Assembly: GCF_029889745.1 (NCBI RefSeq)
Contig: NZ_CP123639.1
Coordinates: 1,593,501 to 1,657,500 of the forward strand
DNA length: 64,000 nucleotides
Source of the DNA: Ligilactobacillus faecis
Lineage (GTDB): Bacteria; Bacillota; Bacilli; Lactobacillales; Lactobacillaceae
Direction of reading: 5' to 3'
Positions 1-64,000 of this stretch are shown in pieces. Within the stretch, counting starts at the first letter, position 1, and the number at the start of each line of letters is the position of its first letter. The notes under the pieces are model-generated. The model was given only the letters and a program-made list of their open reading frames with translations. It did not search any database and had not been told where the DNA came from. The position numbers and the translations under genes are program-made.

Positions 1-277
1 TCGCCTCCTTCGTCAAGAAAAATACCGTTATTTAGTTACGACGACGATCTTAGAGCGGGGGGTGACTTTGCCTAAACTAAATGTAATGGTTTTTTATGCC
101 GAACTTTTCAAGGAGACGACTCTAGTTCAGATCGCCGGTCGGGTTGGTCGAAGTAAAAAACACCCAACCGGAGATGTTATTTTACTATGTCAAAAACATG
201 CTGAAGTTATCAAAAGAGCTAGATGGCAGATCGATCATGCTAATAAACAAGCAAAGAAGATGCTACGTTATGGCTAA
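1..277 (+). CDS. comFA: ComFA, DNA-uptake helicase, C-terminal end (5' cut by window)
   Basis: The reading frame is open from base 2 and ends at the TAA at 275-277, so only about the last 91 residues are present. The visible part has the late SF2 helicase motifs: a VTTTILERGVT segment (motif V type) and QIAGRVGRS (motif VI, arginine finger), followed by a short basic tail. In the family, ComFA is the membrane-associated ATPase that drives import of single-stranded transforming DNA. It overlaps the next gene (comFC) by eight bases, the normal comFA-comFC arrangement, so translation is probably coupled. Identity is strong because of motif VI plus the neighbour. Promoter and N-terminus are outside the window. 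Confidence 0.9.
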   Translation, partial: RLLRQEKYRYLVTTTILERGVTLPKLNVMVFYAELFKETTLVQIAGRVGRSKKHPTGDVILLCQKHAEVIKRARWQIDHANKQAKKMLRYG

Positions 278-959
278 ATGTCTTTTATGCGGAAAAACAA
301 GTGATCAAACGCTTGGACTCAAAGAATTGCTATGTTTTGTTCCCTTATATGTGCCACCGATTTGTTTGACTTGTGAGCAAACTTTTGTAAAGCTTCAAGG
401 TCCAGTTTGTCCTAACTGTGATAAACAACAAATGACGCATAAACTATGTAAAGATTGTCAAAAATGGCAGAGCCATTATGGATATTTGATCGCTAACAAA
501 AGTTTTTATCGCTATGACACGCAAGCGATGAAAGATTACTTCGAACGGTATAAATTTTTAGGTGAGTATCGATTGTATCAAGTGTTTGCCCCACTTTTAG
601 TGCAGTATGTCAAAACTTATTTGCGTCTGGGTTGGGGGCTAGTTGTGATCCCAAGTGATGAAGAGACTTTAAAAAAGCGTGGTTATGATCAGGTCAAGAG
701 TTTTTACCAAGGCCTTGAATTTGAAGAGTATTTTTACCATAAGCAAAATTTTGGACGAAAAAAGCAATCACATAAAGCTCGAGCTGAGCGTTTGAGTTCT
801 AACTGTCCTTTTATATATAAAGGTCCAGCCGATCTAAAGCAAAGATCATTTGTGATCGCAGACGACATTTATACGACAGGTAGTACGCTTTATCATGCTG
901 CCTCGTTACTAAAAGCACATAATTGTGGAACGTTACGCTTTGTGACGTTGGCTCGGTAA
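270..959 (+). CDS. comFC: ComFC, phosphoribosyltransferase-like competence protein
   Basis: Encodes 229 aa. I chose the ATG at 270, which overlaps the comFA stop; the frame is open further upstream, but the MAKCLLCG start fits the family. The N-terminus holds several CxxC pairs (C4/C7, C32/C35, C47/C50 and a KLCKDC pair), a zinc-ribbon-like region. The C-terminus has the PRTase PRPP loop, seen as VIADDIYTTGSTL. ComFC is required for natural transformation with ComFA. With coiA in the same window this suggests the strain keeps late competence machinery; comGA-type genes are not in view. Confidence 0.93.
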   Translation: MAKCLLCGKTSDQTLGLKELLCFVPLYVPPICLTCEQTFVKLQGPVCPNCDKQQMTHKLCKDCQKWQSHYGYLIANKSFYRYDTQAMKDYFERYKFLGEYRLYQVFAPLLVQYVKTYLRLGWGLVVIPSDEETLKKRGYDQVKSFYQGLEFEEYFYHKQNFGRKKQSHKARAERLSSNCPFIYKGPADLKQRSFVIADDIYTTGSTLYHAASLLKAHNCGTLRFVTLAR

Positions 960-994
960 TTTATAAAAAAATCTAAATAATCTGAGTGTATTAA

Positions 995-1023
995 TTGTTA
1001 ATTTAACCGCTTTCCATTATACT
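995..1023 (+). promoter_or_regulatory. Promoter of hpf
   Basis: A -35 TTGTTA at 995-1000 and a -10 TATACT at 1018-1023 are separated by 17 bases, about 85 bases upstream of the hpf start. Sigma-A-type by sequence; not tested. Confidence 0.55.
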
Positions 1024-1032
1024 AAAGATAGA

Positions 1033-1087
1033 GATCAGGAAGAGTTAAGAAACTTCCTTGGATCTTTTAAGCATGCTGAATGCTTAG
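1033..1087 (+). promoter_or_regulatory. Two hairpins in the hpf 5' leader
   Basis: The leader between promoter and SD contains AGGAAG/CTTCCT (1037-1042 with 1053-1058, flanked by GATC on both sides) and TAAGCAT/ATGCTTA (1068-1074 with 1080-1086). The second ends a few bases before the SD GAAAGGAGAGG. They may affect mRNA stability or translation of hpf; no known riboswitch is recognised. Confidence 0.45.
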
Positions 1088-1107
1088 TTGTGAAAGGAGA
1101 GGTTATC

Positions 1108-1662
1108 ATGTTAAAGATTAATGTTCGTGGTGAAAATATTGAAGTTACAGGTGCAATTCGAGAATACGTTGAAAAGAAGCTTTCTAAGCTTGAAAAGTAT
1201 TTCGAAGATACATCCAACTCAACGGCTCATGTAAATTTAAAAGTTTATTCAGATAAAAACAGTAAGGTCGAGGTCACGATCCCGTTACCATACTTAGTTT
1301 TAAGAGCTGAAGAAACTTCACCTGATATGTATGCAAGCATTGATCTGGTGACAGATAAGCTTGAGCGTCAGATCAGAAAATACAAAACAAAACTCAACCG
1401 TAAGTCGCGTGAACGTGGCTTCAAGAACTTAGGTTTCGTACCGACAGCTGATCCAAAACAAGCTGAGGCCGAAGATAAGAAGTTTGAAGTCGTTCGAACA
1501 AAGAACATCTCATTAAAACCGATGGATGTTGAAGAGGCGATCCTTCAAATGGATATGCTAGGGCATGACTTCTTTATCTATGAAGATGCTGAATCTGAAG
1601 GCACAAACATCGTATATCGCCGTAAAGACGGACGTTACGGTCTGATCGAAGCTAATAACTAA
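1108..1662 (+). CDS. hpf: Long-form ribosome hibernation promoting factor
   Basis: Encodes 184 aa from ATG 1108, preceded by SD GAAAGGAGAGG. A GTG 18 bases upstream would sit inside the SD and is rejected. Residues 1-100 form the S30AE/RaiA-like domain (MLKINVRGENIEVTGAIREYVEKK). After a variable linker, residues about 125-184 form the S30AE C-terminal dimerisation domain (KPMDVEEAILQMDMLGHDFF). In the family this long form joins two 70S ribosomes into inactive 100S dimers in stationary phase. It is monocistronic: own promoter before it, terminator after it. Placement between comFC and secA is the usual Bacillales/Lactobacillales order. Confidence 0.96.
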   Translation: MLKINVRGENIEVTGAIREYVEKKLSKLEKYFEDTSNSTAHVNLKVYSDKNSKVEVTIPLPYLVLRAEETSPDMYASIDLVTDKLERQIRKYKTKLNRKSRERGFKNLGFVPTADPKQAEAEDKKFEVVRTKNISLKPMDVEEAILQMDMLGHDFFIYEDAESEGTNIVYRRKDGRYGLIEANN

Positions 1663-1720
1663 AAATGATAATCAACGTGATCGCTAGCCTAAAGGTTAGT
1701 CGGTCTAGTAATAAACTTTA

Positions 1721-1759
1721 AAGGTGTTTGCGAAGAGCTTCTTTGTCAAACACCTTTTT
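1721..1759 (+). terminator. Terminator after hpf
   Basis: AAGGTGTTTG (1721-1730) pairs perfectly with CAAACACCTT (1747-1756) over 10 bp, followed by TTTT. Confidence 0.85.
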
Positions 1760-1794
1760 GTTGACTAAAAACTTAAGAAACACTTGCTTGGTGA

Positions 1795-1823
1795 TTGTTT
1801 ACTAATTAATAAAATGATAAAAT
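1795..1823 (+). promoter_or_regulatory. Probable secA promoter
   Basis: TTGTTT (1795-1800), 17-base spacer, TAAAAT (1818-1823). A leader of about 160 bases to secA would follow. Confidence 0.45.
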
Positions 1824-1895
1824 AAGAAGAAGTATCTTTTTTCCAAAGTGACGCTCAATGTCAGGAATATTCAAAAAAGAATACAGGAAAAACTA

Positions 1896-1950
1896 TTGGA
1901 CACACTCGTATTGACCTTAAGTGGCTTAAGGGGGATACAAGTGTGTCCAA
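1896..1950 (+). promoter_or_regulatory. Large hairpin in the secA 5' leader
   Basis: Nested perfect arms: TTGGACACACT (1896-1906) with AGTGTGTCCAA (1940-1950), GTAT/ATAC, then CCTTAAG (1915-1921) with CTTAAGG (1925-1931) around a 3-base loop. About 22 bp of pairing in 55 bases. There is no U-run after it, so it is not an ordinary terminator. It ends just before the secA start region, which suggests control of translation or RNA processing. Confidence 0.7.
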
Positions 1951-1988
1951 ACAAGATAAATTAAGTGAAGAAAGGGATTATTGATCAA

Positions 1989-4355
1989 ATGGCAAATATC
2001 CTCAAAAAATGGGTCGAAAGCGATAAACGTGAATTAAAACGTTTAGGTAAGATCGCTGATAAAGTCGAATCCTATGCTAGTGAGATGGAAGCTTTATCTG
2101 ATGAAGAGCTACAAGCGAAAACCCCTGAATTTCAACAACGATATAAAGATGGTGAGAGTTTAGATGCGCTTTTACCAGAAGCTTTTGCGGTCGCTCGTGA
2201 AGGTGCTAAGCGTGTTTTAGGTCTCTATCCTTACCGAGTACAGATTATTGGGGGGATCGTTTTACATGAAGGTAACATCGCAGAGATGCGGACGGGTGAA
2301 GGAAAAACTTTAACAGCTACGATGCCGGTGTATTTAAATGCGATCTCTGGTGAAGGTGTGCATGTCGTAACTGTTAATGAATATCTTTCAGGGCGTGATG
2401 CGACTGAGATGGGTGAATTATATAATTGGTTAGGTTTATCTGTTGGGTTGAATATTGCAGATAAGACACCTGAAGAAAAACGAGCTGCTTATGCATGTGA
2501 TATCACCTACTCGACTAATAGTGAACTTGGCTTTGACTACTTACGCGATAACATGGTCGTTTACCGCGAAGATATGGTCCAACGCCCATTGAACTTTGTT
2601 ATTGTCGATGAGGTCGATTCGATCTTGATCGATGAAGCAAGAACCCCCTTGATCATTTCAGGACAGGCTACGACACCAACACAACTTTATACGCGTGCCG
2701 ATCGCTTTGCTAAAACTTTAGTCAAAGATGAAGACTTCAAGATCGATCTAGAATCAAAAACAGTCGCTTTGACTGAAGACGGGATCCGCAAAGGTGAGAA
2801 ATATTTTGGTTTGACGAACTTATTTGATCCTGATAATACAGCTTTGAACCATCATTTAGATAACGCTTTGCGGGCTAACTACATTATGTTACGGGATAAA
2901 GACTATGTGGTCCAAAATGATGAAGTTATGATCGTTGACCAATTTACAGGACGGATCATGGACGGACGTCGTTATTCTGATGGATTGCATCAAGCGATCG
3001 AAGCTAAAGAACATGTTAAGATCGAAGAAGAAACAAAGACGATGGCAAACATCACTTACCAAAACTTCTTTAGAATGTATAAAAAACTTGCTGGGATGAC
3101 TGGGACGGCTAAAACAGAAGAAGAAGAGTTCCGTGAGATCTACAATATGGAGGTTATCACGATCCCGACAAACCGTCCGATCCAACGTGAAGATCGCCCA
3201 GATTTATTATATGGAACGCTAGAAGGTAAATTTAGAGCTGTCGTCCAAGATATCAAAGAACGCCACGCTAAAGGTCAACCAGTCTTAGTCGGGACCGTTG
3301 CAGTCGAGACTTCTGAACTTCTTTCGCATATGCTTGACCAAGAAAAGATCCCACATGCTGTTTTGAACGCTAAAAACCATGCCAAGGAAGCTGAGATCGT
3401 TGTGAATGCTGGTCAACGTGGAGCAGTTACGATCGCAACGAACATGGCTGGGCGTGGGACTGATATCAAACTGGGACCAGGTGTGCGTGAATTAGGTGGA
3501 TTGGCGGTTATCGGAACAGAGCGCCACGAATCTCGCCGGATTGATAATCAGTTGCGCGGTCGTTCTGGACGCCAAGGTGATGTAGGGCTTACTCAATTTT
3601 ATCTTTCACTGGAAGATGATCTGATGTTACGCTTTGGTTCTGAACGGATCAAGCGTTTCCTTGAATCGATGAATTACGAAGATGATGATGATGCATTAGT
3701 TCAATCAAAATTGATCACACGACAAGTTGAATCAGCTCAAAAACGGGTTGAAGGTAACAACTACGATACGCGGAAACAAGTTTTGCAATATGATGATGTG
3801 ATGCGTGCTCAGCGTGAAGTCATCTATGATCAAAGACAACAAGTCATCATGGAAGAAAAGTCACTTAAAAATGTGATCATGCCAATGATCAAGCGGACAG
3901 TCGAGCATAACGTGCAAATGAATACGGCTGGTGACAAAAAAGATTGGAATTTAGATGGGATCGTTGATTTTGCGATCGGAGCAATGGTCAAAGAAGATAG
4001 TCTAAAGAAGAACGATCTTTTAGGCAAATCGGCGCAAGAGATCACAGATCTTTTGATGCAAAAGGCCGAAGAAAACTACGCTACAAAAGAATCTCAACTT
4101 GCAGATCAAGCTCAGATGCTCGAGTTTGAAAAAGTTGTGATCTTACGAGTTGTTGATGCACGCTGGACAGACCATATCGATGAGATGGACCAATTACGGC
4201 AATCGATCGGGTTGCGTGGTTATGGACAATTGAACCCGTTAGTCGAGTATCAAGCAGATGGTTTTAGAATGTTTGAACAAATGATCGGTGATATCGAATA
4301 TGATGTGACGCGTCTCTTTATGAAAGCAGAGATCAGACAAAATATTAGCCGCTAA
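1989..4355 (+). CDS. secA: SecA, preprotein translocase motor ATPase
   Basis: Encodes 788 aa. I start at ATG 1989 ([16 protein letters not shown]), the family start; the SD AAGAAAGGG lies 12 bases upstream. An in-frame GTG at 1965 would add eight residues. Visible motifs are Walker A (MRTGEGKT), [13 protein letters not shown] and the helicase motif VI region ([11 protein letters not shown]). The C-terminus ends in [10 protein letters not shown], so the cysteine-rich zinc-binding SecB tail of many SecA proteins is absent. SecA drives secreted proteins through SecYEG; secG is encoded at 44.4 kb. The leader carries a large hairpin. Confidence 0.98.
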
Positions 4356-4377
4356 GCACCAATTTTAGGAGATTTTT

Positions 4378-5497
4378 ATGGAATTTAGTGAATATAAGAA
4401 AGAGATCGAAATGATGGGAAATAAGATCTCGGACTTTAGGGGGTCTCTTTGACTTAGAAAGTCTAGAAGAGATCATTTCAGAAAATGAGATGAAGATGGC
4501 TGAACCAGGTTTTTGGGATGACCAAGAAGCTGCTCAAAAGATCATCAATGAAAATAATGAGCTCAAAGCTAAATATGATAATTTCCATCAATTAGCGACT
4601 GGTGTTGAGGAACTCGAGGTATTGCTCGAATTAGTACAAGAAACACCAGATGATCAAGATAGTTTAGCTGAATTAGCTCAAGTTTATGAAAAAACGACTA
4701 AACAGCTCGAAGCCTACGAACTATCCTTACTATTGAACGAACCATATGATAAAAATAATGCGATCTTAGAGATCCATCCCGGAGCTGGGGGGACAGAGTC
4801 GCAAGATTGGGGTTCGATGCTACTAAGAATGTATATTCGTTGGGCTGAACAACATAATTTTAAAGTAACGACAGAAGATTACCAACTAGGTGACGAAGCG
4901 GGGATCAAGTCAGTCACTTTGACGATCTCAGGACATAATGCATATGGCTATTTGCGTAGTGAAAAGGGTGTTCATCGGCTGGTGCGGATCTCGCCTTTTG
5001 ACTCAGCTGGGAGAAGGCATACTTCATTTGCTTCTATCAATGTGATGCCTGAACTAGAAGACGATGTTTCGATCGAATTACGTCCAGAAGACATCAAAAT
5101 GGAAGTCTTTCGGGCTAGCGGTGCTGGAGGACAACATATCAACAAGACTTCTTCGGCAGTTCGTTTGATCCATATCCCAACGGGGATCGTTGTTTCTAGT
5201 CAAGCGCAACGGTCGCAATTTCAAAACCGAGCAACGGCGGAAAAGATGCTACGGTCAAAACTCTATCAGATCGAATTAGAAGAGCAAGAAAAAAAACGTG
5301 CTGAGATCCAAGGTGAACAACTGGATATTGGGTGGGGCTCACAGATCCGTTCTTATGTCTTTCATCCTTATTCAATGGTCAAAGATCACCGCACAAATTA
5401 TGAGACTGGGAATACTCAAGCGGTAATGGATGGAGACTTAGATGGATTCATCAACGCATATTTACAATGGAAATTACAACGGTCCAATCCAAGCTAA
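4378..5497 (+). CDS. prfB: Peptide chain release factor 2 with programmed +1 frameshift
   Basis: Translation starts at ATG 4378 (SD TTAGGAG). After 24 codons it meets an in-frame TGA at 4450-4452 inside the classic recoding signal: an SD-like AGGGGG, three bases, then CTT TGA C. A +1 slip on CTT continues in the frame of 4451 to the stop at 5495-5497, giving about 372 aa. Known in the family: RF2 itself terminates at UGA, so low RF2 favours frameshifting and feeds back on its own synthesis. The main frame has the GGQ hydrolysis loop ([15 protein letters not shown]) and the SPF stop-codon recognition motif (RISPFDSAG). ftsE follows closely. Confidence 0.97.
4436..4453 (+). promoter_or_regulatory. 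RF2 +1 programmed frameshift site
   Basis: An AGGGGG stretch (4438-4443) acts as internal SD three bases before CTTTGAC (4447-4453). The TGA is in frame with the start ATG, and the downstream frame lacks a start of its own at the right place. Confidence 0.95.
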
Positions 5498-5525
5498 GCT
5501 AGATTGGGCAGAAGGGAGCAAAATT

Positions 5526-6221
5526 TTGATAGAATTTAAAGATGTTGTCAAAGAATATCCAAACGATACTTTGGCGACAGATCATATCTCACTTAAGATC
5601 GACCAAGGTGAGTTTGTTTATGTGGTTGGTCCTAGTGGTGCTGGTAAGTCGACTTTTATTAAGATGATGTATCGGGAAGAAGTTCCAACTTCCGGTCAGA
5701 TCAAAGTCAATGACTATGAACTTGAGACGATGAAACATAATCAAGTGCCTTTTTTGCGACGTGAATTAGGCGTCGTTTTCCAAGATTTCAAACTTTTACC
5801 GCGGTTGACAGTCTTTGAAAATGTGGCTTATGCACTTCAAGTTATCGAAAAGACCCCTGATGAAGTCAAAGAACGGGTCGAGTATGTGCTTGAATTAGTT
5901 GGGTTAGCTGATAAACGCGATAGTTTCCCAGATGAATTATCTGGTGGGGAACAACAACGGGTCGCTATTGCTCGTGCGATCGCAAATAAGCCAAGTATCG
6001 TGATCGCTGATGAACCAACGGGAAATCTTGATCCAGATACAGCGCGTGAGATCATGGAGATCTTCGAAAAAGTCAACGCACAAGGAACAACGGTCGTTAT
6101 GGCAACGCATAATAGTTTTATCGTTAACGGATACAAACATCGCGTGCTCGAGATCGCAAATGGAAAGATCGTCCGCGATCAAGAGAAAGGAGAATACAAC
6201 GATGAAAGCAGTAACGGTTAA
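5526..6221 (+). CDS. ftsE: FtsE, cell-division ABC ATPase
   Basis: Encodes 231 aa from a TTG at 5526 (MIEFKDVVKEY), with SD GAAGGGAG eight bases upstream; upstream in-frame ATG codons lie inside prfB. It has Walker A (GPSGAGKST), signature LSGGEQQR and Walker B (IVIADEPTGNLD). FtsE pairs with FtsX in the membrane and couples the divisome to peptidoglycan hydrolases in the family. It overlaps ftsX by 20 bases, so the pair is translationally coupled. Confidence 0.97.
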   Translation: MIEFKDVVKEYPNDTLATDHISLKIDQGEFVYVVGPSGAGKSTFIKMMYREEVPTSGQIKVNDYELETMKHNQVPFLRRELGVVFQDFKLLPRLTVFENVAYALQVIEKTPDEVKERVEYVLELVGLADKRDSFPDELSGGEQQRVAIARAIANKPSIVIADEPTGNLDPDTAREIMEIFEKVNAQGTTVVMATHNSFIVNGYKHRVLEIANGKIVRDQEKGEYNDESSNG

Positions 6222-7089
6222 ACGCCATCTGACTGAGAGTTTAAAGAGTTTAAAACGCAATGGTTGGATGTCTGTTGCCGCAGTCAGTGCTGTCACTGTG
6301 ACGCTGATCTTAGTAGGGGTCTTACTTTCGATCCTTTTAAATATCAATAAAGTTGCGCATGACGTTGAAAATGACGTTCAAGTTCGCGTGATCATCGATC
6401 GTGGGACAAATAAAGATCAACAAGCTGAGTTAAAACAAAAATTACAAAAATTAACAGGTGTTAAAAGCGTTAAATACTCGAGTCGTAAAGACGAGTTGGA
6501 TAATGTTGTTGGAACTTATGGAAAAGAATTTCAACTCTTCAAAGGTGATGACAACCCGCTTTACGACGTTTATATCGTAAATACGACTTCACCAGAACAA
6601 ACGATCCAAGTTGCTAAAAAAGCTAAAAAATTGCAATATGTTTATGATGCTCGCTATGGGGGAGCTTCGGCTAAGAAACTCTTTAAAGTCGTAGCGTCGA
6701 TCCAAAGCTGGGGACTTGTGATCAGCCTCTTGTTATTGTTTGTCGCAGTCTTTTTGATCTCAAACACGATCAGGATCACGATCTTATCACGTGAAAATGA
6801 GATCTCGATCATGCGTCTTGTTGGGGCAACGAATAGCTATATTCGCTGGCCGTTTATTTTAGAAGGTGCTTGGACTGGATTTTTTGGGGCTTTATTGCCG
6901 ATCATTTTAGTTGACGTGGCTTATATTTGGCTCTACAACGTTATGACAGGTGCATTAGTAAGCACAAATTATCATCTGTTGACACCAGGGATGTTCTTAT
7001 GGCAGATCGACCTTCTCTTAGCTGTGATCGGGATCGGGATCGGTGCGATCGGTGCAGGGCTTTCAATGAGTCGTTTCTTGAAGATCTAA
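6202..7089 (+). CDS. ftsX: FtsX, cell-division ABC permease
   Basis: Encodes 295 aa from ATG 6202 (SD AGAAAGGAGA). The layout is the FtsX one: a cytoplasmic N-terminus, a first membrane helix around residues 28-50 (VSAVTVTLILVGVLL), a large extracellular loop to about 170, and three helices in the C-terminal half (VISLLLLFVAVFLIS and others). The loop before the second helix is the site that engages the hydrolase or its regulator in other Firmicutes. A MinJ-like division gene follows, so this is a division block. Confidence 0.97.
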   Translation: MKAVTVKRHLTESLKSLKRNGWMSVAAVSAVTVTLILVGVLLSILLNINKVAHDVENDVQVRVIIDRGTNKDQQAELKQKLQKLTGVKSVKYSSRKDELDNVVGTYGKEFQLFKGDDNPLYDVYIVNTTSPEQTIQVAKKAKKLQYVYDARYGGASAKKLFKVVASIQSWGLVISLLLLFVAVFLISNTIRITILSRENEISIMRLVGATNSYIRWPFILEGAWTGFFGALLPIILVDVAYIWLYNVMTGALVSTNYHLLTPGMFLWQIDLLLAVIGIGIGAIGAGLSMSRFLKI

Positions 7090-7151
7090 ATTATCAAGGT
7101 ATTAGCTAAAATTATTTGGCTGATGCCTTTTTTATTTGAAAGGGTCAAAAT

Positions 7152-7180
7152 GTGTTTCTCACTCAAAAAATTGGTATAAT
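7152..7180 (+). promoter_or_regulatory. Promoter of the MinJ-like gene
   Basis: A perfect -10 TATAAT (7175-7180) with an extended TGG before it. The -35 near 7152 (GTGTTT) is poor, as is common with extended -10 promoters. Confidence 0.55.
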
Positions 7181-7210
7181 AGAAGCAAATTGTTTAGAAA
7201 GGAATTGAAG

Positions 7211-8335
7211 TTGTTGCAAGTTATCCAAACTCTAGGTCTATTTTTGATCCAACCACTTTTTTTGTTAGGCCTCTTTATGACAGTTGGAAGTTATTTTTTA
7301 CGTTTGAAAAATGAACGTCAAAACTTCCGGATCGCGATCGATCGTGATTTTTATGAAGGTAGACATTTTATCAAACAAGGACTTTTATTTTTAGTATTTG
7401 GCTCGATCGCGACTTTGATCTTCCATTATACTTTACCACTAGAGATCTTTTATCTTTACCAAGCTTTAGCCTTAGTGGCTTTGTTATTGATAAATTTTTG
7501 TGACCTGAGTTTATGGGCTCTCCTTCTTTCGGGAGCAACACCCTTAGTTCTCCAAATATTTGCGATAAAGACAACAAATATGTTTATCCCAACCACGCTA
7601 CCTACAAATTACGGGCTGATGCTTTTTTTGTTAGTTGCTTTACTGGCTTTGTTCCAAGCTCATTTGACACGTTTAGACCGTGCAGAATGGTTTAGCCCAA
7701 AGATCAGCCAAGGTAAACGTGGACGTCGGATCGTCGGCTATTTTTGGCGGACTTTCACGGTCTTTCCACTAGTGCTTTTTATGCCCCAAACTCCGTGGAG
7801 TGCTCTAGGAGATCTCAATAGTTATGGAACAAAGATCTTGATCGTCCCATTTTTGGTGGGCGCTGTTTGTCATATTTACAAGCAAGTTCCAGCAGCAGCG
7901 TTAAAATTTCGGCGAGGTCAAAGCCTAGTAATTGCAGGTTTAGCGTTGCTTTTAGGGGGGCTCAGTTACTTTTTACCTGAGACGACTCTATTCGGATTAG
8001 CTTTGCTAGGGGGCGTTTTACTTTGGCAAGCATTTAAACGACGTCAAGTCGACCGTCAAGCTAAACGGTGGTATGTTGAAACATCAGAAGGTGTTCGGAT
8101 CGTAGCGATCAAGCCAGAGACACCTGCAGCGAAGATGAAGTTAGAAATTGGAGATATCATTTTAGAATGCAATGGGTCAAAAGTTGCAACGAGTGATGAA
8201 TTATATAAAGCACTCCAAAAAGATCCAGCTTATTGCCGTTTAAAAGTCAAAAATTTTGAGGGTGAACTAAAATTAGCTGAAAGTGCGATCTACTCCGATT
8301 CACCACATGAGATCGGACTTGTGCTATTTGGCTAA
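7211..8335 (+). CDS. MinJ-like multispanning membrane protein with C-terminal PDZ domain
   Basis: Encodes 374 aa. The TTG at 7211 is chosen because SD AGAAAGGA sits seven bases upstream; the longer frame would place the start before the -10. About seven or eight hydrophobic helices fill residues 5-285. The last ~85 residues form a PDZ domain (GVRIVAIKPETPAAKMKLEIGDIILECNG). In Bacillus subtilis the gene at this locus after ftsEX encodes MinJ, which bridges DivIVA and MinD, with the same membrane-plus-PDZ design. The MinJ role is inferred from architecture and synteny; catalytic protease residues are not seen. No terminator separates it from the response regulator. Confidence 0.75.
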   Translation: MLQVIQTLGLFLIQPLFLLGLFMTVGSYFLRLKNERQNFRIAIDRDFYEGRHFIKQGLLFLVFGSIATLIFHYTLPLEIFYLYQALALVALLLINFCDLSLWALLLSGATPLVLQIFAIKTTNMFIPTTLPTNYGLMLFLLVALLALFQAHLTRLDRAEWFSPKISQGKRGRRIVGYFWRTFTVFPLVLFMPQTPWSALGDLNSYGTKILIVPFLVGAVCHIYKQVPAAALKFRRGQSLVIAGLALLLGGLSYFLPETTLFGLALLGGVLLWQAFKRRQVDRQAKRWYVETSEGVRIVAIKPETPAAKMKLEIGDIILECNGSKVATSDELYKALQKDPAYCRLKVKNFEGELKLAESAIYSDSPHEIGLVLFG

Positions 8336-8346
8336 AATGAAATTAC

Positions 8347-8385
8347 AAGGGGGCCTATCTAGATAATGATAGGACAAGAACAGTG
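8347..8385 (+). promoter_or_regulatory. SD - hairpin - start arrangement before the response regulator
   Basis: SD AAGGGGG (8347-8353) is followed at once by CCTATC (8354-8359), an 8-base loop, GATAGG (8368-8373), a 9-base linker and the GTG at 8383. The stem excludes 20 bases from the SD-start distance. An AGGA within the 3' arm could be an alternative SD that the stem would hide. Confidence 0.6.
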
Positions 8386-9108
8386 AAAAAAATATTAGTA
8401 GTTGAAGATGATGTGGCGATCCAATTGTTATTAAAGTATAATTTGACTCAAGCCGGTTATGAACCAACGATCATCGCAGATGGAAAAGAAGGTTATTTAG
8501 CGGCACTTAAAGGTAATTACGCACATATTTTACTTGATGTGATGTTACCTAATTTAGATGGCATCGAGATCACTAAAAAATTGCGTCAAGAAAAAGTTAA
8601 AACTCCGATCATGATCATCACTGCTAAAAATCAGGAGTATGATAAGATCATTGGTCTTGAGTTAGGCGCTGACGACTATTTGACGAAACCTTTTTCGCCT
8701 CGTGAAGTGATCGCTCGCTTAAAGGCCATCGAGCGTCGGATGGAACTTACTAAAGAAGAACAATATGTAGCGCCCAAAGAAGAGTTGAACAATGTCTATG
8801 TTTTCGAAGATTTTACACTTGATCTTGATCAAGTCAAAGTTTTAAAAGACGGTGTTGCAGTCAAATTGACCCCAAAAGAATTTGAACTGTTAGCATATTT
8901 CGTCAAACGCGCAGGTAAAGTTTTGAGTCGCGAAAAGCTCCTCAATGGTGTTTGGGGGTACGATTATGTTGGTCAAACCCGGATGGTCGACATGCACGTT
9001 AGCCATTTGCGTGAAAAGATCGAACCAGATCCAAAAGCTCCTCGCTATATTCAAACTTTACGCGGTTTTGGGTATCGTTTCAATGGAAAAGAAAAAACTT
9101 TGGTCTGA
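8383..9108 (+). CDS. phoP: OmpR/PhoB-type response regulator (PhoP-like)
   Basis: Encodes 241 aa with a GTG start. The receiver domain (1-120) has the acidic pair E8/D9/D10, phosphoacceptor D52 (HILLDVMLPN) and the lysine in DYLTKPF. Residues ~135-235 are a winged-helix DNA-binding domain (KLTPKEFELLAYF, then VDMHVSHLREKIE, GFGYRF). The gene overlaps its kinase by 26 bases. The PhoP name rests on family resemblance and on the ftsEX-minJ neighbourhood; no pst phosphate transporter genes lie here, so the signal is unproven. The start lies behind a hairpin spacer. Confidence 0.85.
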   Translation: MKKILVVEDDVAIQLLLKYNLTQAGYEPTIIADGKEGYLAALKGNYAHILLDVMLPNLDGIEITKKLRQEKVKTPIMIITAKNQEYDKIIGLELGADDYLTKPFSPREVIARLKAIERRMELTKEEQYVAPKEELNNVYVFEDFTLDLDQVKVLKDGVAVKLTPKEFELLAYFVKRAGKVLSREKLLNGVWGYDYVGQTRMVDMHVSHLREKIEPDPKAPRYIQTLRGFGYRFNGKEKTLV

Positions 9109-10528
9109 TCATTTGTTCCGATATTTTTGGTATGCTTTAGCTGAATTGATGCTAGTCGTCACTATTTATGGCGTGATCTTTCATGAGCATTTTTGGGCGG
9201 TTTGGCGTAAAGAAGGCGTTGCTTGGATCTTACTTGCGATCGTTATCGTAAGTGGGGGTAATTTTTTGATTTTTGAATATCAAAAAAGAGAACGTCAAAA
9301 GAGTAGCCGATTATTGGAACAAAAATTAGAAGAATTGATCATAGGTCGACCTTCACGGCACGTTTTATTAAATCCAGCAGATGAATATTACGAATTAGCC
9401 AAGCAAGTCAACCGCCTGCAGTCGAAACAACGACAAAGGAATCGGCGTTTCGAGCAACAAGGTCGTGATTACTTGACTTTGCTCCATTCTTTGAAAGGTG
9501 GCGTGGCAGTTTTTGATCAAAATAAGCAGTTGAACTTGACAAACCATGTTTTTCGTAATGAACTCCAAAGTATGATCGAACCTTTAGGAAAACCATTTTA
9601 TTTGATCTTTTTAGATGCTAAATTGATCGCTTTGACTGAAAAAGTTTATCAAACTAAGCAAGATCAGCACACTTTATGGTATGATCGTGGACGAGACTCT
9701 TGGTTTGATGTGCAATTTATCTATGTACCATTGAGTAGTTCTCATTATTCTGTGATGGTGATCTTTAATGATATTACGAATACTAAACGTTTAGAACAAA
9801 AGCAACGTGATTTTATGGCAAATGCAAGTCATGAGTTACGCACGCCTTTGACGGCGATCCAAGGTTTTAGTGAGACTTTGCTTGATGGAGCTTTGGCAGA
9901 TGAAGCGACTGCGCGTGATTTTTTAGAGATCATTTTAGCGCAAAGCAACCATTTAAAAGAATTGATCGATGATATCTCGGCTTTGGCTAAAGATGACCCA
10001 CAAGCTGAGTTGCAATTGACGCAGTTGCAGATCGCCGACCTCTGTCAGCAACTTTTGGCCGGCTATACTGCTCAGATCGAAGCAAAAAAATTAACAGTTA
10101 TGTTAGAGATCGAACCTGGGCTCAAGGTTACGACCGATCGACGTTACTTACAACATATCATGACCAATCTTTTTCAAAATGCAATACGTTATAACACTTT
10201 GGGTGGTCAGATCAAGATCGTGGCTAAGAAGGCTGAGACAACTTGGTCGTTAGCAGTCACTAATACAGGTCCAGCGATCAAGGAAACTGATAAGGCTAAG
10301 ATCTTTGATCGCTTTTATCGAGCTGAAAGCTCACATACGACGAAAGGCAGTGGCCTTGGACTTTCGATCGTCAAAGAATCTGTTCAGATATTAAGGGGCA
10401 AGATCACAGTTATGAGCGCTGAAAATAAGCCGACTTGCTTTGAAGTTACTTTGCCCCTAGACGAAAATTATCTTAAAATAAAGAAGGACAATGAATATTA
10501 TGAAAAAGAAATTATATCGTTCAAATGA
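9083..10528 (+). CDS. phoR: Membrane sensor histidine kinase (PhoR-like)
   Basis: Encodes 481 aa from ATG 9083, overlapping the regulator. Two membrane helices (about 11-30 and 43-62) enclose an extracytoplasmic loop of only about a dozen residues. A PAS-like segment follows (LLHSLKGGVAVFDQNKQL onward), then HisKA with the phospho-histidine in NASHELRTPLTAI, then HATPase_c (NLFQNAIRY; GSGLGLSIVKE). B. subtilis PhoR has a large external domain, so this kinase must sense differently, probably in the membrane or via PAS. Its 3' end overlaps the start of the PspC-domain gene, so envelope-stress genes are in the same transcript. Confidence 0.88.
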   Translation: MEKKKLWSDHLFRYFWYALAELMLVVTIYGVIFHEHFWAVWRKEGVAWILLAIVIVSGGNFLIFEYQKRERQKSSRLLEQKLEELIIGRPSRHVLLNPADEYYELAKQVNRLQSKQRQRNRRFEQQGRDYLTLLHSLKGGVAVFDQNKQLNLTNHVFRNELQSMIEPLGKPFYLIFLDAKLIALTEKVYQTKQDQHTLWYDRGRDSWFDVQFIYVPLSSSHYSVMVIFNDITNTKRLEQKQRDFMANASHELRTPLTAIQGFSETLLDGALADEATARDFLEIILAQSNHLKELIDDISALAKDDPQAELQLTQLQIADLCQQLLAGYTAQIEAKKLTVMLEIEPGLKVTTDRRYLQHIMTNLFQNAIRYNTLGGQIKIVAKKAETTWSLAVTNTGPAIKETDKAKIFDRFYRAESSHTTKGSGLGLSIVKESVQILRGKITVMSAENKPTCFEVTLPLDENYLKIKKDNEYYEKEIISFK

Positions 10529-10820
10529 TAGTGTGATCTGTGGTGTTTGTGGTGGGATCGCTGAATATTTTGGCCTTTCACCCTGGGTCGTACGGATCAC
10601 ATATTTAGTGGTCGCGATCTTATGTAAGTTCATTCCACTATTAGTTTACGTTCCGATCATTATTTATGCAGTGCTAGCTTTTACACTACCTAAAAAACCA
10701 GGTAAAAGTTATAATGATCTGATCACTTTACTTGAAAGCTGGAATAAAAAAGCTGATGGTGAGCGTAAAGAAGTGGTCGATGCTAAAGAAAGAGATGTCA
10801 AACAAAATAAAAATAAGTAA
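10500..10820 (+). CDS. PspC-domain membrane protein
   Basis: Encodes 106 aa. ATG 10500 is preferred over ATG 10491 because SD AAGAAGGA lies 11 rather than 2 bases upstream. Residues 1-60 are a PspC domain (KLYRSNDSVICGVCGGIAEYF, then a long hydrophobic stretch). The tail is charged and cytoplasmic (ending KERDVKQNKNK). PspC proteins take part in envelope-stress responses. The order pspC-yvlD-hprK-lgt matches the yvlC-yvlD-hprK-lgt block of Bacillus. Confidence 0.88.
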   Translation: MKKKLYRSNDSVICGVCGGIAEYFGLSPWVVRITYLVVAILCKFIPLLVYVPIIIYAVLAFTLPKKPGKSYNDLITLLESWNKKADGERKEVVDAKERDVKQNKNK

Positions 10821-10890
10821 AGAAAGGAAAAGCTATCGTAGCACAACAGAATTTGAAAGTCAGTGCACAGGATAGTCGCAACAGAAAATG
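10821..10890 (+). promoter_or_regulatory. SD - hairpin - start arrangement before yvlD
   Basis: SD AGAAAGGA (10821-10828) directly follows the upstream stop, 59 bases from the ATG at 10888. Between them CTATC (10833-10837) pairs with GATAG (10871-10875), and inside it GCAC (10841-10844) pairs with GTGC (10863-10866). A 12-base linker without any SD leads to the ATG. Folding would reduce the SD-start spacing to normal. Confidence 0.7.
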
Positions 10891-11241
10891 AATTTTTGGC
10901 AACGAACATTGATAAATGTATTGGTCTTTTTAGCAACAGCTGGTTTTTTCCCAGATTACTTCCATGTTTCTAGTGTTTGGGTCGCATTTATCGCCGCAGT
11001 TGTTTTAGGACTTTTAAATATGTTCGTCAAACCGTTATTAGTAGTATTGTCGTTACCGATAACGGTCATGACTTTGGGTGTTTTTTATCTTTTTATCAAT
11101 GGATTTATGCTCGAGATGACTTCATTTTTAGTCGGGTCATCTTTTGAATTTTCGAGTTTTGGTTCTGCGTTGTTAGTTGCGATCATTTTAAGTGTCGTTA
11201 ATTTGATCATTACAAATTATGCAACGCAAAATCGTATTTAA
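10888..11241 (+). CDS. yvlD: YvlD-type small membrane protein (phage holin family 4 / DUF360)
   Basis: Encodes 117 aa with four hydrophobic helices covering nearly the whole chain (INVLVFLATAGFF; VWVAFIAAVVLGLLNMFVKPLLVVL; TLGVFYLFINGF; ALLVAIILSVVNLIITN). The NxFVKP segment after helix 2 is typical of this family, which is called holin-like by homology but sits in envelope-stress operons. The start has no nearby SD; a strong SD lies 59 bases upstream behind a hairpin. Co-transcribed with the PspC gene and hprK. Confidence 0.85.
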   Translation: MNFWQRTLINVLVFLATAGFFPDYFHVSSVWVAFIAAVVLGLLNMFVKPLLVVLSLPITVMTLGVFYLFINGFMLEMTSFLVGSSFEFSSFGSALLVAIILSVVNLIITNYATQNRI

Positions 11242-11259
11242 ATAAGGAAGGTGTATCTG

Positions 11260-12204
11260 ATGGAAAATGCAGTCAGTGTTAGAGAACTTGTATTAGAGAC
11301 GAGTAATCTAGAAGTATATTCTGGAATGCAGTATTTGGATGAAAGAATGGTCACAACGGAAGATATCTCTCGTCCTGGACTTGAGTTGACAGGTTATTTC
11401 GATTATTATCCCGAAGAACGCATCCAACTTTTTGGAATGACTGAGATCTCATATGGAAATAAGATGTCAAAAGAGGATCGAAAAAAGATCATGGAACGTT
11501 TATGCGGTAAAGATACGCCTTGCTTTGTCGTTTCACGTTATTTGGTCGTTCCAGCCGAAATGAAAGAAGCTGCTGATGAACACCATATTCCGATCTTACG
11601 TTCAAAATTACCGACAACGCGGGTCTCTGCTAAGTTGACTGATTACTTGAGTGGACGGTTGGCACCTAAAAAATCTCTGCATGGGGTCTTGATGGATATT
11701 TACGGTCTGGGGGTCTTGATCACAGGTGATTCAGGTGTCGGTAAATCAGAAACAGCTTTAGATCTGATCAAACGTGGGCATCGCTTGATCGCAGATGATC
11801 GGGTCGAAGTCCACCAACAAGATGAACAAACTTTAGTCGGCGAAGCACCTAAGATCTTGCGCCATCTGTTAGAGATCCGAGGAGTCGGGATCATTGATGT
11901 GATGAATCTCTTTGGGGCTGGAGCAGTTCGAGCCAAAACAGATATTTCTTTGATCATTCACTTGGAAAATTGGGAAAAAGACAAGCAATTCGATCGCTTA
12001 GGCAACGGTGAACAAAAAGAGCTGATCTTTGATGTTGAGATACCTAAGATCTCGATCCCTGTTAAGGTCGGACGCAATATGGCGATCATCATTGAAGCGG
12101 CTGCGATGAATTATCGTGCTAAAACAATGGGATATGATGCCACAAAAGCTTTTGAACGTAATTTGAATGCTTTGATCGATGAAAACTCGAAACAAAAGAA
12201 GTAG
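11260..12204 (+). CDS. hprK: HPr kinase/phosphorylase
   Basis: Encodes 314 aa from ATG 11260 (SD AAGGAAGG eight bases away). The N-terminal regulatory domain runs to about residue 130; the kinase domain has Walker A (GDSGVGKSE) and the HPrK signature around EIRGVGIIDVMNLFG. It phosphorylates HPr on Ser46 with ATP, or dephosphorylates it with phosphate, setting CcpA-dependent catabolite repression and inducer exclusion. With cggR and the glycolytic operon it is the central carbon-control gene of the window. It is followed 12 bases later by lgt. Confidence 0.97.
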   Translation: MENAVSVRELVLETSNLEVYSGMQYLDERMVTTEDISRPGLELTGYFDYYPEERIQLFGMTEISYGNKMSKEDRKKIMERLCGKDTPCFVVSRYLVVPAEMKEAADEHHIPILRSKLPTTRVSAKLTDYLSGRLAPKKSLHGVLMDIYGLGVLITGDSGVGKSETALDLIKRGHRLIADDRVEVHQQDEQTLVGEAPKILRHLLEIRGVGIIDVMNLFGAGAVRAKTDISLIIHLENWEKDKQFDRLGNGEQKELIFDVEIPKISIPVKVGRNMAIIIEAAAMNYRAKTMGYDATKAFERNLNALIDENSKQKK

Positions 12205-12216
12205 AGGAAAGAGACA

Positions 12217-13053
12217 GTGAGTGAGATTTTAGGGGTGATCGATCCGATCGCCGTTCGATTTTTAGGAATAAAAGTTCATTGGTATGGAGTCATCATTGGG
12301 CTAGCGATCATGTTGGCGCTTTATCTAGCAGTGAGTGAGGGAAAGCGCCAAGGGCTTAGACCAGATGATTTCTATGACTATCTTCTTTATGCTTTGCCGA
12401 TCGCTTTGATCTGTGCTCGGATCTATTACGTTATTTTTCAATGGGATTATTACAAGAAGTTTCCAGCTGAGATCTATCGCATTTGGGATGGAGGGATCGC
12501 GATCTATGGTGGCCTTTTAGGTGCTTTGCTTGTTTTAGTGATCTTTTGTAAAAAGCGTCAGCTCTCACCGTGGCTCTTTTTAGATGTGATCGCTCCAACC
12601 GTGATCTTAGCACAAGGGATCGGACGTTGGGGAAATTTTATCAACCAAGAAGCCCATGGTGAAGCAGTTAGTCGGATTTTCTTAGTCCAGATGCATTTAC
12701 CCAACTTTATTATCGAACAGATGAATATCGGAGGCACATATTATCAACCGACCTTTTTATACGAATCTGTTTGGGATATTTTAGGTTTTTTAGTTTTGAT
12801 CTTATTACGACATCGAAAAAAACTTTTTAAACAAGGTGAGATCTTTTTGACATATGTTGCTTGGTATTCTTTTGGACGTTTCTTTATCGAAGGGATGCGG
12901 ACAGATAGTCTGATGCTTTTGGGCTTAAGAGTTTCGCAATGGCTCTCAGTCATATTGTTTATTGGAGCGCTTAGTACGATCATTTATCGTCGCTTAAATA
13001 ACAAGCATCTCCCATGGTACTTAGTGGTACAAAAGGAAGATGATCAGGCATAG
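12217..13053 (+). CDS. lgt: Prolipoprotein diacylglyceryl transferase
   Basis: Encodes 278 aa from GTG 12217 (SD AGAGGAAAG). It is a polytopic membrane enzyme with the Lgt signature GRWGNFINQEAHGE and the HWYG element at the N-terminus. It transfers diacylglycerol from phosphatidylglycerol to the lipobox cysteine of prelipoproteins. The hprK-lgt pairing is conserved in Firmicutes. A strong terminator follows. Confidence 0.97.
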   Translation: MSEILGVIDPIAVRFLGIKVHWYGVIIGLAIMLALYLAVSEGKRQGLRPDDFYDYLLYALPIALICARIYYVIFQWDYYKKFPAEIYRIWDGGIAIYGGLLGALLVLVIFCKKRQLSPWLFLDVIAPTVILAQGIGRWGNFINQEAHGEAVSRIFLVQMHLPNFIIEQMNIGGTYYQPTFLYESVWDILGFLVLILLRHRKKLFKQGEIFLTYVAWYSFGRFFIEGMRTDSLMLLGLRVSQWLSVILFIGALSTIIYRRLNNKHLPWYLVVQKEDDQA

Positions 13054-13126
13054 CTATTTAGAAGATGATTATTGCCGCTCTGATCTCAGATCTTATCTAT
13101 GATTGGATAAAAGACCGGCACTAGAT

Positions 13127-13169
13127 GAAAAATGCCACACTTGAAAAAGATCAAGTTGTGGCATTTTTC
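13127..13169 (+). terminator. Terminator after lgt; rest of the 363-base gap
   Basis: AAAAATGCCACACTTGA pairs with TCAAGTTGTGGCATTTTT across a 6-base loop with a single bulge. The remaining gap (13170-13416) is AT-rich; it should contain the pgm promoter, but I see no convincing -35/-10 pair and no other gene. Confidence 0.85.
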
Positions 13170-13416
13170 ATTTTAGTAGGCCAAATTCTTCTGCTAGGAA
13201 GAAATTTTACCTGAAAATACTCGGCAAGTCAGTCAAATATACAGTCACAATTACACACTGAAGTCAAAATCATTGATAGATAAAGGATTTTTTAAGTGTC
13301 TTCGAATAGCGCAGTATTTTTTATTAAAAATAAATAGAAATCTGATATCATATTAAGAGAGAAAAATCTTGATATATAGTATACTGTACTTGATAGAGAT
13401 AATTGAGGTGATATTA

Positions 13417-15144
13417 ATGAGTTGGAAAGATACTTATAAGATCTGGAATGAACAAACAGAGCTTGATGCAGATGTTCGTGCTGATCTTGATCGTTTAGTT
13501 ACTGATCAAACACAGCTTGAGGACGCTTTTTATGCTCCTCTTGAATTTGGAACGGCTGGAATGCGTGGAGTGATCGGCGCTGGGATCAACCGAATGAACA
13601 TTTATACAGTTCGGCAAGCGACTGAAGGTCTAGCACGTTTGATGGATACTTTAGATGAAAAAACACGTTTACGTGGGGTAGCGATCAGTTATGATTCACG
13701 TCATAAGTCACAAGAGTTTGCTTTTGAAGCTGCGAAAGTTTTAGGTGCACACGGGATCCCAACTTTTGTATTTGAAAGTTTACGTCCAACGCCTGAGCTT
13801 TCCTTTGCAGTGCGTCATTTACACACTTATGCTGGGATCATGATCACAGCTAGCCATAATCCAAAACAATATAATGGCTATAAGATCTATGGTGAAGATG
13901 GGGCTCAGATGCCACCAAAAGAGTCAGATTTGATCACAGGTTACATTCGAGAAGTAACAGATCTTTTTGATGTTGCAGTTGAAACTAAAGAACACTTGAT
14001 CGAAGCAGGACTTTTGAAGATCATCGGTTCTGAAGTTGATCAGGCCTACTTAGAAAATGCTAAAGAAGTTACGATCGATCGTGAATTGGTAGCTGAAGAA
14101 GGTAAGACGATGAAGCTCATCTTCACACCACTTCATGGGACTGGTGGGATGTTAGGTGAAAAAGCTTTGCGTCAAGCCGGCTTCGAAGATTTTACTTTAG
14201 TGCCAGAACAGGCGTTACCTGATCCTGATTTTTCAACAGTTGAGCATCCAAACCCAGAATTTACAGAAGCTTTTGATCTAGCCATTAAATTAGGTAAGGC
14301 TGAAAAAGCCGACCTATTAGTTGCGGTAGACCCAGATGCTGACCGTTTAGGTGCTGCTGTTCGTCAACCAGACGGTGAATATAAACTTTTAACGGGTAAT
14401 CAGATCGCTGCTGTTATGTTGAATTACATTTTGACAGCACGCAAGAAAGCTGGTACTTTGCCTGCTAATGCTGCTGTTGTCAAATCGATCGTTTCGAGTG
14501 AATTTGCTACTAAAGTTGCAGAAGATTTTGGAGCAAGTGCGATCAATGTTTTGACAGGCTTCAAGTTTATTGCTGAACAGATCCAACACTTTGAAGAAAC
14601 AAATGAACATACCTTTATGTTAGGTTTTGAAGAAAGTTATGGTTACTTAGTGCGTCCGTTCGTACGTGACAAAGATGCGATCCAATCATTAGTTTTACTA
14701 GCCGAAGTTGCTGCTTTCTACAAGAAACAAGGTAAGAACTTATATGATGGCCTGCAAGAGCTCTTTGAAAAGTATGGCTATTTTGCTGAAAAGACGATCG
14801 CTTTGACTTTTGATGGGGTCGAAGGTGCACAAGAGATCAAGAATCTGATGGTCAAATTCAGAGAAGATGCTCCAGCTGATTTTGCAGGACAAAAGGTCGT
14901 TGCTGTAGAAGATTATGCGTCATCAGAACGAAAAGTTACTGACGGACAAGTTGAAGAGATCAAACTGCCAAAATCAAATGTTTTGAAGTATATTTTAGCT
15001 GATGGAACATGGATCGCAGTTCGACCTTCAGGGACTGAACCAAAAATCAAGTTCTATATTGGAACTCAAGGCAAGACTTTAGCCGAAGCTAATGAAAAAT
15101 GTCAAAGCTTTGAAGAGGCGATCAATGCCTTTATCAAAGGCTAA
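13417..15144 (+). CDS. pgcA: Alpha-phosphoglucomutase / phosphomannomutase family
   Basis: Encodes 575 aa from ATG 13417 (SD TTGAGGTGAT). Conserved blocks of the phosphohexomutase family: the phosphoserine loop TASHNPKQYNGYK, the metal loop DPDADRLG, and the phosphate-binding RPSGTEPKIKFY near the C-terminus. It interconverts glucose-6-P and glucose-1-P, feeding cell-wall and exopolysaccharide precursors. It stands alone between two terminators. Confidence 0.95.
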   Translation: MSWKDTYKIWNEQTELDADVRADLDRLVTDQTQLEDAFYAPLEFGTAGMRGVIGAGINRMNIYTVRQATEGLARLMDTLDEKTRLRGVAISYDSRHKSQEFAFEAAKVLGAHGIPTFVFESLRPTPELSFAVRHLHTYAGIMITASHNPKQYNGYKIYGEDGAQMPPKESDLITGYIREVTDLFDVAVETKEHLIEAGLLKIIGSEVDQAYLENAKEVTIDRELVAEEGKTMKLIFTPLHGTGGMLGEKALRQAGFEDFTLVPEQALPDPDFSTVEHPNPEFTEAFDLAIKLGKAEKADLLVAVDPDADRLGAAVRQPDGEYKLLTGNQIAAVMLNYILTARKKAGTLPANAAVVKSIVSSEFATKVAEDFGASAINVLTGFKFIAEQIQHFEETNEHTFMLGFEESYGYLVRPFVRDKDAIQSLVLLAEVAAFYKKQGKNLYDGLQELFEKYGYFAEKTIALTFDGVEGAQEIKNLMVKFREDAPADFAGQKVVAVEDYASSERKVTDGQVEEIKLPKSNVLKYILADGTWIAVRPSGTEPKIKFYIGTQGKTLAEANEKCQSFEEAINAFIKG

Positions 15145-15156
15145 TATCTAAACTAT

Positions 15157-15199
15157 AAAAAGGATCTCTGTTTCAATTTGAAATGGAGGTCTTTTTTTT
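15157..15199 (+). terminator. Terminator after pgcA
   Basis: A GATCTCTGTTTC / GAAATGGAGGTC stem with G-U pairs, followed by eight T. Confidence 0.75.
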
Positions 15200-15200
15200 G

Positions 15201-15214
15201 CGAAAATATGTTCT
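15201..15214 (+). promoter_or_regulatory. LexA/DinR-like SOS box upstream of uvrB
   Basis: CGAAAATATGTTCT matches 12 of 14 positions of the Gram-positive consensus CGAACRNRYGTTYC and lies about 80 bases before uvrB, directly after the pgcA terminator. Known: uvrBA is SOS-controlled in Bacillus. The off-consensus positions are 5 and 14. Confidence 0.5.
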
Positions 15215-15294
15215 TTTTTTGGGTGCAAAAATACGTTTGGTGTAGTATGATAGATAGAGCGAAATAAGTTTTTACACAAGGGGGTATAGATCAG

Positions 15295-17298
15295 ATGATC
15301 GAACGTCAAGCTGATAAGGAGTTCAAATTAGTTTCAAAATATGAACCAACTGGAGATCAACCTACTGCGATCGCAAGTTTAGTTGATGGGATAAAAGCAG
15401 GAAAAAAAGAACAGATCTTACTTGGAGCGACTGGGACGGGGAAAACCTTTACCATCTCAAATGTGATCGCAAAAGTTAATAAACCGACGCTCGTTTTAGC
15501 TCATAATAAGACGCTTGCCGGTCAGCTCTATGGGGAATTCAAAGAATTCTTCCCAGAAAATGCAGTTGAGTATTTTGTTAGTTACTATGATTACTACCAA
15601 CCAGAAGCTTACGTCCCCTCAAGTGATACGTACATTGAAAAAGATTCAAGTATAAATGACGAGATCGATAAATTGCGCCACTCAGCTACTAGTTCGTTGC
15701 TCGAACGAAATGATGTGATCGTAGTTGCTTCGGTCTCGTCGATCTTTGGTTTAGGTGATCCAAATGAATATCGCGATCAAGCTCTTTCTTTGCGTGTTGG
15801 GCAAGAACTTGAACGCGACAAATTATTACAACAATTGATCGAAGTTCAATTCGAACGAAATGATATCGATTTTCAACGGGGGCGTTTTCGTGTCCGAGGC
15901 GATGTAGTCGAGATCTTTCCAGCTTCACGAGATGAACAAGCATTGCGTATTGAATTTTTTGGCGACGAGATCGATCGGATCCGTGAAGTTGATCCTTTGA
16001 CAGGCGAGATCTTAGGAGATCGCAGTCATGTTGTGATCTTCCCAGCGACCCACTTTTTAACGAGTGGTGAAAGGTTAGAAAGTTCGATCCAAAGTATTGA
16101 AGCTGAACTCAAAGAACGCTTAGAGGTTTTACGTGAAGAAGGTAAACTTTTAGAAGCTCAGCGACTTGAACAACGTACAACTTATGATATCGAGATGTTG
16201 CGTGAGATGGGATATTGTTCAGGGATCGAAAATTACTCTCGCCATATGGATGGACGCAAGCCAGGGCAAGCACCGTATACGCTACTTGATTTTTTCCCAG
16301 ATGATTTTTTGATCGTTGTCGACGAATCACACGTGACGATGCCTCAAGTACGCGGGATGTATAATGGTGACCGCTCGCGCAAGCAAATGTTGGTCGATCA
16401 TGGTTTCCGTTTGCCAAGTGCCTTAGATAATCGGCCGTTAAAATTAGCTGAATTTGAAGACCATGTCGATCAGATCGTCTATATGTCAGCTACTCCTGGT
16501 GAATATGAAAAAGAGCATACTGATGAAGTTGTGCAACAGATCATTCGTCCAACAGGGCTTTTAGATCCAGACGTTGAAGTTCGCCCGATCATGGGGCAAA
16601 TGGACGATCTTGTTTGCGAGATCGAAAAACGAGTCAAACGAGATGAGCGTGTTTTTGTAACAACTTTGACCAAAAAGATGGCTGAAGACCTAACTGACTA
16701 TTTCAAGGAAATGAGTATCAAAGTCAAATATCTACATTCGGATATCAAGACACTTGAACGAACAGAGATCGTTCGTGACTTACGTTTAGGTAAATTTGAC
16801 GTCTTAGTTGGGATCAACTTATTGCGTGAAGGGATCGATGTGCCAGAAGTTTCCCTTGTTGCGATCTTAGATGCTGATAAAGAAGGATTTTTACGCAATG
16901 AACGCTCCTTGATCCAAACGATCGGGCGGGCAGCACGTAACGAAAATGGACATGTGATCATGTATGCTGATAAGGTGACAGATTCGATGCAAGCTGCGAT
17001 AGATGAAACAAAGCGGCGGCGAACGCTCCAAATGCAATACAATGAGGAGCACCATATCAAACCAAAAACAGTCAAAAAAGCGATCCGTGATGTGATCACG
17101 ATCACAGCTAAACCAGAAGAGCACCTAAAAGATCTTGATCGAGAGATCGCTTTTGATGAATTAGATAAGAAAGAACAGTTAGAGATGATCGCACGTTTAG
17201 AAGAACAAATGCGGACCGCGGCTAAAAACTTAGAATTTGAAGATGCAGCTGCATTGCGGGATACTGTTTTAGAGTTAAAAACACAGATCGGACAGTAA
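15295..17298 (+). CDS. uvrB: UvrB, excinuclease subunit B
   Basis: Encodes 667 aa. It has Walker A ([10 protein letters not shown]), the beta-hairpin region ([16 protein letters not shown]), Walker B (VDESH), motif VI ([12 protein letters not shown]) and a C-terminal UVR domain ([21 protein letters not shown]) that binds UvrC. SD AAGGGGG precedes ATG 15295. UvrB verifies damage handed over by UvrA. uvrA begins 16 bases after the stop, so they are one operon. Confidence 0.98.
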
Positions 17299-17314
17299 TA
17301 GAGGGGGAATTATT

Positions 17315-20161
17315 GTGGCTAAAAATAAGATCACGATCCGAGGAGCACGTGAACATAACTTAAAGGATATCAATGTTGAGATCCCAAAAGATAAATTAGT
17401 CGTGATCACGGGTCTTTCAGGTTCAGGTAAAAGTTCTTTAGCGTTTGATACGCTCTATGCTGAAGGACAAAGACGTTATGTTGAAAGTCTGTCATCTTAT
17501 GCTAGGCAATTTTTAGGACAGATGGATAAACCAGACGTCGATTCGATCGACGGTCTTTCGCCAGCGATCTCGATCGATCAAAAAACAACTTCAAAAAATC
17601 CACGTTCGACTGTTGGAACAGTAACTGAGATCAATGATTACTTGCGTTTGCTGTGGGCACGGGTAGGCACGCCGATCTGCCCCAATGATGGAAATGTGAT
17701 CACAAGTCAATCAGTTGAACAAATGGTCGATCGGGTCTTAAGTTTGCCAGAACGGACGAAAGTACAGATCTTAGCTCCGATCGTGCGTGGCAAAAAAGGA
17801 CAACATAAAAAACTTTTAGAAAAGATCAAACGTGAAGGTTTTGTGCGTGTGCTCATTGATGGTGAGATGCATGATATCGAAGAAAACATCGAGCTAGATA
17901 AAAATCAAAAGCATGATCTGGCTGTTGTTGTTGATCGGATCGCATTGCGTTCTGGGATCAGGTCACGGTTATTTGACTCATTTGAAGCGGCTTTACGTTT
18001 AGCTGATGGCTATGCAACAGCTGATATCATCGGAGGTGAAACGCTACAATTCTCTGAGAATTTTGCTTGCCCGTACTGTGGATTTACGATCGGTGAATTA
18101 GAACCACGTTTGTTTTCTTTTAATGCTCCTTTTGGGGCTTGTCCAGATTGTGATGGCCTGGGTGTCAAATTGGAAGTCGACGTTGATCTAATTGTGCCAG
18201 ATCGCACTAAAACGTTGAATGAAGGCGCAATGGAGCCTTGGAATCCGATCAGTTCAAAATATTATCCGACTCTTTTAAAGCAAGCTTGTGACGCCTTTGG
18301 GATCGATATGGATACGCCTTTTGAAGATCTTTCAAAAGAACAACAACAGTTAGTTTTATATGGGGCAGGTGAGCAAACATTTCATTTTACCTATGAAAAT
18401 GACTTTGGTGGGATCCGTGATATCGATACGACCTTTGAAGGGATCATTCCTAATATCGAGCGCCGTTATCGGGAAACAAATAGTGATTTTACCCGTGATG
18501 TGATGCGAAAATATATGACAAGTCTGAAATGTAATACTTGTCATGGTTATCGTTTAAACCAAAAAGCCTTAGCTGTCAAGATCGCAGGTAGACATATCGG
18601 AGAAGTTTCTGAATTGCCGATCGCTGAAGAATTAGCCTTTTTTAAAGAGTTAAACTTTGATGAACAAGCAGAACAGATCGCTCGTCCGATCTTAAAAGAG
18701 ATCATTGATCGCTTGACTTTCTTAGTCAATGTTGGCCTAGATTATTTGAATCTTAGTCGCTCAGCCCGAACGCTCTCTGGTGGTGAGGCTCAACGGATCA
18801 GATTAGCAACTCAGATCGGCTCCAACCTTTCTGGTGTCTTATATATTTTAGATGAACCGTCGATCGGGCTGCATCAACGCGATAATGATCGGTTGATCGC
18901 TTCTTTAAAAGCAATGTGTGAGTTAGGCAATACGCTAGTTGTTGTGGAACATGATGAGGATACGATGCGTGCAGCTGACTATTTGATCGATATCGGTCCT
19001 GGAGCTGGAGCACATGGTGGACAAGTGATGGCGGCTGGTACGCCTAAACAAGTGGCACGTAGTACTAGATCATTAACAGGTCAATATTTAGCTGGCAAAA
19101 AGTATATTCCGATCCCAGCTAAACGGCGCACAGGCAACGGCTTAGCTTTAAAACTTTATGGAGCTTCTGAAAATAACTTGAAAGATGTTGATGTAACGTT
19201 CCCGTTGGGCGAGTTTATCGCTGTTACAGGTGTTTCTGGTTCTGGAAAATCGACCTTGGTCAATATGATCTTAAAACGTGCTTTAGCACAAAAACTACAT
19301 CATAATTCTGAAAAACCAGGTAAATATAAAAAGTTAACAGGTATAGAAGCGTTAGAAAAAGTCATCAATATCGATCAAAGTCCGATCGGACGCACACCAA
19401 GAAGTAATCCAGCAACATATACAGGAGTCTTCGATGATATTCGTGGTCTTTTTGCGCAAACAAACCAAGCCAAGATGCGCGGTTATGGTAAAGGACGCTT
19501 TAGTTTCAATGTTAAAGGCGGACGGTGTGAGGCTTGTAAAGGTGATGGGATCATCAAGATCGAGATGAATTTCTTACCAGATGTGTATGTTCCATGTGAA
19601 GTTTGTCATGGCGCTCGTTATAATTCAGAGACGCTTGAAGTTGAATATAAAGGGAAAAATATTGCAGAAGTTTTAGAAATGAATGTTTTAGAAGCACTTG
19701 ATTTCTTTGAAGCGGTCCCTAAGATCAGACGGAAATTACAAACGATCGTGGATGTTGGTTTAGGCTATGTTTCTTTAGGACAACCGGCGACGACTCTTTC
19801 TGGGGGTGAAGCCCAACGCATGAAATTAGCTTCTGAATTGCATCGGAAATCGGCTGGAAAAACATTTTATATTTTAGATGAACCGACGACAGGACTACAC
19901 ACAGACGATATCAAACGCTTATTAGAAGTTTTGCAGCGCTTAGTCGATAAGGGAAATACTGTGCTTGTGATCGAACATAATCTAGATGTGATCAAATCGG
20001 CCGATCATTTGATCGATCTTGGGCCTGAAGGTGGCAAACTCGGGGGGCAGATCGTAGGAACTGGAACACCAGAAGAACTTGCCCAGTTATCTGAAAGTTA
20101 TACTGGTCGATATTTGCGCCCACTACTTGAAAATGGACACTATGAAGAGCGGATCGAATAA
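17315..20161 (+). CDS. uvrA: UvrA, excinuclease subunit A
   Basis: Encodes 948 aa from GTG 17315 (SD GAGGGGG). Two ABC cassettes: Walker [10 protein letters not shown] near residue 33 and GVSGSGKST in the second half, signatures LSGGEAQR twice. Zinc-finger cysteine clusters are seen at CPYCGF/CPDCDG and [14 protein letters not shown]. UvrA dimers find bulky lesions and load UvrB. Normal full length; no clear terminator follows before the luxS leader. Confidence 0.98.
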
Positions 20162-20166
20162 AGCAC

Positions 20167-20194
20167 TTGATTTTTAGTAAGAAAATGCTAGAGT
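20167..20194 (+). promoter_or_regulatory. Probable luxS promoter
   Basis: TTGATT (20167-20172), 16-base spacer, TAGAGT (20189-20194). The -10 is weak. Confidence 0.4.
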
Positions 20195-20202
20195 TAAATT
20201 AG

Positions 20203-20288
20203 TTGATCGACGACGATCAAGTCATAAAGAAAGGAAAAACTGTTTAAAAAGGCTTTAGACTATGTTTTAAACAGTGGTGAAGAACTTG
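20203..20288 (+). promoter_or_regulatory. luxS leader: two hairpins, with SD between them
   Basis: A first stem TTGATCG/CGATCAA (20203-20209 with 20214-20220) precedes a strong SD AAAGAAAGGA (20226-20235). A second, perfect 11-bp stem ACTGTTTAAAA (20239-20249) with TTTTAAACAGT (20265-20275) lies between that SD and the TTG start at 20286, with a 10-base linker. The linker contains GGTGA, which could itself serve as SD. Confidence 0.65.
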
Positions 20289-20756
20289 GCAGAAGTAGAA
20301 AGTTTTACACTAGACCATACAGCAGTCAAAGCACCTTATGTGCGGTTGATCACAGTTGAAGAAGGAGCTAAGGGCGATCAGATCTCTAACTTCGATCTGC
20401 GCTTAGTTCAACCAAATGAAAATGCGATCCCAACTGCTGGCTTACACACGATCGAGCATATGCTAGCGGGGTATTTACGCGACCATATGGATGGTGTGAT
20501 CGATTGTTCACCGTTTGGATGCCGGACTGGTTTTCATTTGATCATGTGGGGAGAGCATGATACAGTCGAAGTAGCTCAAGCGCTTAAAGCTTCTTTGAAT
20601 GATATTTTGAATGCATCTTGGGAAGATGTTCAAGGAACAGACATCAAGAGTTGTGGAAACTACCGTGACCATTCACTTTTCTCTGCAAAAGAATGGTGTC
20701 AAAAGATCTTAGCTGAAGGTATCTCAAGCGATCACTTTGAGCGAAAAGTTATCTAA
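20286..20756 (+). CDS. luxS: S-ribosylhomocysteine lyase
   Basis: Encodes 156 aa if TTG 20286 is the start ([11 protein letters not shown]), which gives zinc ligands H54 and H58 (HTIEH) and C123 (KSCGNY) close to the numbering of known LuxS. GTG 20274/20277 would add residues and overlap the 3' arm of the leader hairpin. LuxS cleaves S-ribosylhomocysteine to homocysteine and DPD, the AI-2 precursor, completing detoxification of S-adenosylhomocysteine. A SAM hydrolase and an ECF cassette converge on it from the other strand, making a sulfur-methyl-cycle neighbourhood. Confidence 0.95.
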
Positions 20757-20758
20757 AA

Positions 20759-20798
20759 TAAAACAAGCTTTCCTGAAAAATGGAAAGCTTGTTTTTTT
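20759..20798. terminator. Bidirectional terminator between luxS and ecfT
   Basis: AACAAGCTTTCC and GGAAAGCTTGTT form a 12-bp perfect stem with T-run on the plus side and A-run on the other. Confidence 0.85.
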
Positions 20799-21627
20799 AT
20801 TGGAATGGGTTATAAAAACGCCCATGATCAACGTGAAATAGATATAAGCTACATAAAAAGAGGAAAAGTGCTAGTAAAACAATGCCACGATCTTTTGCAG
20901 TAAAAGGCTGCTCAGTATACCAAGTACGTTTGCTTTTAGAACCAAAGCGACGTAATTGCATAGCTGTGCTGATCGTATTGATCCGATCTAAACTTGAAAA
21001 GATCAAAGGAATGATGATATTGAGCATACCTTTAGCTCTTGTTAGTAATGATGCTTTTTTGGAAAGCTCGTTACCGCGCGCTTGTTGCGCAAGTGAGATC
21101 TCCCAATAAGTAGTTTGGATATCAGGAATATATCGTAGAGCTAAGGCCACAGCATAGCTGACTTTATAACTGATCTTGAGCTTGTTCAAGCTCGAAGCAA
21201 AGGCGCTTGGATCTGTAGTCAGTAAAAAGAGTAACGCCAGTGGTACAGTGCAGATATATTTTAAAGCGACATTAAAGAGGTAGAAAAGCTCTTCAGCTGT
21301 AACTGTAAAATATCCAGCTGCAAGCAAGACATGCCGTGAACCGTAGAGCGTTTCTCCGTAAGTCGGTTGAAAGAAAAAGATCGCAACTAAATTCAAGAGT
21401 GAAAAGAAAAAGATAAATTTAACAACAAAAGCGACTTGGGCCCACTTGATCTTAGCAAGTCTAAAGAGTGCTAATGACAAAACACTGACAACGACTAAAA
21501 AGCGTGTATCAAAAGTAGTCATGCATGCAAGTGAGACAAGGAAAAAGAAAAAAAGTTTAGCTGAAGCATTGAGTTGATGGAGATAACTTGTCCCTGGACG
21601 AAAGCCAAGGATATTTTGCTCAGGCAT
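20797..21627 (-). CDS. ECF transporter transmembrane subunit (EcfT/CbiQ family)
   Basis: Encodes 276 aa. Several hydrophobic helices in the first two-thirds and one at the C-terminus, plus the two coupling motifs of EcfT: QQARGNEL and LRRFG. EcfT links two ATPase domains to a substrate-binding S subunit. It is the last gene of the minus-strand cassette SAM hydrolase - UPF0397 - double ATPase - EcfT. A 127-base gap separates it from the ATPase gene, and its SD lies 55 bases upstream behind a hairpin. Confidence 0.9.
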   Translation of the reverse strand: MPEQNILGFRPGTSYLHQLNASAKLFFFFLVSLACMTTFDTRFLVVVSVLSLALFRLAKIKWAQVAFVVKFIFFFSLLNLVAIFFFQPTYGETLYGSRHVLLAAGYFTVTAEELFYLFNVALKYICTVPLALLFLLTTDPSAFASSLNKLKISYKVSYAVALALRYIPDIQTTYWEISLAQQARGNELSKKASLLTRAKGMLNIIIPLIFSSLDRINTISTAMQLRRFGSKSKRTWYTEQPFTAKDRGIVLLALFLFLCSLYLFHVDHGRFYNPFQ

Positions 21628-21691
21628 AAAGCATGTTTGCCAGACAAATATAGCACTGCCAAGTGAGAAAGTCGTCTAGCATTCCTTTCTT
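21625..21691 (-). promoter_or_regulatory. SD - hairpin - start arrangement before ecfT
   Basis: On the minus strand, SD AAGAAAGGA (21683-21691) is followed after two bases by GCTAGAC (21674-21680), which pairs with GTCTGGC (21639-21645) over 7 bp with one G-U. An inner CACT/AGTG stem sits in the loop. An 11-base linker without SD leads to the ATG (21625-21627). An alternative reading is a 20-codon ORF from the ATG abutting the SD, ending on the ecfT start. Confidence 0.65.
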
Positions 21692-21754
21692 AGATTTGAA
21701 TCAAAAAAGATACACGTTCACCCTATATTTTTCTTTCTGATGAACGAATTAAGC

Positions 21755-23443
21755 TCAAGTTTCTTCGTGATAGAGACTAGAGAGCATTGCTTTAGCTGAA
21801 AGGTCGTATTTTTTAGCTAATTGATATAAGCTCGTCTGGCGTAAAGAAGCTTTTTCTAGTAGTTTAGGGCGCGCTAAAAGTTCACTTGGATGAAGATCGG
21901 CTAATAAACGGCCGTGACTGATCACTAATGAGCGGGTCGTATATTCGAGCATCAAATGCATGTCATGTGTAACGATCACGATCGTACAGTTCTTTTTACG
22001 GTTAAGATAACGTAAAAATTGCATGATCTCGGTATACGTGCGGTAGTCTTGCCCTGCTGTCGGTTCATCTAGGATCAAGATCTGAGGTTCAAGAACTAAG
22101 ATCGAAGCGATCGTGACGCGCTTTTTTTGTCCATAGCTCAAAGCTGTGATCGGCCAATTTCGGTAAGCATAGAGCCCACAAACTTTCAAAACTTGCATGA
22201 CTTTTTCTCGCACGCTCTGCTCGTCTGCTCCACGTAAGCGCAATCCTAAAGCGACTTCGTCAAAGATCATTTTTTGTGAGATCATCTGATTTGGATCTTG
22301 CATGATATAGCCGATCTGTTCAGCGCGTTCTTTGATCGATGTCTTAGAAAGATCTGTTTGATCAAGCGCGATCGAACCAGTGCCATTTAAAAAACCACAG
22401 ATCAATTTGATCAAAGTTGTTTTACCGGCTCCGTTTTGACCAACTAAGCTGACAAAATCGCCCTTATTGAGCGTAAAGCTGATCTGTTGGAGCAAAGGTG
22501 AATTTACTTCGTAACTAAACGAAAGATCTTTGACTTTTAAAAGTGGGACTGAAGGACTTTTCTCAGATGTTTTTGGACTGAGATAACTTTTAGCGAGTGC
22601 TTTTTTGATCTGCAGATCGTCTGGTAAGGCCGACACGTTCGTCAAATCTGGAAAATTTGTCACATCGATTCCAGCTTTGATCAAAGCTTCTAAAAATAAA
22701 GGGCGCCGTAGTCCGACTTGTGGCAGAAGAGCGGTCTTGAAAAGCTCTGTTGGGGTTTGATCTGCGACGATCTGACCGTTTGCCATAACGATGATCCGAT
22801 CGGGCTGGCAAGCTAAAACATCTTCGAGCCGATGTTCGATAATGATCACAGTTGCTTTTGTCTTAGACTGAAGCTTATCGATAAGTTCCATCGTCTGTAA
22901 GCTAGCAACAGGATCAAGATTGGCTAGTGGTTCATCAAACAAAAGGATCGGTGAACCATCAACTAAAACACCCGCTAAGGAGACGCGTTGCTTTTGCCCC
23001 CCAGAGAGCTTTTGAGGGGAATGGGTGAGTAATTCAGTCAAATTCAGCTCTTTAGCCCATTTTGCAACTTGTACTTGCATTTCATTTTTAGGTAATGCAT
23101 CATTTTCTAAAGCAAAGGCGATGTCTTCGGCAACAGTCAAGCCTACAAATTGGCTATTTGTATCTTGTAAGATCGTTGAAGTTGTGAAAGAAAGCTCAAA
23201 GATATCAGTAGTCGTGATATCTTTTCCGTTGATCAAGCATTTTCCAGTAAGTTCACCGCGGTCCTCATTTGGGATCAATCCGTTTAGACACTTAGCTAAA
23301 GTAGATTTACCACTTCCTGAAGGACCAGCGATCAAAATTTTTTCGCCAGCTTGGATCTCTAGCTCGATCTGTTTAAGCGTTGGTTCGGCCTGACTCAAAT
23401 ATTGAAATGAGAAATTATTAAATGAAATGATCGGTTTTTCCAT
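21755..23443 (-). CDS. ECF transporter ATPase with two fused ABC domains (YkoD-like)
   Basis: Encodes 562 aa, two complete ABC cassettes in one chain. First: Walker A GPSGSGKST, signature LSGGQKQR, Walker B ILLFDEPLANLD. Second: Walker A GQNGAGKTT, signature LSYGQKKR, Walker B ILILDEPTAG. Fused EcfA1-EcfA2 ATPases with a UPF0397 S component and a dedicated EcfT make a self-contained group I ECF importer. SD TAAGGA precedes the ATG and the frame starts right after the S-component stop. Confidence 0.93.
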   Translation of the reverse strand: MEKPIISFNNFSFQYLSQAEPTLKQIELEIQAGEKILIAGPSGSGKSTLAKCLNGLIPNEDRGELTGKCLINGKDITTTDIFELSFTTSTILQDTNSQFVGLTVAEDIAFALENDALPKNEMQVQVAKWAKELNLTELLTHSPQKLSGGQKQRVSLAGVLVDGSPILLFDEPLANLDPVASLQTMELIDKLQSKTKATVIIIEHRLEDVLACQPDRIIVMANGQIVADQTPTELFKTALLPQVGLRRPLFLEALIKAGIDVTNFPDLTNVSALPDDLQIKKALAKSYLSPKTSEKSPSVPLLKVKDLSFSYEVNSPLLQQISFTLNKGDFVSLVGQNGAGKTTLIKLICGFLNGTGSIALDQTDLSKTSIKERAEQIGYIMQDPNQMISQKMIFDEVALGLRLRGADEQSVREKVMQVLKVCGLYAYRNWPITALSYGQKKRVTIASILVLEPQILILDEPTAGQDYRTYTEIMQFLRYLNRKKNCTIVIVTHDMHLMLEYTTRSLVISHGRLLADLHPSELLARPKLLEKASLRQTSLYQLAKKYDLSAKAMLSSLYHEET

Positions 23444-23446
23444 AAT

Positions 23447-23997
23447 CTATTCCTTACGTAAACTTCCTTTTTTAGTTTGTGAACTTGCATAAGCTTTGAT
23501 CAAAAGAGTACCTAAGATCCCAACAGAAAGACTATTCGATAAAGCTGAAATGGCTCCTTGTAAAAAAACTTTATTAGCAGTTCGCTATAGATCAAAATGT
23601 CTAATAGGGGTGCAAATAAGCTCCAGGTGAGGAAATTGGCTAAGATCTGAGATAAATTAAATAAAATGATATCTTTAGTTGTAAAGCGACCTTGGGTGAT
23701 CTTGAGGCGCTTACCGATCAAACCAAAGAATGCCCCAATGATCCCTGAACAAATGACCCAACTCCACCAAGGATTACCATAGCTGATCAAGTCTTTTAAA
23801 GTATGACCAATAAAGCCAGTCAGAAAGCCAACAAGAGGACCAAATAAAACGGCAAAGAAGGCTAAGAATGGATATGTTGTTTCAAGGTTTGTGTTTGGGA
23901 TCCCAGTTGGGATCGAAGCAAACCGACCTAAAATAACAAAGATCGCTGAGCCGATCCCGATCGCGACAACACTTTTGACAGATAATTCTTGTTTCAT
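23447..23997 (-). pseudogene. UPF0397 ECF substrate-binding subunit, frameshifted
   Basis: From ATG 23997 (SD GAAAGGAAG) the frame reads a normal UPF0397 protein: [16 protein letters not shown], then [15 protein letters not shown] and LLDILIYSE. Right after IYSE it runs out of frame and stops at 23512. The neighbouring frame continues the family sequence ([17 protein letters not shown], then [10 protein letters not shown] and a basic SLRKE end) to a TAG at 23447-23449. One base is missing around GAACTGCT (expected GAACCTGCT-like), near 23575. Full length would be about 183 aa, normal for the family. Either a real inactivating mutation, phase variation or a sequencing error. All other genes of the cassette look intact. 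Confidence 0.85.
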
Positions 23998-24024
23998 TTT
24001 AAAACTTCCTTTCATTTATATATA

Positions 24025-24870
24025 TTATTCAACTTTTTGTAATGTGACAGTCCAATCGCTTCCAGTTTCGATATGATAAGCGGCCGAAAAAGAAGCCTGA
24101 TTCAAAGCGATCCCAACATTTAGAAGCGAATTGATGTAGAGCAAAGGTGCATTGACGGAAACTTCAGCAAAAGAGCGCACAAAGGGGAGCTTGGCACGAT
24201 AGACTTCTTTTTCCTTAAAGGAGATCGTGACTAAAATAAGATCACCACGTTTGATCTTGAGCTCTTTTAATAGCTGGAGCGAAATGTTCGTCCAAAGTGA
24301 ACCGAAACGAACATCTAAAATATCGACCATACCTGAGATCTGCTCATTTTTTAGTGTAGGTTCAAGTAATGGTAAGGTCGTGAGTTCTGATCGAGAGATC
24401 TCTTGGCCAAGTTCAGCTAGTGTTAATTGGCCGCTAGCTAATTTGGCGCCATTATAAGCATAGACATCGCGCCCATGAAAAGTATGGCTTTCTGCTGAAT
24501 CGGGTAAGCGACGCGTATTTTCATCGATCCGATAAACTTTGACTAGACCGAAGTAGTGGGCCACATGAGTCAAGGTCCCATTATCTGGTGTGAGGATATA
24601 ATGCCCACTTTTAGTTAAAGCACAGACGCTTTTGCGCTCACTGCCGACTCCAGGATCGACGACAGAAACAAAAACAGTTCCTTTGGGCCAGTAGTTGAGT
24701 GTTTGATATAGCCGATATGAGCCTTCCCAAATATTATACGGAGAGATCTCATGTGTCAGATCGGCGATGAAAAGGTCCGTTGCAACAGCCTTAGCAACGC
24801 CATACATCGCGCTGACTGCTCCATCGCCCAAACCAAAATCTGTTTGTAAGACAAGTTGTTTATTTGTCAT
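24025..24870 (-). CDS. S-adenosyl-L-methionine hydrolase / hydroxide adenosyltransferase (DUF62)
   Basis: Encodes 281 aa from ATG 24870 (SD AAAGAAAGGAG). The longer frame would start inside the T-box and is rejected. Family blocks: LQTDFGLGDGAVSAMYG at the N-terminus, DLTHEISPYNIWEG, VVDPGVGSERK, LTPDNGTLT and HTFHGRDVYA. Family enzymes split SAM with a polarised water into adenosine and methionine. It is first in the cassette, under a T-box, so expression responds to an uncharged tRNA; methionine is the logical signal. Confidence 0.9.
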   Translation of the reverse strand: MTNKQLVLQTDFGLGDGAVSAMYGVAKAVATDLFIADLTHEISPYNIWEGSYRLYQTLNYWPKGTVFVSVVDPGVGSERKSVCALTKSGHYILTPDNGTLTHVAHYFGLVKVYRIDENTRRLPDSAESHTFHGRDVYAYNGAKLASGQLTLAELGQEISRSELTTLPLLEPTLKNEQISGMVDILDVRFGSLWTNISLQLLKELKIKRGDLILVTISFKEKEVYRAKLPFVRSFAEVSVNAPLLYINSLLNVGIALNQASFSAAYHIETGSDWTVTLQKVE

Positions 24871-24888
24871 AAAAAAGCTCCTTTCTTT

Positions 24889-25146
24889 ACTAAAAAAACG
24901 CCCAATACGAACTAAGTCGTAAAGGACGTTTGCACGTGGTACCACCTTAAGCTTTGTGGGTAATTCACATGACCCACCTCAGTAACTGTTTACCAGTTTA
25001 GATGTTAACGATTCTCATCGATCTATCAGCTTACACCGCTAGATTGCTCCGAGTTCATCTGTAACTATATTCTAGTACTCTCAGCTATTTACTAGTCTCT
25101 GTCATCGCATAGTTACTCTTCTCATCAACGCAGTAGTTTATAAGTT
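24889..25146 (-). promoter_or_regulatory. T-box riboswitch controlling the SAM hydrolase-ECF cassette
   Basis: On the minus strand the leader ends with the T-box core AGGTGGTACCACG (24935-24948), followed by a terminator AACGTCC...GGGCGTTTTTTT. Stem I is recognisable by AGAGTA on its 5' side, the AACTAT/ATAGTT helix and ACAGATGAACTC on its 3' side. The specifier loop strand contains ATG (Met), which fits the SAM hydrolase, but TAC and ACA are also present, so the amino acid is an inference. Confidence 0.9.
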
Positions 25147-25152
25147 AATGAG

Positions 25153-25181
25153 ATTATAGCTATTTTTTTAAAATTCGTCAA
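25153..25181 (-). promoter_or_regulatory. Promoter of the T-box transcript
   Basis: Minus strand TTGACG (25176-25181), 17-base spacer, TATAAT (25153-25158). Near-consensus. Confidence 0.85.
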
Positions 25182-25253
25182 CGTTTTTTTAATTGATTTT
25201 TTTTGTGCAAATTATATAATTTTTGTCTTATTTAAAAGTATAATGTAAATAAG

Positions 25254-25294
25254 TGATCTTGGCTCCTACTATAACTTAGTTTAGCTAAAGATCA
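25254..25294 (+). promoter_or_regulatory. Hairpin in the sdaAB leader
   Basis: TGATCTT (25254-25260) pairs with AAGATCA (25288-25294). A TATAAT at 25239-25244 may be the -10, without a convincing -35. Confidence 0.35.
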
Positions 25295-25360
25295 AACAAT
25301 TAAAACAATATTTAGTTAAAAACGATCAAACTAGATCATTTAAGTGAGGGTGAGCGATCA

Positions 25361-26020
25361 GTGAGTGAAAATTATAAAAGTGTTTTTGATATTATTGGAC
25401 CAGTGATGGTCGGTCCGTCAAGTTCGCATACAGCTGGTGCTGTCATGATCGGTCAAGTGGCACATAAGCTCTTTTTAGTACCATTAAAAAAGATCACAGT
25501 CGCTTACTATGAATCTTTTGCTCAGACACACCAAGGACATGGAACGGATTATGCGATCGTGGCTGGTATTTTAGGGATGCAAACGGATGATCTTAGAGTT
25601 CCGAATGCGGTCGAACTTGCAAGAGATCAAGGGATCGAGGTCATTTTCAAGGAAATGCCTGGAAATAGTCCGATCAAGCATCCAAACACAGCGATCATTA
25701 CGCTGGAAAATGAATTTAAAAAGATCACAGTTGCTGGTTGTTCGATCGGTGGTGGGACGATCGAGATCCGTAAACTTGAGATCGATGGGCAAACATTTAC
25801 GCCACTTGGGCCGTTACCGATTATGTTATGTTGGGGCGTCAAAGATATTCCAAAAAGTATCAAAAAGAGCCTTGATCAAGGAAATGTCAAGATCAGGAAA
25901 GCTGTTGCGCCAGTCAAACTAAAAGAAGATTATCTGTGTGAGTTTGATCTAGATAAGATCCCACATCAAAACATATTAGAGCAGATCAAAGCTGTTAGTA
26001 AAAATCTGATCTGTTTGTAA
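25361..26020 (+). CDS. sdaAB: L-serine dehydratase, beta subunit
   Basis: Encodes 219 aa from GTG 25361. The N-terminal serine dehydratase beta domain shows FDIIGPVMVGPSSSHTAGA and GHGTDYAIVAGILG; no transmembrane segments. With the alpha subunit it forms the oxygen-sensitive iron-sulfur enzyme that converts L-serine to pyruvate and ammonia. The alpha gene starts 13 bases later. The usual ACT domain at the C-terminus is reduced: the last ~40 residues (LCEFDLDKIPHQNILEQIK) are short. Confidence 0.93.
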   Translation: MSENYKSVFDIIGPVMVGPSSSHTAGAVMIGQVAHKLFLVPLKKITVAYYESFAQTHQGHGTDYAIVAGILGMQTDDLRVPNAVELARDQGIEVIFKEMPGNSPIKHPNTAIITLENEFKKITVAGCSIGGGTIEIRKLEIDGQTFTPLGPLPIMLCWGVKDIPKSIKKSLDQGNVKIRKAVAPVKLKEDYLCEFDLDKIPHQNILEQIKAVSKNLICL

Positions 26021-26033
26021 GTAAGGTGAGTAA

Positions 26034-26930
26034 ATGTATCAAAGTGTAGCTGAGATCGTCGAACAAGCTGAAAAGAAGGGGTGTCCTATCTGGCAGTTGA
26101 TGGTCGAACAAGAGATGGAATATTCCAACTTGAGTTTTGAAGAAGTCTGGCTCAAGATGAAAAAGCAATTAGCTGTTATGAAAAATGCAGCTAAACGTGG
26201 ATCGAAAGGTGAGGGCGTCTATTCGCCCACTGGCTTGACAGGTGGTGAGGCCGCTAAGATGCGCAAGTATCGAGAAGCTGGGCGTGGTCTAACAGACGAG
26301 ACCGTTTTATTGGCGATCGAAAAATCACTAGCCACAAATGAAGTCAACGCAGCGATGGGTTTGATCTGTGCGACTCCAACAGCCGGTTCATCAGGAACGA
26401 TCCCAGGGGTCTTGTTTGCTTTAGAAAAAAAACGAGATCTGACAGAAGATCAAATGGTCGCTTTTCTCTTTTGTGCAAGTGCTTTTGGTATGGTGACTGC
26501 TAATAACGCAATGATCGCAGGAGCAACTGGAGGGTGTCAAGCAGAAGTCGGAAGTGCTTCTGGGATGGCAGCAGCTGCCGCAGTTGAGATCTGTGGCGGA
26601 ACGCCGACACAAGCAGCTGAAGCTTTTGCAATGGCTCTTAGCAATCTTTTAGGACTTGTTTGTGATCCTGTTGCTGGCCTAGTTGAGATCCCATGTGTTA
26701 AACGTAATGTTGTTGGTTCAGTCAATGCTTTGGCAGCTGCCGATATGGCCTTAGCTGGCTTGACGAATAAGATCCCAGCGGATGAAGTTATTCTAGCAAT
26801 GAAACGGATCGGAAAAAATTTACCTGCACAATTACGCGAGACTGGTCTAGGTGGTTTAGCAGCAACTCCGACTGGGATCCAAATGAAAGTTAAGATCTTT
26901 GGCGAAGATCTTGATCTAAATAAAGATTAA
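26034..26930 (+). CDS. sdaAA: L-serine dehydratase, alpha subunit
   Basis: Encodes 298 aa from ATG 26034 (SD AAGGTGAG). Cysteine-containing blocks that bind the [4Fe-4S] cluster in this family are present: CATPTAGSSGTIPG, CGGTPTQAAEA and CDPVAGLVEIPC. It forms the catalytic half with the beta subunit. Its terminator has been split from its T-run by an IS1182-like element that inserted immediately downstream. Confidence 0.95.
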   Translation: MYQSVAEIVEQAEKKGCPIWQLMVEQEMEYSNLSFEEVWLKMKKQLAVMKNAAKRGSKGEGVYSPTGLTGGEAAKMRKYREAGRGLTDETVLLAIEKSLATNEVNAAMGLICATPTAGSSGTIPGVLFALEKKRDLTEDQMVAFLFCASAFGMVTANNAMIAGATGGCQAEVGSASGMAAAAAVEICGGTPTQAAEAFAMALSNLLGLVCDPVAGLVEIPCVKRNVVGSVNALAAADMALAGLTNKIPADEVILAMKRIGKNLPAQLRETGLGGLAATPTGIQMKVKIFGEDLDLNKD

Positions 26931-26932
26931 AG

Positions 26933-26953
26933 GGACTACAGTAAGTGTAGTCT
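26933..26953 (+). repeat. Target duplication, left copy: terminator hairpin of sdaAA
   Basis: A 21-bp sequence with stem GACTACA/TGTAGTC, repeated exactly at 28471-28491. Only the right copy keeps the T-run. Confidence 0.9.
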
Positions 26954-28470
26954 CAGAATGTAGACTAAGTCATCAGAGTATGTGCTCTGGTGACTTTTTT
27001 TGTATAATTAAAGAAAACGATTACGGAGGTATTTGTCATGCTTCGCAAGAGTGATCCCAATCTCAAACGCCGTGAATATGCTCGTACTTCTCTAGATGAT
27101 TTGGTCCCAAAAGATCATTTACTCCGTAAAATTGATCAAATTATTGATTTCTCTTTTATTTATGATCTTGTCGAAGATTCCTATTGTAAAAATAATGGCC
27201 GTCCCAGTCTTGATCCTGTATTACTCATAAAGATTCCTTTGATTCAAAATCTATTTGGTATTCGTTCTATGCGTCAAACGATCAAAGAAATTCAAGTTAA
27301 TGTCGCTTATCGATGGTTTCTAGGACTGGGTTTAAATGATCCTGTTCCTCATTTCTCTACTTACGGTAAAAACTATAAAAGAAGATTTGCTGAAAATCAT
27401 GTAATAGAAGCCATTTTTGCTCATATCTTGAAACTCTGCTTAGAAAATGATCTTATCGACACAACTGATATTTTTATTGATGGAACTCATTTGAAAGCTG
27501 CTGCTAACAGCCGTAAATATACTACTGAAGTTATTGAAACTAAGTCAAAATTTATGAGTGAAGATCTCGAAAAAGAAATAAATGTAGATAGAGCTAAACA
27601 TCAAAAGAAACCCTTAAAAGAAGAAAAACCTAAAAAAAAACTAGACAAGTAAAAATATCTAAAACTGATCCTGATAGTGGATGGTTTCATAAGGGTGAAC
27701 ACAAACAGGTTTTTGCCTATAACGTTCAAGCTGCCTGTGATAAAAATGGGTGGCTCTTAGCTTATGTGGTCGGTGCGGGAAATATCCATGATACGCAACT
27801 TTTTCCTGAAATATTTGAAAAAGTACGGAAGTACGACCCACAATATATTATCGCTGATTCTGGCTATAAAACACCCACGATCGCACACTTTTTACTATCT
27901 CAAGGCATAATTCCCATTCTTCCTTATAAACGCCCAAGGGGCAAAGTTGGTACGCTTAGACCCAAAGATTTTGTTTATGATGAATATTATGATTGTTATT
28001 TATGTCCTGGCGATCAAATCTTAATGTACTCCACAACTAATCGAAGTGGTTATCGTGAATATAAAAGTGATCCTACAATCTGTGAAAAATGTCCTTTACT
28101 GCACAAATGTACACAAAGTAAAAATCATCAAAGAGTTATCGCTCGTCATGTTTGGCAAGATAGTATGGAAAAATGTGAGGATATCAGGCATCAAACTGGC
28201 TCAAAATTAAAGTATGAAGCGCGAAAGGAGACGATCGAAAGAAATTTTGGTTCGGCAAAAGAATATCACAACTTGAGATACGCCCGAGAAGTAGGAATTG
28301 ATAAAATTCTAGCTCAAGTCGGGTTGATATTTGCGTGCCTAAATCTAAAAAAACTGGTAAAAATACTGGGGAAAAAACCTGTTATATTCGTATATTTCAA
28401 AGTATATAGTTATAAAAATACATAAAAAAACAAACTCTATCCGATTTGAATAGAGTTTGTCTACGTTCTG
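26954..28470 (+). mobile_element. IS1182-family-like insertion sequence, copy 1 (1517 bp)
   Basis: Ends CAGAATGTAGAC (left) and GTCTACGTTCTG (right) form 12-bp terminal inverted repeats with one mismatch. Just inside each end is a hairpin: AGTCATCAGAG/CTCTGGTGACT plus T-run (26968-27003) and ACAAACTCTAT/ATAGAGTTTGT. These would block read-through into and out of the element. It is flanked by a 21-bp duplication of a complete terminator stem-loop. Same length and nearly the same sequence as the inverted copy at 32615-34131. Family assignment is from the transposase. Confidence 0.9.
27038..28425 (+). CDS. IS1182-like DDE transposase, made by -1 frameshift at an A9 run
   Basis: The first frame (27038-27652, 204 aa) carries an N-terminal DUF772-type domain (SLDPVLLIKIPLIQNLFGIRS) and the first catalytic Asp region (DIFIDGTHLKAAAN). 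It stops 12 bases after nine A residues (27632-27640). The second frame, -1 relative to it, continues without a start codon (SKTDPDSGWFHKGEHKQVFAY) through IIADSGYKTPT and a cysteine-rich CPGD...CEKCPLLHKC segment to RNFGSAKEYHNLRY. Together about 462 aa, normal for the family. The same break in both copies suggests programmed slippage rather than decay. Codon use (ATT-rich isoleucine) is unlike the host genes. Confidence 0.85.
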
Positions 28471-28491
28471 GGACTACAGTAAGTGTAGTCT
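28471..28491 (+). repeat. Target duplication, right copy
   Basis: Exact repeat of 26933-26953, followed by TTTTTT, i.e. the functional end of the original sdaAA terminator. Confidence 0.9.
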
Positions 28492-28525
28492 TTTTTACTA
28501 TTTGCGAAGCTAACTTTACTAGTCG

Positions 28526-28546
28526 ACACACCTGGTGTGTTATAAT
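28526..28546 (+). promoter_or_regulatory. rapZ promoter with palindromic operator-like site
   Basis: The palindrome ACACACC-T-GGTGTGT (28526-28540) abuts a perfect -10 TATAAT (28541-28546), so it covers the spacer. A -35 (TTTACT, 28515-28520) is poorly spaced. A bound dimer here would block the promoter. Confidence 0.5.
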
Positions 28547-28579
28547 ATAGTAATTGGATTTAATTGGGGGGAAGTTCAA

Positions 28580-29467
28580 TTGGCAGAAACAATACAATTA
28601 GTAGTCGTAACTGGAATGAGTGGAGCTGGTAAAACAGTAGCTATGCAAAGCTTTGAAGATCTTGGGTATTTTTGTGTAGATAATATGCCTCCAGCTTTAC
28701 TTGGAAAATTTTGGGAATTAGTCAAAGAATCTGGTAAGATAACGAAAGTTGCGCTTGTAATGGATCTTCGTTCGCGAGCTTTTTATGATGAGATCTTTTC
28801 AATGCTACAAGCTTTAGATGATGGTGACGAAAACTTTGTGCCTAAGATCCTCTTTTTAGATGCATCTGATGAAGAATTAGTTGCCCGCTATAAGGAAACA
28901 AGACGCGCTCATCCATTAGCGATGGAAGGACGGATCTTAGATGGGATCCAACGTGAGCGTGAACTTTTAGCGCAGATCAAATCCAAGGCTCAACTTGTGA
29001 TCGATACAAGTACGATCTCCCCGCGACAGTTACGAGAAGAGATCTTTCATAATTTTGAAAGTAACGAGCACACAGCTTTTCATATCAATGTGATGTCGTT
29101 TGGTTTTAAGTATGGAGTGCCGATCGATGCTGATATCGTGATGGATGTTCGCTTTTTACCTAATCCGTATTATGTAAAGGAATTACGGGAAAAGACTGGG
29201 CTCGATCAGGCAGTTTATGATTATGTTATGAATTCTCAGATGACAGAAGGTTTTTATCAAAAATTTATCGAAACATTACGCTTTGTCATACCGGGTTATA
29301 AAAATGAAGGAAAATCAAGTGTTACGATCGCGATCGGCTGTACTGGTGGGCAACATCGCTCAGTTGCCTTAGCCAAACGGATCGGTGAAGCGCTTGCTAA
29401 AGATCATCCTGTCAATGTGACCCATCGTGATATGAATAAAAGAAAGGAAACAGTCAATCGGTCATGA
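28580..29467 (+). CDS. rapZ: RapZ/YvcJ nucleotide-binding protein
   Basis: Encodes 295 aa from TTG 28580 (SD GGGGGGAAG). It has P-loop [11 protein letters not shown] and FCVDNMPP near the N-terminus, and the RapZ C-terminal domain ([19 protein letters not shown]). In Gram-positives YvcJ hydrolyses GTP and affects competence; in E. coli RapZ binds UDP-GlcNAc-pathway RNAs. Start of the conserved rapZ-yvcK-whiA operon, overlapping yvcK by four bases (ATGA). Confidence 0.95.
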
Positions 29468-30483
29468 CCCACATAAATCTCAATCGAAATCGCCCTAAGA
29501 TCGTTGTTATCGGTGGAGGAACAGGCTTACCTGTTATTTTGACTGGTCTTCACCAGTATAATGTTGATATCACTGCTGTTGTTACAGTAGCAGATGATGG
29601 TGGCTCGTCTGGGGTGATCCGTGATTATATCAATGTGGTCCCTCCAGGGGATATTCGCAATGTTTTAGTGGCGTTATCTAACATGCCAGAGATCTATAAG
29701 CAGATCTTTCAGTATCGCTTCAACTCAAATGATCAATTCTTTTCAGGACATGCGATCGGAAATTTGATCATTGCTGCTTTATCTGAGATGGATGATCGGG
29801 GGATCTTTGATGCGGTACAAGAGCTTTCAAGTTTGATGCAGATCGACGGTCATGTCTATCCGGCTTCAGATACACCGTTGATCTTGAATGCTAAATTTAC
29901 TGATGGTAGCCAATTGGCGGGAGAATCGCATATTTCTGCTGCTGGTAAAACGATCGACCATGTTTGGGTGACTTCTGTTGATGGGAAGACACCAGAAGCC
30001 AAACAAGAAGTCATTCAAGCGATCATGGAGGCTGATCAGATCGTTTTAGGACCGGGAAGTTTATTTACGAGTATTTTACCTAATTTGATGATCTCAAATG
30101 TTGGTCAAGCAGTAAGAGAGACAAACGCAGAAGTCATCTATATTTGTAATATTATGACGCAAAAGGGCGAAACAGAACGTTTTACAGACGCTGAACATGT
30201 CCGCGTTTTAAATAGACATTTAGGAAAAAATTTTATCGATACAGTTTTAGTTAATACTGAACCTGTGCCTAAAGATTATCTCGATCGGCAAAAGTATGAT
30301 GAATATCTTTATCAAGTAGCTTATGATTTTAAAGGATTACGCGAACAAGGGTGTCGAGTGATCTCAGATAACTTTTTGAAGTTACGTGATCGTGGTGTCT
30401 TTCATAATGGTGAGCAAGTGGTTGAAGAACTGATGCGTTTACTAGGACGCCCTCGTTCATGGGATGCAAATGAATTGAATTAA
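29464..30483 (+). CDS. yvcK: YvcK/GlmR, UDP-sugar-binding regulator of gluconeogenesis
   Basis: Encodes 339 aa. CofD-like fold with [12 protein letters not shown] at the N-terminus, [10 protein letters not shown], and [15 protein letters not shown]. In B. subtilis this protein binds UDP-GlcNAc and stimulates GlmS, linking carbon flux with wall synthesis. The start overlaps the rapZ stop; the SD GAAAGGAA lies within rapZ. Confidence 0.95.
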
Positions 30484-30493
30484 AGGATGAACT

Positions 30494-31435
30494 TTGATGT
30501 CTTATGCAAGTGATGTAAAAAAAGAATTAACGACACTTGAAGTCCATTTTGGAAATGCTAAAGCTGAATTGATGGCTTTGATCCGAATGAATGGCGCTTT
30601 AAGTATCGTTAATCATCAATTTGTTTTGAGTGTGCAAACTGAAAACCCTGCGATCGCTAGACGGATCTACGTTTTATTGAAACAGTTTTATGATGTGGAA
30701 AGTGAACTTTTAGTGCGGAGAAAAATGAAGTTAAAAAAGAATAATTTCTACATCGTGCGTTTAAAAACGGGAAGTGACCACGTTTTGAAAGATCTAGATA
30801 TTTTAGATGGTTTTCAAGTCAAAGAGACTGTTCCTTTAAATTTTTTAGATGATGATGCTAAAGTCCGTTCATATTTGCGAGGCGCATTTTTAGCGACTGG
30901 ATCAGTCAACAATCCTGAAAAAAGTCGCTATCATCTGGAGATCTATTCGCTTTATGAAGATCATAATAAGACGATCTGTGAGATGATGAATCGTTATGGA
31001 TTAAACGCTCGAATGACAGAAAGGCGCAGTGGTTATATCACCTATTTGAAAGAAGCAGAAAAGATCGCTGATTTTCTTTCTTTGATCGGAGCCACAAATG
31101 CGATGTTAAAATTTGAAGATATTCGGATCGTTCGTGATATGCGTAACTCAGTCAATCGGATCGTCAATTGCGAAAATGCGAATATGAACAAAGTGGCAGA
31201 TGCCGCTAACCGACAGATCGAAAATATCCATTTTATCGAAGAGCAAGTTGGTTTAAATAGCCTGCCTCCAAAACTACAGGAGGTGGCACAGGCGCGTTTA
31301 GCTCATCCTGAAGTGAGTTTAAAAGAACTTGGTGAATACGTTGCTAGTGGACCGATCTCAAAATCAGGGGTCAATCATCGGCTACGGAAATTAAATGAAT
31401 ATGCACAAAAACTAAGGGCAGAGGTCGTATCATAA
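30494..31435 (+). CDS. whiA: WhiA, LAGLIDADG-related DNA-binding protein
   Basis: Encodes 313 aa from ATG 30494 (the next in-frame ATG, 30497, is also possible). The N-terminal homing-endonuclease-like fold includes [17 protein letters not shown]; the C-terminal helix-turn-helix includes [22 protein letters not shown]. It affects division and chromosome segregation in Firmicutes. Operon-final gene; a terminator overlaps its stop. Confidence 0.94.
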
Positions 31436-31450
31436 GGATACGGCCTTTTT
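31421..31450 (+). terminator. Terminator overlapping the whiA stop
   Basis: GGTCGTATC and GATACGGCC form the stem with T5 after it; the whiA stop lies in the loop. Confidence 0.8.
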
Positions 31451-31540
31451 GCTTGCAAAAATAAAGAAGACATAGTAATTTAATTACTAACTATCAAACG
31501 GATAGGATGTCACAATTAAAAAATACGAGGGGGAAAAGAG

Positions 31541-32584
31541 ATGAAGTTTACTTATCGCGAATATATGTTTCATATCTTAAACGGGATCAGTATGGGCGTG
31601 ATCGTAGCCTTGATCCCTTCAGCTTTATTGGGGCAATTGATGCAAGCTTTGAGTGGGATCTGGCCAGGATTTTCTAGCTCGATCTTAACGATCACGACCT
31701 TCAACATGAGTTTATTACCGGCCATGGCTGCTTTTAGTGTGGGGTATCTGTGTCAAATGAACATGGTCCAGATGAGCTCATTAGCTGGGGCGGCCATGGT
31801 CGGCTCAGGGGTCATGCACCAAACAGCACAAGGTTTTCTATTAGCCGGAACAGGCGACGTGATCAATACTGGGATAACGATCACCTTTGCAGTTTGGTTA
31901 GCACGATTAGTAGGGGAACGTTTCAAAAATTATACAGTCTTGTTACTACCGATCATTGTGATCGTCGGAGCTGGTGCTTTTGGCTTATTCACTTTACCAT
32001 ACGTTCAAGCCTTTACAGGTTTGATCGGAGCGGGGATCAAGACTTTTACCGAGCTCCAACCGCTTTTGATGGGAATTTTGATGGGGATCACCTTTGCTGT
32101 TTTGATCTGTTCACCGATCAGTTCAGTCGGGATCGCCACTGCGATCGGGATCACTGGTATTGCATCTGGGTCAGCTAATCTAGGGATCACAGCTGGAGCC
32201 TTTACGCTTGCGATCATGGGGAGTTCTGTTAATAGTCTCGGAACTGTGTTTGCTCATTTCTTAGGGACGCCAAAGCTTCAGATGGGAAATATGCTTGAAA
32301 AACCAAAACTTTTTTTGCCAGTGATCATCAGTGCTGGGATCATGGGTGGTTTAGGCGCACTATGCAATATTCAGGGAACAAAGATGAGTGCAGGTTTTGG
32401 TTTCAGTGGGTTAGTCGGACCTTTGGCGGCTTATCAAGCAATGCCGGCTGGTCTAGTTAGTGTGGGGCTGGTTACACTTCTATTTGTGATCTTGCCACTT
32501 ATTTTAGGATATAGTTTACGTTATCTTTTTATTACACGGTTTAAATTATTCAGTGCAAATGATCTTTTGATCGAAACTAAATAA
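31541..32584 (+). CDS. PTS EIIC-like membrane protein (PTS_EIIC_2 / PfoR family)
   Basis: Encodes 347 aa from ATG 31541 (SD GAGGGGG). Very hydrophobic with about nine or ten membrane helices and glycine-rich signatures (GSGVMHQTAQGFLLAGTGD, TAIGITGIASGSANLGIT). It resembles the integral-membrane EIIC-type proteins related to PfoR, which occur as single genes without EIIA/EIIB. Substrate unknown. It is an extra gene between whiA and clpP, followed by a bidirectional terminator that was hit by the second IS copy. Confidence 0.7.
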   Translation: MKFTYREYMFHILNGISMGVIVALIPSALLGQLMQALSGIWPGFSSSILTITTFNMSLLPAMAAFSVGYLCQMNMVQMSSLAGAAMVGSGVMHQTAQGFLLAGTGDVINTGITITFAVWLARLVGERFKNYTVLLLPIIVIVGAGAFGLFTLPYVQAFTGLIGAGIKTFTELQPLLMGILMGITFAVLICSPISSVGIATAIGITGIASGSANLGITAGAFTLAIMGSSVNSLGTVFAHFLGTPKLQMGNMLEKPKLFLPVIISAGIMGGLGALCNIQGTKMSAGFGFSGLVGPLAAYQAMPAGLVSVGLVTLLFVILPLILGYSLRYLFITRFKLFSANDLLIETK

Positions 32585-32586
32585 AA

Positions 32587-32614
32587 AAATGAGGTCACAC
32601 CTTTGACCTCATTT
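32587..32614. repeat. Target duplication, left copy: bidirectional terminator
   Basis: A 28-bp copy of a stem-loop (arms AAATGAGGTC and GACCTCATTT), repeated exactly at 34132-34159. Confidence 0.92.
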
Positions 32615-34131
32615 CAGAACGTAGACAAACTCTATTCAAATCGGATAGAGTTTGTTTTTTTATGTATTTTTATAACTATATACTTTGAAATATACGAATA
32701 TAACAGGGTTTTTCCCCAGTATTTTTACCAGTTTTTTTAGATTTAGGCACGCAAATATCAACCCGACTTTAGCTAGAATTTTATCAATTCCTACTTCTCG
32801 GGCGTATCTCAAGTTGTGATATTCTTTTGCCGAACCAAAATTTCTTTCGATCGTCTCCTTTCGCGCTTCATACTTTAATTTTGAGCCAGTTTGATGCCTG
32901 ATATCCTCACATTTTTCCATACTATCTTGCCAAACATGACGAGCGATAACTCTTTGATGATTTTTACTTTGTGTACATTTGTGCAGTAAAGGACATTTTT
33001 CACAGATTGTAGGATCACTTTTATATTCACGATAACCACTTCGATTAGTTGTGGAGTACATTAAGATTTGATCGCCAGGACATAAATAACAATCATAATA
33101 TTCATCATAAACAAAATCTTTGGGTCTAAGCGTACCAACTTTGCCCCTTGGGCGTTTATAAGGAAGAATGGGAATTATGCCTTGAGATAGTAAAAAGTGT
33201 GCGATCGTGGGTGTTTTATAGCCAGAATCAGCGATAATATATTGTGGGTCGTACTTCCGTACTTTTTCAAATATTTCAGGAAAAAGTTGCGTATCATGGA
33301 TATTTCCCGCACCGACCACATAAGCTAAGAGCCACCCATTTTTATCACAGGCAGCTTGAACGTTATAGGCAAAAACCTGTTTGTGTTCACCCTTATGAAA
33401 CCATCCACTATCAGGATCAGTTTTAGATATTTTTACTTGTCTAGTTTTTTTTTAGGTTTTTCTTCTTTTAAGGGTTTCTTTTGATGTTTAGCTCTATCTA
33501 CATTTATTTCTTTTTCGAGATCTTCACTCATAAATTTTGACTTAGTTTCAATAACTTCAGTAGTATATTTACGGCTGTTAGCAGCAACTTTCAAATGAGT
33601 TCCATCAATAAAAATATCAGTTGTGTCGATAAGATCATTTTCTAAGCAGAGTTTCAAAATATGAGCAAAAATAGCTTCTATTACATGGCTTTCAGCAAAT
33701 CTTCTTTTATAGTTTTTACCGTAAGTAGAGAAATGAGGGACAGGATCATTTAAACCTAGTCCTAGAAACCATCGATAAGCGACATTAACTTGAATTTCTT
33801 TGATCGTTTGACGCATAGAACGGATACCAAATAAATTTTGAATCAAAGGAATCTTTATGAGTAGTACAGGGTCAAGACTAGGACGACCGTTATTTTTACA
33901 ATAGGAATCTTCGACAAGATCATAAATAAAAGAGAAATCAATAATTTGATCAATTTTACGGAGTAAATGATCTTTTGGGACCAAATCATCTAGAGAAGTA
34001 CGAGCATATTCACGGCGTTTGAGATTGGGATCACTCTTGCGAAGCATGACAAATACCTCCGTAATCGTTTTCTTTAATTATACAAAAAAAGTCACCAGAG
34101 CACATACTCTGATGACTTAGTCTACATTCTG
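32615..34131 (-). mobile_element. IS1182-family-like insertion sequence, copy 2 (1517 bp, inverted)
   Basis: Inverted copy of the element at 26954-28470: same length, same terminal repeats (CAGAACGTAGAC at 32615, GTCTACATTCTG ending at 34131), same internal hairpins. It differs by only a few substitutions (for example Q-to-K and K-to-N near the transposase C-terminus, N-to-S and A-to-V in the first part). Flanked by a 28-bp duplication that is again a whole terminator hairpin. Confidence 0.92.
32660..34047 (-). CDS. IS1182-like DDE transposase, copy 2, with the same -1 frameshift site
   Basis: Two minus-strand frames (33433-34047 and the part ending at 32660) joined by a -1 shift in a run of nine T on the plus strand (33445-33453), identical to copy 1. 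Protein content as in copy 1. The near-identity of both copies points to recent transposition. Confidence 0.85.
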
Positions 34132-34163
34132 AAATGAGGTCACACCTTTGACCTCATTTTTTT
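34132..34163. terminator. Bidirectional terminator / right target duplication, clpP side
   Basis: Arms AAATGAGGTC and GACCTCATTT, loop ACACCTTT. It serves clpP (minus strand) and, before the IS insertion, the PTS-IIC-like gene. Confidence 0.85.
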
Positions 34164-34165
34164 TA

Positions 34166-34759
34166 TTATTTGATCTTCTTTTTATTTTTCATGATCCCAT
34201 CGATCAGCCCATAGTCGACTGCTTGTTGAGCCGTCATGAAATTATCACGTTCAGTATCACGATCGATCGTTTCGATATCTTGACCAGAATGTTCAGCTAA
34301 GATCTCGTTGATCAATTTACGTGTCTTCAAGATATGTTCAGCTGCGATCTGGATCTCAGTTGATTGACCTTGAGCGCCACCTAAAGGTTGGTGGATCATG
34401 ATCTCTGAGTTAGGTAGAGCAAAACGTTTGCCTTTAGCCCCAGCTGTTGCTAAAACGGAAGCCATTGAAGCTGCCATCCCCATCACGATCGTTTGAACGT
34501 CAGCATTTACAAAATTCATTGTATCGTAGATCGCAAGGCCAGCCGAAACAGAACCACCTGGAGAATTGATATACATATAGATATCTTTTTCGGAATCTTG
34601 GGCATCAAGGAAAAGCAATTGTGCGATGATCGCATTAGCCATATCGTCGTTGACTTCACCTGAGACCATGATGATCCGATCTTTTAATAAACGCGAATAA
34701 ATATCATAAGCGCGTTCCCCTTGTGAGGATTGCTCGATGACTGTAGGAACTAAATTCAT
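34166..34759 (-). CDS. clpP: ClpP, ATP-dependent protease proteolytic subunit
   Basis: Encodes 197 aa. The catalytic triad is complete: S98 (GMAASMAS), H123 (MIHQP) and D172 (TERDN). It forms the tetradecameric peptidase that works with ClpC, ClpE or ClpX. Spx, SpxH and MecA, encoded at 52-59 kb, are its known substrate and adaptors. Its promoter overlaps a CtsR box, so it belongs to the class III heat-shock regulon. Confidence 0.98.
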
Positions 34760-34822
34760 AATGAGAACCTCCGCAAATATAATATTGTCGTAATTGACTA
34801 CGTAATGCTATTTTAACTTATT

Positions 34823-34839
34823 GGTCAAAAATGGTCAAA
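34823..34839. promoter_or_regulatory. CtsR operator overlapping the clpP promoter
   Basis: A perfect heptad direct repeat GGTCAAA-AAT-GGTCAAA on the plus strand. On the minus strand its first half supplies the -35 TTGACC, followed after 17 bases by a -10 TAAAAT. CtsR binds exactly this repeat in low-GC Gram-positives. Confidence 0.93.
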
Positions 34840-34873
34840 CAATTAACTATATCTTTTTAAGACCTCGATATGT

Positions 34874-34904
34874 AAAAAATCCCGTACTCGATCAAAGTAC
34901 GGGA
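34874..34904 (-). terminator. Terminator of tRNA-Arg
   Basis: On the minus strand ATCCCGTACT and AGTACGGGAT form the stem, followed by TTTTTT. Confidence 0.85.
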
Positions 34905-34927
34905 TCAATGGTTCGATTTTCTTCTGA

Positions 34928-34999
34928 TGCATCACCTGGGAGTCGAACCCAGATTACAAGAACCGGAATCTTGCGTGCGATCCATTACACTAGCGATGC
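34928..34999 (-). tRNA. tRNA-Arg, anticodon CCG
   Basis: 72 bases on the minus strand. Acceptor GCATCGC pairs with GTGATGC (one G-U), discriminator A, no encoded CCA. T-arm GGGTTCGACTCCC. Anticodon stem CAAGA/TCTTG with loop TTCCGGT, anticodon CCG, reading CGG. Confidence 0.95.
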
Positions 35000-35065
35000 G
35001 TACTTTATTATATTAAAATATATTCAAGGAAATTACAAGTAAAATTTTTTAGAAAGGCTAAAAAA

Positions 35066-36364
35066 ATGAGATTGCAACAACAAAACAAGCTGCAACAAAG
35101 GCAATTGCCTAAGCTAGTTATGAATCAAAAAATGCAACAATCGATCCAAATGCTGAAATTCAATGCAAGTGAATTGAATGAATATTTGACTCAGGTCGAA
35201 TTGGAAAATCCTTTTATCAAAGTTTCAAATCAACATGTTGGTGTCAGTTCAGTCAAAGATCAAGTTGATCTTTTGAGTTTTGTGCCTGATAAAAAGACGC
35301 AATCATTATTTGATTATTTAATGGATCAAGTCAATCTGACGATGCGAAAGACGATCTTGCGTGACTGGGTCGTTTATTTTATTCAACATTTAGATCAAAA
35401 TGGTTATTTGAAACTAGATACAGCCAAGCTCGTTTCAGAAGGCAAGCTCGATCAAACGACTTTAGATGATGCTTTAACTTTACTTTGGCGTTTAGATCCG
35501 CCAGGTGTCGGAGCACGTGATCTACGAGAATGCTTATTATTACAATTAGAAAATGAAGGTGATCGCACAGATCTTGCATATCAGATCGTTTGTAATGATT
35601 TTGATGACTTAGTACAACATGCTTGGGAAAAAATAGCCCAAAAATATGCTTTGACGTTAGCCGAAGTTGATGATATCCTGACGCAGATAAAAAATTTATC
35701 AGCAGCGCCAGGAAAAGCGTATGATCAAACTGAGATCAATTATATCGCTCCTGATCTGGTCGTGACAAAAAAAGAAGACAGATACGTAGTTGAACCAACT
35801 AAATTATTGTGCCCTCAGATCACATTTCGCAAAGAATATTATGATAGTTTAGTAGGAAGTTTAGATCAAACAGTTGTAAAATATCTCCAAGAAAAGAAAA
35901 AACAATATGCAACATTACTAGCCGAATTAGAGGCTAGACAAAATACAGTCGCGCGGGTCGGGCAAGAGATCGTTTCACGGCAACACGAATTTTTTGCTAA
36001 TAAAGAACACCCCCTAAGGCCTTTGTTGTTGCGAGATATTGCTCAAAAGCTCCAATTACATGAGTCAACGATCAGTCGAGCTGTCAATGGTAAGTATCTT
36101 CAAAGTGATTTTGGGATCTTTGAACTACGGAGTTTCTTTTCACATGTCGTTAGCTATACAGAAACAGGAGAAGCGATCGGAGTTGAGCCGATCTATACAC
36201 GCTTGCGTCAGATCGTGGCAACTGAAAATAAGCAAAAGCCACTTTCAGATCAAAAAATTGCTATGCAACTTGCACATGATGGACTAAAAGTGTCCCGTAG
36301 AACAGTTGCAAAATATCGTGAAAAGTTAAATATCCCAGCGTCAAGCCAGAGAAAACGTTTTTAA
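35066..36364 (+). CDS. rpoN: RNA polymerase sigma-54 factor
   Basis: Encodes 432 aa from ATG 35066 (SD AGAAAGG). It has a glutamine-rich region I (QQNKLQQRQLPKLVMNQKMQQ, split by basic residues), the core-binding middle and the C-terminal RpoN box (SRRTVAKYREKL), preceded by the HTH (LHESTISRAVNGKY). Sigma-54 in lactobacilli drives LevR/ManR-activated mannose-type PTS operons. No activator or PTS operon is in the window. Placement beside cggR-gap is typical. Confidence 0.96.
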   Translation: MRLQQQNKLQQRQLPKLVMNQKMQQSIQMLKFNASELNEYLTQVELENPFIKVSNQHVGVSSVKDQVDLLSFVPDKKTQSLFDYLMDQVNLTMRKTILRDWVVYFIQHLDQNGYLKLDTAKLVSEGKLDQTTLDDALTLLWRLDPPGVGARDLRECLLLQLENEGDRTDLAYQIVCNDFDDLVQHAWEKIAQKYALTLAEVDDILTQIKNLSAAPGKAYDQTEINYIAPDLVVTKKEDRYVVEPTKLLCPQITFRKEYYDSLVGSLDQTVVKYLQEKKKQYATLLAELEARQNTVARVGQEIVSRQHEFFANKEHPLRPLLLRDIAQKLQLHESTISRAVNGKYLQSDFGIFELRSFFSHVVSYTETGEAIGVEPIYTRLRQIVATENKQKPLSDQKIAMQLAHDGLKVSRRTVAKYREKLNIPASSQRKRF

Positions 36365-36560
36365 AAAATAATTTTTATTAGAATTGAAATTCGGAAATTG
36401 TTCCTTTTTTGGCTTATTTAAATCGGTGTTTTGAGCGAAAGTTCGGTCCTTGTTGCTTTGTAAACAAATAAAGCAAAATAAATTTCGGATAACCACTAAA
36501 AATCATTTGATATGCATAAGGATTTCTCAGTTTTTTTCTGGTATTTTCACGTGTAAGACC

Positions 36561-36589
36561 TTGCAAAAGAAAAATATAGTTGTTATAAT
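36561..36589 (+). promoter_or_regulatory. Promoter of the cggR-gap operon
   Basis: TTGCAA (36561-36566), 17-base spacer, TATAAT (36584-36589). Transcription would begin near 36596, leaving a leader of about 125 bases. Confidence 0.85.
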
Positions 36590-36609
36590 TTCATTGTGCT
36601 TGGGAAGGC

Positions 36610-36715
36610 GTGAACGATTTGATCGTGGGATCAAATTTTGTGAACGTACCTTAAAGATAGAAGGTTTTGAACTTTCCCTTGGACGTTTCGTGTCCCAAAG
36701 AAAGAGAGACGTTGC
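36610..36715 (+). promoter_or_regulatory. cggR leader with CggR-operator-like repeats
   Basis: A direct repeat GTGAACG flanks a perfect ATTTGATC/GATCAAAT stem (about 36617-36638). Further on, TTGGAC-N6-TGTC (36679-36694) fits the half-site CGGGAC-N6-TGTC of the Bacillus CggR operator. In Bacillus the operator also lies between promoter and cggR. Confidence 0.55.
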
Positions 36716-36719
36716 AGTT

Positions 36720-37748
36720 ATGCACCAAGAGATCGAGTGGATCGAAAGGATAATTCCTGATGTGATCGATACCATTAGTGAAAGATATGCAATATTAAAG
36801 GATATTGCAGCATCTGGTCCGATCGGACGACGCTCGTTAGCACAAGCTTTAGGTGTGAGTGAACGTGTCTTACGGACCGAGGCAGATTTTTTAAAACAAC
36901 AAGAACTCATCACTGCAACAAAAGCAGGGATGGTCTTGACAGATAAGGGTAAAGAAGTCATTCAAGGACTATCTAGTTTTATTGATCAGTTTTTGGACTT
37001 AAAGCAGCTAGAGTTGCGTTTGAGTCAAAAGTTAGGGATCACAAATTGTCTCGTTGTTGCTGGCGATAGTGATCTCCAACCAGAAGTCATCGCTGAGATG
37101 GGGAAACTGGTCACTAATACCTTAAAAACATTATTACCACATGGCCTAAATATTATTGCGGCTATGGGTGGAACAACGATGGCACAGATTGCCTCGTGTT
37201 TGACACCTGAGATCGGAAAAGAACGAGAATTACTTTTTGTTCCGGCTCGTGGTGGCTTGGGAGAAAGGATCGATATCCAGGCTAATAATGTTTGTGCGCG
37301 CATGGCACTTTGTACGGGAGGAAAAAGCCGTTCGTTATATGTGCCTGAGCAGGTAAGCGAGAGTACGTACCGTCCTTTATTAAAGGAACCGGCTGTTCAA
37401 GAAGTCGTCACTTTGATCAAAAAAAGCAATGCAGTGATCCATAGTATCGGAACTGCAAAGCATATGGCTGATCGACGTGCAATGCCAAAAGAGATCGTTT
37501 CTTTGCTTGACCGAGGTCATGCAGTGGGCGAAGCTTTTGGATACTTCTTTGACGAAGCTGGGCAGGTCGTGTACAAGATCCCTCGGATCGGGATCCAGTT
37601 AGAAGACCTCGCTTCTATGAAATGTGTAGTCGCTGTCGCAGGTGGCCATTCAAAGGCTAAAGCGATCGTGGCTTACATGAAACACGCTCCAAAACAAACG
37701 TGTTTGATCACGGATGAAGGAGCAGCAAAAGCGATTTTAAAAGAGTAG
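36720..37748 (+). CDS. cggR: CggR, central glycolytic gene repressor (SorC family)
   Basis: Encodes 342 aa from ATG 36720 (MHQEIEWIERIIPDVI); the frame is open upstream but lies in the leader. The winged helix is at residues ~25-85 (GRRSLAQALGVSERVLRTEADFL). The SorC sugar-phosphate-binding domain follows (NIIAAMGGTTMAQIAS, VPARGGLGE). In Bacillus fructose-1,6-bisphosphate relieves its repression of the gap operon. gap follows 55 bases downstream without terminator. Confidence 0.95.
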   Translation: MHQEIEWIERIIPDVIDTISERYAILKDIAASGPIGRRSLAQALGVSERVLRTEADFLKQQELITATKAGMVLTDKGKEVIQGLSSFIDQFLDLKQLELRLSQKLGITNCLVVAGDSDLQPEVIAEMGKLVTNTLKTLLPHGLNIIAAMGGTTMAQIASCLTPEIGKERELLFVPARGGLGERIDIQANNVCARMALCTGGKSRSLYVPEQVSESTYRPLLKEPAVQEVVTLIKKSNAVIHSIGTAKHMADRRAMPKEIVSLLDRGHAVGEAFGYFFDEAGQVVYKIPRIGIQLEDLASMKCVVAVAGGHSKAKAIVAYMKHAPKQTCLITDEGAAKAILKE

Positions 37749-37803
37749 TGCTTGCATTACTTTTTAAAATAAATTTTTATTTCCTAAAGGAGGAAATTTT
37801 AGT

Positions 37804-38817
37804 ATGACTACTAAAGTAGGTATTAATGGTTTTGGTCGTATCGGCCGTTTAGCATTCCGTCGTATTGCTGAAACATCAGAAAACTTGGAAATCGTTGCTA
37901 TCAACGATTTGACATCTCCAGCAATGTTGGCTCACTTATTGAAATATGACACAGCTCATGGTCAATTCAAAGGTGAAGTTTCTGCTACAGAAAACGCACT
38001 TATCGTTAACGGTAAAGAAATCCCTGTTTACGCAGAAGCAGATGCTCGTAACATTCCTTGGGTTAAAAATGATGGCGTAGACTTGGTTCTTGAATCAACA
38101 GGTTTCTACACATCTCCAGAAAAAGCACAAGCACACATCGATGCAGGTGCTAAGAAAGTTCTTGTTTCAGCTCCAGCCGGCAAGATGAAGACGATCGTTT
38201 ACGGTGTTAACGATGATACATTGACACCAGAAGACAAGATCGTTTCTGCTGCTTCATGTACAACAAACTGCTTGGCACCACTTGCTAAAGCTGTTAACGA
38301 TGCATTCGGTATCAAAGCGGGTACAATGACAACGATCCACGCTTACACAGCTACACAAAAATTACAAGATGGTCCAGATCGTGGTGGTAACGTACGTAAC
38401 GCACGTGCTGCTGCTCAAAACACGATTCCTCACTCAACAGGTGCTGCTAAAGCTATCGGTATGGTTGTTCCTGAATTGAACGGTAAATTAGATGGTCATG
38501 CACAACGTGTGCCTGTTATCACAGGTTCATTAACAGAATTAGTTGCAACTCTTGACAAAGAAGTTACAGCTGAAGAAGTTAACGAAGCAGTTAAGAAAGT
38601 TACAGAAGGTAACAACTCATTTGGTTACAATGCTGACGGTATCGTTTCATCTGATATCATCGGTACAGAATTCGGTTCTGTCTTTGACCCAACACAAACA
38701 CAAGTTGTTGGTTCAGGTGATGGCCAAGTTGTTAAGACAGTTGCTTGGTACGACAACGAATCTGGCTTTACAGCTCAAATGATCCGTACATTAGAAAAAT
38801 TTGCAAGCATGCTTTAA
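37804..38817 (+). CDS. gap: Glyceraldehyde-3-phosphate dehydrogenase
   Basis: Encodes 337 aa from ATG 37804 (SD AAAGGAGG). It has the NAD fold [14 protein letters not shown] and catalytic cysteine in [12 protein letters not shown]. Codon use is that of a very highly expressed gene (ATC after any codon, GGT, GTT, CGT), in contrast to the window's usual NNG-ATC habit. Glycolytic step GAP to 1,3-bisphosphoglycerate. Confidence 0.99.
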
Positions 38818-38820
38818 GAT

Positions 38821-38895
38821 TTAGCTGACGCTAATTTTTAACTTGTTATGCAGGTTATGAGGCGGGGGGAGGCAACTCCTCCTGCCTTTTTAATT
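38821..38895 (+). terminator. Two intra-operon hairpins between gap and pgk
   Basis: TTAGC/GCTAA with T5 (38821-38839) and a GC-rich stem AGGCGGGGGGAGG with CCTCCTGCCT plus T5 (38860-38895). They likely make gap mRNA more abundant than pgk mRNA, by termination or by 3'-end protection. Confidence 0.8.
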
Positions 38896-38927
38896 TTTGA
38901 TATCTCAAACTCATGGAGGGTTACTTT

Positions 38928-40121
38928 ATGTCTAAACTTATTGTTTCAGATTTAAAAGATCTTAAAGGTAAAAAAGTTTTAGTTCGTGTTGACTTTAATG
39001 TTCCGATCAAAGATGGTGTGATCGGTGACGATAACCGTATGGTAGCAGCTTTACCAACGATCAAATACATCATCGACAACGGTGGCAAGGCTATCTTGTT
39101 CTCACACCTTGGTCGGATCAAGACTGAAGAAGATAAAGAAAAGTTATCTTTAAAACCAGTTGCAGAACACTTAGCTGATCTTTTGAACAAACCAGTTACA
39201 TTTGTTCCAGCTACACGTGGTAAACAATTAGAAGATGCGATCGCTGACATGAAAGATGGCGACGTATTAGTTGTTGAAAACACACGTTTTGAAGACTTAG
39301 ATGGCAAGAAAGAATCTGGCAATGATCCAGAACTTGGCAAATACTGGGCTTCACTTGGTGATGTTTTCGTAAATGATGCTTTTGGGACAGCCCACCGTTC
39401 CCACGCTTCTAACGTAGGTATCGCAAGCAACATGCCACAAACAGCTGCTGGTTTCTTATTAGAAAAAGAGATCAAGTTCTTAGGTGAAGCAGTTGACAAC
39501 CCACAACACCCATTCGTTGCGATCTTAGGTGGTGCTAAAGTTTCTGATAAGATCGGTGTGATCGAACACTTATTAGATAAGGCTGACAAGATCATCGTTG
39601 GTGGTGGGATGACATACACATTCTACGCTGCTAAAGGTATCAAGATCGGTAACTCTTTAGTTGAAGAAGATAAGATCGAATTAGCTAAAGAATTACTTGA
39701 AAAAGCTGGTGACAAGATCGTCTTACCAGTTGATAACGTATGTGCAACAGAATTCAACAATGATGCTCCTTCTAAAGTTTTTGAAGGCGACATTGAAGAT
39801 GGCTACATGGCGCTTGATATCGGACCAAAATCTGTTGAATTATTCAAGAGCGTCTTGAAAGATGCTAAGACAGTTGTTTGGAACGGACCTATGGGTGTCT
39901 TTGAAATGCCTAACTTTGCTAAAGGTACACTTGGCGTAGGTGAATTCTTAGGTACATTGTCTGATGCAACAACGATCGTTGGTGGTGGGGACTCTACAGC
40001 CGCAGTTAATGAATTAGGCGTTGCTGAAAAATTGACTCACATCTCAACTGGTGGTGGCGCATCCCTTGAATATCTTGAAGGTAAGACACTTCCTGGTATC
40101 GCTGCTGTTTCTGATAAATAA
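38928..40121 (+). CDS. pgk: Phosphoglycerate kinase
   Basis: Encodes 397 aa from ATG 38928 (SD TGGAGGG). An upstream ATG at the SD itself is not used. It has [14 protein letters not shown] and the PGK C-terminal [10 protein letters not shown]. It makes ATP and 3-phosphoglycerate. Lies between the partial terminators of gap and tpiA in one transcription unit. Confidence 0.99.
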
Positions 40122-40131
40122 GAGATAAGAT

Positions 40132-40952
<821 letters not shown>

Positions 40953-40987
40953 TCGATAAAATTTTGCTTGAACCTTCATTAAATAGA

Positions 40988-41016
40988 TTGAAAGTCAGGC
41001 GCAAAACCTTTAAAAT
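40988..41016 (+). promoter_or_regulatory. Promoter of eno
   Basis: TTGAAA (40988-40993), 17-base spacer, TAAAAT (41011-41016). Confidence 0.65.
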
Positions 41017-41067
41017 ATCAATGAGGACAATATTTCTCAAATGTCAATCAAACTAAAAGGAGAGTAA

Positions 41068-42399
<1,332 letters not shown>

Positions 42400-42433
42400 T
42401 TAGTTGATTGACTGTTTAGTAGTGTTAGCTACT

Positions 42434-42466
42434 AAAAAAGAGGCCTGTTTTGCAGGTCTCTTTTTA
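42434..42466 (+). terminator. Terminator after eno
   Basis: AAAAGAGGCCTG and GCAGGTCTCTTTT form the stem with T-run. Confidence 0.88.
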
Positions 42467-42546
42467 TACATAAAAATAGAAAGTATTTGGGGATAATAAT
42501 AAATCGAGTTCAGTTAGTATTTTTGAACATTTTCTTTAGATAGTAG

Positions 42547-44115
42547 GTGGATGCAACGAATAAATTGTTGAATTTTGGAAAGAAACTAAACTATATTCGC
42601 TTTAATTTCATCTTACGGGGAGTCCTTGTCGGGATCGTTGCGGGGTTTATCGTAAGTTTATTTCGATTAGCGATCGAAGCTCTTTTAGAAGGAATGAAAA
42701 AATTATTTGGGCAGTTACCAAGTACACCTAGCCTATGGAGCATCGTTATTGTTTTTTTCTTGATAGTGATCTTTGTTAATGCTAAATTTTTGAAAAAAGA
42801 GCCACATATCAGTGGTTCTGGGATCCCACAAGTTGAAGGGCAGCTTTTAGGAATGTTGGAGCTCAAGTGGTGGCCAGTCTTATGGCGAAAATGGTTAGGT
42901 GGGGTCCTTGCGATCGGTTCGGGTCTTTTTTTAGGACGTGAGGGACCTTCGATCCAGTTAGGAGCGGCGGCCGGGCAAGGTCTAGCAGAACACTTTAAAC
43001 TGGATCAAACAGCACGAAGGTGTTTGATCGCCGGGGGAGCAGCGGCTGGATTATCAGCAGCTTTTAATGCTCCGATCGCAGCTTCATTATTTATCGTAGA
43101 GGAAGTTTATCATAATTTTTCACCATATATTTGGACGACTGCGCTTTCAGCCGCAGTTACAGCCAATTTTGTGGCATTTAATTTTTTTGGACTGACACCA
43201 GTTCTACACATGCAACAAAAAGTTACTTTTCCGATCGCAGCGTATGGACATTTAATTGTCTTGGGCGTTGTCTTAGGTTTTTTAGGCATACTGTATGAAT
43301 ACTTGACGCTTAATTGTTCTAAATTTTATCAGCGCCTATCTTTTTTACAGCCACGTTTTTACAGTGTGATCCCTTTGTTATGTTTACCTTTGATCGGGAT
43401 CTTTTGGCCAATTGCTTTAGGGGGAGGCAATGGTTTGATCGTTGCCTTACCAACGCTTGATCTAACAACTAAAGCACTTTGTTTTCTATTTATTTTACGG
43501 TTGCTTTTTTCAACTCTATCATATGGTTCGACTTTGCCAGGCGGCATTTTTCTGCCGATCTTGACTTTAGGCGCTTTGATCGGTGCGCTTTATTTTAAGG
43601 TAGCACATGCAAGTGGACTTTTAGCTGATGGCTTGATGATCAATTGCATCATTTATGCTATGGCAGGGTATTTTGCTTGTATTGGTAAAGCACCTTTCAC
43701 TGCGATCTTACTAGTGACAGAGATGGTCGGGACACTTGAACATTTGATGCCTCTAGCACTAGTTTCTTTAACAGCCTATACTGTTTGTGATATTTTCCAT
43801 GGGCGTCCGATCTATGAAGCGATGTTAGCTAAAATGACTAATGAACCTAAAGTTTTAGCTTTACGAAGCGGTCAACAAGATCGGTTTGAATATCCGATCT
43901 TTGCTGGTTCGAAATTGCAAGATCGAGCTGTCAAAGATATTGCGTGGCCTAAAGATTGTTTGATCTTGGCATTGCGTCGGGGCGAAACAGAGTATATCGT
44001 GCATGGTGATTCGGTCATGAAAGCAGGCGATACGTTAGTCATTTTAACGACGCAAAGTGCACGAATGCGGATAAATGAAGAATTGACACGGCTAAGTGCA
44101 CTTGGTGAAAACTAA
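42547..44115 (+). CDS. ClC-family chloride channel/transporter with C-terminal TrkA-C domain
   Basis: Encodes 522 aa from GTG 42547. Core motifs: GSGIPQVEG, GREGPSIQLGA (gating glutamate present, so probably an exchanger) and GKAPFTAILLVTEM. About ten or more membrane helices to residue ~420, then a TrkA_C-like domain (FAGSKLQDRAVKDIAWP, GDTLVILT). Likely H+/Cl- exchange in acid or osmotic stress; the anion is not determined. The start region AGTAGGTG has no good SD at normal spacing. Confidence 0.9.
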   Translation: MDATNKLLNFGKKLNYIRFNFILRGVLVGIVAGFIVSLFRLAIEALLEGMKKLFGQLPSTPSLWSIVIVFFLIVIFVNAKFLKKEPHISGSGIPQVEGQLLGMLELKWWPVLWRKWLGGVLAIGSGLFLGREGPSIQLGAAAGQGLAEHFKLDQTARRCLIAGGAAAGLSAAFNAPIAASLFIVEEVYHNFSPYIWTTALSAAVTANFVAFNFFGLTPVLHMQQKVTFPIAAYGHLIVLGVVLGFLGILYEYLTLNCSKFYQRLSFLQPRFYSVIPLLCLPLIGIFWPIALGGGNGLIVALPTLDLTTKALCFLFILRLLFSTLSYGSTLPGGIFLPILTLGALIGALYFKVAHASGLLADGLMINCIIYAMAGYFACIGKAPFTAILLVTEMVGTLEHLMPLALVSLTAYTVCDIFHGRPIYEAMLAKMTNEPKVLALRSGQQDRFEYPIFAGSKLQDRAVKDIAWPKDCLILALRRGETEYIVHGDSVMKAGDTLVILTTQSARMRINEELTRLSALGEN

Positions 44116-44334
44116 AAGTAGATTTGTGACTGGAAAATTGTGTGTAAATATGCTAAATTAGAGTAGATATAGATTATCATAGCGAAAGGTATATAGTAGA
44201 TATCAGTGTTTGAGCTAGAAAGAAAAAAGTGTGTGGCCAAGTACTGAAGATAAGGACTATATTTCTTGTGCTATTAGAGCCATTATGTCATTTTGTATGG
44301 CATAAAGACGAAGGTCGGCAGTAATAAATAAGTT
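44116..44334 (+). other. AT-rich leader region between the ClC gene and secG
   Basis: About 220 bases with no recognisable gene. It holds a GCCAT/ATGGC hairpin near 44279-44302 and a 13-codon ORF from GTG near 44203 with GAAAGG upstream. The secG promoter should be here but no clear -35/-10 pair is seen. Confidence 0.4.
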
Positions 44335-44416
44335 TAGGAAAGGAAGCTCTATATTTCTTTCTCAGATAGATCTTTAACCATCTGAACACATTTGATATAG
44401 TAGGTACAAAAGATTG
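44335..44416 (+). promoter_or_regulatory. SD - hairpin - start arrangement before secG
   Basis: SD TAGGAAAGGAAG (44335-44346) is 67 bases from the TTG at 44414. Between them CTATAT (44349-44354) pairs with ATATAG (44395-44400), enclosing CAGAT/ATCTG (44363-44367 with 44380-44384). A 13-base linker follows, with only a weak AGGT. Confidence 0.65.
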
Positions 44417-44650
44417 TATAATATACTTTTAACACTATTATTGATCGTTTCTGTCTTGATCATTATTTCTGTTTTGATGCAACCAGCTAAAACGGATAAT
44501 GCTTCAACTGCATTATCTGGTGGTGCCACTGACTTGTTCAGTAAACAAAAACCACGCGGCTTTGAAGCGTTTATGCAAAAGGTAACGGCAGTTCTTGGAG
44601 TTATTTTCTTTGCGCTTTCATTAGCTTTAGTATATATCTCAGCACACTAG
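44414..44650 (+). CDS. secG: SecG, preprotein translocase subunit
   Basis: Encodes 78 aa from TTG 44414 (MYNILLTLLLIVSVLIII). Two membrane helices (residues 2-22 and 53-76) with the conserved loop DLFSKQKPRGFE between them, the usual SecG design. SecG assists SecYE and SecA. The order secG-rnr-smpB is conserved in Firmicutes; the esterase gene often between secG and rnr is missing. Confidence 0.94.
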   Translation: MYNILLTLLLIVSVLIIISVLMQPAKTDNASTALSGGATDLFSKQKPRGFEAFMQKVTAVLGVIFFALSLALVYISAH

Positions 44651-44657
44651 TTTTACT

Positions 44658-44700
44658 GAAAAGCCTCCTGCGTGTTAAAGTTCGACAGGGGGCTTTTCCT
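44658..44700 (+). terminator. Hairpin after secG
   Basis: GAAAAGCC-t-CCTG pairs with CAGG-g-GGCTTTTC. Only a weak T-run follows, so it may be leaky and let rnr be co-transcribed. Confidence 0.65.
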
Positions 44701-44733
44701 ATATATTTTGATTGAATGAATATGAGGATTTAA

Positions 44734-47145
44734 ATGGAAAAAGAAAAGATAAGAAAATCATTATTAGATTATTTTGAAGCTGAGCCGGAAAAAAATTTTA
44801 CGGTTCAAGAACTTGCTGATAAGATGAAAATGAATAAAGCAGGTCAATTCAATTTTATCGTGCAAGCCGTTGCACAACTCGAACACGATAAAAAGATCAA
44901 ACTTGATGACGCAGGAAATTTCAGCTTAGTAAAAGAAGTGACTGCCCCGCGGTTTGAAGGGGTCTTTCATGCCAATGATCGTGGTTTTGGTTTTGTAACT
45001 GTCGATCCTGAAAAACAAGATTTTTTCATCAATCCAACACAAACGCTTTCAGCTTTAAATGGTGATGAAGTTGAAGTTGAGTTGATCGCTGAAGGTGACG
45101 AAGAAACTGGCAAACGGCCAGAAGGTAAGATCACACAAGTCTTAAAACGTGAATTGACACAAGTCGTTGGTGAATTTTTACCAGCTGAAGATGAAGATGA
45201 AAACTTACCGGCAGGGATCATCGGTACGATCCGTTTACGTGATAAAAAATTATCCAATTACCGTTTTTTAGTTGAAGATAAGGGACTTCATCCAGTTGCG
45301 GGTGAGATCGTTTTAGCTGATATCACAGCTTACCCAAGTGTGACTTTGCCAGGACTTATCAAAGGGGTCGCTACTAAAGTTATTGGTAACGTCAATGATC
45401 CTGGCGTCGATATTTTACAGATCGTTTATCAACATGATATCCCACATGAATTTCCTGAAGATGTCATGGAACAAGTGGCTAAGATCCCTGATCATGTGAC
45501 ACCAGCTGAAAAAGTTGGTCGTCGGGATCTGACTGACGAACCAATGGTCACGATCGATAGTATCGAGTCAAAAGACTTGGATGATGCAGTCAGTGCTTGG
45601 AAATTACCAAATGGAAATTATCACTTAGGCGTTCATATTGCAGATGTCTCCCATTATGTGACCCCAAATACGCCGCTTGACCGCGAAGCGTTTGAGCGTG
45701 GGACTTCAGTTTATTTGACAGACCGTGTGATCCCTATGATCCCGGCTAAGTTATCAAACGGGATCTGTTCATTGAATCCAAAAGTTGAACGTTTAGCGTT
45801 GACTTGTGCGATGGAGATCGATCCTAGCGGTCAAGTCGTTAAGCATGAGATCTTTGAAAGTGTGATCAAAACAACAGAACGGATGACGTATAAAGCGATC
45901 AATAAGATCTTGGAATCTGATGATGCCAAGACAAAAGAACGCTATAAAGAACTTGTACCGATGTTTGAGACGATGGGGGAATTGCATAAGATCTTGTTGA
46001 AGATGCGTAAACGCCGAGGCGCGATCGAATTTGAAGATACTGAAGCAAAGATCATCGTGGATGAAAAAGGGCATGCTGTAGATATCCAACTGCGTGAACG
46101 TGGTACAAGTGAACGCATGGTCGAATCTTTTATGTTGGCAGCAAATGAAACGGTCGCTGCGCACTATAAAGAGTTGCATGTACCATTTATTTATCGGATC
46201 CATGAAACGCCAAAAGAAGAAAAGATCAAGACCTTTTTTGAGATGTTATCTGCTTTAGGCGTCGAAGTGACTGGAAAAGTCAGCGCGATCGAACCAAAGA
46301 TGTTGCAAAATATTTTGAAAAAAGTTGCTGGTAAACCAGAAGAGCCGATGGTTTCGGTAATGCTTTTGCGGTCGATGCAACAAGCTAAATATTCTCCAGA
46401 ACCGCTAGGACATTTTGGATTAGCCGCTAAAGACTATACACACTTCACCTCTCCGATCAGACGTTATCCTGATCTGATGGCACACCGCATGATCCATTAT
46501 TATGCCGAACATGGACTAGGTGAAAGCAGTCAAGAGCGTTTTAGAGCCCAGCTTCCAGAAGTGAGTCAACATAGTTCGACAGCTGAACGACGGGCGATCG
46601 ACGCCGAACGCGATACTGATGCGATGAAAAAAGCTGAATACATGGCAGATCATGTGGGTGAAGAATTCGAAGCAGTCGTTAGTTCAGTGACAAAATTTGG
46701 GATGTTCGTTGAACTTCCAAATACAGTTGAAGGTTTGATCCATATCAGCCAGTTAGACGATGATTATTATGTTTTTGTTGAGAAGCATATGGCTTTAGTA
46801 GGAACAAGATCGAAACGGACTTATCGGATCGGACAACCGATCAAAGTCAAGTTAGTCAATGTCAATGCTGAGCAAAAAGAGATCGACTTTAAACTTCTAG
46901 AGATGAAAAAAGCACCTAAATCAGATCTTCTAAAAGATATTGATCCAAAAGATCTACCTACTAGACGTAACGACCGCTCGCGTGGTGAGCATTTTGATAA
47001 GCGAAATGGTGGCAAACGTCCGTATAAGAAGCAAGGAAATGGACGCTTTAATAAAAACAACGATGCTAAAGATAAACGTCGCAATGGTGGTAAAAATAAT
47101 AATAAGCGTCCTTTTTACAAACGTCGCCGTGAAGCTAAAAAATAA
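44734..47145 (+). CDS. rnr: Ribonuclease R
   Basis: Encodes 803 aa from ATG 44734 (SD TGAGGA). N-terminal winged helix (NFTVQELADKMKMN), cold-shock domains, RNB catalytic domain (TIDSIESKDLDDAVS with the metal aspartates), S1 domain (GEEFEAVVSSVTKFGMFVEL) and a lysine/arginine-rich tail of ~60 residues. A 3'-5' exonuclease for structured RNA; works with SmpB-tmRNA on non-stop mRNAs, and smpB follows. Confidence 0.98.
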   Translation: MEKEKIRKSLLDYFEAEPEKNFTVQELADKMKMNKAGQFNFIVQAVAQLEHDKKIKLDDAGNFSLVKEVTAPRFEGVFHANDRGFGFVTVDPEKQDFFINPTQTLSALNGDEVEVELIAEGDEETGKRPEGKITQVLKRELTQVVGEFLPAEDEDENLPAGIIGTIRLRDKKLSNYRFLVEDKGLHPVAGEIVLADITAYPSVTLPGLIKGVATKVIGNVNDPGVDILQIVYQHDIPHEFPEDVMEQVAKIPDHVTPAEKVGRRDLTDEPMVTIDSIESKDLDDAVSAWKLPNGNYHLGVHIADVSHYVTPNTPLDREAFERGTSVYLTDRVIPMIPAKLSNGICSLNPKVERLALTCAMEIDPSGQVVKHEIFESVIKTTERMTYKAINKILESDDAKTKERYKELVPMFETMGELHKILLKMRKRRGAIEFEDTEAKIIVDEKGHAVDIQLRERGTSERMVESFMLAANETVAAHYKELHVPFIYRIHETPKEEKIKTFFEMLSALGVEVTGKVSAIEPKMLQNILKKVAGKPEEPMVSVMLLRSMQQAKYSPEPLGHFGLAAKDYTHFTSPIRRYPDLMAHRMIHYYAEHGLGESSQERFRAQLPEVSQHSSTAERRAIDAERDTDAMKKAEYMADHVGEEFEAVVSSVTKFGMFVELPNTVEGLIHISQLDDDYYVFVEKHMALVGTRSKRTYRIGQPIKVKLVNVNAEQKEIDFKLLEMKKAPKSDLLKDIDPKDLPTRRNDRSRGEHFDKRNGGKRPYKKQGNGRFNKNNDAKDKRRNGGKNNNKRPFYKRRREAKK

Positions 47146-47168
47146 TTTAGCGATAAAGGACTGAGAAG

Positions 47169-47636
47169 ATGGGAAAAGAAAAACAAAAAGAACGTCCGTT
47201 AGCTCAAAATCGCAAAGCTAATCATGATTATTATATTTTAGAAACGCTCGAAGCTGGGATCGCCTTGACTGGGACTGAGATCAAATCAGTCCGAGCTGGC
47301 AGGATCAACCTTAAAGATGGTTTTGCCCAGATCAAAAATGGCGAAGCCTGGCTGATGAATGTGCATATTTCAGAATATACCCAAGGAAATAGATTCAATC
47401 ATGATCCTTTACGGAATCGTAAACTTTTATTGCATAAAAAGCAGATCACACATTTGGCCGAAGAGACGAGTGGTAAAGGGATCACTTTAGTGCCTTTGAA
47501 AGTTTATCTAAAGCATGGTTTTGCTAAAGTTTTACTTGGGGTGGCTCAAGGTAAGCATAACTACGATAAACGTGAAACCATCAAACGGCGCGATCAAGAG
47601 CGTGAGATCAGACGGACCTTAAAAAATTACGGTTGA
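47169..47636 (+). CDS. smpB: SmpB, tmRNA-binding protein
   Basis: Encodes 155 aa from ATG 47169 (SD AAAGGAC). Typical blocks: [39 protein letters not shown], and a basic tail ending [11 protein letters not shown]. Partner of tmRNA in trans-translation. The tmRNA gene itself is not in the window. Confidence 0.98.
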
Positions 47637-47639
47637 AGC

Positions 47640-47675
47640 AAAAAAACCTCTAAGATTTGATTTAGAGGTTTTTTT
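47640..47675. terminator. Terminator between smpB and the UPF0340 gene
   Basis: AAAACCTCTAA and TTTAGAGGTTTT with T7; A-run on the other side makes it bidirectional. Confidence 0.88.
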
Positions 47676-47688
47676 ATGTGTGTTTGCA

Positions 47689-48279
47689 TCAGGCTAAAGG
47701 ACCAGTTGTCTGATTAAGGTCTTCTAAGCGATATCGAGCTCGTTCGCCTCCGATCAATTTAGGACGCGAGCTCAAGAATGTTACGTGAGCTTTGCCGATC
47801 TCGGTGATCGATGTTCGTACAGGGATCTGAACGAAACGAACATGCATCCCGATCGCTGTATCACCGATATCCATCCCAGCTTTAGCGACAAGATGCTCAA
47901 CTTCAACTGGTTCAGTAAATTGTTCAAAAGCAGCTACTTGTGCTGCGCCACCGGCATGCAAAGTCGGGACGACAGTAACGATCTCTAAGTTGTGATCTTT
48001 AGCAACTCGTTTTTCAATAACTAAAGCGCGGTTCAAATGTTCGCAACCTTGGACAGCCAAGTGGACTCCTAATGGATCTAAGATCGAACGGAGCGTTTTA
48101 ACAATTATTCGTCCAAGTTCAAGATTAGAGTGTTTGCCGATCTTTTGCCCTTGGATCTCGCTTGTACTACAGCCAAGAACAAAAATATCATTTGGCTCAA
48201 GTGTCGTTTGAGCTAGAAATTCAGTCATGCTTGTTTTTATTTGTTGTGCGATCTTATTTAGATCATTTTCGTGTGTCAT
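47689..48279 (-). CDS. UPF0340 (DUF436, YwlG-like) protein of unknown function
   Basis: Encodes 196 aa. Family hallmarks: VLGCSTSEIQGQKIG, QGCEHLNRALVIEK, VVPTLHAGGA and HVRFVQIPVR. Soluble, no signal peptide. Function not established. The SD is weak (GAAAG), and a small CTTTG/CAAAG stem lies before the start. Single-gene unit convergent with smpB. Confidence 0.9.
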   Translation of the reverse strand: MTHENDLNKIAQQIKTSMTEFLAQTTLEPNDIFVLGCSTSEIQGQKIGKHSNLELGRIIVKTLRSILDPLGVHLAVQGCEHLNRALVIEKRVAKDHNLEIVTVVPTLHAGGAAQVAAFEQFTEPVEVEHLVAKAGMDIGDTAIGMHVRFVQIPVRTSITEIGKAHVTFLSSRPKLIGGERARYRLEDLNQTTGPLA

Positions 48280-48384
48280 AATAAACCAGCTTTCTTTGGA
48301 ACAAAGATTGAATACCTTGATATATCAGATATCCAAAGATATTGTAACAAAAAAGATCGAGGGTATCAAAAAATGGACTGGTGC

Positions 48385-48757
48385 GCAATTGAACTACCCC
48401 AACTTAACCTAAAACTACCGTTTTTTAACGGCTTGAAGTTGGGAATTCTGAGAATACAGCAAACTTGCCAGTCTAGCTTTTCACTGAGTCGGTAGCGGTC
48501 ACTGCTTTGTTACCATGGTACCGTTTTATTATCAGAATAGAGTTTCTAATCCTCTAGCTAAGATATTTTTAGCCGCGTTAACATCTCTATCAAGATGTGA
48601 ATTACAGTTAGCAGAATGTTGATTTTTATCTAATTCCATAGTTATACTCATTTATTATATTATCTGAATTAAAATTATCAAGAAAAAGAAGCGCTTTTAG
48701 TGCTTCAGAATGGGATGATTCATCCACCACTTATAAAAGTGGAAGTCTTCTCGCCAT
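48385..48757 (-). mobile_element. Degenerate IS200/IS605-type remnant
   Basis: About 370 bases containing the last 35 codons of a tnpB-like gene on the minus strand. On its 3' side is a CCGTT/AACGG hairpin (48418-48431) and a GGGTAGTTCAA-like end; on its 5' side two hairpins, AAGCGCTTTTAGTGCTT-like and CCACTTATAAAAGTGG-like (about 48690-48745). Subterminal imperfect palindromes at both ends are what IS605 transposases bind, so this may be a small mobilisable derivative. Exact ends are uncertain. Confidence 0.5.
48532..48639 (-). pseudogene. TnpB C-terminal fragment
   Basis: 35 codons reading NSHLDRDVNAAKNILARG before the stop. This is the last RuvC-like aspartate block plus the second half of the zinc finger of TnpB/IS1341 proteins; the first cysteine of its CxxC is replaced. 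The rest of the gene is deleted. Confidence 0.75.
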
Positions 48758-48836
48758 TTTAGGATAAATTTGTTTCACAAAAAGGTCAAAAGAGCTCTTT
48801 TCTGATTTGATGCGTTTGCGCTGAGGTATATTGTAA

Positions 48837-48883
48837 TCAATGTATATTGTGTCTTTTGTGAAACTAAACACTATATATTGTGT
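48837..48883 (+). promoter_or_regulatory. Tandem NrdR boxes upstream of nrdD
   Basis: ACACTATATATTGTGT (48868-48883) is a perfect match to the NrdR consensus ACACWATATMTWGTGT. A second copy at 48837-48852 (TCAATGTATATTGTGT) matches 13 of 16 positions. Their starts are 31 bases apart, three helical turns, the classic NrdR spacing. NrdR represses ribonucleotide reductase genes when dATP is high. Confidence 0.93.
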
Positions 48884-48962
48884 TTTTTGAAAAAAGAAGC
48901 TATCATATATAGTACCAAATATGATACATATGTACGATTTTGATAGAGAGGATCTGACAAAA

Positions 48963-51122
48963 ATGATGGAGATGAATACGAAAGTCAGCTATGATTTTCC
49001 TAAAACAGTAGAAAAAACCGATGGGTATCGGGTCCCCTTTGCACTTTATAAGTTAGAACGGATCTTAGATATTTTAGGACTAACTCCTGTAAAAGACGAG
49101 ATCTTAGCGACTTTAGCGCTACGTGTCGCCAATTACGATGTTCTAAAGACAAGTGCACTTGCAACTGAACTTATGACTACTTTGAACGAATTGGGATATA
49201 TAGCGGAAGCTAAGTCTTATTTAGAAGCACACGAAAAAGAAGAGCAGACCTGGCGAGAACAAACTGATCCGACGTTGCGCTTAGACCGTTTACAATCAAA
49301 AGATCCAAGTTTAGTGCATGAAAATGCCAATAAAGATAGTAATGTGTTTAATACGCAACGTGATCTGACGGCAGGAACAGTCGGGAAAACATTAGGGCTC
49401 AAAATGATGCCTAAACATATCGCTAAAGCTCATTTACGGGGAGATATCCACTACCATGATCTTGATTATACTCCTTGGAGTCCAATGACAAATTGTTGTT
49501 TGATCGATTTTAAAGAGATGTTGACAAAAGGCTTTAAGATCGGGAATGCCGAAGTTGAAAGCCCACATTCGATCCAGACTGCGACTGCACAGATGTCACA
49601 GATCATCGCAAATGTTGCTTCAAGCCAGTATGGGGGCTGTTCTGCCGATCGAGTCGATGAAGTTTTAGAACCATTTGCTTATAAAAACTATGAAAAGCAT
49701 TTGGCTGAAGCGAAAGAATATATCGTTGAAGCAGAGAAACAAGTTGAATTTGCACGCAAAAGGACTAAAAAAGATATCTATGATGCGATGCAAGCTTTAG
49801 AGTATGAGATCAATACACTTTTTTCTTCGCAAGGCCAAACGCCTTTTACGACACTTGGTTTTGGTTTAGGGACGTCATGGATCGCACGTGAGATCCAAAA
49901 GTCGATCTTAAAGATTCGGATCGAAGGCCTAGGTAAAGAAAAACGAACTGCGATCTTTCCTAAGTTAGTTTTTACGATCAAACAAGGGTTGAATTTAAAC
50001 CCAGGTGAACCTAACTATGATATCAAAGAATTGGCGCTTGAGTGTGCTACGAAACGAATGTATCCTGATGTTTTGATGTATGATAAGATCAAAGAGTTGA
50101 CAGGAAGTTTTAAGGCTCCGATGGGGTGTCGTTCTTTTTTGCAAGGCTGGCAAGACAAAGACGGGCAGGAAGTCAATTCAGGTCGTATGAATTTAGGCGT
50201 CGTTACCCTTAATCTTCCGCGGATCGCTTTAGAATCAAAGGGGGACCAAGAGCTATTTTGGCAGATCTTGCACGATAAGATCGCACTTTGTAAAGAAGCA
50301 TTAAAGTTTAAAGTTGCTCGTGTTCTAGAAGCTTTACCAGAAAATGCACCGATCCTTTATCAGTATGGAGCTTTTGGACAGAGACTGAAACCAGGTGATG
50401 ATGTCTCACAACTCTTCTTAGATGAACGCGCAACTGTTTCCCTAGGCTATATCGGCCTTTATGAAGTTGGAACACTTTTTTACGGACCTGATTGGGAAAG
50501 CGATCAAGCGGCCCATGATTTCACATTACAGATCGTCAAAAAACTATATGATGCCTGTGTTGCGTGGTCTAACGAAACTGGTTATCACTTTAGTGTTTAT
50601 TCAACACCAAGTGAGTCATTGACAGATCGTTTTTGTAAGATCGATACAAAACGTTTCGGAAAGATCAAAGATATCACTGATAAGGAATACTATACAAATA
50701 GTTTTCATTACGATGTGCGCAAGCATCCAACGCCATTTGAAAAAATATTGTTTGAGATGGATTATCCTAAATATGCAGCTGGTGGCTTTATCCACTATTG
50801 TGAATATCCAAATTTGCGCCAAAATCCTAAAGCTCTTGAAGCAGTCTGGGATTTTGCTTACGATAAGGTTGGCTATCTAGGGACGAATACACCGATCGAT
50901 CGTTGTTATAAATGTGGCTTTCAAGGTGAGTTCAAAGCGACTGCTCGTGGGTTTGAATGCCCCGCTTGTGGCAATCATGATCCTAAGTCTTGTGATTGCG
51001 TCAAAAGGACATGTGGTTACTTAGGAAACCCACTCCAACGGCCAATGGTGCACGGACGACATGCTGAGATCGCTGCGCGGGCTAAAAATATCGGACCGGG
51101 GATGGTAACTGATGACAAATGA
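48963..51122 (+). CDS. nrdD: Anaerobic (class III) ribonucleoside-triphosphate reductase
   Basis: Encodes 719 aa from ATG 48963, 10 bases after SD AGAGAGGA; ATG 48921 would add 14 residues but has no SD. An ATP-cone-like N-terminus (DGYRVPFALYKLERILDIL) precedes the catalytic barrel (HYHDLDYTPWSPMTNCCLIDF). The C-terminus has the zinc site (CYKCGFQGEF, CPACGN) and the glycyl-radical motif RTCGYLGNP. It makes dNTPs without oxygen using a glycyl radical installed by NrdG. Regulated by NrdR from the tandem boxes. Confidence 0.97.
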   Translation: MMEMNTKVSYDFPKTVEKTDGYRVPFALYKLERILDILGLTPVKDEILATLALRVANYDVLKTSALATELMTTLNELGYIAEAKSYLEAHEKEEQTWREQTDPTLRLDRLQSKDPSLVHENANKDSNVFNTQRDLTAGTVGKTLGLKMMPKHIAKAHLRGDIHYHDLDYTPWSPMTNCCLIDFKEMLTKGFKIGNAEVESPHSIQTATAQMSQIIANVASSQYGGCSADRVDEVLEPFAYKNYEKHLAEAKEYIVEAEKQVEFARKRTKKDIYDAMQALEYEINTLFSSQGQTPFTTLGFGLGTSWIAREIQKSILKIRIEGLGKEKRTAIFPKLVFTIKQGLNLNPGEPNYDIKELALECATKRMYPDVLMYDKIKELTGSFKAPMGCRSFLQGWQDKDGQEVNSGRMNLGVVTLNLPRIALESKGDQELFWQILHDKIALCKEALKFKVARVLEALPENAPILYQYGAFGQRLKPGDDVSQLFLDERATVSLGYIGLYEVGTLFYGPDWESDQAAHDFTLQIVKKLYDACVAWSNETGYHFSVYSTPSESLTDRFCKIDTKRFGKIKDITDKEYYTNSFHYDVRKHPTPFEKILFEMDYPKYAAGGFIHYCEYPNLRQNPKALEAVWDFAYDKVGYLGTNTPIDRCYKCGFQGEFKATARGFECPACGNHDPKSCDCVKRTCGYLGNPLQRPMVHGRHAEIAARAKNIGPGMVTDDK

Positions 51123-51792
51123 AAAAAGACCGCTAGTCCGAATCAGCATTGGTGGGGACACGATTTTTGTTGAGCAGACCCAGATCAAAGAAAAACGGTT
51201 GCCTCAAAAAAAGTCTAAAAGAAGACGTCTGCCTAAAGATCCTAAGCCTAAGGAATGGTTAGCTAAAGAACTAAGCCAACTAAGGATCGCTGATTATAAA
51301 CCATTTAACTTTGTAGATGGTGAAGGTGTCCGTTGTAGTTTGTATGTGAGTGGATGTAAGTTTGCTTGCCCAGGCTGTTATAATAAAGCAGCTCAAAGTT
51401 TTAGTTATGGTTTTGAATATACTAAAGAGTTAGAAGATCAGATCATCGCTGATCTAGGCAAAGATTATGTCCAAGGTTTGACTCTGTTAGGTGGGGAACC
51501 GTTTTTAAATACTCAAGTTTGTCTGCAACTAGTGGATCGGATCCGAGCTGAGTACGGTACGACAAAAGATATTTGGTCTTGGACTGGTTATACGTGGGAT
51601 GAACTACAGTTAGAGTCAGCAGATAAGTTAGAACTTTTGTCCAAGATCGATATTTTAGTTGACGGTCGTTTTCTAGAAGCTAAAAAAGACTTGACTTTAC
51701 AGTTTAGAGGGAGCTCAAACCAGCGGATCATCGATGTACAAAAGTCACTGAGGCAAAATAAAGTCGTCATTTGGGAAAAGTTATCTAAGTAA
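51112..51792 (+). CDS. nrdG: Anaerobic RNR activating protein (radical SAM)
   Basis: Encodes 226 aa from ATG 51112, overlapping nrdD by 11 bases. The radical-SAM cluster motif is CKFACPGC (CxxxCxxC), then GGEPFLN and WSWTGYTWDEL. The family core begins at about residue 43 (PKPKEWLAKELSQLRIADYKPFNFVDG); the first ~42 residues are an extra, basic extension (KKSKRRRLPK). NrdG cleaves SAM to place the glycyl radical on NrdD. Confidence 0.95.
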   Translation: MTNEKRPLVRISIGGDTIFVEQTQIKEKRLPQKKSKRRRLPKDPKPKEWLAKELSQLRIADYKPFNFVDGEGVRCSLYVSGCKFACPGCYNKAAQSFSYGFEYTKELEDQIIADLGKDYVQGLTLLGGEPFLNTQVCLQLVDRIRAEYGTTKDIWSWTGYTWDELQLESADKLELLSKIDILVDGRFLEAKKDLTLQFRGSSNQRIIDVQKSLRQNKVVIWEKLSK

Positions 51793-52135
51793 AAAATATT
51801 TAGGTTTGTTTATTAAAATATTTTCTAAAAAACTTGTCTACATGAATAAATATTAGCTTAGCTGAGGCTTAAATAGATATATGTATAATCTCTTGGTTAA
51901 TTGATAATAATTTATATTTTATGTTTTACAAAAATTAAAAAAGTGATCATGGTTGAAAATTACTCATAGATCAAGCAAAAAAAATTAAATTTTTAGAATG
52001 ATTATAAATCATAAAATCGAGCGAAGTTGATTTTTCTACCAAAAAAAGGTATTAATTTTTTGAAATAGGTGTATAATGTGAATGAGGATATATATTGTAT
52101 GGTTGCACCAGGTTTTATAAGAAGGGGCGATTTAT
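51793..52135 (+). other. AT-rich intergenic region before spx
   Basis: 343 bases without a gene. A weak ATATTT/AAATAT stem lies just after nrdG, and a TATAAT at 52072-52077 is the probable spx -10; no good -35. Nothing else is recognised. Confidence 0.5.
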
Positions 52136-52534
52136 ATGGTTACCTTATACACATCACCAAGCTGTACATCATGTCGAAAGGCACGTGCATGGCTTAAAAA
52201 ACACAATATTTCATATAATGAAAGAAATATTTTTTCGGAACCATTGAGTATTGACGAGATCAAACAGATCTTGCAAATGACTGAAGATGGAACAGAAGAG
52301 ATCATCTCGAAACGTTCAAAAGTATATCAAGAACTTGATATCGACATCGAGGAAATGCCATTGCAAGAATTACTTGATCTTGTCCAAAAACATCCCGGCC
52401 TGTTAAGACGACCAATTATTATGGACGAGAAGAGACTTCAAGTTGGTTATAATGAAGACGAGATCCGTCGCTTTTTGCCACGCGAAGTACGGGCGCTTGA
52501 ATTGCAACGTGCACGCGAACTTGCGGGTTTCTAA
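52136..52534 (+). CDS. spx: Spx, ArsC-family transcriptional regulator
   Basis: Encodes 132 aa from ATG 52136 (SD AAGGGG). Redox CxxC at residues 10-13 (SCTSC), the RSKVYQ segment and RRPIIMDEK, as in Spx rather than arsenate reductase. Spx binds the RNA polymerase alpha subunit and reprograms transcription under thiol stress; it is normally degraded by ClpXP with the adaptor encoded by spxH. Next gene mecA. Confidence 0.95.
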
Positions 52535-52561
52535 AGTTTATAATAAGATACTTTATATAAT

Positions 52562-52595
52562 AAGGCTACCCGAGTATTTTGGGTGGTCTTTTTTA
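52562..52595 (+). terminator. Terminator after spx
   Basis: AAGGCTACCC pairs with GGGTGGTCTT (G-U pairs), followed by TTTT. Confidence 0.8.
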
Positions 52596-52667
52596 TCAAT
52601 TTTTGTTATGATAATTGTTGCAACCAAGGTGTTTTTAACACTTAAATGAGGAAGGGGAGGATCACAA

Positions 52668-53411
52668 ATGGAAATGGAAAAAGTCAATGAGAATACGATC
52701 AGGGTCTTACTTGGTACTGAAGATTTGACTGAACGTGGTATCACCGTCCTTGATCTGCTCGGTAATCAAAAAGAGATCGAAAATTTCTTTTTCAGTATTT
52801 TAGAAGAGGTCGATAAGGATCATGAGTTCCGTGATAACGAAGCGGTGACTTTTCAGCTGATCCCTAACCAAAATGGTTTAGAGCTCTTTATTACAAAAGT
52901 TGATCCTAACCAAGCTGAAAGTACCTTAAAAAATATTAGTGGCAACCAGACTAAAGATCAGACTGATGATCAAAAAATGGGGATGCCTAAAAGTGGGATC
53001 ACAAATGATCTTGCTGAGTATATTCGGAAACAGCTTAGTGCAGATGATCAAAAAGATCAAGTATCAGGAAAAAAATCGTTGTTAGCTAATAGTGATCGGA
53101 AAACACGCCTAAAGGATGAAGTATCTCATCGATATTTAGTCAGTTTTGCAGAATTTGAAGATTTTATCCAGCTTGCAAAGAGTTTTGAATGTGACGATGT
53201 TATCTCAAATCTATATCGTTTAGATGGAAAGTATTATCTTGAACTAGTCTTTTTTGTCGATCAACTAAGTCCAACAGATATCAAAAATGCGATGGCTTTA
53301 GTTTATGAATTTAGTGTAAATGAGCCTTTTGATCCAGCAGTTATCAAAGAACGTGGCCAGTGTTTGATGGAACAAGCTGCTTTGGAAATGGCACGGTATC
53401 ATTTTAAATAG
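52668..53411 (+). CDS. mecA: MecA, ClpC adaptor protein
   Basis: Encodes 247 aa from ATG 52668 (SD AAGGGGAGG). The N-terminal substrate-binding domain (MEKVNENTIRVLLGTEDLTERGI) and the C-terminal ClpC-binding domain (residues ~145-245) are joined by a charged, glutamine-rich linker. MecA delivers substrates such as competence regulators to ClpCP. Sits between spx and coiA as in many Lactobacillales. Confidence 0.96.
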   Translation: MEMEKVNENTIRVLLGTEDLTERGITVLDLLGNQKEIENFFFSILEEVDKDHEFRDNEAVTFQLIPNQNGLELFITKVDPNQAESTLKNISGNQTKDQTDDQKMGMPKSGITNDLAEYIRKQLSADDQKDQVSGKKSLLANSDRKTRLKDEVSHRYLVSFAEFEDFIQLAKSFECDDVISNLYRLDGKYYLELVFFVDQLSPTDIKNAMALVYEFSVNEPFDPAVIKERGQCLMEQAALEMARYHFK

Positions 53412-53420
53412 GCTTTGCAG

Positions 53421-53456
53421 AAAAAAAGTTCTCTAATATTTAGAGGACTTTTTTTA
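53421..53456 (+). terminator. Terminator after mecA
   Basis: AAAGTTCTCTAA pairs with TTAGAGGACTTT, T-run after. Confidence 0.88.
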
Positions 53457-53543
53457 TTGGGCATAAAAAAGAACTTTCTTTGCGTATTTATTTAGTAGAA
53501 CGTTTACTATTTCTTATTAAGCTAAGCGTACTATGTGTCGACT

Positions 53544-53626
53544 AGAAAGGAAAAACTATGATGTGCGTATAAGCTATCTTCTTTAGCTATAGTTTAAGGC
53601 GCATTTGGATAGTAGGTGTGTTGATG
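53544..53626 (+). promoter_or_regulatory. SD - nested hairpin - start arrangement before coiA
   Basis: SD AGAAAGGA (53544-53551) is followed by three nested stems: ACTAT (53555-53559) with ATAGT (53609-53613), TGCG (53564-53567) with CGCA (53600-53603), AGCTA (53572-53576) with TAGCT (53584-53588). A 10-base linker leads to ATG 53624; it contains AGGTG, a possible second SD. Confidence 0.65.
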
Positions 53627-54589
53627 TTTTATGCTTTAAAAGATCCTGATCACTTAGTTCGAGCTGATCGGGCTCGAATAGCTGAAAAATACTATTGTCC
53701 TTTTTGTCACGCCCAAGTTATTTTGCGAAAAGGAACATTTTACCAGAGTCATTTTGCCCATAAGAAACAATGTTTGAGTAAAACACCCCTTGAAACAAGC
53801 GAACATCAAGATGGAAAAGCCTTACTCTTGATGTGGGCTAAAGCAGCAGGATATTTTGCCAGATCTGAAGTTTATTTACAAGAATTAGCTCAAAAGCCAG
53901 ATATTTTGGCAAAGAAAAAGGAACAAGAATTTGTAATAGAATTCCAATGTGCTCCATTATCTTATCAAAGTTTGTGTCAGCGCACTACAGGTTACAAGCA
54001 GGCAGGATACCAAGTTATTTGGGTTTTAGGGATGAATTATCGCTTAAAATCAAAATTAGATCAAAAAACGGCTCAATTTATGCACTATTCAAAAAAACTA
54101 GGCTTTTATCTGATCTATTTAGACGTTTTAGAACAAAGATTTGAGATCGATTATGCGCTTCAGATGGCTGATCTATTAGAGTTGCGCTACTCTCGTGGTT
54201 ATGCGACTGATCTTAATGCTTTGAAAGAATTTTGTCAGACTGATCATCATGTCAGTTTGGCTCATTTGTCTTTACAACAACAAAAACAGCAACTTTTAGC
54301 GTTAGAAAGTTACGTTGACAAGATCAAATACCGCTTACGTAAGCAGGCTTATGCTGAAAATATAACGTTACAGCAATTATTTAAAGCTAATTTGAGTAAA
54401 CGTTATTACTATCCTCTTTGGAGAACTGCTTGTTTTTATTGGAAGAGTAAAATATATTTGCAGTATGGTGAGGGAAGTAGCGCTTTAGCTCCAGCCTATA
54501 TCGTTCACCATTTTGCTTATAAGTTTGCCTTTATTACGATCGAAAAAAAGAAAATAATTTTTAATGAGATTCAGCCGGAAATCCCGTGA
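53624..54589 (+). CDS. coiA: CoiA, competence protein
   Basis: Encodes 321 aa from ATG 53624; GTG 53618 is an alternative. The N-terminal zinc-ribbon-like CPFCHAQVILRKG and HFAHKK, then a nuclease-like core (EFVIEFQCAPLSYQSL, YQVIWVLG) define CoiA. It is needed after DNA uptake in transformation. The frame ends only four bases before the end of the truncated TnpA of the downstream IS605 unit, so its last residues may be altered by that insertion. Confidence 0.9.
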   Translation: MFYALKDPDHLVRADRARIAEKYYCPFCHAQVILRKGTFYQSHFAHKKQCLSKTPLETSEHQDGKALLLMWAKAAGYFARSEVYLQELAQKPDILAKKKEQEFVIEFQCAPLSYQSLCQRTTGYKQAGYQVIWVLGMNYRLKSKLDQKTAQFMHYSKKLGFYLIYLDVLEQRFEIDYALQMADLLELRYSRGYATDLNALKEFCQTDHHVSLAHLSLQQQKQQLLALESYVDKIKYRLRKQAYAENITLQQLFKANLSKRYYYPLWRTACFYWKSKIYLQYGEGSSALAPAYIVHHFAYKFAFITIEKKKIIFNEIQPEIP

Positions 54590-54592
54590 CTT

Positions 54593-54913
54593 CTATCGAG
54601 ACTGCCGAATTTCCGGGTGTCGACGTAAGAAAATAAAGGCACTTCTGCCTTTGAGCGCTTTGATGGCGCTAGTCGGTGCCTTGCTAGGCGGAAAGCTAAT
54701 TAAGATATGAACATGGTCAGGCATAACTTCCATTTTCTCGATTAAGATTTCGTTATCCTCGGCTACTTGCCATAGGATATCCTTCATTTCGTTTGATAAC
54801 TCATCAGTAGTAAAAGTTTTATGACGATATTTAGTAACCCAAATTAGATGGAAATGGAAGTTATAGATATATCGTCTGGTATATACTGCGTCTTTGATTT
54901 TATCTTTACTCAT
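54593..54913 (-). pseudogene. tnpA: TnpA (Y1 transposase of IS200/IS605), 3'-truncated
   Basis: 106 codons from ATG 54913. It keeps the HUH motif (HVHILISF) and family start (YIYNFHFHLIWVTKYRHKTF), but breaks off after LRRHPEIR. The WGG and catalytic tyrosine helix that should follow are missing, as is the left end of the element. An inverted repeat CCGGAAAT/ATTTCCGG marks the junction with coiA. Without the tyrosine it cannot cleave DNA. Confidence 0.85.
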
Positions 54914-54939
54914 TTTATTTACCCCTATATTTATTATCA

Positions 54940-54967
54940 TTGACATATGATACAATATCATTATATC
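54940..54967 (+). promoter_or_regulatory. Promoter of tnpB with palindrome
   Basis: TTGACA (54940-54945), 16-base spacer, TATATC (54962-54967). ATGATA-caa-TATCAT (54947-54961) sits in the spacer. Confidence 0.5.
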
Positions 54968-54987
54968 AATTAAGGAGGTGAAATTAA

Positions 54988-56238
54988 ATGAAGTCAATGG
55001 CAAAAATGCAATATCATTATGGCCTGAAAATGCGTTGCTACCCTAGTGACCAACAAAAGCAGTTGATTAAAATTAACAGTGACGCTAGTCGCTTTATCTA
55101 TAACGAAATGGTTGCGATCGGTAAGGAACTGATGCAACTTCGCAGAGTTAAGTTATCGATTGACACAGTCCAGGAGCGTATTAAGCAACTAACTATGCGT
55201 CAAAACGCTAAACAAATGTCTAATCACTATCAATTTTTAGAAGATAAACGAATTGACAGTTTGGCGAAAGCTAATGCCATTCAGAACTACCGAAAAGCTT
55301 GGAATGCTTTTCGGAAGATTCACACTGCTGGTGTTCCTAAATTTCATCGAAAGAGTTATCGCTGGCGTTATCAAACCAATTGTCAATACCCAGGGCAAAA
55401 GACTGCGTTGCTAACTAACGGTACAGTATGTTTTCTAGATAATAGCCATATCAAAGTACCTAAAATAGGATTGTTACGTGTTGCCGGTTCCCAAGCACGT
55501 CTCTTGAGGAGAATGTGTGAGACTAGAATTGGTACTGTGACATTGACTAAAGATCCAGCGGATCACTTCTTTCTATCAATGCAACTAGCTTCAGATGAAC
55601 CTTTTGTTAAAGTGTCCAAGGCTAATCACGGACATATTGGAATTGATCTTAATACTGATAATTTCTTAACCGATAATGAAGGTAACACAGTTCCTAATCC
55701 ACGATATTATCGCACTATTAAAGGTAAATTAGCTAAAGAACAGCGTATTCTATCTAGACGACAACGGCGTGTCAAAAAAGAACATCGTTCTTTACGCGAT
55801 AGTAAAAATTATCAAAAGCAACGCTTGTTAGTTGCTAAACTCCATGCCAAAGTAATGAACCAAAGACATAATTTTCTCCAACAAATCTCTACTGCACTAA
55901 TCAAGAACCACGATTTAGTAGTAGCTGAGGAGTTGCGTAGTAAGAATATGCTCAAGAATCATGCTTTAGCGCTTAGTATTTCTGACGTTGGCTGGCGTTC
56001 CTTTCTCGGCATGTTGGCTTATAAAGCTAAGCTGTATAATCATCAGTTCGTGACTGTCAGCCCGAAAAATACTACTCAAACTTGCAATGATTGTAGTTTT
56101 ATCATGGGAACTAATAACACCGAGAAACTAACCTTGGCTGATCGTGAATGGACGTGTCCTAATTGCGGTATTCATCATATTCGTGACTGGAATGCAGCTA
56201 AGAATATTCTTGATAAGGGAATAGCTAAACTAGCCTAG
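54988..56238 (+). CDS. tnpB: TnpB, RNA-guided transposon-associated nuclease
   Basis: Encodes 416 aa with a perfect SD (AAGGAGGTGA). N-terminal helix-turn-helix (GLKMRCYPSDQQKQLIKI), then the RuvC pieces: first Asp in GHIGIDLNTDN, Glu in VVAEELRSKNML, last Asp in HIRDWNAAKNIL, with a zinc finger of two CxxC pairs (CNDC, CPNC). All catalytic residues are present, full family length. TnpB proteins cut DNA next to a TAM under guidance of an RNA from the element's 3' end. Codon use is unlike the host (ATT isoleucine). Confidence 0.92.
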   Translation: MKSMAKMQYHYGLKMRCYPSDQQKQLIKINSDASRFIYNEMVAIGKELMQLRRVKLSIDTVQERIKQLTMRQNAKQMSNHYQFLEDKRIDSLAKANAIQNYRKAWNAFRKIHTAGVPKFHRKSYRWRYQTNCQYPGQKTALLTNGTVCFLDNSHIKVPKIGLLRVAGSQARLLRRMCETRIGTVTLTKDPADHFFLSMQLASDEPFVKVSKANHGHIGIDLNTDNFLTDNEGNTVPNPRYYRTIKGKLAKEQRILSRRQRRVKKEHRSLRDSKNYQKQRLLVAKLHAKVMNQRHNFLQQISTALIKNHDLVVAEELRSKNMLKNHALALSISDVGWRSFLGMLAYKAKLYNHQFVTVSPKNTTQTCNDCSFIMGTNNTEKLTLADREWTCPNCGIHHIRDWNAAKNILDKGIAKLA

Positions 56239-56433
56239 CTTATCTGTCCCTATGGCAACCTGGGGACATAAAAGGCGTTGGTAATTAGACGACCGCTACT
56301 TGATTGCAACTTTGGTTGGTCAAGCAAGTTGTCCCTATCTACGCAAATTGTGGTCTGAAATTCACGAGGATTTTCGGCTCACAAGCCATTGACTTTAGTC
56401 AGTGGTGGTTGACTGATCGTAACTTTGTAATGG
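56225..56433 (+). ncRNA. Predicted omega RNA (reRNA) of TnpB with downstream guide
   Basis: The stretch after the tnpB stop has stems GTCCC/GGGAC (56246-56250 with 56263-56267), CAACTT/AAGTTG (56307-56312 with 56326-56331) and the terminal hairpin 56386-56405. In known systems the RNA overlaps the tnpB 3' end and the first ~16-20 bases beyond the right end act as guide, here 56414-56433. Boundaries are inferred. Confidence 0.5.
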
Positions 56434-56771
56434 AAGCTAGTGGTACTAAACAACGAACATTAGCTGAACATGAATAGACGAGACCATACCATATCCGAGA
56501 TCAGAAGGGTTAGTGTGGCCGATCCAGACAAGCTGATAGGCTCAAATATGCACAAGTCTATGAGCATGCACAGACATTAAAGTAGGTAGACAAAATATTT
56601 TCTTGAAAGCAAACGGTACTAGCGCGATCATATCTTCTGAGTTAAAATCAATGAAGATAGGTAAACACACCTAGCTGGATAACATAGCGTTCATGCTTGC
56701 GTGCAGATGCTTTGGAAACTCGATCTTTAAAACGGGATCGAGGGAGAAAAAAAGATATAGGGGGATTTTTT
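56434..56771 (+). other. Non-coding region before pepF
   Basis: About 340 bases between the IS605 right end and pepF. A stem CTCGATC/GATCGAG (about 56717-56740) precedes the pepF SD AGGGGG. No ORF or RNA gene is recognised; part may be flanking DNA disrupted by the insertion. Confidence 0.45.
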
Positions 56772-58577
56772 ATGGCAAAAGTAAAACGATTACCACAACG
56801 GACAGAAGTTGCGCAAGAATTGACCTGGGACTTATCGCAAGTTTTTAGTGATGATGTAGCCTTTGAAGAGAGCTTTGATGCTGTTAAGCAAAAAGCGATT
56901 GATTTTACCGCATATAAAGGAACTTTAGCAAATGGAGCTAAACAGTTTTTAACTGCTTTAGAAGCTTTATTGGCACTTGAACGTGAACTTGAGAAAGTTT
57001 ATGTTTATGCAAGTATGAAAAATGATCAGGACACATCTGAGACAAAGTATCAAGCGATGATGGCTAAAGTTCAAAAATTAGTTGCAGAAGCCTCGGCTAA
57101 AAATGCCTGGTTCCAACCAGAATTGCTAGCCTTGACGCCAGCCAAACTAGCTGCTTATTATGAAGCAGAGCCGAAATTAGCTGAGTATCAAACTTTGATC
57201 ACAAATTGGACTCGCTTGAGAGCGCATGTTTTGAGTGAAACAGAAGAAGCACTTTTAGCTGGAGCAAGTGATATCTTAAGTACGGCCTCAAATGTTTTTG
57301 AAGTTTTGAACAATGCAGATTTGAAGTTTCCAGTCGTGACAAATGAAAAGGGAGAAGCCGTCGAGCTTTCAAATGGTGTCTATGGTACTTTACTCGAATC
57401 GACTGCACCTGAGGTAAGAAAAGAAGCTTTTGAAAAGCTTTATCAAGTTTATCATCAATTTAGACATACTTTAGCGACAACTTTGGCGGCGCATGTGAGA
57501 AAACATAATTTTTCAGCTAAATTGCGCCATTATAGTAGTGCTAAAGAGGCTTCCTTAGCCCAAAATGAGATCCCCGTGACGGTTTATGATACGTTAGTTA
57601 CAACGGTCAATAAAAATTTACCTCTCTTGCACCGGTATGTTGCTTTACGGAAAAAAATCCTGGCTACAAAAGAACTGCATATGTATGATCTTTATACGCC
57701 ACTGACAGGTGAACCTGCTTTGACATTTACGTACGAACAAGCTAAACAAATGACATTAGAAGCCTTGAGTGTTTTAGGTCCAGACTATGTGGCTCAAGTA
57801 GAAAAAGCTTTTGACAAACGCTGGATCGATGTTGTGGCTAATACAGGGAAGCGTAGTGGAGCTTATTCTGGTGGATCATATGATACCCCACCATACATCT
57901 TATTGAATTGGCAAGATACGCTAGATAACCTCTTTACTTTAGTGCACGAATTAGGACATTCGATGCATAGTTACTACACAAGAACAGAACAACCTTACCA
58001 ATATGGAGACTATTCGATCTTTGTAGCAGAGATCGCTTCAACGACCAACGAGAACCTTTTGACGCAATATTTACTAGAGACGCAAACTGACCCTAATATT
58101 CGAGCTTATGTTTTGAATCACTATCTAGATGGTTTTAAAGGAACAGTTTATCGCCAGACGCAATTTGCTGAATTTGAAGAATGGATCCATCAACAAGATG
58201 CGGCACAAGTTCCGCTAACAGCTGAAGCAATGTCAAGTTATTATCATGCACTAAATGCACGTTATTACGGTCCCGCTGTAGTCAATGATAAACAGATCGC
58301 AGATGAGTGGGCGCGGATCCCTCATTTTTACTATAATTTTTATGTTTATCAATATGCTACAGGTTTTGGAGCAGCTACGACATTAAGTAAACGGTTATTA
58401 GAAAATGATCCTGCCAAAACGAAAGCATACTTAGATTATTTGAAAGCCGGTAGTTCAGCAGCGCCACTTGAAGTAATGAAAAAGGCTGGAGTCGACATGA
58501 CTGATAGCGTTTATTTAGAAAAAGCTTTTACTGTTTTTGAAAAGCGCTTAGTTGAATTAGAACAACTTTTAGGATAA
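56772..58577 (+). CDS. pepF: Oligoendopeptidase F (M3B)
   Basis: Encodes 601 aa from ATG 56772 (SD ATAGGGGG). The M3 zinc site is HELGHSMH, with the second ligand region EIASTTNE downstream. Cytoplasmic metallopeptidase acting on short peptides. Its neighbourhood after coiA is typical. Confidence 0.97.
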   Translation: MAKVKRLPQRTEVAQELTWDLSQVFSDDVAFEESFDAVKQKAIDFTAYKGTLANGAKQFLTALEALLALERELEKVYVYASMKNDQDTSETKYQAMMAKVQKLVAEASAKNAWFQPELLALTPAKLAAYYEAEPKLAEYQTLITNWTRLRAHVLSETEEALLAGASDILSTASNVFEVLNNADLKFPVVTNEKGEAVELSNGVYGTLLESTAPEVRKEAFEKLYQVYHQFRHTLATTLAAHVRKHNFSAKLRHYSSAKEASLAQNEIPVTVYDTLVTTVNKNLPLLHRYVALRKKILATKELHMYDLYTPLTGEPALTFTYEQAKQMTLEALSVLGPDYVAQVEKAFDKRWIDVVANTGKRSGAYSGGSYDTPPYILLNWQDTLDNLFTLVHELGHSMHSYYTRTEQPYQYGDYSIFVAEIASTTNENLLTQYLLETQTDPNIRAYVLNHYLDGFKGTVYRQTQFAEFEEWIHQQDAAQVPLTAEAMSSYYHALNARYYGPAVVNDKQIADEWARIPHFYYNFYVYQYATGFGAATTLSKRLLENDPAKTKAYLDYLKAGSSAAPLEVMKKAGVDMTDSVYLEKAFTVFEKRLVELEQLLG

Positions 58578-58585
58578 GAAAATAA

Positions 58586-58645
58586 AATAAGCTTAACATA
58601 AAACGAAGAAGTTTAACTTCATTTGGACTTATGTTAAGCTTATTT
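58586..58645. terminator. Long bidirectional terminator between pepF and spxH
   Basis: A perfect 16-bp stem AATAAGCTTAACATAA (58586-58601) with TTATGTTAAGCTTATT (58629-58644), with an inner GAAG/CTTC hairpin. Confidence 0.9.
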
Positions 58646-58651
58646 TTCATA

Positions 58652-59266
58652 TTATTTTGTATTCTTGGCGGGTAATATCTTTTTAGAACAAGTAAAGTCT
58701 TTAGTGTTTTCCTCAAAAACCAATTCTTCCAGCTTGGCTAATGAATCGCAATTTCGGACACAAAGCGCACAATCAAAGTCATCTAAGTTGTAGACCACCA
58801 TCTCAGTAGGCATCGTAACGTGCATTTCTGCGGCCAACTTTTGATCTTTGCGAAAACTTTTGACTGCAAGCTCAGAATGACGATCAGCTTCAAACATTGA
58901 AAGAGCTAATTTGCTCAATTTAGCAGCTTTGTGAACTGTTTCTTCATTATATTCTTGGTGCTCTTCATAAAGCAGATGCTGAATATTTAGCAAGAAGTTG
59001 TGTCCACGTTTTCTCCCTTGGAACAAAGCAGCTTCATAGTCTAGAATAGCGTGGTACAAAAGATCTGAGACTTTATTGCGCAGTGACAGATCAGTTTGTT
59101 TGAGCCCCCATGTTGTCATCACTTTCGAGACCGATTGCAGATTTAAAAGTGGGATAAAACGGATCTGGATCTTTTGCGAAGATCTTCCAGCAAGTTTTAA
59201 AATGTTTTGTTCTGCTTCATAGCATTTTGCGCCAAGAGGATTAATAAACAAATACATCTCTAACAT
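58652..59266 (-). CDS. spxH: SpxH/YjbH, DsbA-family adaptor for Spx proteolysis
   Basis: Encodes 204 aa with SD GTGGAGG. DsbA-like fold: MYLFINPLGAKCYEAEQNI at the N-terminus, long helical middle, then MPTEMVVYNL. The usual N-terminal CxxC is reduced to one cysteine, while a CALCVRNC cluster lies near the C-terminus. In Bacillus YjbH binds Spx and speeds its degradation by ClpXP. spx is 6 kb upstream. Confidence 0.88.
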   Translation of the reverse strand: MLEMYLFINPLGAKCYEAEQNILKLAGRSSQKIQIRFIPLLNLQSVSKVMTTWGLKQTDLSLRNKVSDLLYHAILDYEAALFQGRKRGHNFLLNIQHLLYEEHQEYNEETVHKAAKLSKLALSMFEADRHSELAVKSFRKDQKLAAEMHVTMPTEMVVYNLDDFDCALCVRNCDSLAKLEELVFEENTKDFTCSKKILPAKNTK

Positions 59267-59529
59267 GGTGTTTTTCCTCCACTTGAATGATATTCCTTTT
59301 TTCTATATTTATACTTTAAGCAAAAAAACATATTTTTGCAATAAATCTGACTTAATCGATAAAAAAATATTGAAAATTACTATAAATTCTTGTTGACAGA
59401 TGAAAATGAAACGTTTTCTTTCAGAAAATATAAAGTAACCCGTGGAGAAAGGAGAAAAAACATTTTTTGCGACTGCAATTCAAAGCATGTCTGTGTTAAA
59501 CTGTTAAGGTATGAAAGGTGGCGAGATAT

Positions 59530-60162
59530 TTGATAAATGACGAGTGGGACATTTTTTTAGCACCATATGAGCAGGCGGTGAACGAACTAAAATTAAAACT
59601 CCGTGACTTACGTGGGCAATTTAAAAAAAGTGGGCAACGAAGTCCGATCGAATATGTCACTGGAAGAGTGAAACCACCAGCGAGTATCAACGAGAAAATG
59701 AAACGACGCTGTATCAAGCCAGAGCGAGTGACACAAGATATGGAAGATATTGCTGGGATCAGAGTGATGTGCCAATTTGTAGAAGATATTTATTACGTAG
59801 TCAAACTTTTGCGAAAACGTAAAGATATGCAAGTGATTGAGGAGCGTGATTATATCAAAGCTCAAAAAGCAAGTGGCTATCGCTCTTATCATATCGTTAT
59901 CTTATATCCAGTTCAGCTTCTAAATGAAGAGCGTCACTTGAAAGTGGAGATCCAAGTCAGGACACTAGCAATGAATTTTTGGGCAACGATCGAACATTCT
60001 TTGAATTACAAGTATCAGGGATGTTTTCCAAAGGAGCTCGAACAGCGCTTACAAAAAAGTGCGGAGATCGCTTTTGCGTTAGATAAAGAAATGTCTAGTA
60101 TCCGTGAAGAAGTAAATGAAGCCCAGAGTTTATTTGATGATAAACAAAAAAGACTAGATTAA
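59530..60162 (+). CDS. relQ: RelQ/YjbM small alarmone synthetase
   Basis: Encodes 210 aa from TTG 59530 ([17 protein letters not shown]) with SD AAAGGTGG eight bases away; GTG 59518 adds four residues and is possible. RelA/SpoT synthetase motifs: [67 protein letters not shown]. It makes (p)ppGpp and lacks the hydrolase and regulatory domains. Start of relQ-nadK-rluD-mgtE. Confidence 0.95.
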
Positions 60163-60191
60163 ATCAGCATTCGACGATGGAAGTGAAAGAA

Positions 60192-61013
60192 ATGAAAATC
60201 GCTATTTTCGCTAATAATAGACCTAAATCACAAGCTGTTAAGCACAAACTACAACAAAAATTTATCGAACGTCATTTTATCTTAGATGATGAAAAGCCAA
60301 ATGTTGTGATCTCGATCGGTGGCGATGGGACACTTTTAGCAGCTTTCCATCATTATGAAGATCAACTTGGAGATATTCGGTTTGTCGGAGTCCATACAGG
60401 TCATCTTGGTTTTTACACTGATTGGCGTGATGATGAGATCGATGATCTTGTGATCAGTTTGCAATCTGACAACGGGCAAGCAGTCAGCTATCCACTATTA
60501 GAAGTGATCGTCAAATATGCTGATCGGCCGATGCGAGAGCGCTACTTAGCTTTGAATGAGTCGACTTTGAAACGTATCAGTGCAACGATGGTGACGGATG
60601 TTTATATCGGTGGTGAGCTTTTTGAAAGGTTTAGAGGCGATGGTTTATGTGTCTCAACACCGACAGGCTCGACGGCTTACAACAAGTCTTTAGGTGGAGC
60701 AGTCGTCCATCCTAATTTAGAAGTCTTACAGATCGCTGAGATCGGTTCGATCAATAATCGGGTCTTTCGTACCTTGAGTTCGCCGATGATCGTAGCGCCC
60801 AATGATTGGATCACATTCAAACCGACGAAAGGGAGCGACTTTACTTTGACAGTCGATTCAAGTGTCTATCATGATCGTGAGATAACAGAGATCTTATATA
60901 AAATTTCTAAAAAACGAGTCTATTTTGCGAAATATCGACATAATCATTTCTGGCAACGCGTTCAAGATGCATTTATAGGAACAGAAACAGATGAAGATAG
61001 AATGGATCTATGA
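60192..61013 (+). CDS. nadK: NAD kinase
   Basis: Encodes 273 aa from ATG 60192 with SD GGAAGT; ATG 60177 would add five residues without SD. Motifs [19 protein letters not shown] and the [17 protein letters not shown] block. It phosphorylates NAD to NADP. It overlaps the next gene by 23 bases. Confidence 0.96.
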
Positions 61014-61899
61014 GGGGACAAGTCCATGTCACCTAAAAACATTTTTAAAACAAAAAGGCGTTTCACGCCGTCTTTCCGCTAAGATCAGGCATGAAGGGGG
61101 GCAGCTTTTAGTTAATCAGAATTCAGGTAGGATCGTTGATCAAGTAAAACAAGGTGATCACGTGACGATCATATTACCACCTGAAGAACCGCGTAAAAAA
61201 GAAGTTGTTGCCTCTTATGTGCCGATCAATATCGTTTACGAAGATGAACATTTTTTGATCGTCGATAAACCAGCGCGTTTGACGACGATCCCTTCTCCTT
61301 TGGCACATCAACGTTATGATTCGCTTGTCAATCGAATCGTTGGGTATTATAAATTGCGCGGGTATACTCAACAAGTCGTGCATATCGCAACTAGATTAGA
61401 TCGTGATACGACTGGACTAGTTTTAGTTGCTAAGCATCGTTATGCGCATGCTTTGATCGACCAACAACAAAAAGCACATACGATCAAAAAAGAGTATTTA
61501 GCTTTATTGACAGGAAAAGTGACGACGCCAGCTTTTACAGCTGTGTTGCCGATCGCACGTAAACCAAACAGTATGATCGAGCGCACGGTCGCTTTATCAG
61601 GACAATATGCTAAAACTGAATATCATTTTGTAAAAGCTTATGCGCATGCTACACTTTATCGGATCAGATTGCATACAGGTAGAACACATCAGATCCGTGT
61701 TCATAGTGCTTATTTAGGTCATCCGCTAGTCAGCGATCGACTGTATGGCACAACTTTAGAATTGCCATTAGAACGGCAAGCACTTCATTGTGCCTATCTT
61801 AGTTTTTATCATCCTTTTTTAGAAGAGCAAGTTGAATTTAGAAGTGAATTACCAAAGGATATGATCGATTATATTGAGAAAGAAAGAAAAGAGGGATAA
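60991..61899 (+). CDS. RluA/RluD-family pseudouridine synthase
   Basis: Encodes 302 aa. An S4-like N-terminus ([28 protein letters not shown]), the catalytic aspartate in [17 protein letters not shown], and [20 protein letters not shown]. Modifies uridines in rRNA or tRNA; the exact target cannot be told from sequence. Confidence 0.95.
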
Positions 61900-61901
61900 G
61901 T

Positions 61902-63269
61902 ATGGCTGAAAACCTGGTGAAATCTCATAAAGAAGAGCAGATCATCCAGCTCCTAAATAGTCAAAGAGCACGACAATTTAGGGAAGCATATTTAGATCTC
62001 CACGTCTACGAACAAGCCCAGATCTTTACTGAATTAAATAAACAACAACGTGCGAGGCTTTATCGCTATTTAACGGCTAATGAAGTTGGGGATATGTTTG
62101 ATGCGATCGAAGATGAACCAGAAGAAGTTGTTAAATATTTTGAAGAAATGACGCCACAATATGCCGCCAATGTGATCGACGAAATGTATACTGATAATGC
62201 GGTCGATATTTTAGCGCACGTCCCGAAAAAAGATCTGGCCAGCTATTTGCGGTTGATCCCGCAAGAAAAAGCGGCTGAGATCCGTGAAATGTTACACTAC
62301 GAAGATAAAACAGCTGGGGCGATCATGTCGACAGAATATGTCGAGATCTTAGGCAACCAGACTGTTCGTTCGGCAATGCATGTTGTCAAACGTGAAGCAA
62401 GTGATGCCGAAACGATCTACTATGTTTATGTCGTTTCGGCTGAAAATAAGTTACTCGGAGTCTTGACTTTACGGGATCTTTTGATAAATGCTGATGATGT
62501 CATGATCACTGATATTATGACGACACCAGTTATGTCAGTTAAAGTTTCAGATGATCAAGCCGAAGTTGCACAGACGATCCGTGATTATAATTTCTTAGCG
62601 ATCCCTGTGACGGATTATGAAGGTAAATTGATCGGGATCATCAACGTTGACGACATCATTGATGTTATCGATGAAGAATCGGCTGAAGATTACTCTGGAT
62701 TGGCTGCTGTTGATACTGAAGAGGATTCAGATAATCCTTTAAAAGCGGCTGCGAATCGCTTGCCGTGGCTGATCGTCTTATTATTGTTAGGGATGTCGAC
62801 AACGACTTTGATCTCGCATTATGAAGGCATGATCAGTCAAGCTAGTATTTTAGCGATCTTTGTAACTTCGATCACGGGGACAGCTGGGAACGCTGGTACG
62901 CAAAGTTTGGCGGTCGCAGTACGACGTTTGGCGAGTCGAGATGAAAATCAACCTTCTGTTTATCGGCAATTTTTGATCGAACTACTGACAGGATTAGTGA
63001 CAGGACTAGTGACTGGACTAGCGATTTTTCTGATCGTTGGTTTTTGGAAGCAAAACTTTTTACTAGGTTTTGTGATCGGGATGGCCATGATGTGTGCGAT
63101 CACAGTTGCTAATTTAGCAGGGAGTTTTATTCCTAATTTGATGGATAAGATCGGGGTCGATCCTGCGGTTGCCTCGGGACCGTTTATTTCGACTTTAAGT
63201 GACTTGACTTCAGTCTTGATCTATTTTAATATCGCAAAACTCTTTATGCGCTTCTTTATGGGACAATAA
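61902..63269 (+). CDS. mgtE: MgtE magnesium transporter
   Basis: Encodes 455 aa from ATG 61902 (SD GAGGGATAAG). Domains in order: MgtE N domain (~20-125), two CBS domains (~130-250; MTTPVMSVKVSDDQAEV), then five membrane helices (NRLPWLIVLLLLGM; TGTAGNAGTQSLAVAVR; ending with NIAKLFM). Mg2+-gated magnesium channel. No Mg riboswitch is seen; it rides on the relQ operon. Confidence 0.97.
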   Translation: MAENLVKSHKEEQIIQLLNSQRARQFREAYLDLHVYEQAQIFTELNKQQRARLYRYLTANEVGDMFDAIEDEPEEVVKYFEEMTPQYAANVIDEMYTDNAVDILAHVPKKDLASYLRLIPQEKAAEIREMLHYEDKTAGAIMSTEYVEILGNQTVRSAMHVVKREASDAETIYYVYVVSAENKLLGVLTLRDLLINADDVMITDIMTTPVMSVKVSDDQAEVAQTIRDYNFLAIPVTDYEGKLIGIINVDDIIDVIDEESAEDYSGLAAVDTEEDSDNPLKAAANRLPWLIVLLLLGMSTTTLISHYEGMISQASILAIFVTSITGTAGNAGTQSLAVAVRRLASRDENQPSVYRQFLIELLTGLVTGLVTGLAIFLIVGFWKQNFLLGFVIGMAMMCAITVANLAGSFIPNLMDKIGVDPAVASGPFISTLSDLTSVLIYFNIAKLFMRFFMGQ

Positions 63270-63288
63270 CTTATAAAATGGGGGAAAT

Positions 63289-64000
63289 ATGATCTTTTTT
63301 ATTTTATTTTTTTTAATGGCGACTGGTTGGTTTATTTTTACGATGGTTCATGAAAGACGCTCTCTTTTAGCAGGTGCCTCTTTTACAGCTTGTTTATTCA
63401 GCAGTGCACTTCTTGCAGTCGCGATCGCTTTTCAATATAGTCAGTTTATTTCAGAACAGCGCTGGCTTGTATTTTTGCTGGCGGTTTTGATCGTTATCGT
63501 CGTTTTTTGTGGCATGATCTGGCCCTTTGCTTTGATCGTTGTCTTTTTCTATAACGGGATCAAAATGGTCTTAAAAGAGGGGACGAATTTAAGAAATTTG
63601 CTATCACTAGGCTTTGGTGTTTTGATCATTGCTTACTTGTTCATTTGGCCGTTTGTCGGGCATTTGAGTGATAAAACGATCTGGCGTTACACCTATGCCT
63701 ATCTTGGAACATTAGCGCTATATTTGATCGCGATCATGCTGATGTATACGGTGACTTTAGTTTTGAACTTGATCAATTTGCGTCCGAAAAAGCTTGATTA
63801 TATCGTTGTTTTAGGGGCGGGATTAAATGGGAAGAAAGTTAGTCCGCTACTTGGAGCTCGGATCGATAGAGCGCTTGAGATCTATCATCGCTATCCAGGT
63901 ATAAAATTGATCATGTCTGGTGGTCAAGGGGCTGATGAAGTTATCTCTGAAGCAGAGGCGATGGCGAATTATGCTTATGAAAAAGGGATCAAAAAAGAAG
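63289..64000 (+). CDS. YdcF/SanA-like DUF218 membrane protein (3' cut by window)
   Basis: ATG 63289 with a GGGGGAAA SD just upstream. The frame is open to the window end (237 codons). About six hydrophobic helices cover residues 1-160, then the DUF218 domain begins: YIVVLGAGLNGKKVSP, RIDRALEIYHRYPG, IMSGGQGADEVISEAEAM. Such proteins influence envelope integrity; enzymatic role unknown. Confidence 0.88.
   Translation, partial: MIFFILFFLMATGWFIFTMVHERRSLLAGASFTACLFSSALLAVAIAFQYSQFISEQRWLVFLLAVLIVIVVFCGMIWPFALIVVFFYNGIKMVLKEGTNLRNLLSLGFGVLIIAYLFIWPFVGHLSDKTIWRYTYAYLGTLALYLIAIMLMYTVTLVLNLINLRPKKLDYIVVLGAGLNGKKVSPLLGARIDRALEIYHRYPGIKLIMSGGQGADEVISEAEAMANYAYEKGIKKE

What the first reader, a model, noticed from the sequence alone, without database searches (positions are those of the whole stretch)
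8347..53626. Recurrent Shine-Dalgarno / hairpin / start-codon architecture in at least six genes
Before six unrelated genes (phoP-like 8383, yvlD 10888, luxS 20286, ecfT 21627 minus, secG 44414, coiA 53624) a strong SD (AAAGGA or AAGGGGG) lies 29-68 bases upstream of the start. An inverted repeat starts 0-4 bases after it, and a 9-13-base linker joins the stem to the start codon. The arms often begin CTA and end TAG but their sequences differ, so structure rather than sequence is kept. Folding would restore normal SD-start spacing. Most other genes in the window have ordinary SDs. Two explanations: a structured-spacer mode of initiation (possibly regulated by temperature or helicases), or small hairpin insertions tolerated because the ribosome spans them. 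I know of no described system of this kind in lactobacilli.
Basis: partly seen in the sequence, partly recalled or inferred. Interest (0 to 1): 0.88.

Follow-up and report, generated by a model that had tools for sequence, protein, structure and literature searches.

The report
Transposon ends serving as ribosome sites
In a gut Lactobacillus relative, several percent of genes appear to start translation from the leftover end of a jumping gene that landed on the gene's own ribosome-binding site and brought a replacement, made of a strong signal plus a hairpin that folds away the extra distance to the start codon.

Summary
In 464 kb of this Ligilactobacillus genome, 24 of 383 genes have strong SD, hairpin, 8-14-nt linker and start, against 3.7 in shuffled spacers. 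The longer hairpins are the right end of an IS607-family transposon (serine recombinase TnpA, TnpB, Rfam Transposase-1 RNA), which itself carries the SD AGAAAGGAAAA and a two-helix hairpin ending ATATAGCAG. A covariance model finds 79 copies here and copies in 9 of 25 congeners. A start codon follows 107 of 119 examined ends at 2-14 nt (random positions 16%). The proximal SD at these starts is at background (2 of 107 strong), the end's own SD is strong in 106 of 107. Orthologues show insertion into the SD (scpB, yvlD, secG); phoP and the gene after scpB carry unrelated arms in related species. Both helices covary. Most likely the element breaks the SD and supplies a split ribosome site that works like those of T4 genes 25 and 38, and the ends were kept as ribosome sites. 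Translation from them is inferred, not shown.

The parts
44336..44345 (+). secG distal SD, AGGAAAGGAA
   Evidence: inside R1 match 44332-44403, 67.7 bits
44332..44403 (+). secG leader: complete IS607-type right-end element (SD; outer stem CTATATT/GATATAG at 44349-44355 and 44394-44400; UUUCUUUCUC internal loop; inner stem; CACATTT internal loop)
   Evidence: R1 67.7 bits, E 1.3e-10
44190..44403 (+). about 214-bp insertion between the ancestral secG promoter/SD region and the secG start (left junction set by eye after GCGAAAGG, 44189)
   Evidence: 25 of 25 congeneric orthologues have a GGAGG SD close to the start and no spacer hairpin by eye; coordinates
20226..20275 (+). luxS leader: SD 20226-20235, arms 20239-20249 and 20265-20275
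   Evidence: R1 24.0 bits; 16 congeneric orthologues have ordinary SDs by eye
10819..10876 (+). yvlD leader: SD 10819-10828, outer arms 10832-10837 and 10871-10876
   Evidence: R1 22.5 bits, but over 10816-10844 only and with another 3' arm; empty site AAAAAGGGAGG/CAAATAAGATG in G003
21638..21691 (-). ecfT leader: SD 21683-21691, arms 21674-21681 and 21638-21645
   Evidence: R1 19.0 bits; no orthologous leader among the loci held
53544..53613 (+). coiA leader: SD 53544-53551, outer arms 53555-53559 and 53609-53613
   Evidence: R1 19.3 bits; 19 orthologous leaders that could be read have SDs at ordinary distance
8347..8373 (+). phoP leader: SD 8347-8353, arms 8354-8359 and 8368-8373
   Evidence: not found by R1; three related species have SD plus hairpins with unrelated arms
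48880..48915 (+). possible further, degenerate leader before the gene at 48921 (GCTATCATATATAGT, weak SD AAAGAAG); doubtful
   Evidence: part of R1 match 48854-48915, 16.1 bits, E 0.71

Best explanation
The leaders are right ends (or what is left of them) of an IS607-family transposon. Its right end is Transposase-1 RNA sequence (presumably the omega-RNA), then an SD (AGAAAGGAAAA), then a two-helix hairpin ending ATATAGCAG at the host junction. The family inserts at GG-rich sites and so can land in an SD, splitting it. The right end then supplies a new SD about 68 nt upstream of the start, and folding of its hairpin cuts the single-stranded spacing to about 14 nt, so the 30S subunit can use it. 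The gene survives, comes to depend on the end, the transposon body decays, and selection keeps SD, pairing and linker while the hairpin sequence drifts or shortens. Shown by sequence: identity with the transposon end, position, filled and empty sites, covariation, reduced divergence. Inferred: that ribosomes use the distal SD across the folded hairpin, and whether SD sites are chosen by the transposase or only retained.
For: The same SD-hairpin ends five full-length 2.04-kb copies, 93.6-97.0% alike. The genes of one of them match NF033518 IS607 transposase (212 bits, cut-off 110) and NF040570 TnpB (249 bits, cut-off 100). RF03014 Transposase-1 RNA lies just 5' of it in 9 of 10 loci. IS607 TnpA over cut-off occurs in 6 of 26 congeneric genomes, all R1-positive, and partial matches (109 and 85 bits) in two more R1-positive ones; the 16 R1-negatives have none over 60.4 bits. 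107 of 119 ends have a start plus ORF >=40 codons 2-14 nt downstream against 975 of 5950 random positions, and the distance (mode 7-9) equals the ordinary GG-to-start distance (mode 7-8, n=234). Proximal SD >=7 in 2 of 107 against 51 of 1941 internal ATGs; distal SD >=7 in 106 of 107 (the model selects for it); linear spacing median 68, 14 after removing the hairpin (n=95). A full-length copy sits in the scpB SD. Empty sites at yvlD, secG, coiA, luxS. phoP and the gene after scpB have hairpins with unrelated arms in related species and none by eye in more distant ones. Covariation: 13 of 13 pairs changed on both sides, 182 cells against 64.4 +- 5.8 shuffled. In 14 orthologous pairs the outer stem differs at 1 of 196 sites, upstream DNA at about 10%. 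Anti-SD CCTCCTTTCT present 3 times in this genome.
Against: No expression, ribosome or structure data. Energy models often favour the SD paired with UUUCUUUC: mean P(SD unpaired) 0.38, median outer-stem probability 0.11. Collapsed spacing (median 14 from GG) is longer than the ordinary 7-8. luxS and coiA keep a proximal SD-like motif. Of eight long copies fetched from this genome only two (scpB, a response regulator) lie before a start, so targeting of SDs is not shown here; in other genomes 14 of 15 TnpB-bearing copies do (two of them are near-identical sites in two species). The right junction of 5 of 7 such copies reads CAG plus A or C, not GG, so the exchange dinucleotide is unresolved. 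TnpA matches in two R1-positive genomes, G004 and G011, are weak (32 and 24 bits), no better than in several R1-negatives. Five of six window leaders match R1 only weakly (four at 19-24 bits, one non-leader place at 20.9) or not at all (phoP); their IS607 origin rests on architecture, orthologues and intermediate forms. One search is biased because both members of each pair were found by the model, and A2 was fitted to the structure counted.
Confidence: 0.83

Rival explanations
1. A native structured-spacer or RNA-switch mode of initiation unrelated to transposons, possibly regulated (temperature, helicase, ligand).
For: Downstream genes are diverse; internal loops as conserved as the outer stem; SD:UUUCUUUC helix of >=7 bp in 89 of 119 elements against 22 expected from shuffled loops; two competing conformers predicted.
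Against: The same sequence is the terminus of full-length IS607 copies; IS607 TnpA over cut-off is found only in R1-positive congeners; congeners have ordinary SDs at most of these genes. Short derivatives without UUUCUUUC keep SD, stem and linker. A regulatory layer on top is not excluded.
Confidence: 0.1
2. Passive hairpin insertions: initiation uses weak proximal SDs or none, and the distal SD is dispensable.
For: Some linkers hold SD-like motifs (luxS GGTGAAG, score 6.5; coiA AGGTG).
Against: Over 107 element-led starts proximal SD strength equals internal-ATG background. SD and outer stem are among the least changed parts in orthologous pairs, and pairing is kept by double changes, which passive insertions would not need.
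Confidence: 0.04
3. Insertion is truly SD-targeted: IS607 TnpA, or selection through TnpB and its RNA, favours SD GG sites, so retention is not needed to explain the positions. (A refinement of the best explanation, not exclusive of it.)
For: 14 of 15 TnpB-bearing copies in other genomes lie 2-14 nt before a start; (G)GG is the preferred IS607 target (PMC6188088, passages).
Against: 2 of 8 long copies in this genome lie at starts; published IS607 events show no further target preference.
Confidence: 0.35

Closest known systems
Split (accommodated) ribosome-binding sites of phage T4 genes 25 and 38
   Same: Long SD-AUG spacing brought to a functional distance by a hairpin between them (22 to 5 nt and 27 to 11 nt; PMC3014915, passages).
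   Different: Individual phage genes with no mobile source named in the passages read; here dozens of genes per genome, sequence-diverse, delivered by a transposon end.
IS607-family transposons (serine TnpA plus TnpB)
   Same: TnpA and TnpB families, an Rfam RNA at the right end, GG-rich left terminus, AAATGTG-like motifs near the ends; (G)GG target in the literature (PMC6188088, passages).
   Different: A right end with an outward SD and spacer hairpin taken over as a ribosome site was not seen in the listings and passages of the IS607 papers searched. The IS607 TnpBs of PMC11061315 (passages) use RAGATH-18 RNAs; here Rfam calls Transposase-1.
IStrons (IS elements with a group I intron)
   Same: A transposon with a built-in way to spare the gene it hits (PMC4227781, start of abstract in the listing).
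   Different: Acts by RNA splicing; here Rfam found no group I intron in the loci scanned, and the repair would act at translation initiation.
Small interspersed repeats (pneumococcal BOX, RUP)
   Same: Small repeats scattered in a genome.
   Different: The passages read on BOX describe new ORFs that lack good SDs (PMC3049150), not supplied SDs.

Membership tests
IS607-family transposon (source element) | IS607-type serine recombinase TnpA | tested here: met
   L278: NF033518 212 bits, cut-off 110; PF00239; 6 copies over cut-off in this genome
IS607-family transposon (source element) | TnpB nuclease with its guide RNA at the right end | tested here: met
   L278: NF040570 249 bits; RF03014 in 9 of 10 loci. 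The narrower model NF038280 IS607_TnpB is matched below its cut-off (115.6 of 350); that RF03014 acts as guide RNA is inferred
IS607-family transposon (source element) | GG at both ends and in the target, no target duplication | tested here: inconclusive
   5 full copies have left ends with GGAG; right junctions show GG in 2 of 7; empty sites lie in GG-rich SDs
IS607 right ends (window leaders) | Sequence match to the right-end model | tested here: inconclusive
   secG met (67.7 bits); luxS, yvlD, coiA, ecfT 19-24 bits; phoP not found
Split ribosome-binding site of T4 gene 25/38 type | Strong SD, hairpin filling the spacer, start codon without strong proximal SD | tested here: met
   weaker for luxS and coiA, which keep proximal motifs
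Split ribosome-binding site of T4 gene 25/38 type | Pairing raises translation (mutations, probing) | not testable with these tools
   needs reporters and toeprints; only covariation available

The most novel reading that the evidence does not exclude
A transposon family has evolved an end that repairs the very site it breaks: its IS607 transposase goes for GG, hence for Shine-Dalgarno sequences, and its right end carries a replacement SD plus a collapsible, possibly switchable hairpin that re-creates a working ribosome site. This translation-level counterpart of self-splicing IStrons would have rewired the initiation of several percent of genes in a clade of Ligilactobacillus, some of them probably essential (scpB here, coaD in a congener; names from recall), tying hosts to transposon ends.
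Probability: 0.45. Interest if true: 0.93.

Novelty: new variant of a known kind. Interest (0 to 1): 0.86.

Why it matters
It links two fields: how mobile elements avoid harming hosts, and how ribosomes tolerate structure between SD and start. It offers dozens of natural, phylogenetically replicated split ribosome sites in ordinary bacterial genes, where the T4 passages read name two. Gene finders that require a proximal SD may misplace these starts. It also poses a testable question, why a TnpB transposon end should look like an outward ribosome site, and would be a case of genome-scale takeover of transposon ends for translation.

Tried and rejected
Metabolite riboswitch or single regulon: downstream genes look unrelated (secG, luxS, map, holB, scpB, phoP and others; several names from recall of their sequences) and Rfam had no match to the element itself, only tRNAs and Transposase-1. 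Single-leader folding z-scores: too weak to decide. IS200/IS605 origin: my first guess from the TnpB finger, replaced once the serine recombinase was found. Proximal SDs: at background over 107 starts. GG core at the right junction: not seen in 5 of 7 copies, left open.

Rows dropped or left out: 119 of the 193 model matches were examined (55 of 79 own, 20 of 31, 22 of 34, 19 of 29, 2 of 8, 1 of 5); 22 loci, partly of other genomes, three of them also among the 119. A1 used 19 of 25 sequences at hand (L136 left out as near copy of L133, five sample copies not added); since 18 of the 19 were found by a pattern that fixes CTATATTTCTTT and ATATAG, their constancy in A1 means nothing. A2 used 98 chosen sources; L188, L214, L237-L239, L241, L255, L266 left out. 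One search used 14 of 15 pairs (L192/L207 left out because of a deletion). For coiA, 2 of 21 printed other-species leaders could not be read; 3 matches were not printed. One search ended in an error after printing what was needed. Gene calls come from a home-made caller, not a standard one. Orthologous leaders were judged by eye.
Full report
OBSERVATION. Each has a distal AAAGGA- or AAGGGGG-type SD, an inverted repeat 0-4 nt later and a linker of about 9-13 nt to the start. Folding alone is not decisive. The window is G000:C1:1593501-1657500 of a 2.38-Mb genome. The genus is Ligilactobacillus: contigs of the congeners G003 and G004 have the lengths of named L. animalis and L. apodemi records. 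With 20 evenly spaced 20-kb stretches added, 383 genes were called by a home-made caller. 47 genes scored under 5.5 for an ordinary SD, and by eye 18 of these showed the architecture. Strict scan: 24 of 383 genes, shuffled spacers 3.67 +- 1.90, maximum 9 of 200; at a higher stem score 18 against 1.29. In 80 loci from 16 congeners without the element, 1 of 195 genes, shuffled 1.75. That is about 6% of genes before subtracting chance.

WHAT IT IS. Many of the longer leaders share AGAAAGGAAAAGCTATATTTCTTTC - variable inner stem - CACATTTTATATAGCAG. A covariance model of 19 copies (R1) finds 79 matches in this genome and matches in 9 of 25 congeners (34, 31, 29, 8, 5, 3, 2, 1, 1; E <= 0.1). Sparser sampling of other genomes: 8 of 201 in the family and 7 of 295 in the order, own genome included. 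Aligning the most alike copies with their upstream DNA showed that many follow a TnpB C-terminus and a non-coding stretch, and that similarity stops just after ATATAGCAG. Five full copies are about 2.04 kb and 93.6-97.0% alike. The genes of one of them (L278) are an IS607-family serine recombinase (NF033518, 212 bits, cut-off 110) and a TnpB (NF040570, 249 bits, cut-off 100). Rfam RF03014, Transposase-1 RNA, lies just 5' of the SD in 9 of 10 loci. In the genus, IS607 TnpA over cut-off occurs in 6 of 26 genomes, all R1-positive. Two more R1-positive genomes hold partial matches (109 and 85 bits). The last two, G004 and G011, have only weak ones (32 and 24 bits), no better than several R1-negatives, though that of G004 lies about 1.3 kb 5' of one of its right ends and a right end of G011 follows a TnpB C-terminus. 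The 16 R1-negative genomes have nothing over 60.4 bits. A left-end-like motif lies within 320 nt upstream of 38 of 119 elements (reverse-strand control 1), so many leaders look like mini-elements holding both ends. The SD-hairpin is thus the transposon's right end. In the window, secG is a clear case (67.7 bits). luxS, yvlD, coiA and ecfT score 19-24 bits; they are among the six best matches of the 64-kb, two-strand scan, the sixth (36773, 20.9 bits) being no leader, and the yvlD match covers only part of it; phoP is not found.

WHERE IT SITS. 107 of 119 examined ends (of 193 matches) have a start with an ORF of at least 40 codons 2-14 nt downstream; random positions in the same loci 975 of 5950. 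The distance peaks at 7-9 nt, like the distance from the SD's last GG to the start in 234 ordinary genes (7-8). This is expected if the element entered the SD. Filled and empty sites agree. scpB: relatives AGTGAGTGGTGAATTAAATG (G004) or AGTGAGTGGTGAAGTAAATG (G003); here AGTAGGTGG - full-length IS607 - ATATAGCAG - AAACAATG. yvlD: AAAAAGGGAGG CAAATAAG ATG in G003; here the hairpin ends GATAGTCG and CAACAGAAA ATG follows. secG: about 214 bp inserted between a conserved promoter region and the start; 25 of 25 congeneric orthologues have GGAGG there. luxS in 16 congeners and coiA in the 19 readable orthologues have SDs at ordinary distance. Published IS607 events favour (G)GG targets and show no other preference (PMC6188088, passages; GG overlap also in PMC4058570, passages). 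Against a simple story: the right junction shows GG in only 2 of 7 copies, and only 2 of 8 long copies here lie before a start, whereas 14 of 15 TnpB-bearing copies in other genomes do. Retention after random GG insertion, true targeting, or both remain possible.

HOW IT PROBABLY WORKS. At element-led starts the proximal SD is no better than at internal ATGs (2 of 107 against 51 of 1941 with score >=7), while the element's own SD is strong in 106 of 107 (the model selects for it). Median GG-to-start distance is 68 nt, and 14 nt once the hairpin is taken out (n=95). In the window, luxS (6.5) and coiA keep proximal SD-like motifs and are the weakest cases for a need of the distal SD. This genome has the matching anti-SD, GGATCACCTCCTTTCT, three times. 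T4 genes 38 and 25 work this way, with hairpins that cut 22 to 5 and 27 to 11 nt (PMC3014915, passages). So the likeliest mechanism is that 30S binds the right end's SD while the hairpin is folded out of the path. This step is inferred.

SELECTION. Across 102 distinct aligned elements all 13 pairs show changes on both sides (182 cells; shuffles 64.4 +- 5.8; slid partners at most 61), although the alignment was fitted to the structure. In 14 orthologous pairs of two close species the outer stem differs at 1 of 196 sites, the internal loops at 3 of 280, SD plus spacer at 7 of 178, the inner stem and loop at 19 of 229 (8.3%), upstream DNA at 9.5-10.9% (biased, as both copies had to match the model). 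One pair shows shortening: L192 keeps GCTATATTTTATATAGC where L207 has the full element. The gene after scpB has a long element in G004, ACTGCAG-TTG-CTGCAGT in G003 and G017, GCTATCATATAGC here, and no such hairpin by eye in the 22 other species. phoP has CCTATC/GATAGG here, GCGCTCA/TGAGTGC in G004, ACGACTTTG/CAAGGTCGT in G017 and G003, and no such hairpin by eye in nine others. Several other genes carry element leaders of different sequence in two to four species.

OPEN. UUUCUUUC in the 5' internal loop can pair with the SD (>=7 bp in 89 of 119 elements, 22 expected from shuffled loops), and predicted folds often favour that closed form (mean P(SD unpaired) 0.38, n=102). It may be a switch, a part of the transposon RNA's fold, or both; short derivatives lack it.

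NOVELTY. Searches for IS607 or TnpB with Shine-Dalgarno, IS607 with ribosome binding site, split sites, transposon ends with ribosome sites, and mini-transposons with Shine-Dalgarno listed no paper that by title or abstract start describes this; most listed papers were not opened, the list showed 12 of 52, and the library is open-access papers only. The parts are known (IS607, T4-type split sites); the combination and its scale appear new, so I file it as a new variant of known kinds.

Noticed in passing
L035:8617-8701 and L210:601-685; L035:14315-14371 and L216:601-657: Two leaders are identical (85 nt) or one base apart in this genome and in G017, before two genes some 6 kb apart in both: probable recent horizontal transfer of genes together with their transposon-end leaders. 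Gene functions were not searched.
   Followed up: no
window 48880-48915: A possible seventh, degenerate leader (GCTATCATATATAGT, weak SD) before the 733-codon gene at 48921.
   Followed up: partly
5' internal loop of the elements, e.g. window 44353-44362: UUUCUUUC is complementary to the element's own SD in most copies and is as conserved as the outer stem in orthologous pairs: a possible closed conformer or transposon-RNA contact.
   Followed up: partly
coiA leaders L110, L111, L116, L118, L123, L124 (upstream of the start): In several congeners the coiA SD lies in one arm of an inverted repeat (for example GACACCTT ... GAGGTGTC in L110), so there the SD itself may be masked, unlike the spacer hairpin of this genome.
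   Followed up: no
window 27766-28425 (+) and 32660-33319 (-): Two copies of an ORF with identical leader and first codons in opposite orientation flank about 4.2 kb; probably an insertion sequence, not identified.
   Followed up: no
L281 and L287, scpA-scpB region: A gene upstream of scpA also has an element-like leader here and in G004 (L231) but ordinary SDs in G003 and G017; the gene after scpB has one too, so this small region collected three.
   Followed up: partly
L321-L325, L327-L331: Related right ends occur in genomes of another Lactobacillaceae genus (g37) and one genome of another family (L327). Four from g37 were read (L321, L323-L325): they carry a TnpB C-terminus and lie 6-10 nt before gene starts; L327-L331 were not read.
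   Followed up: partly
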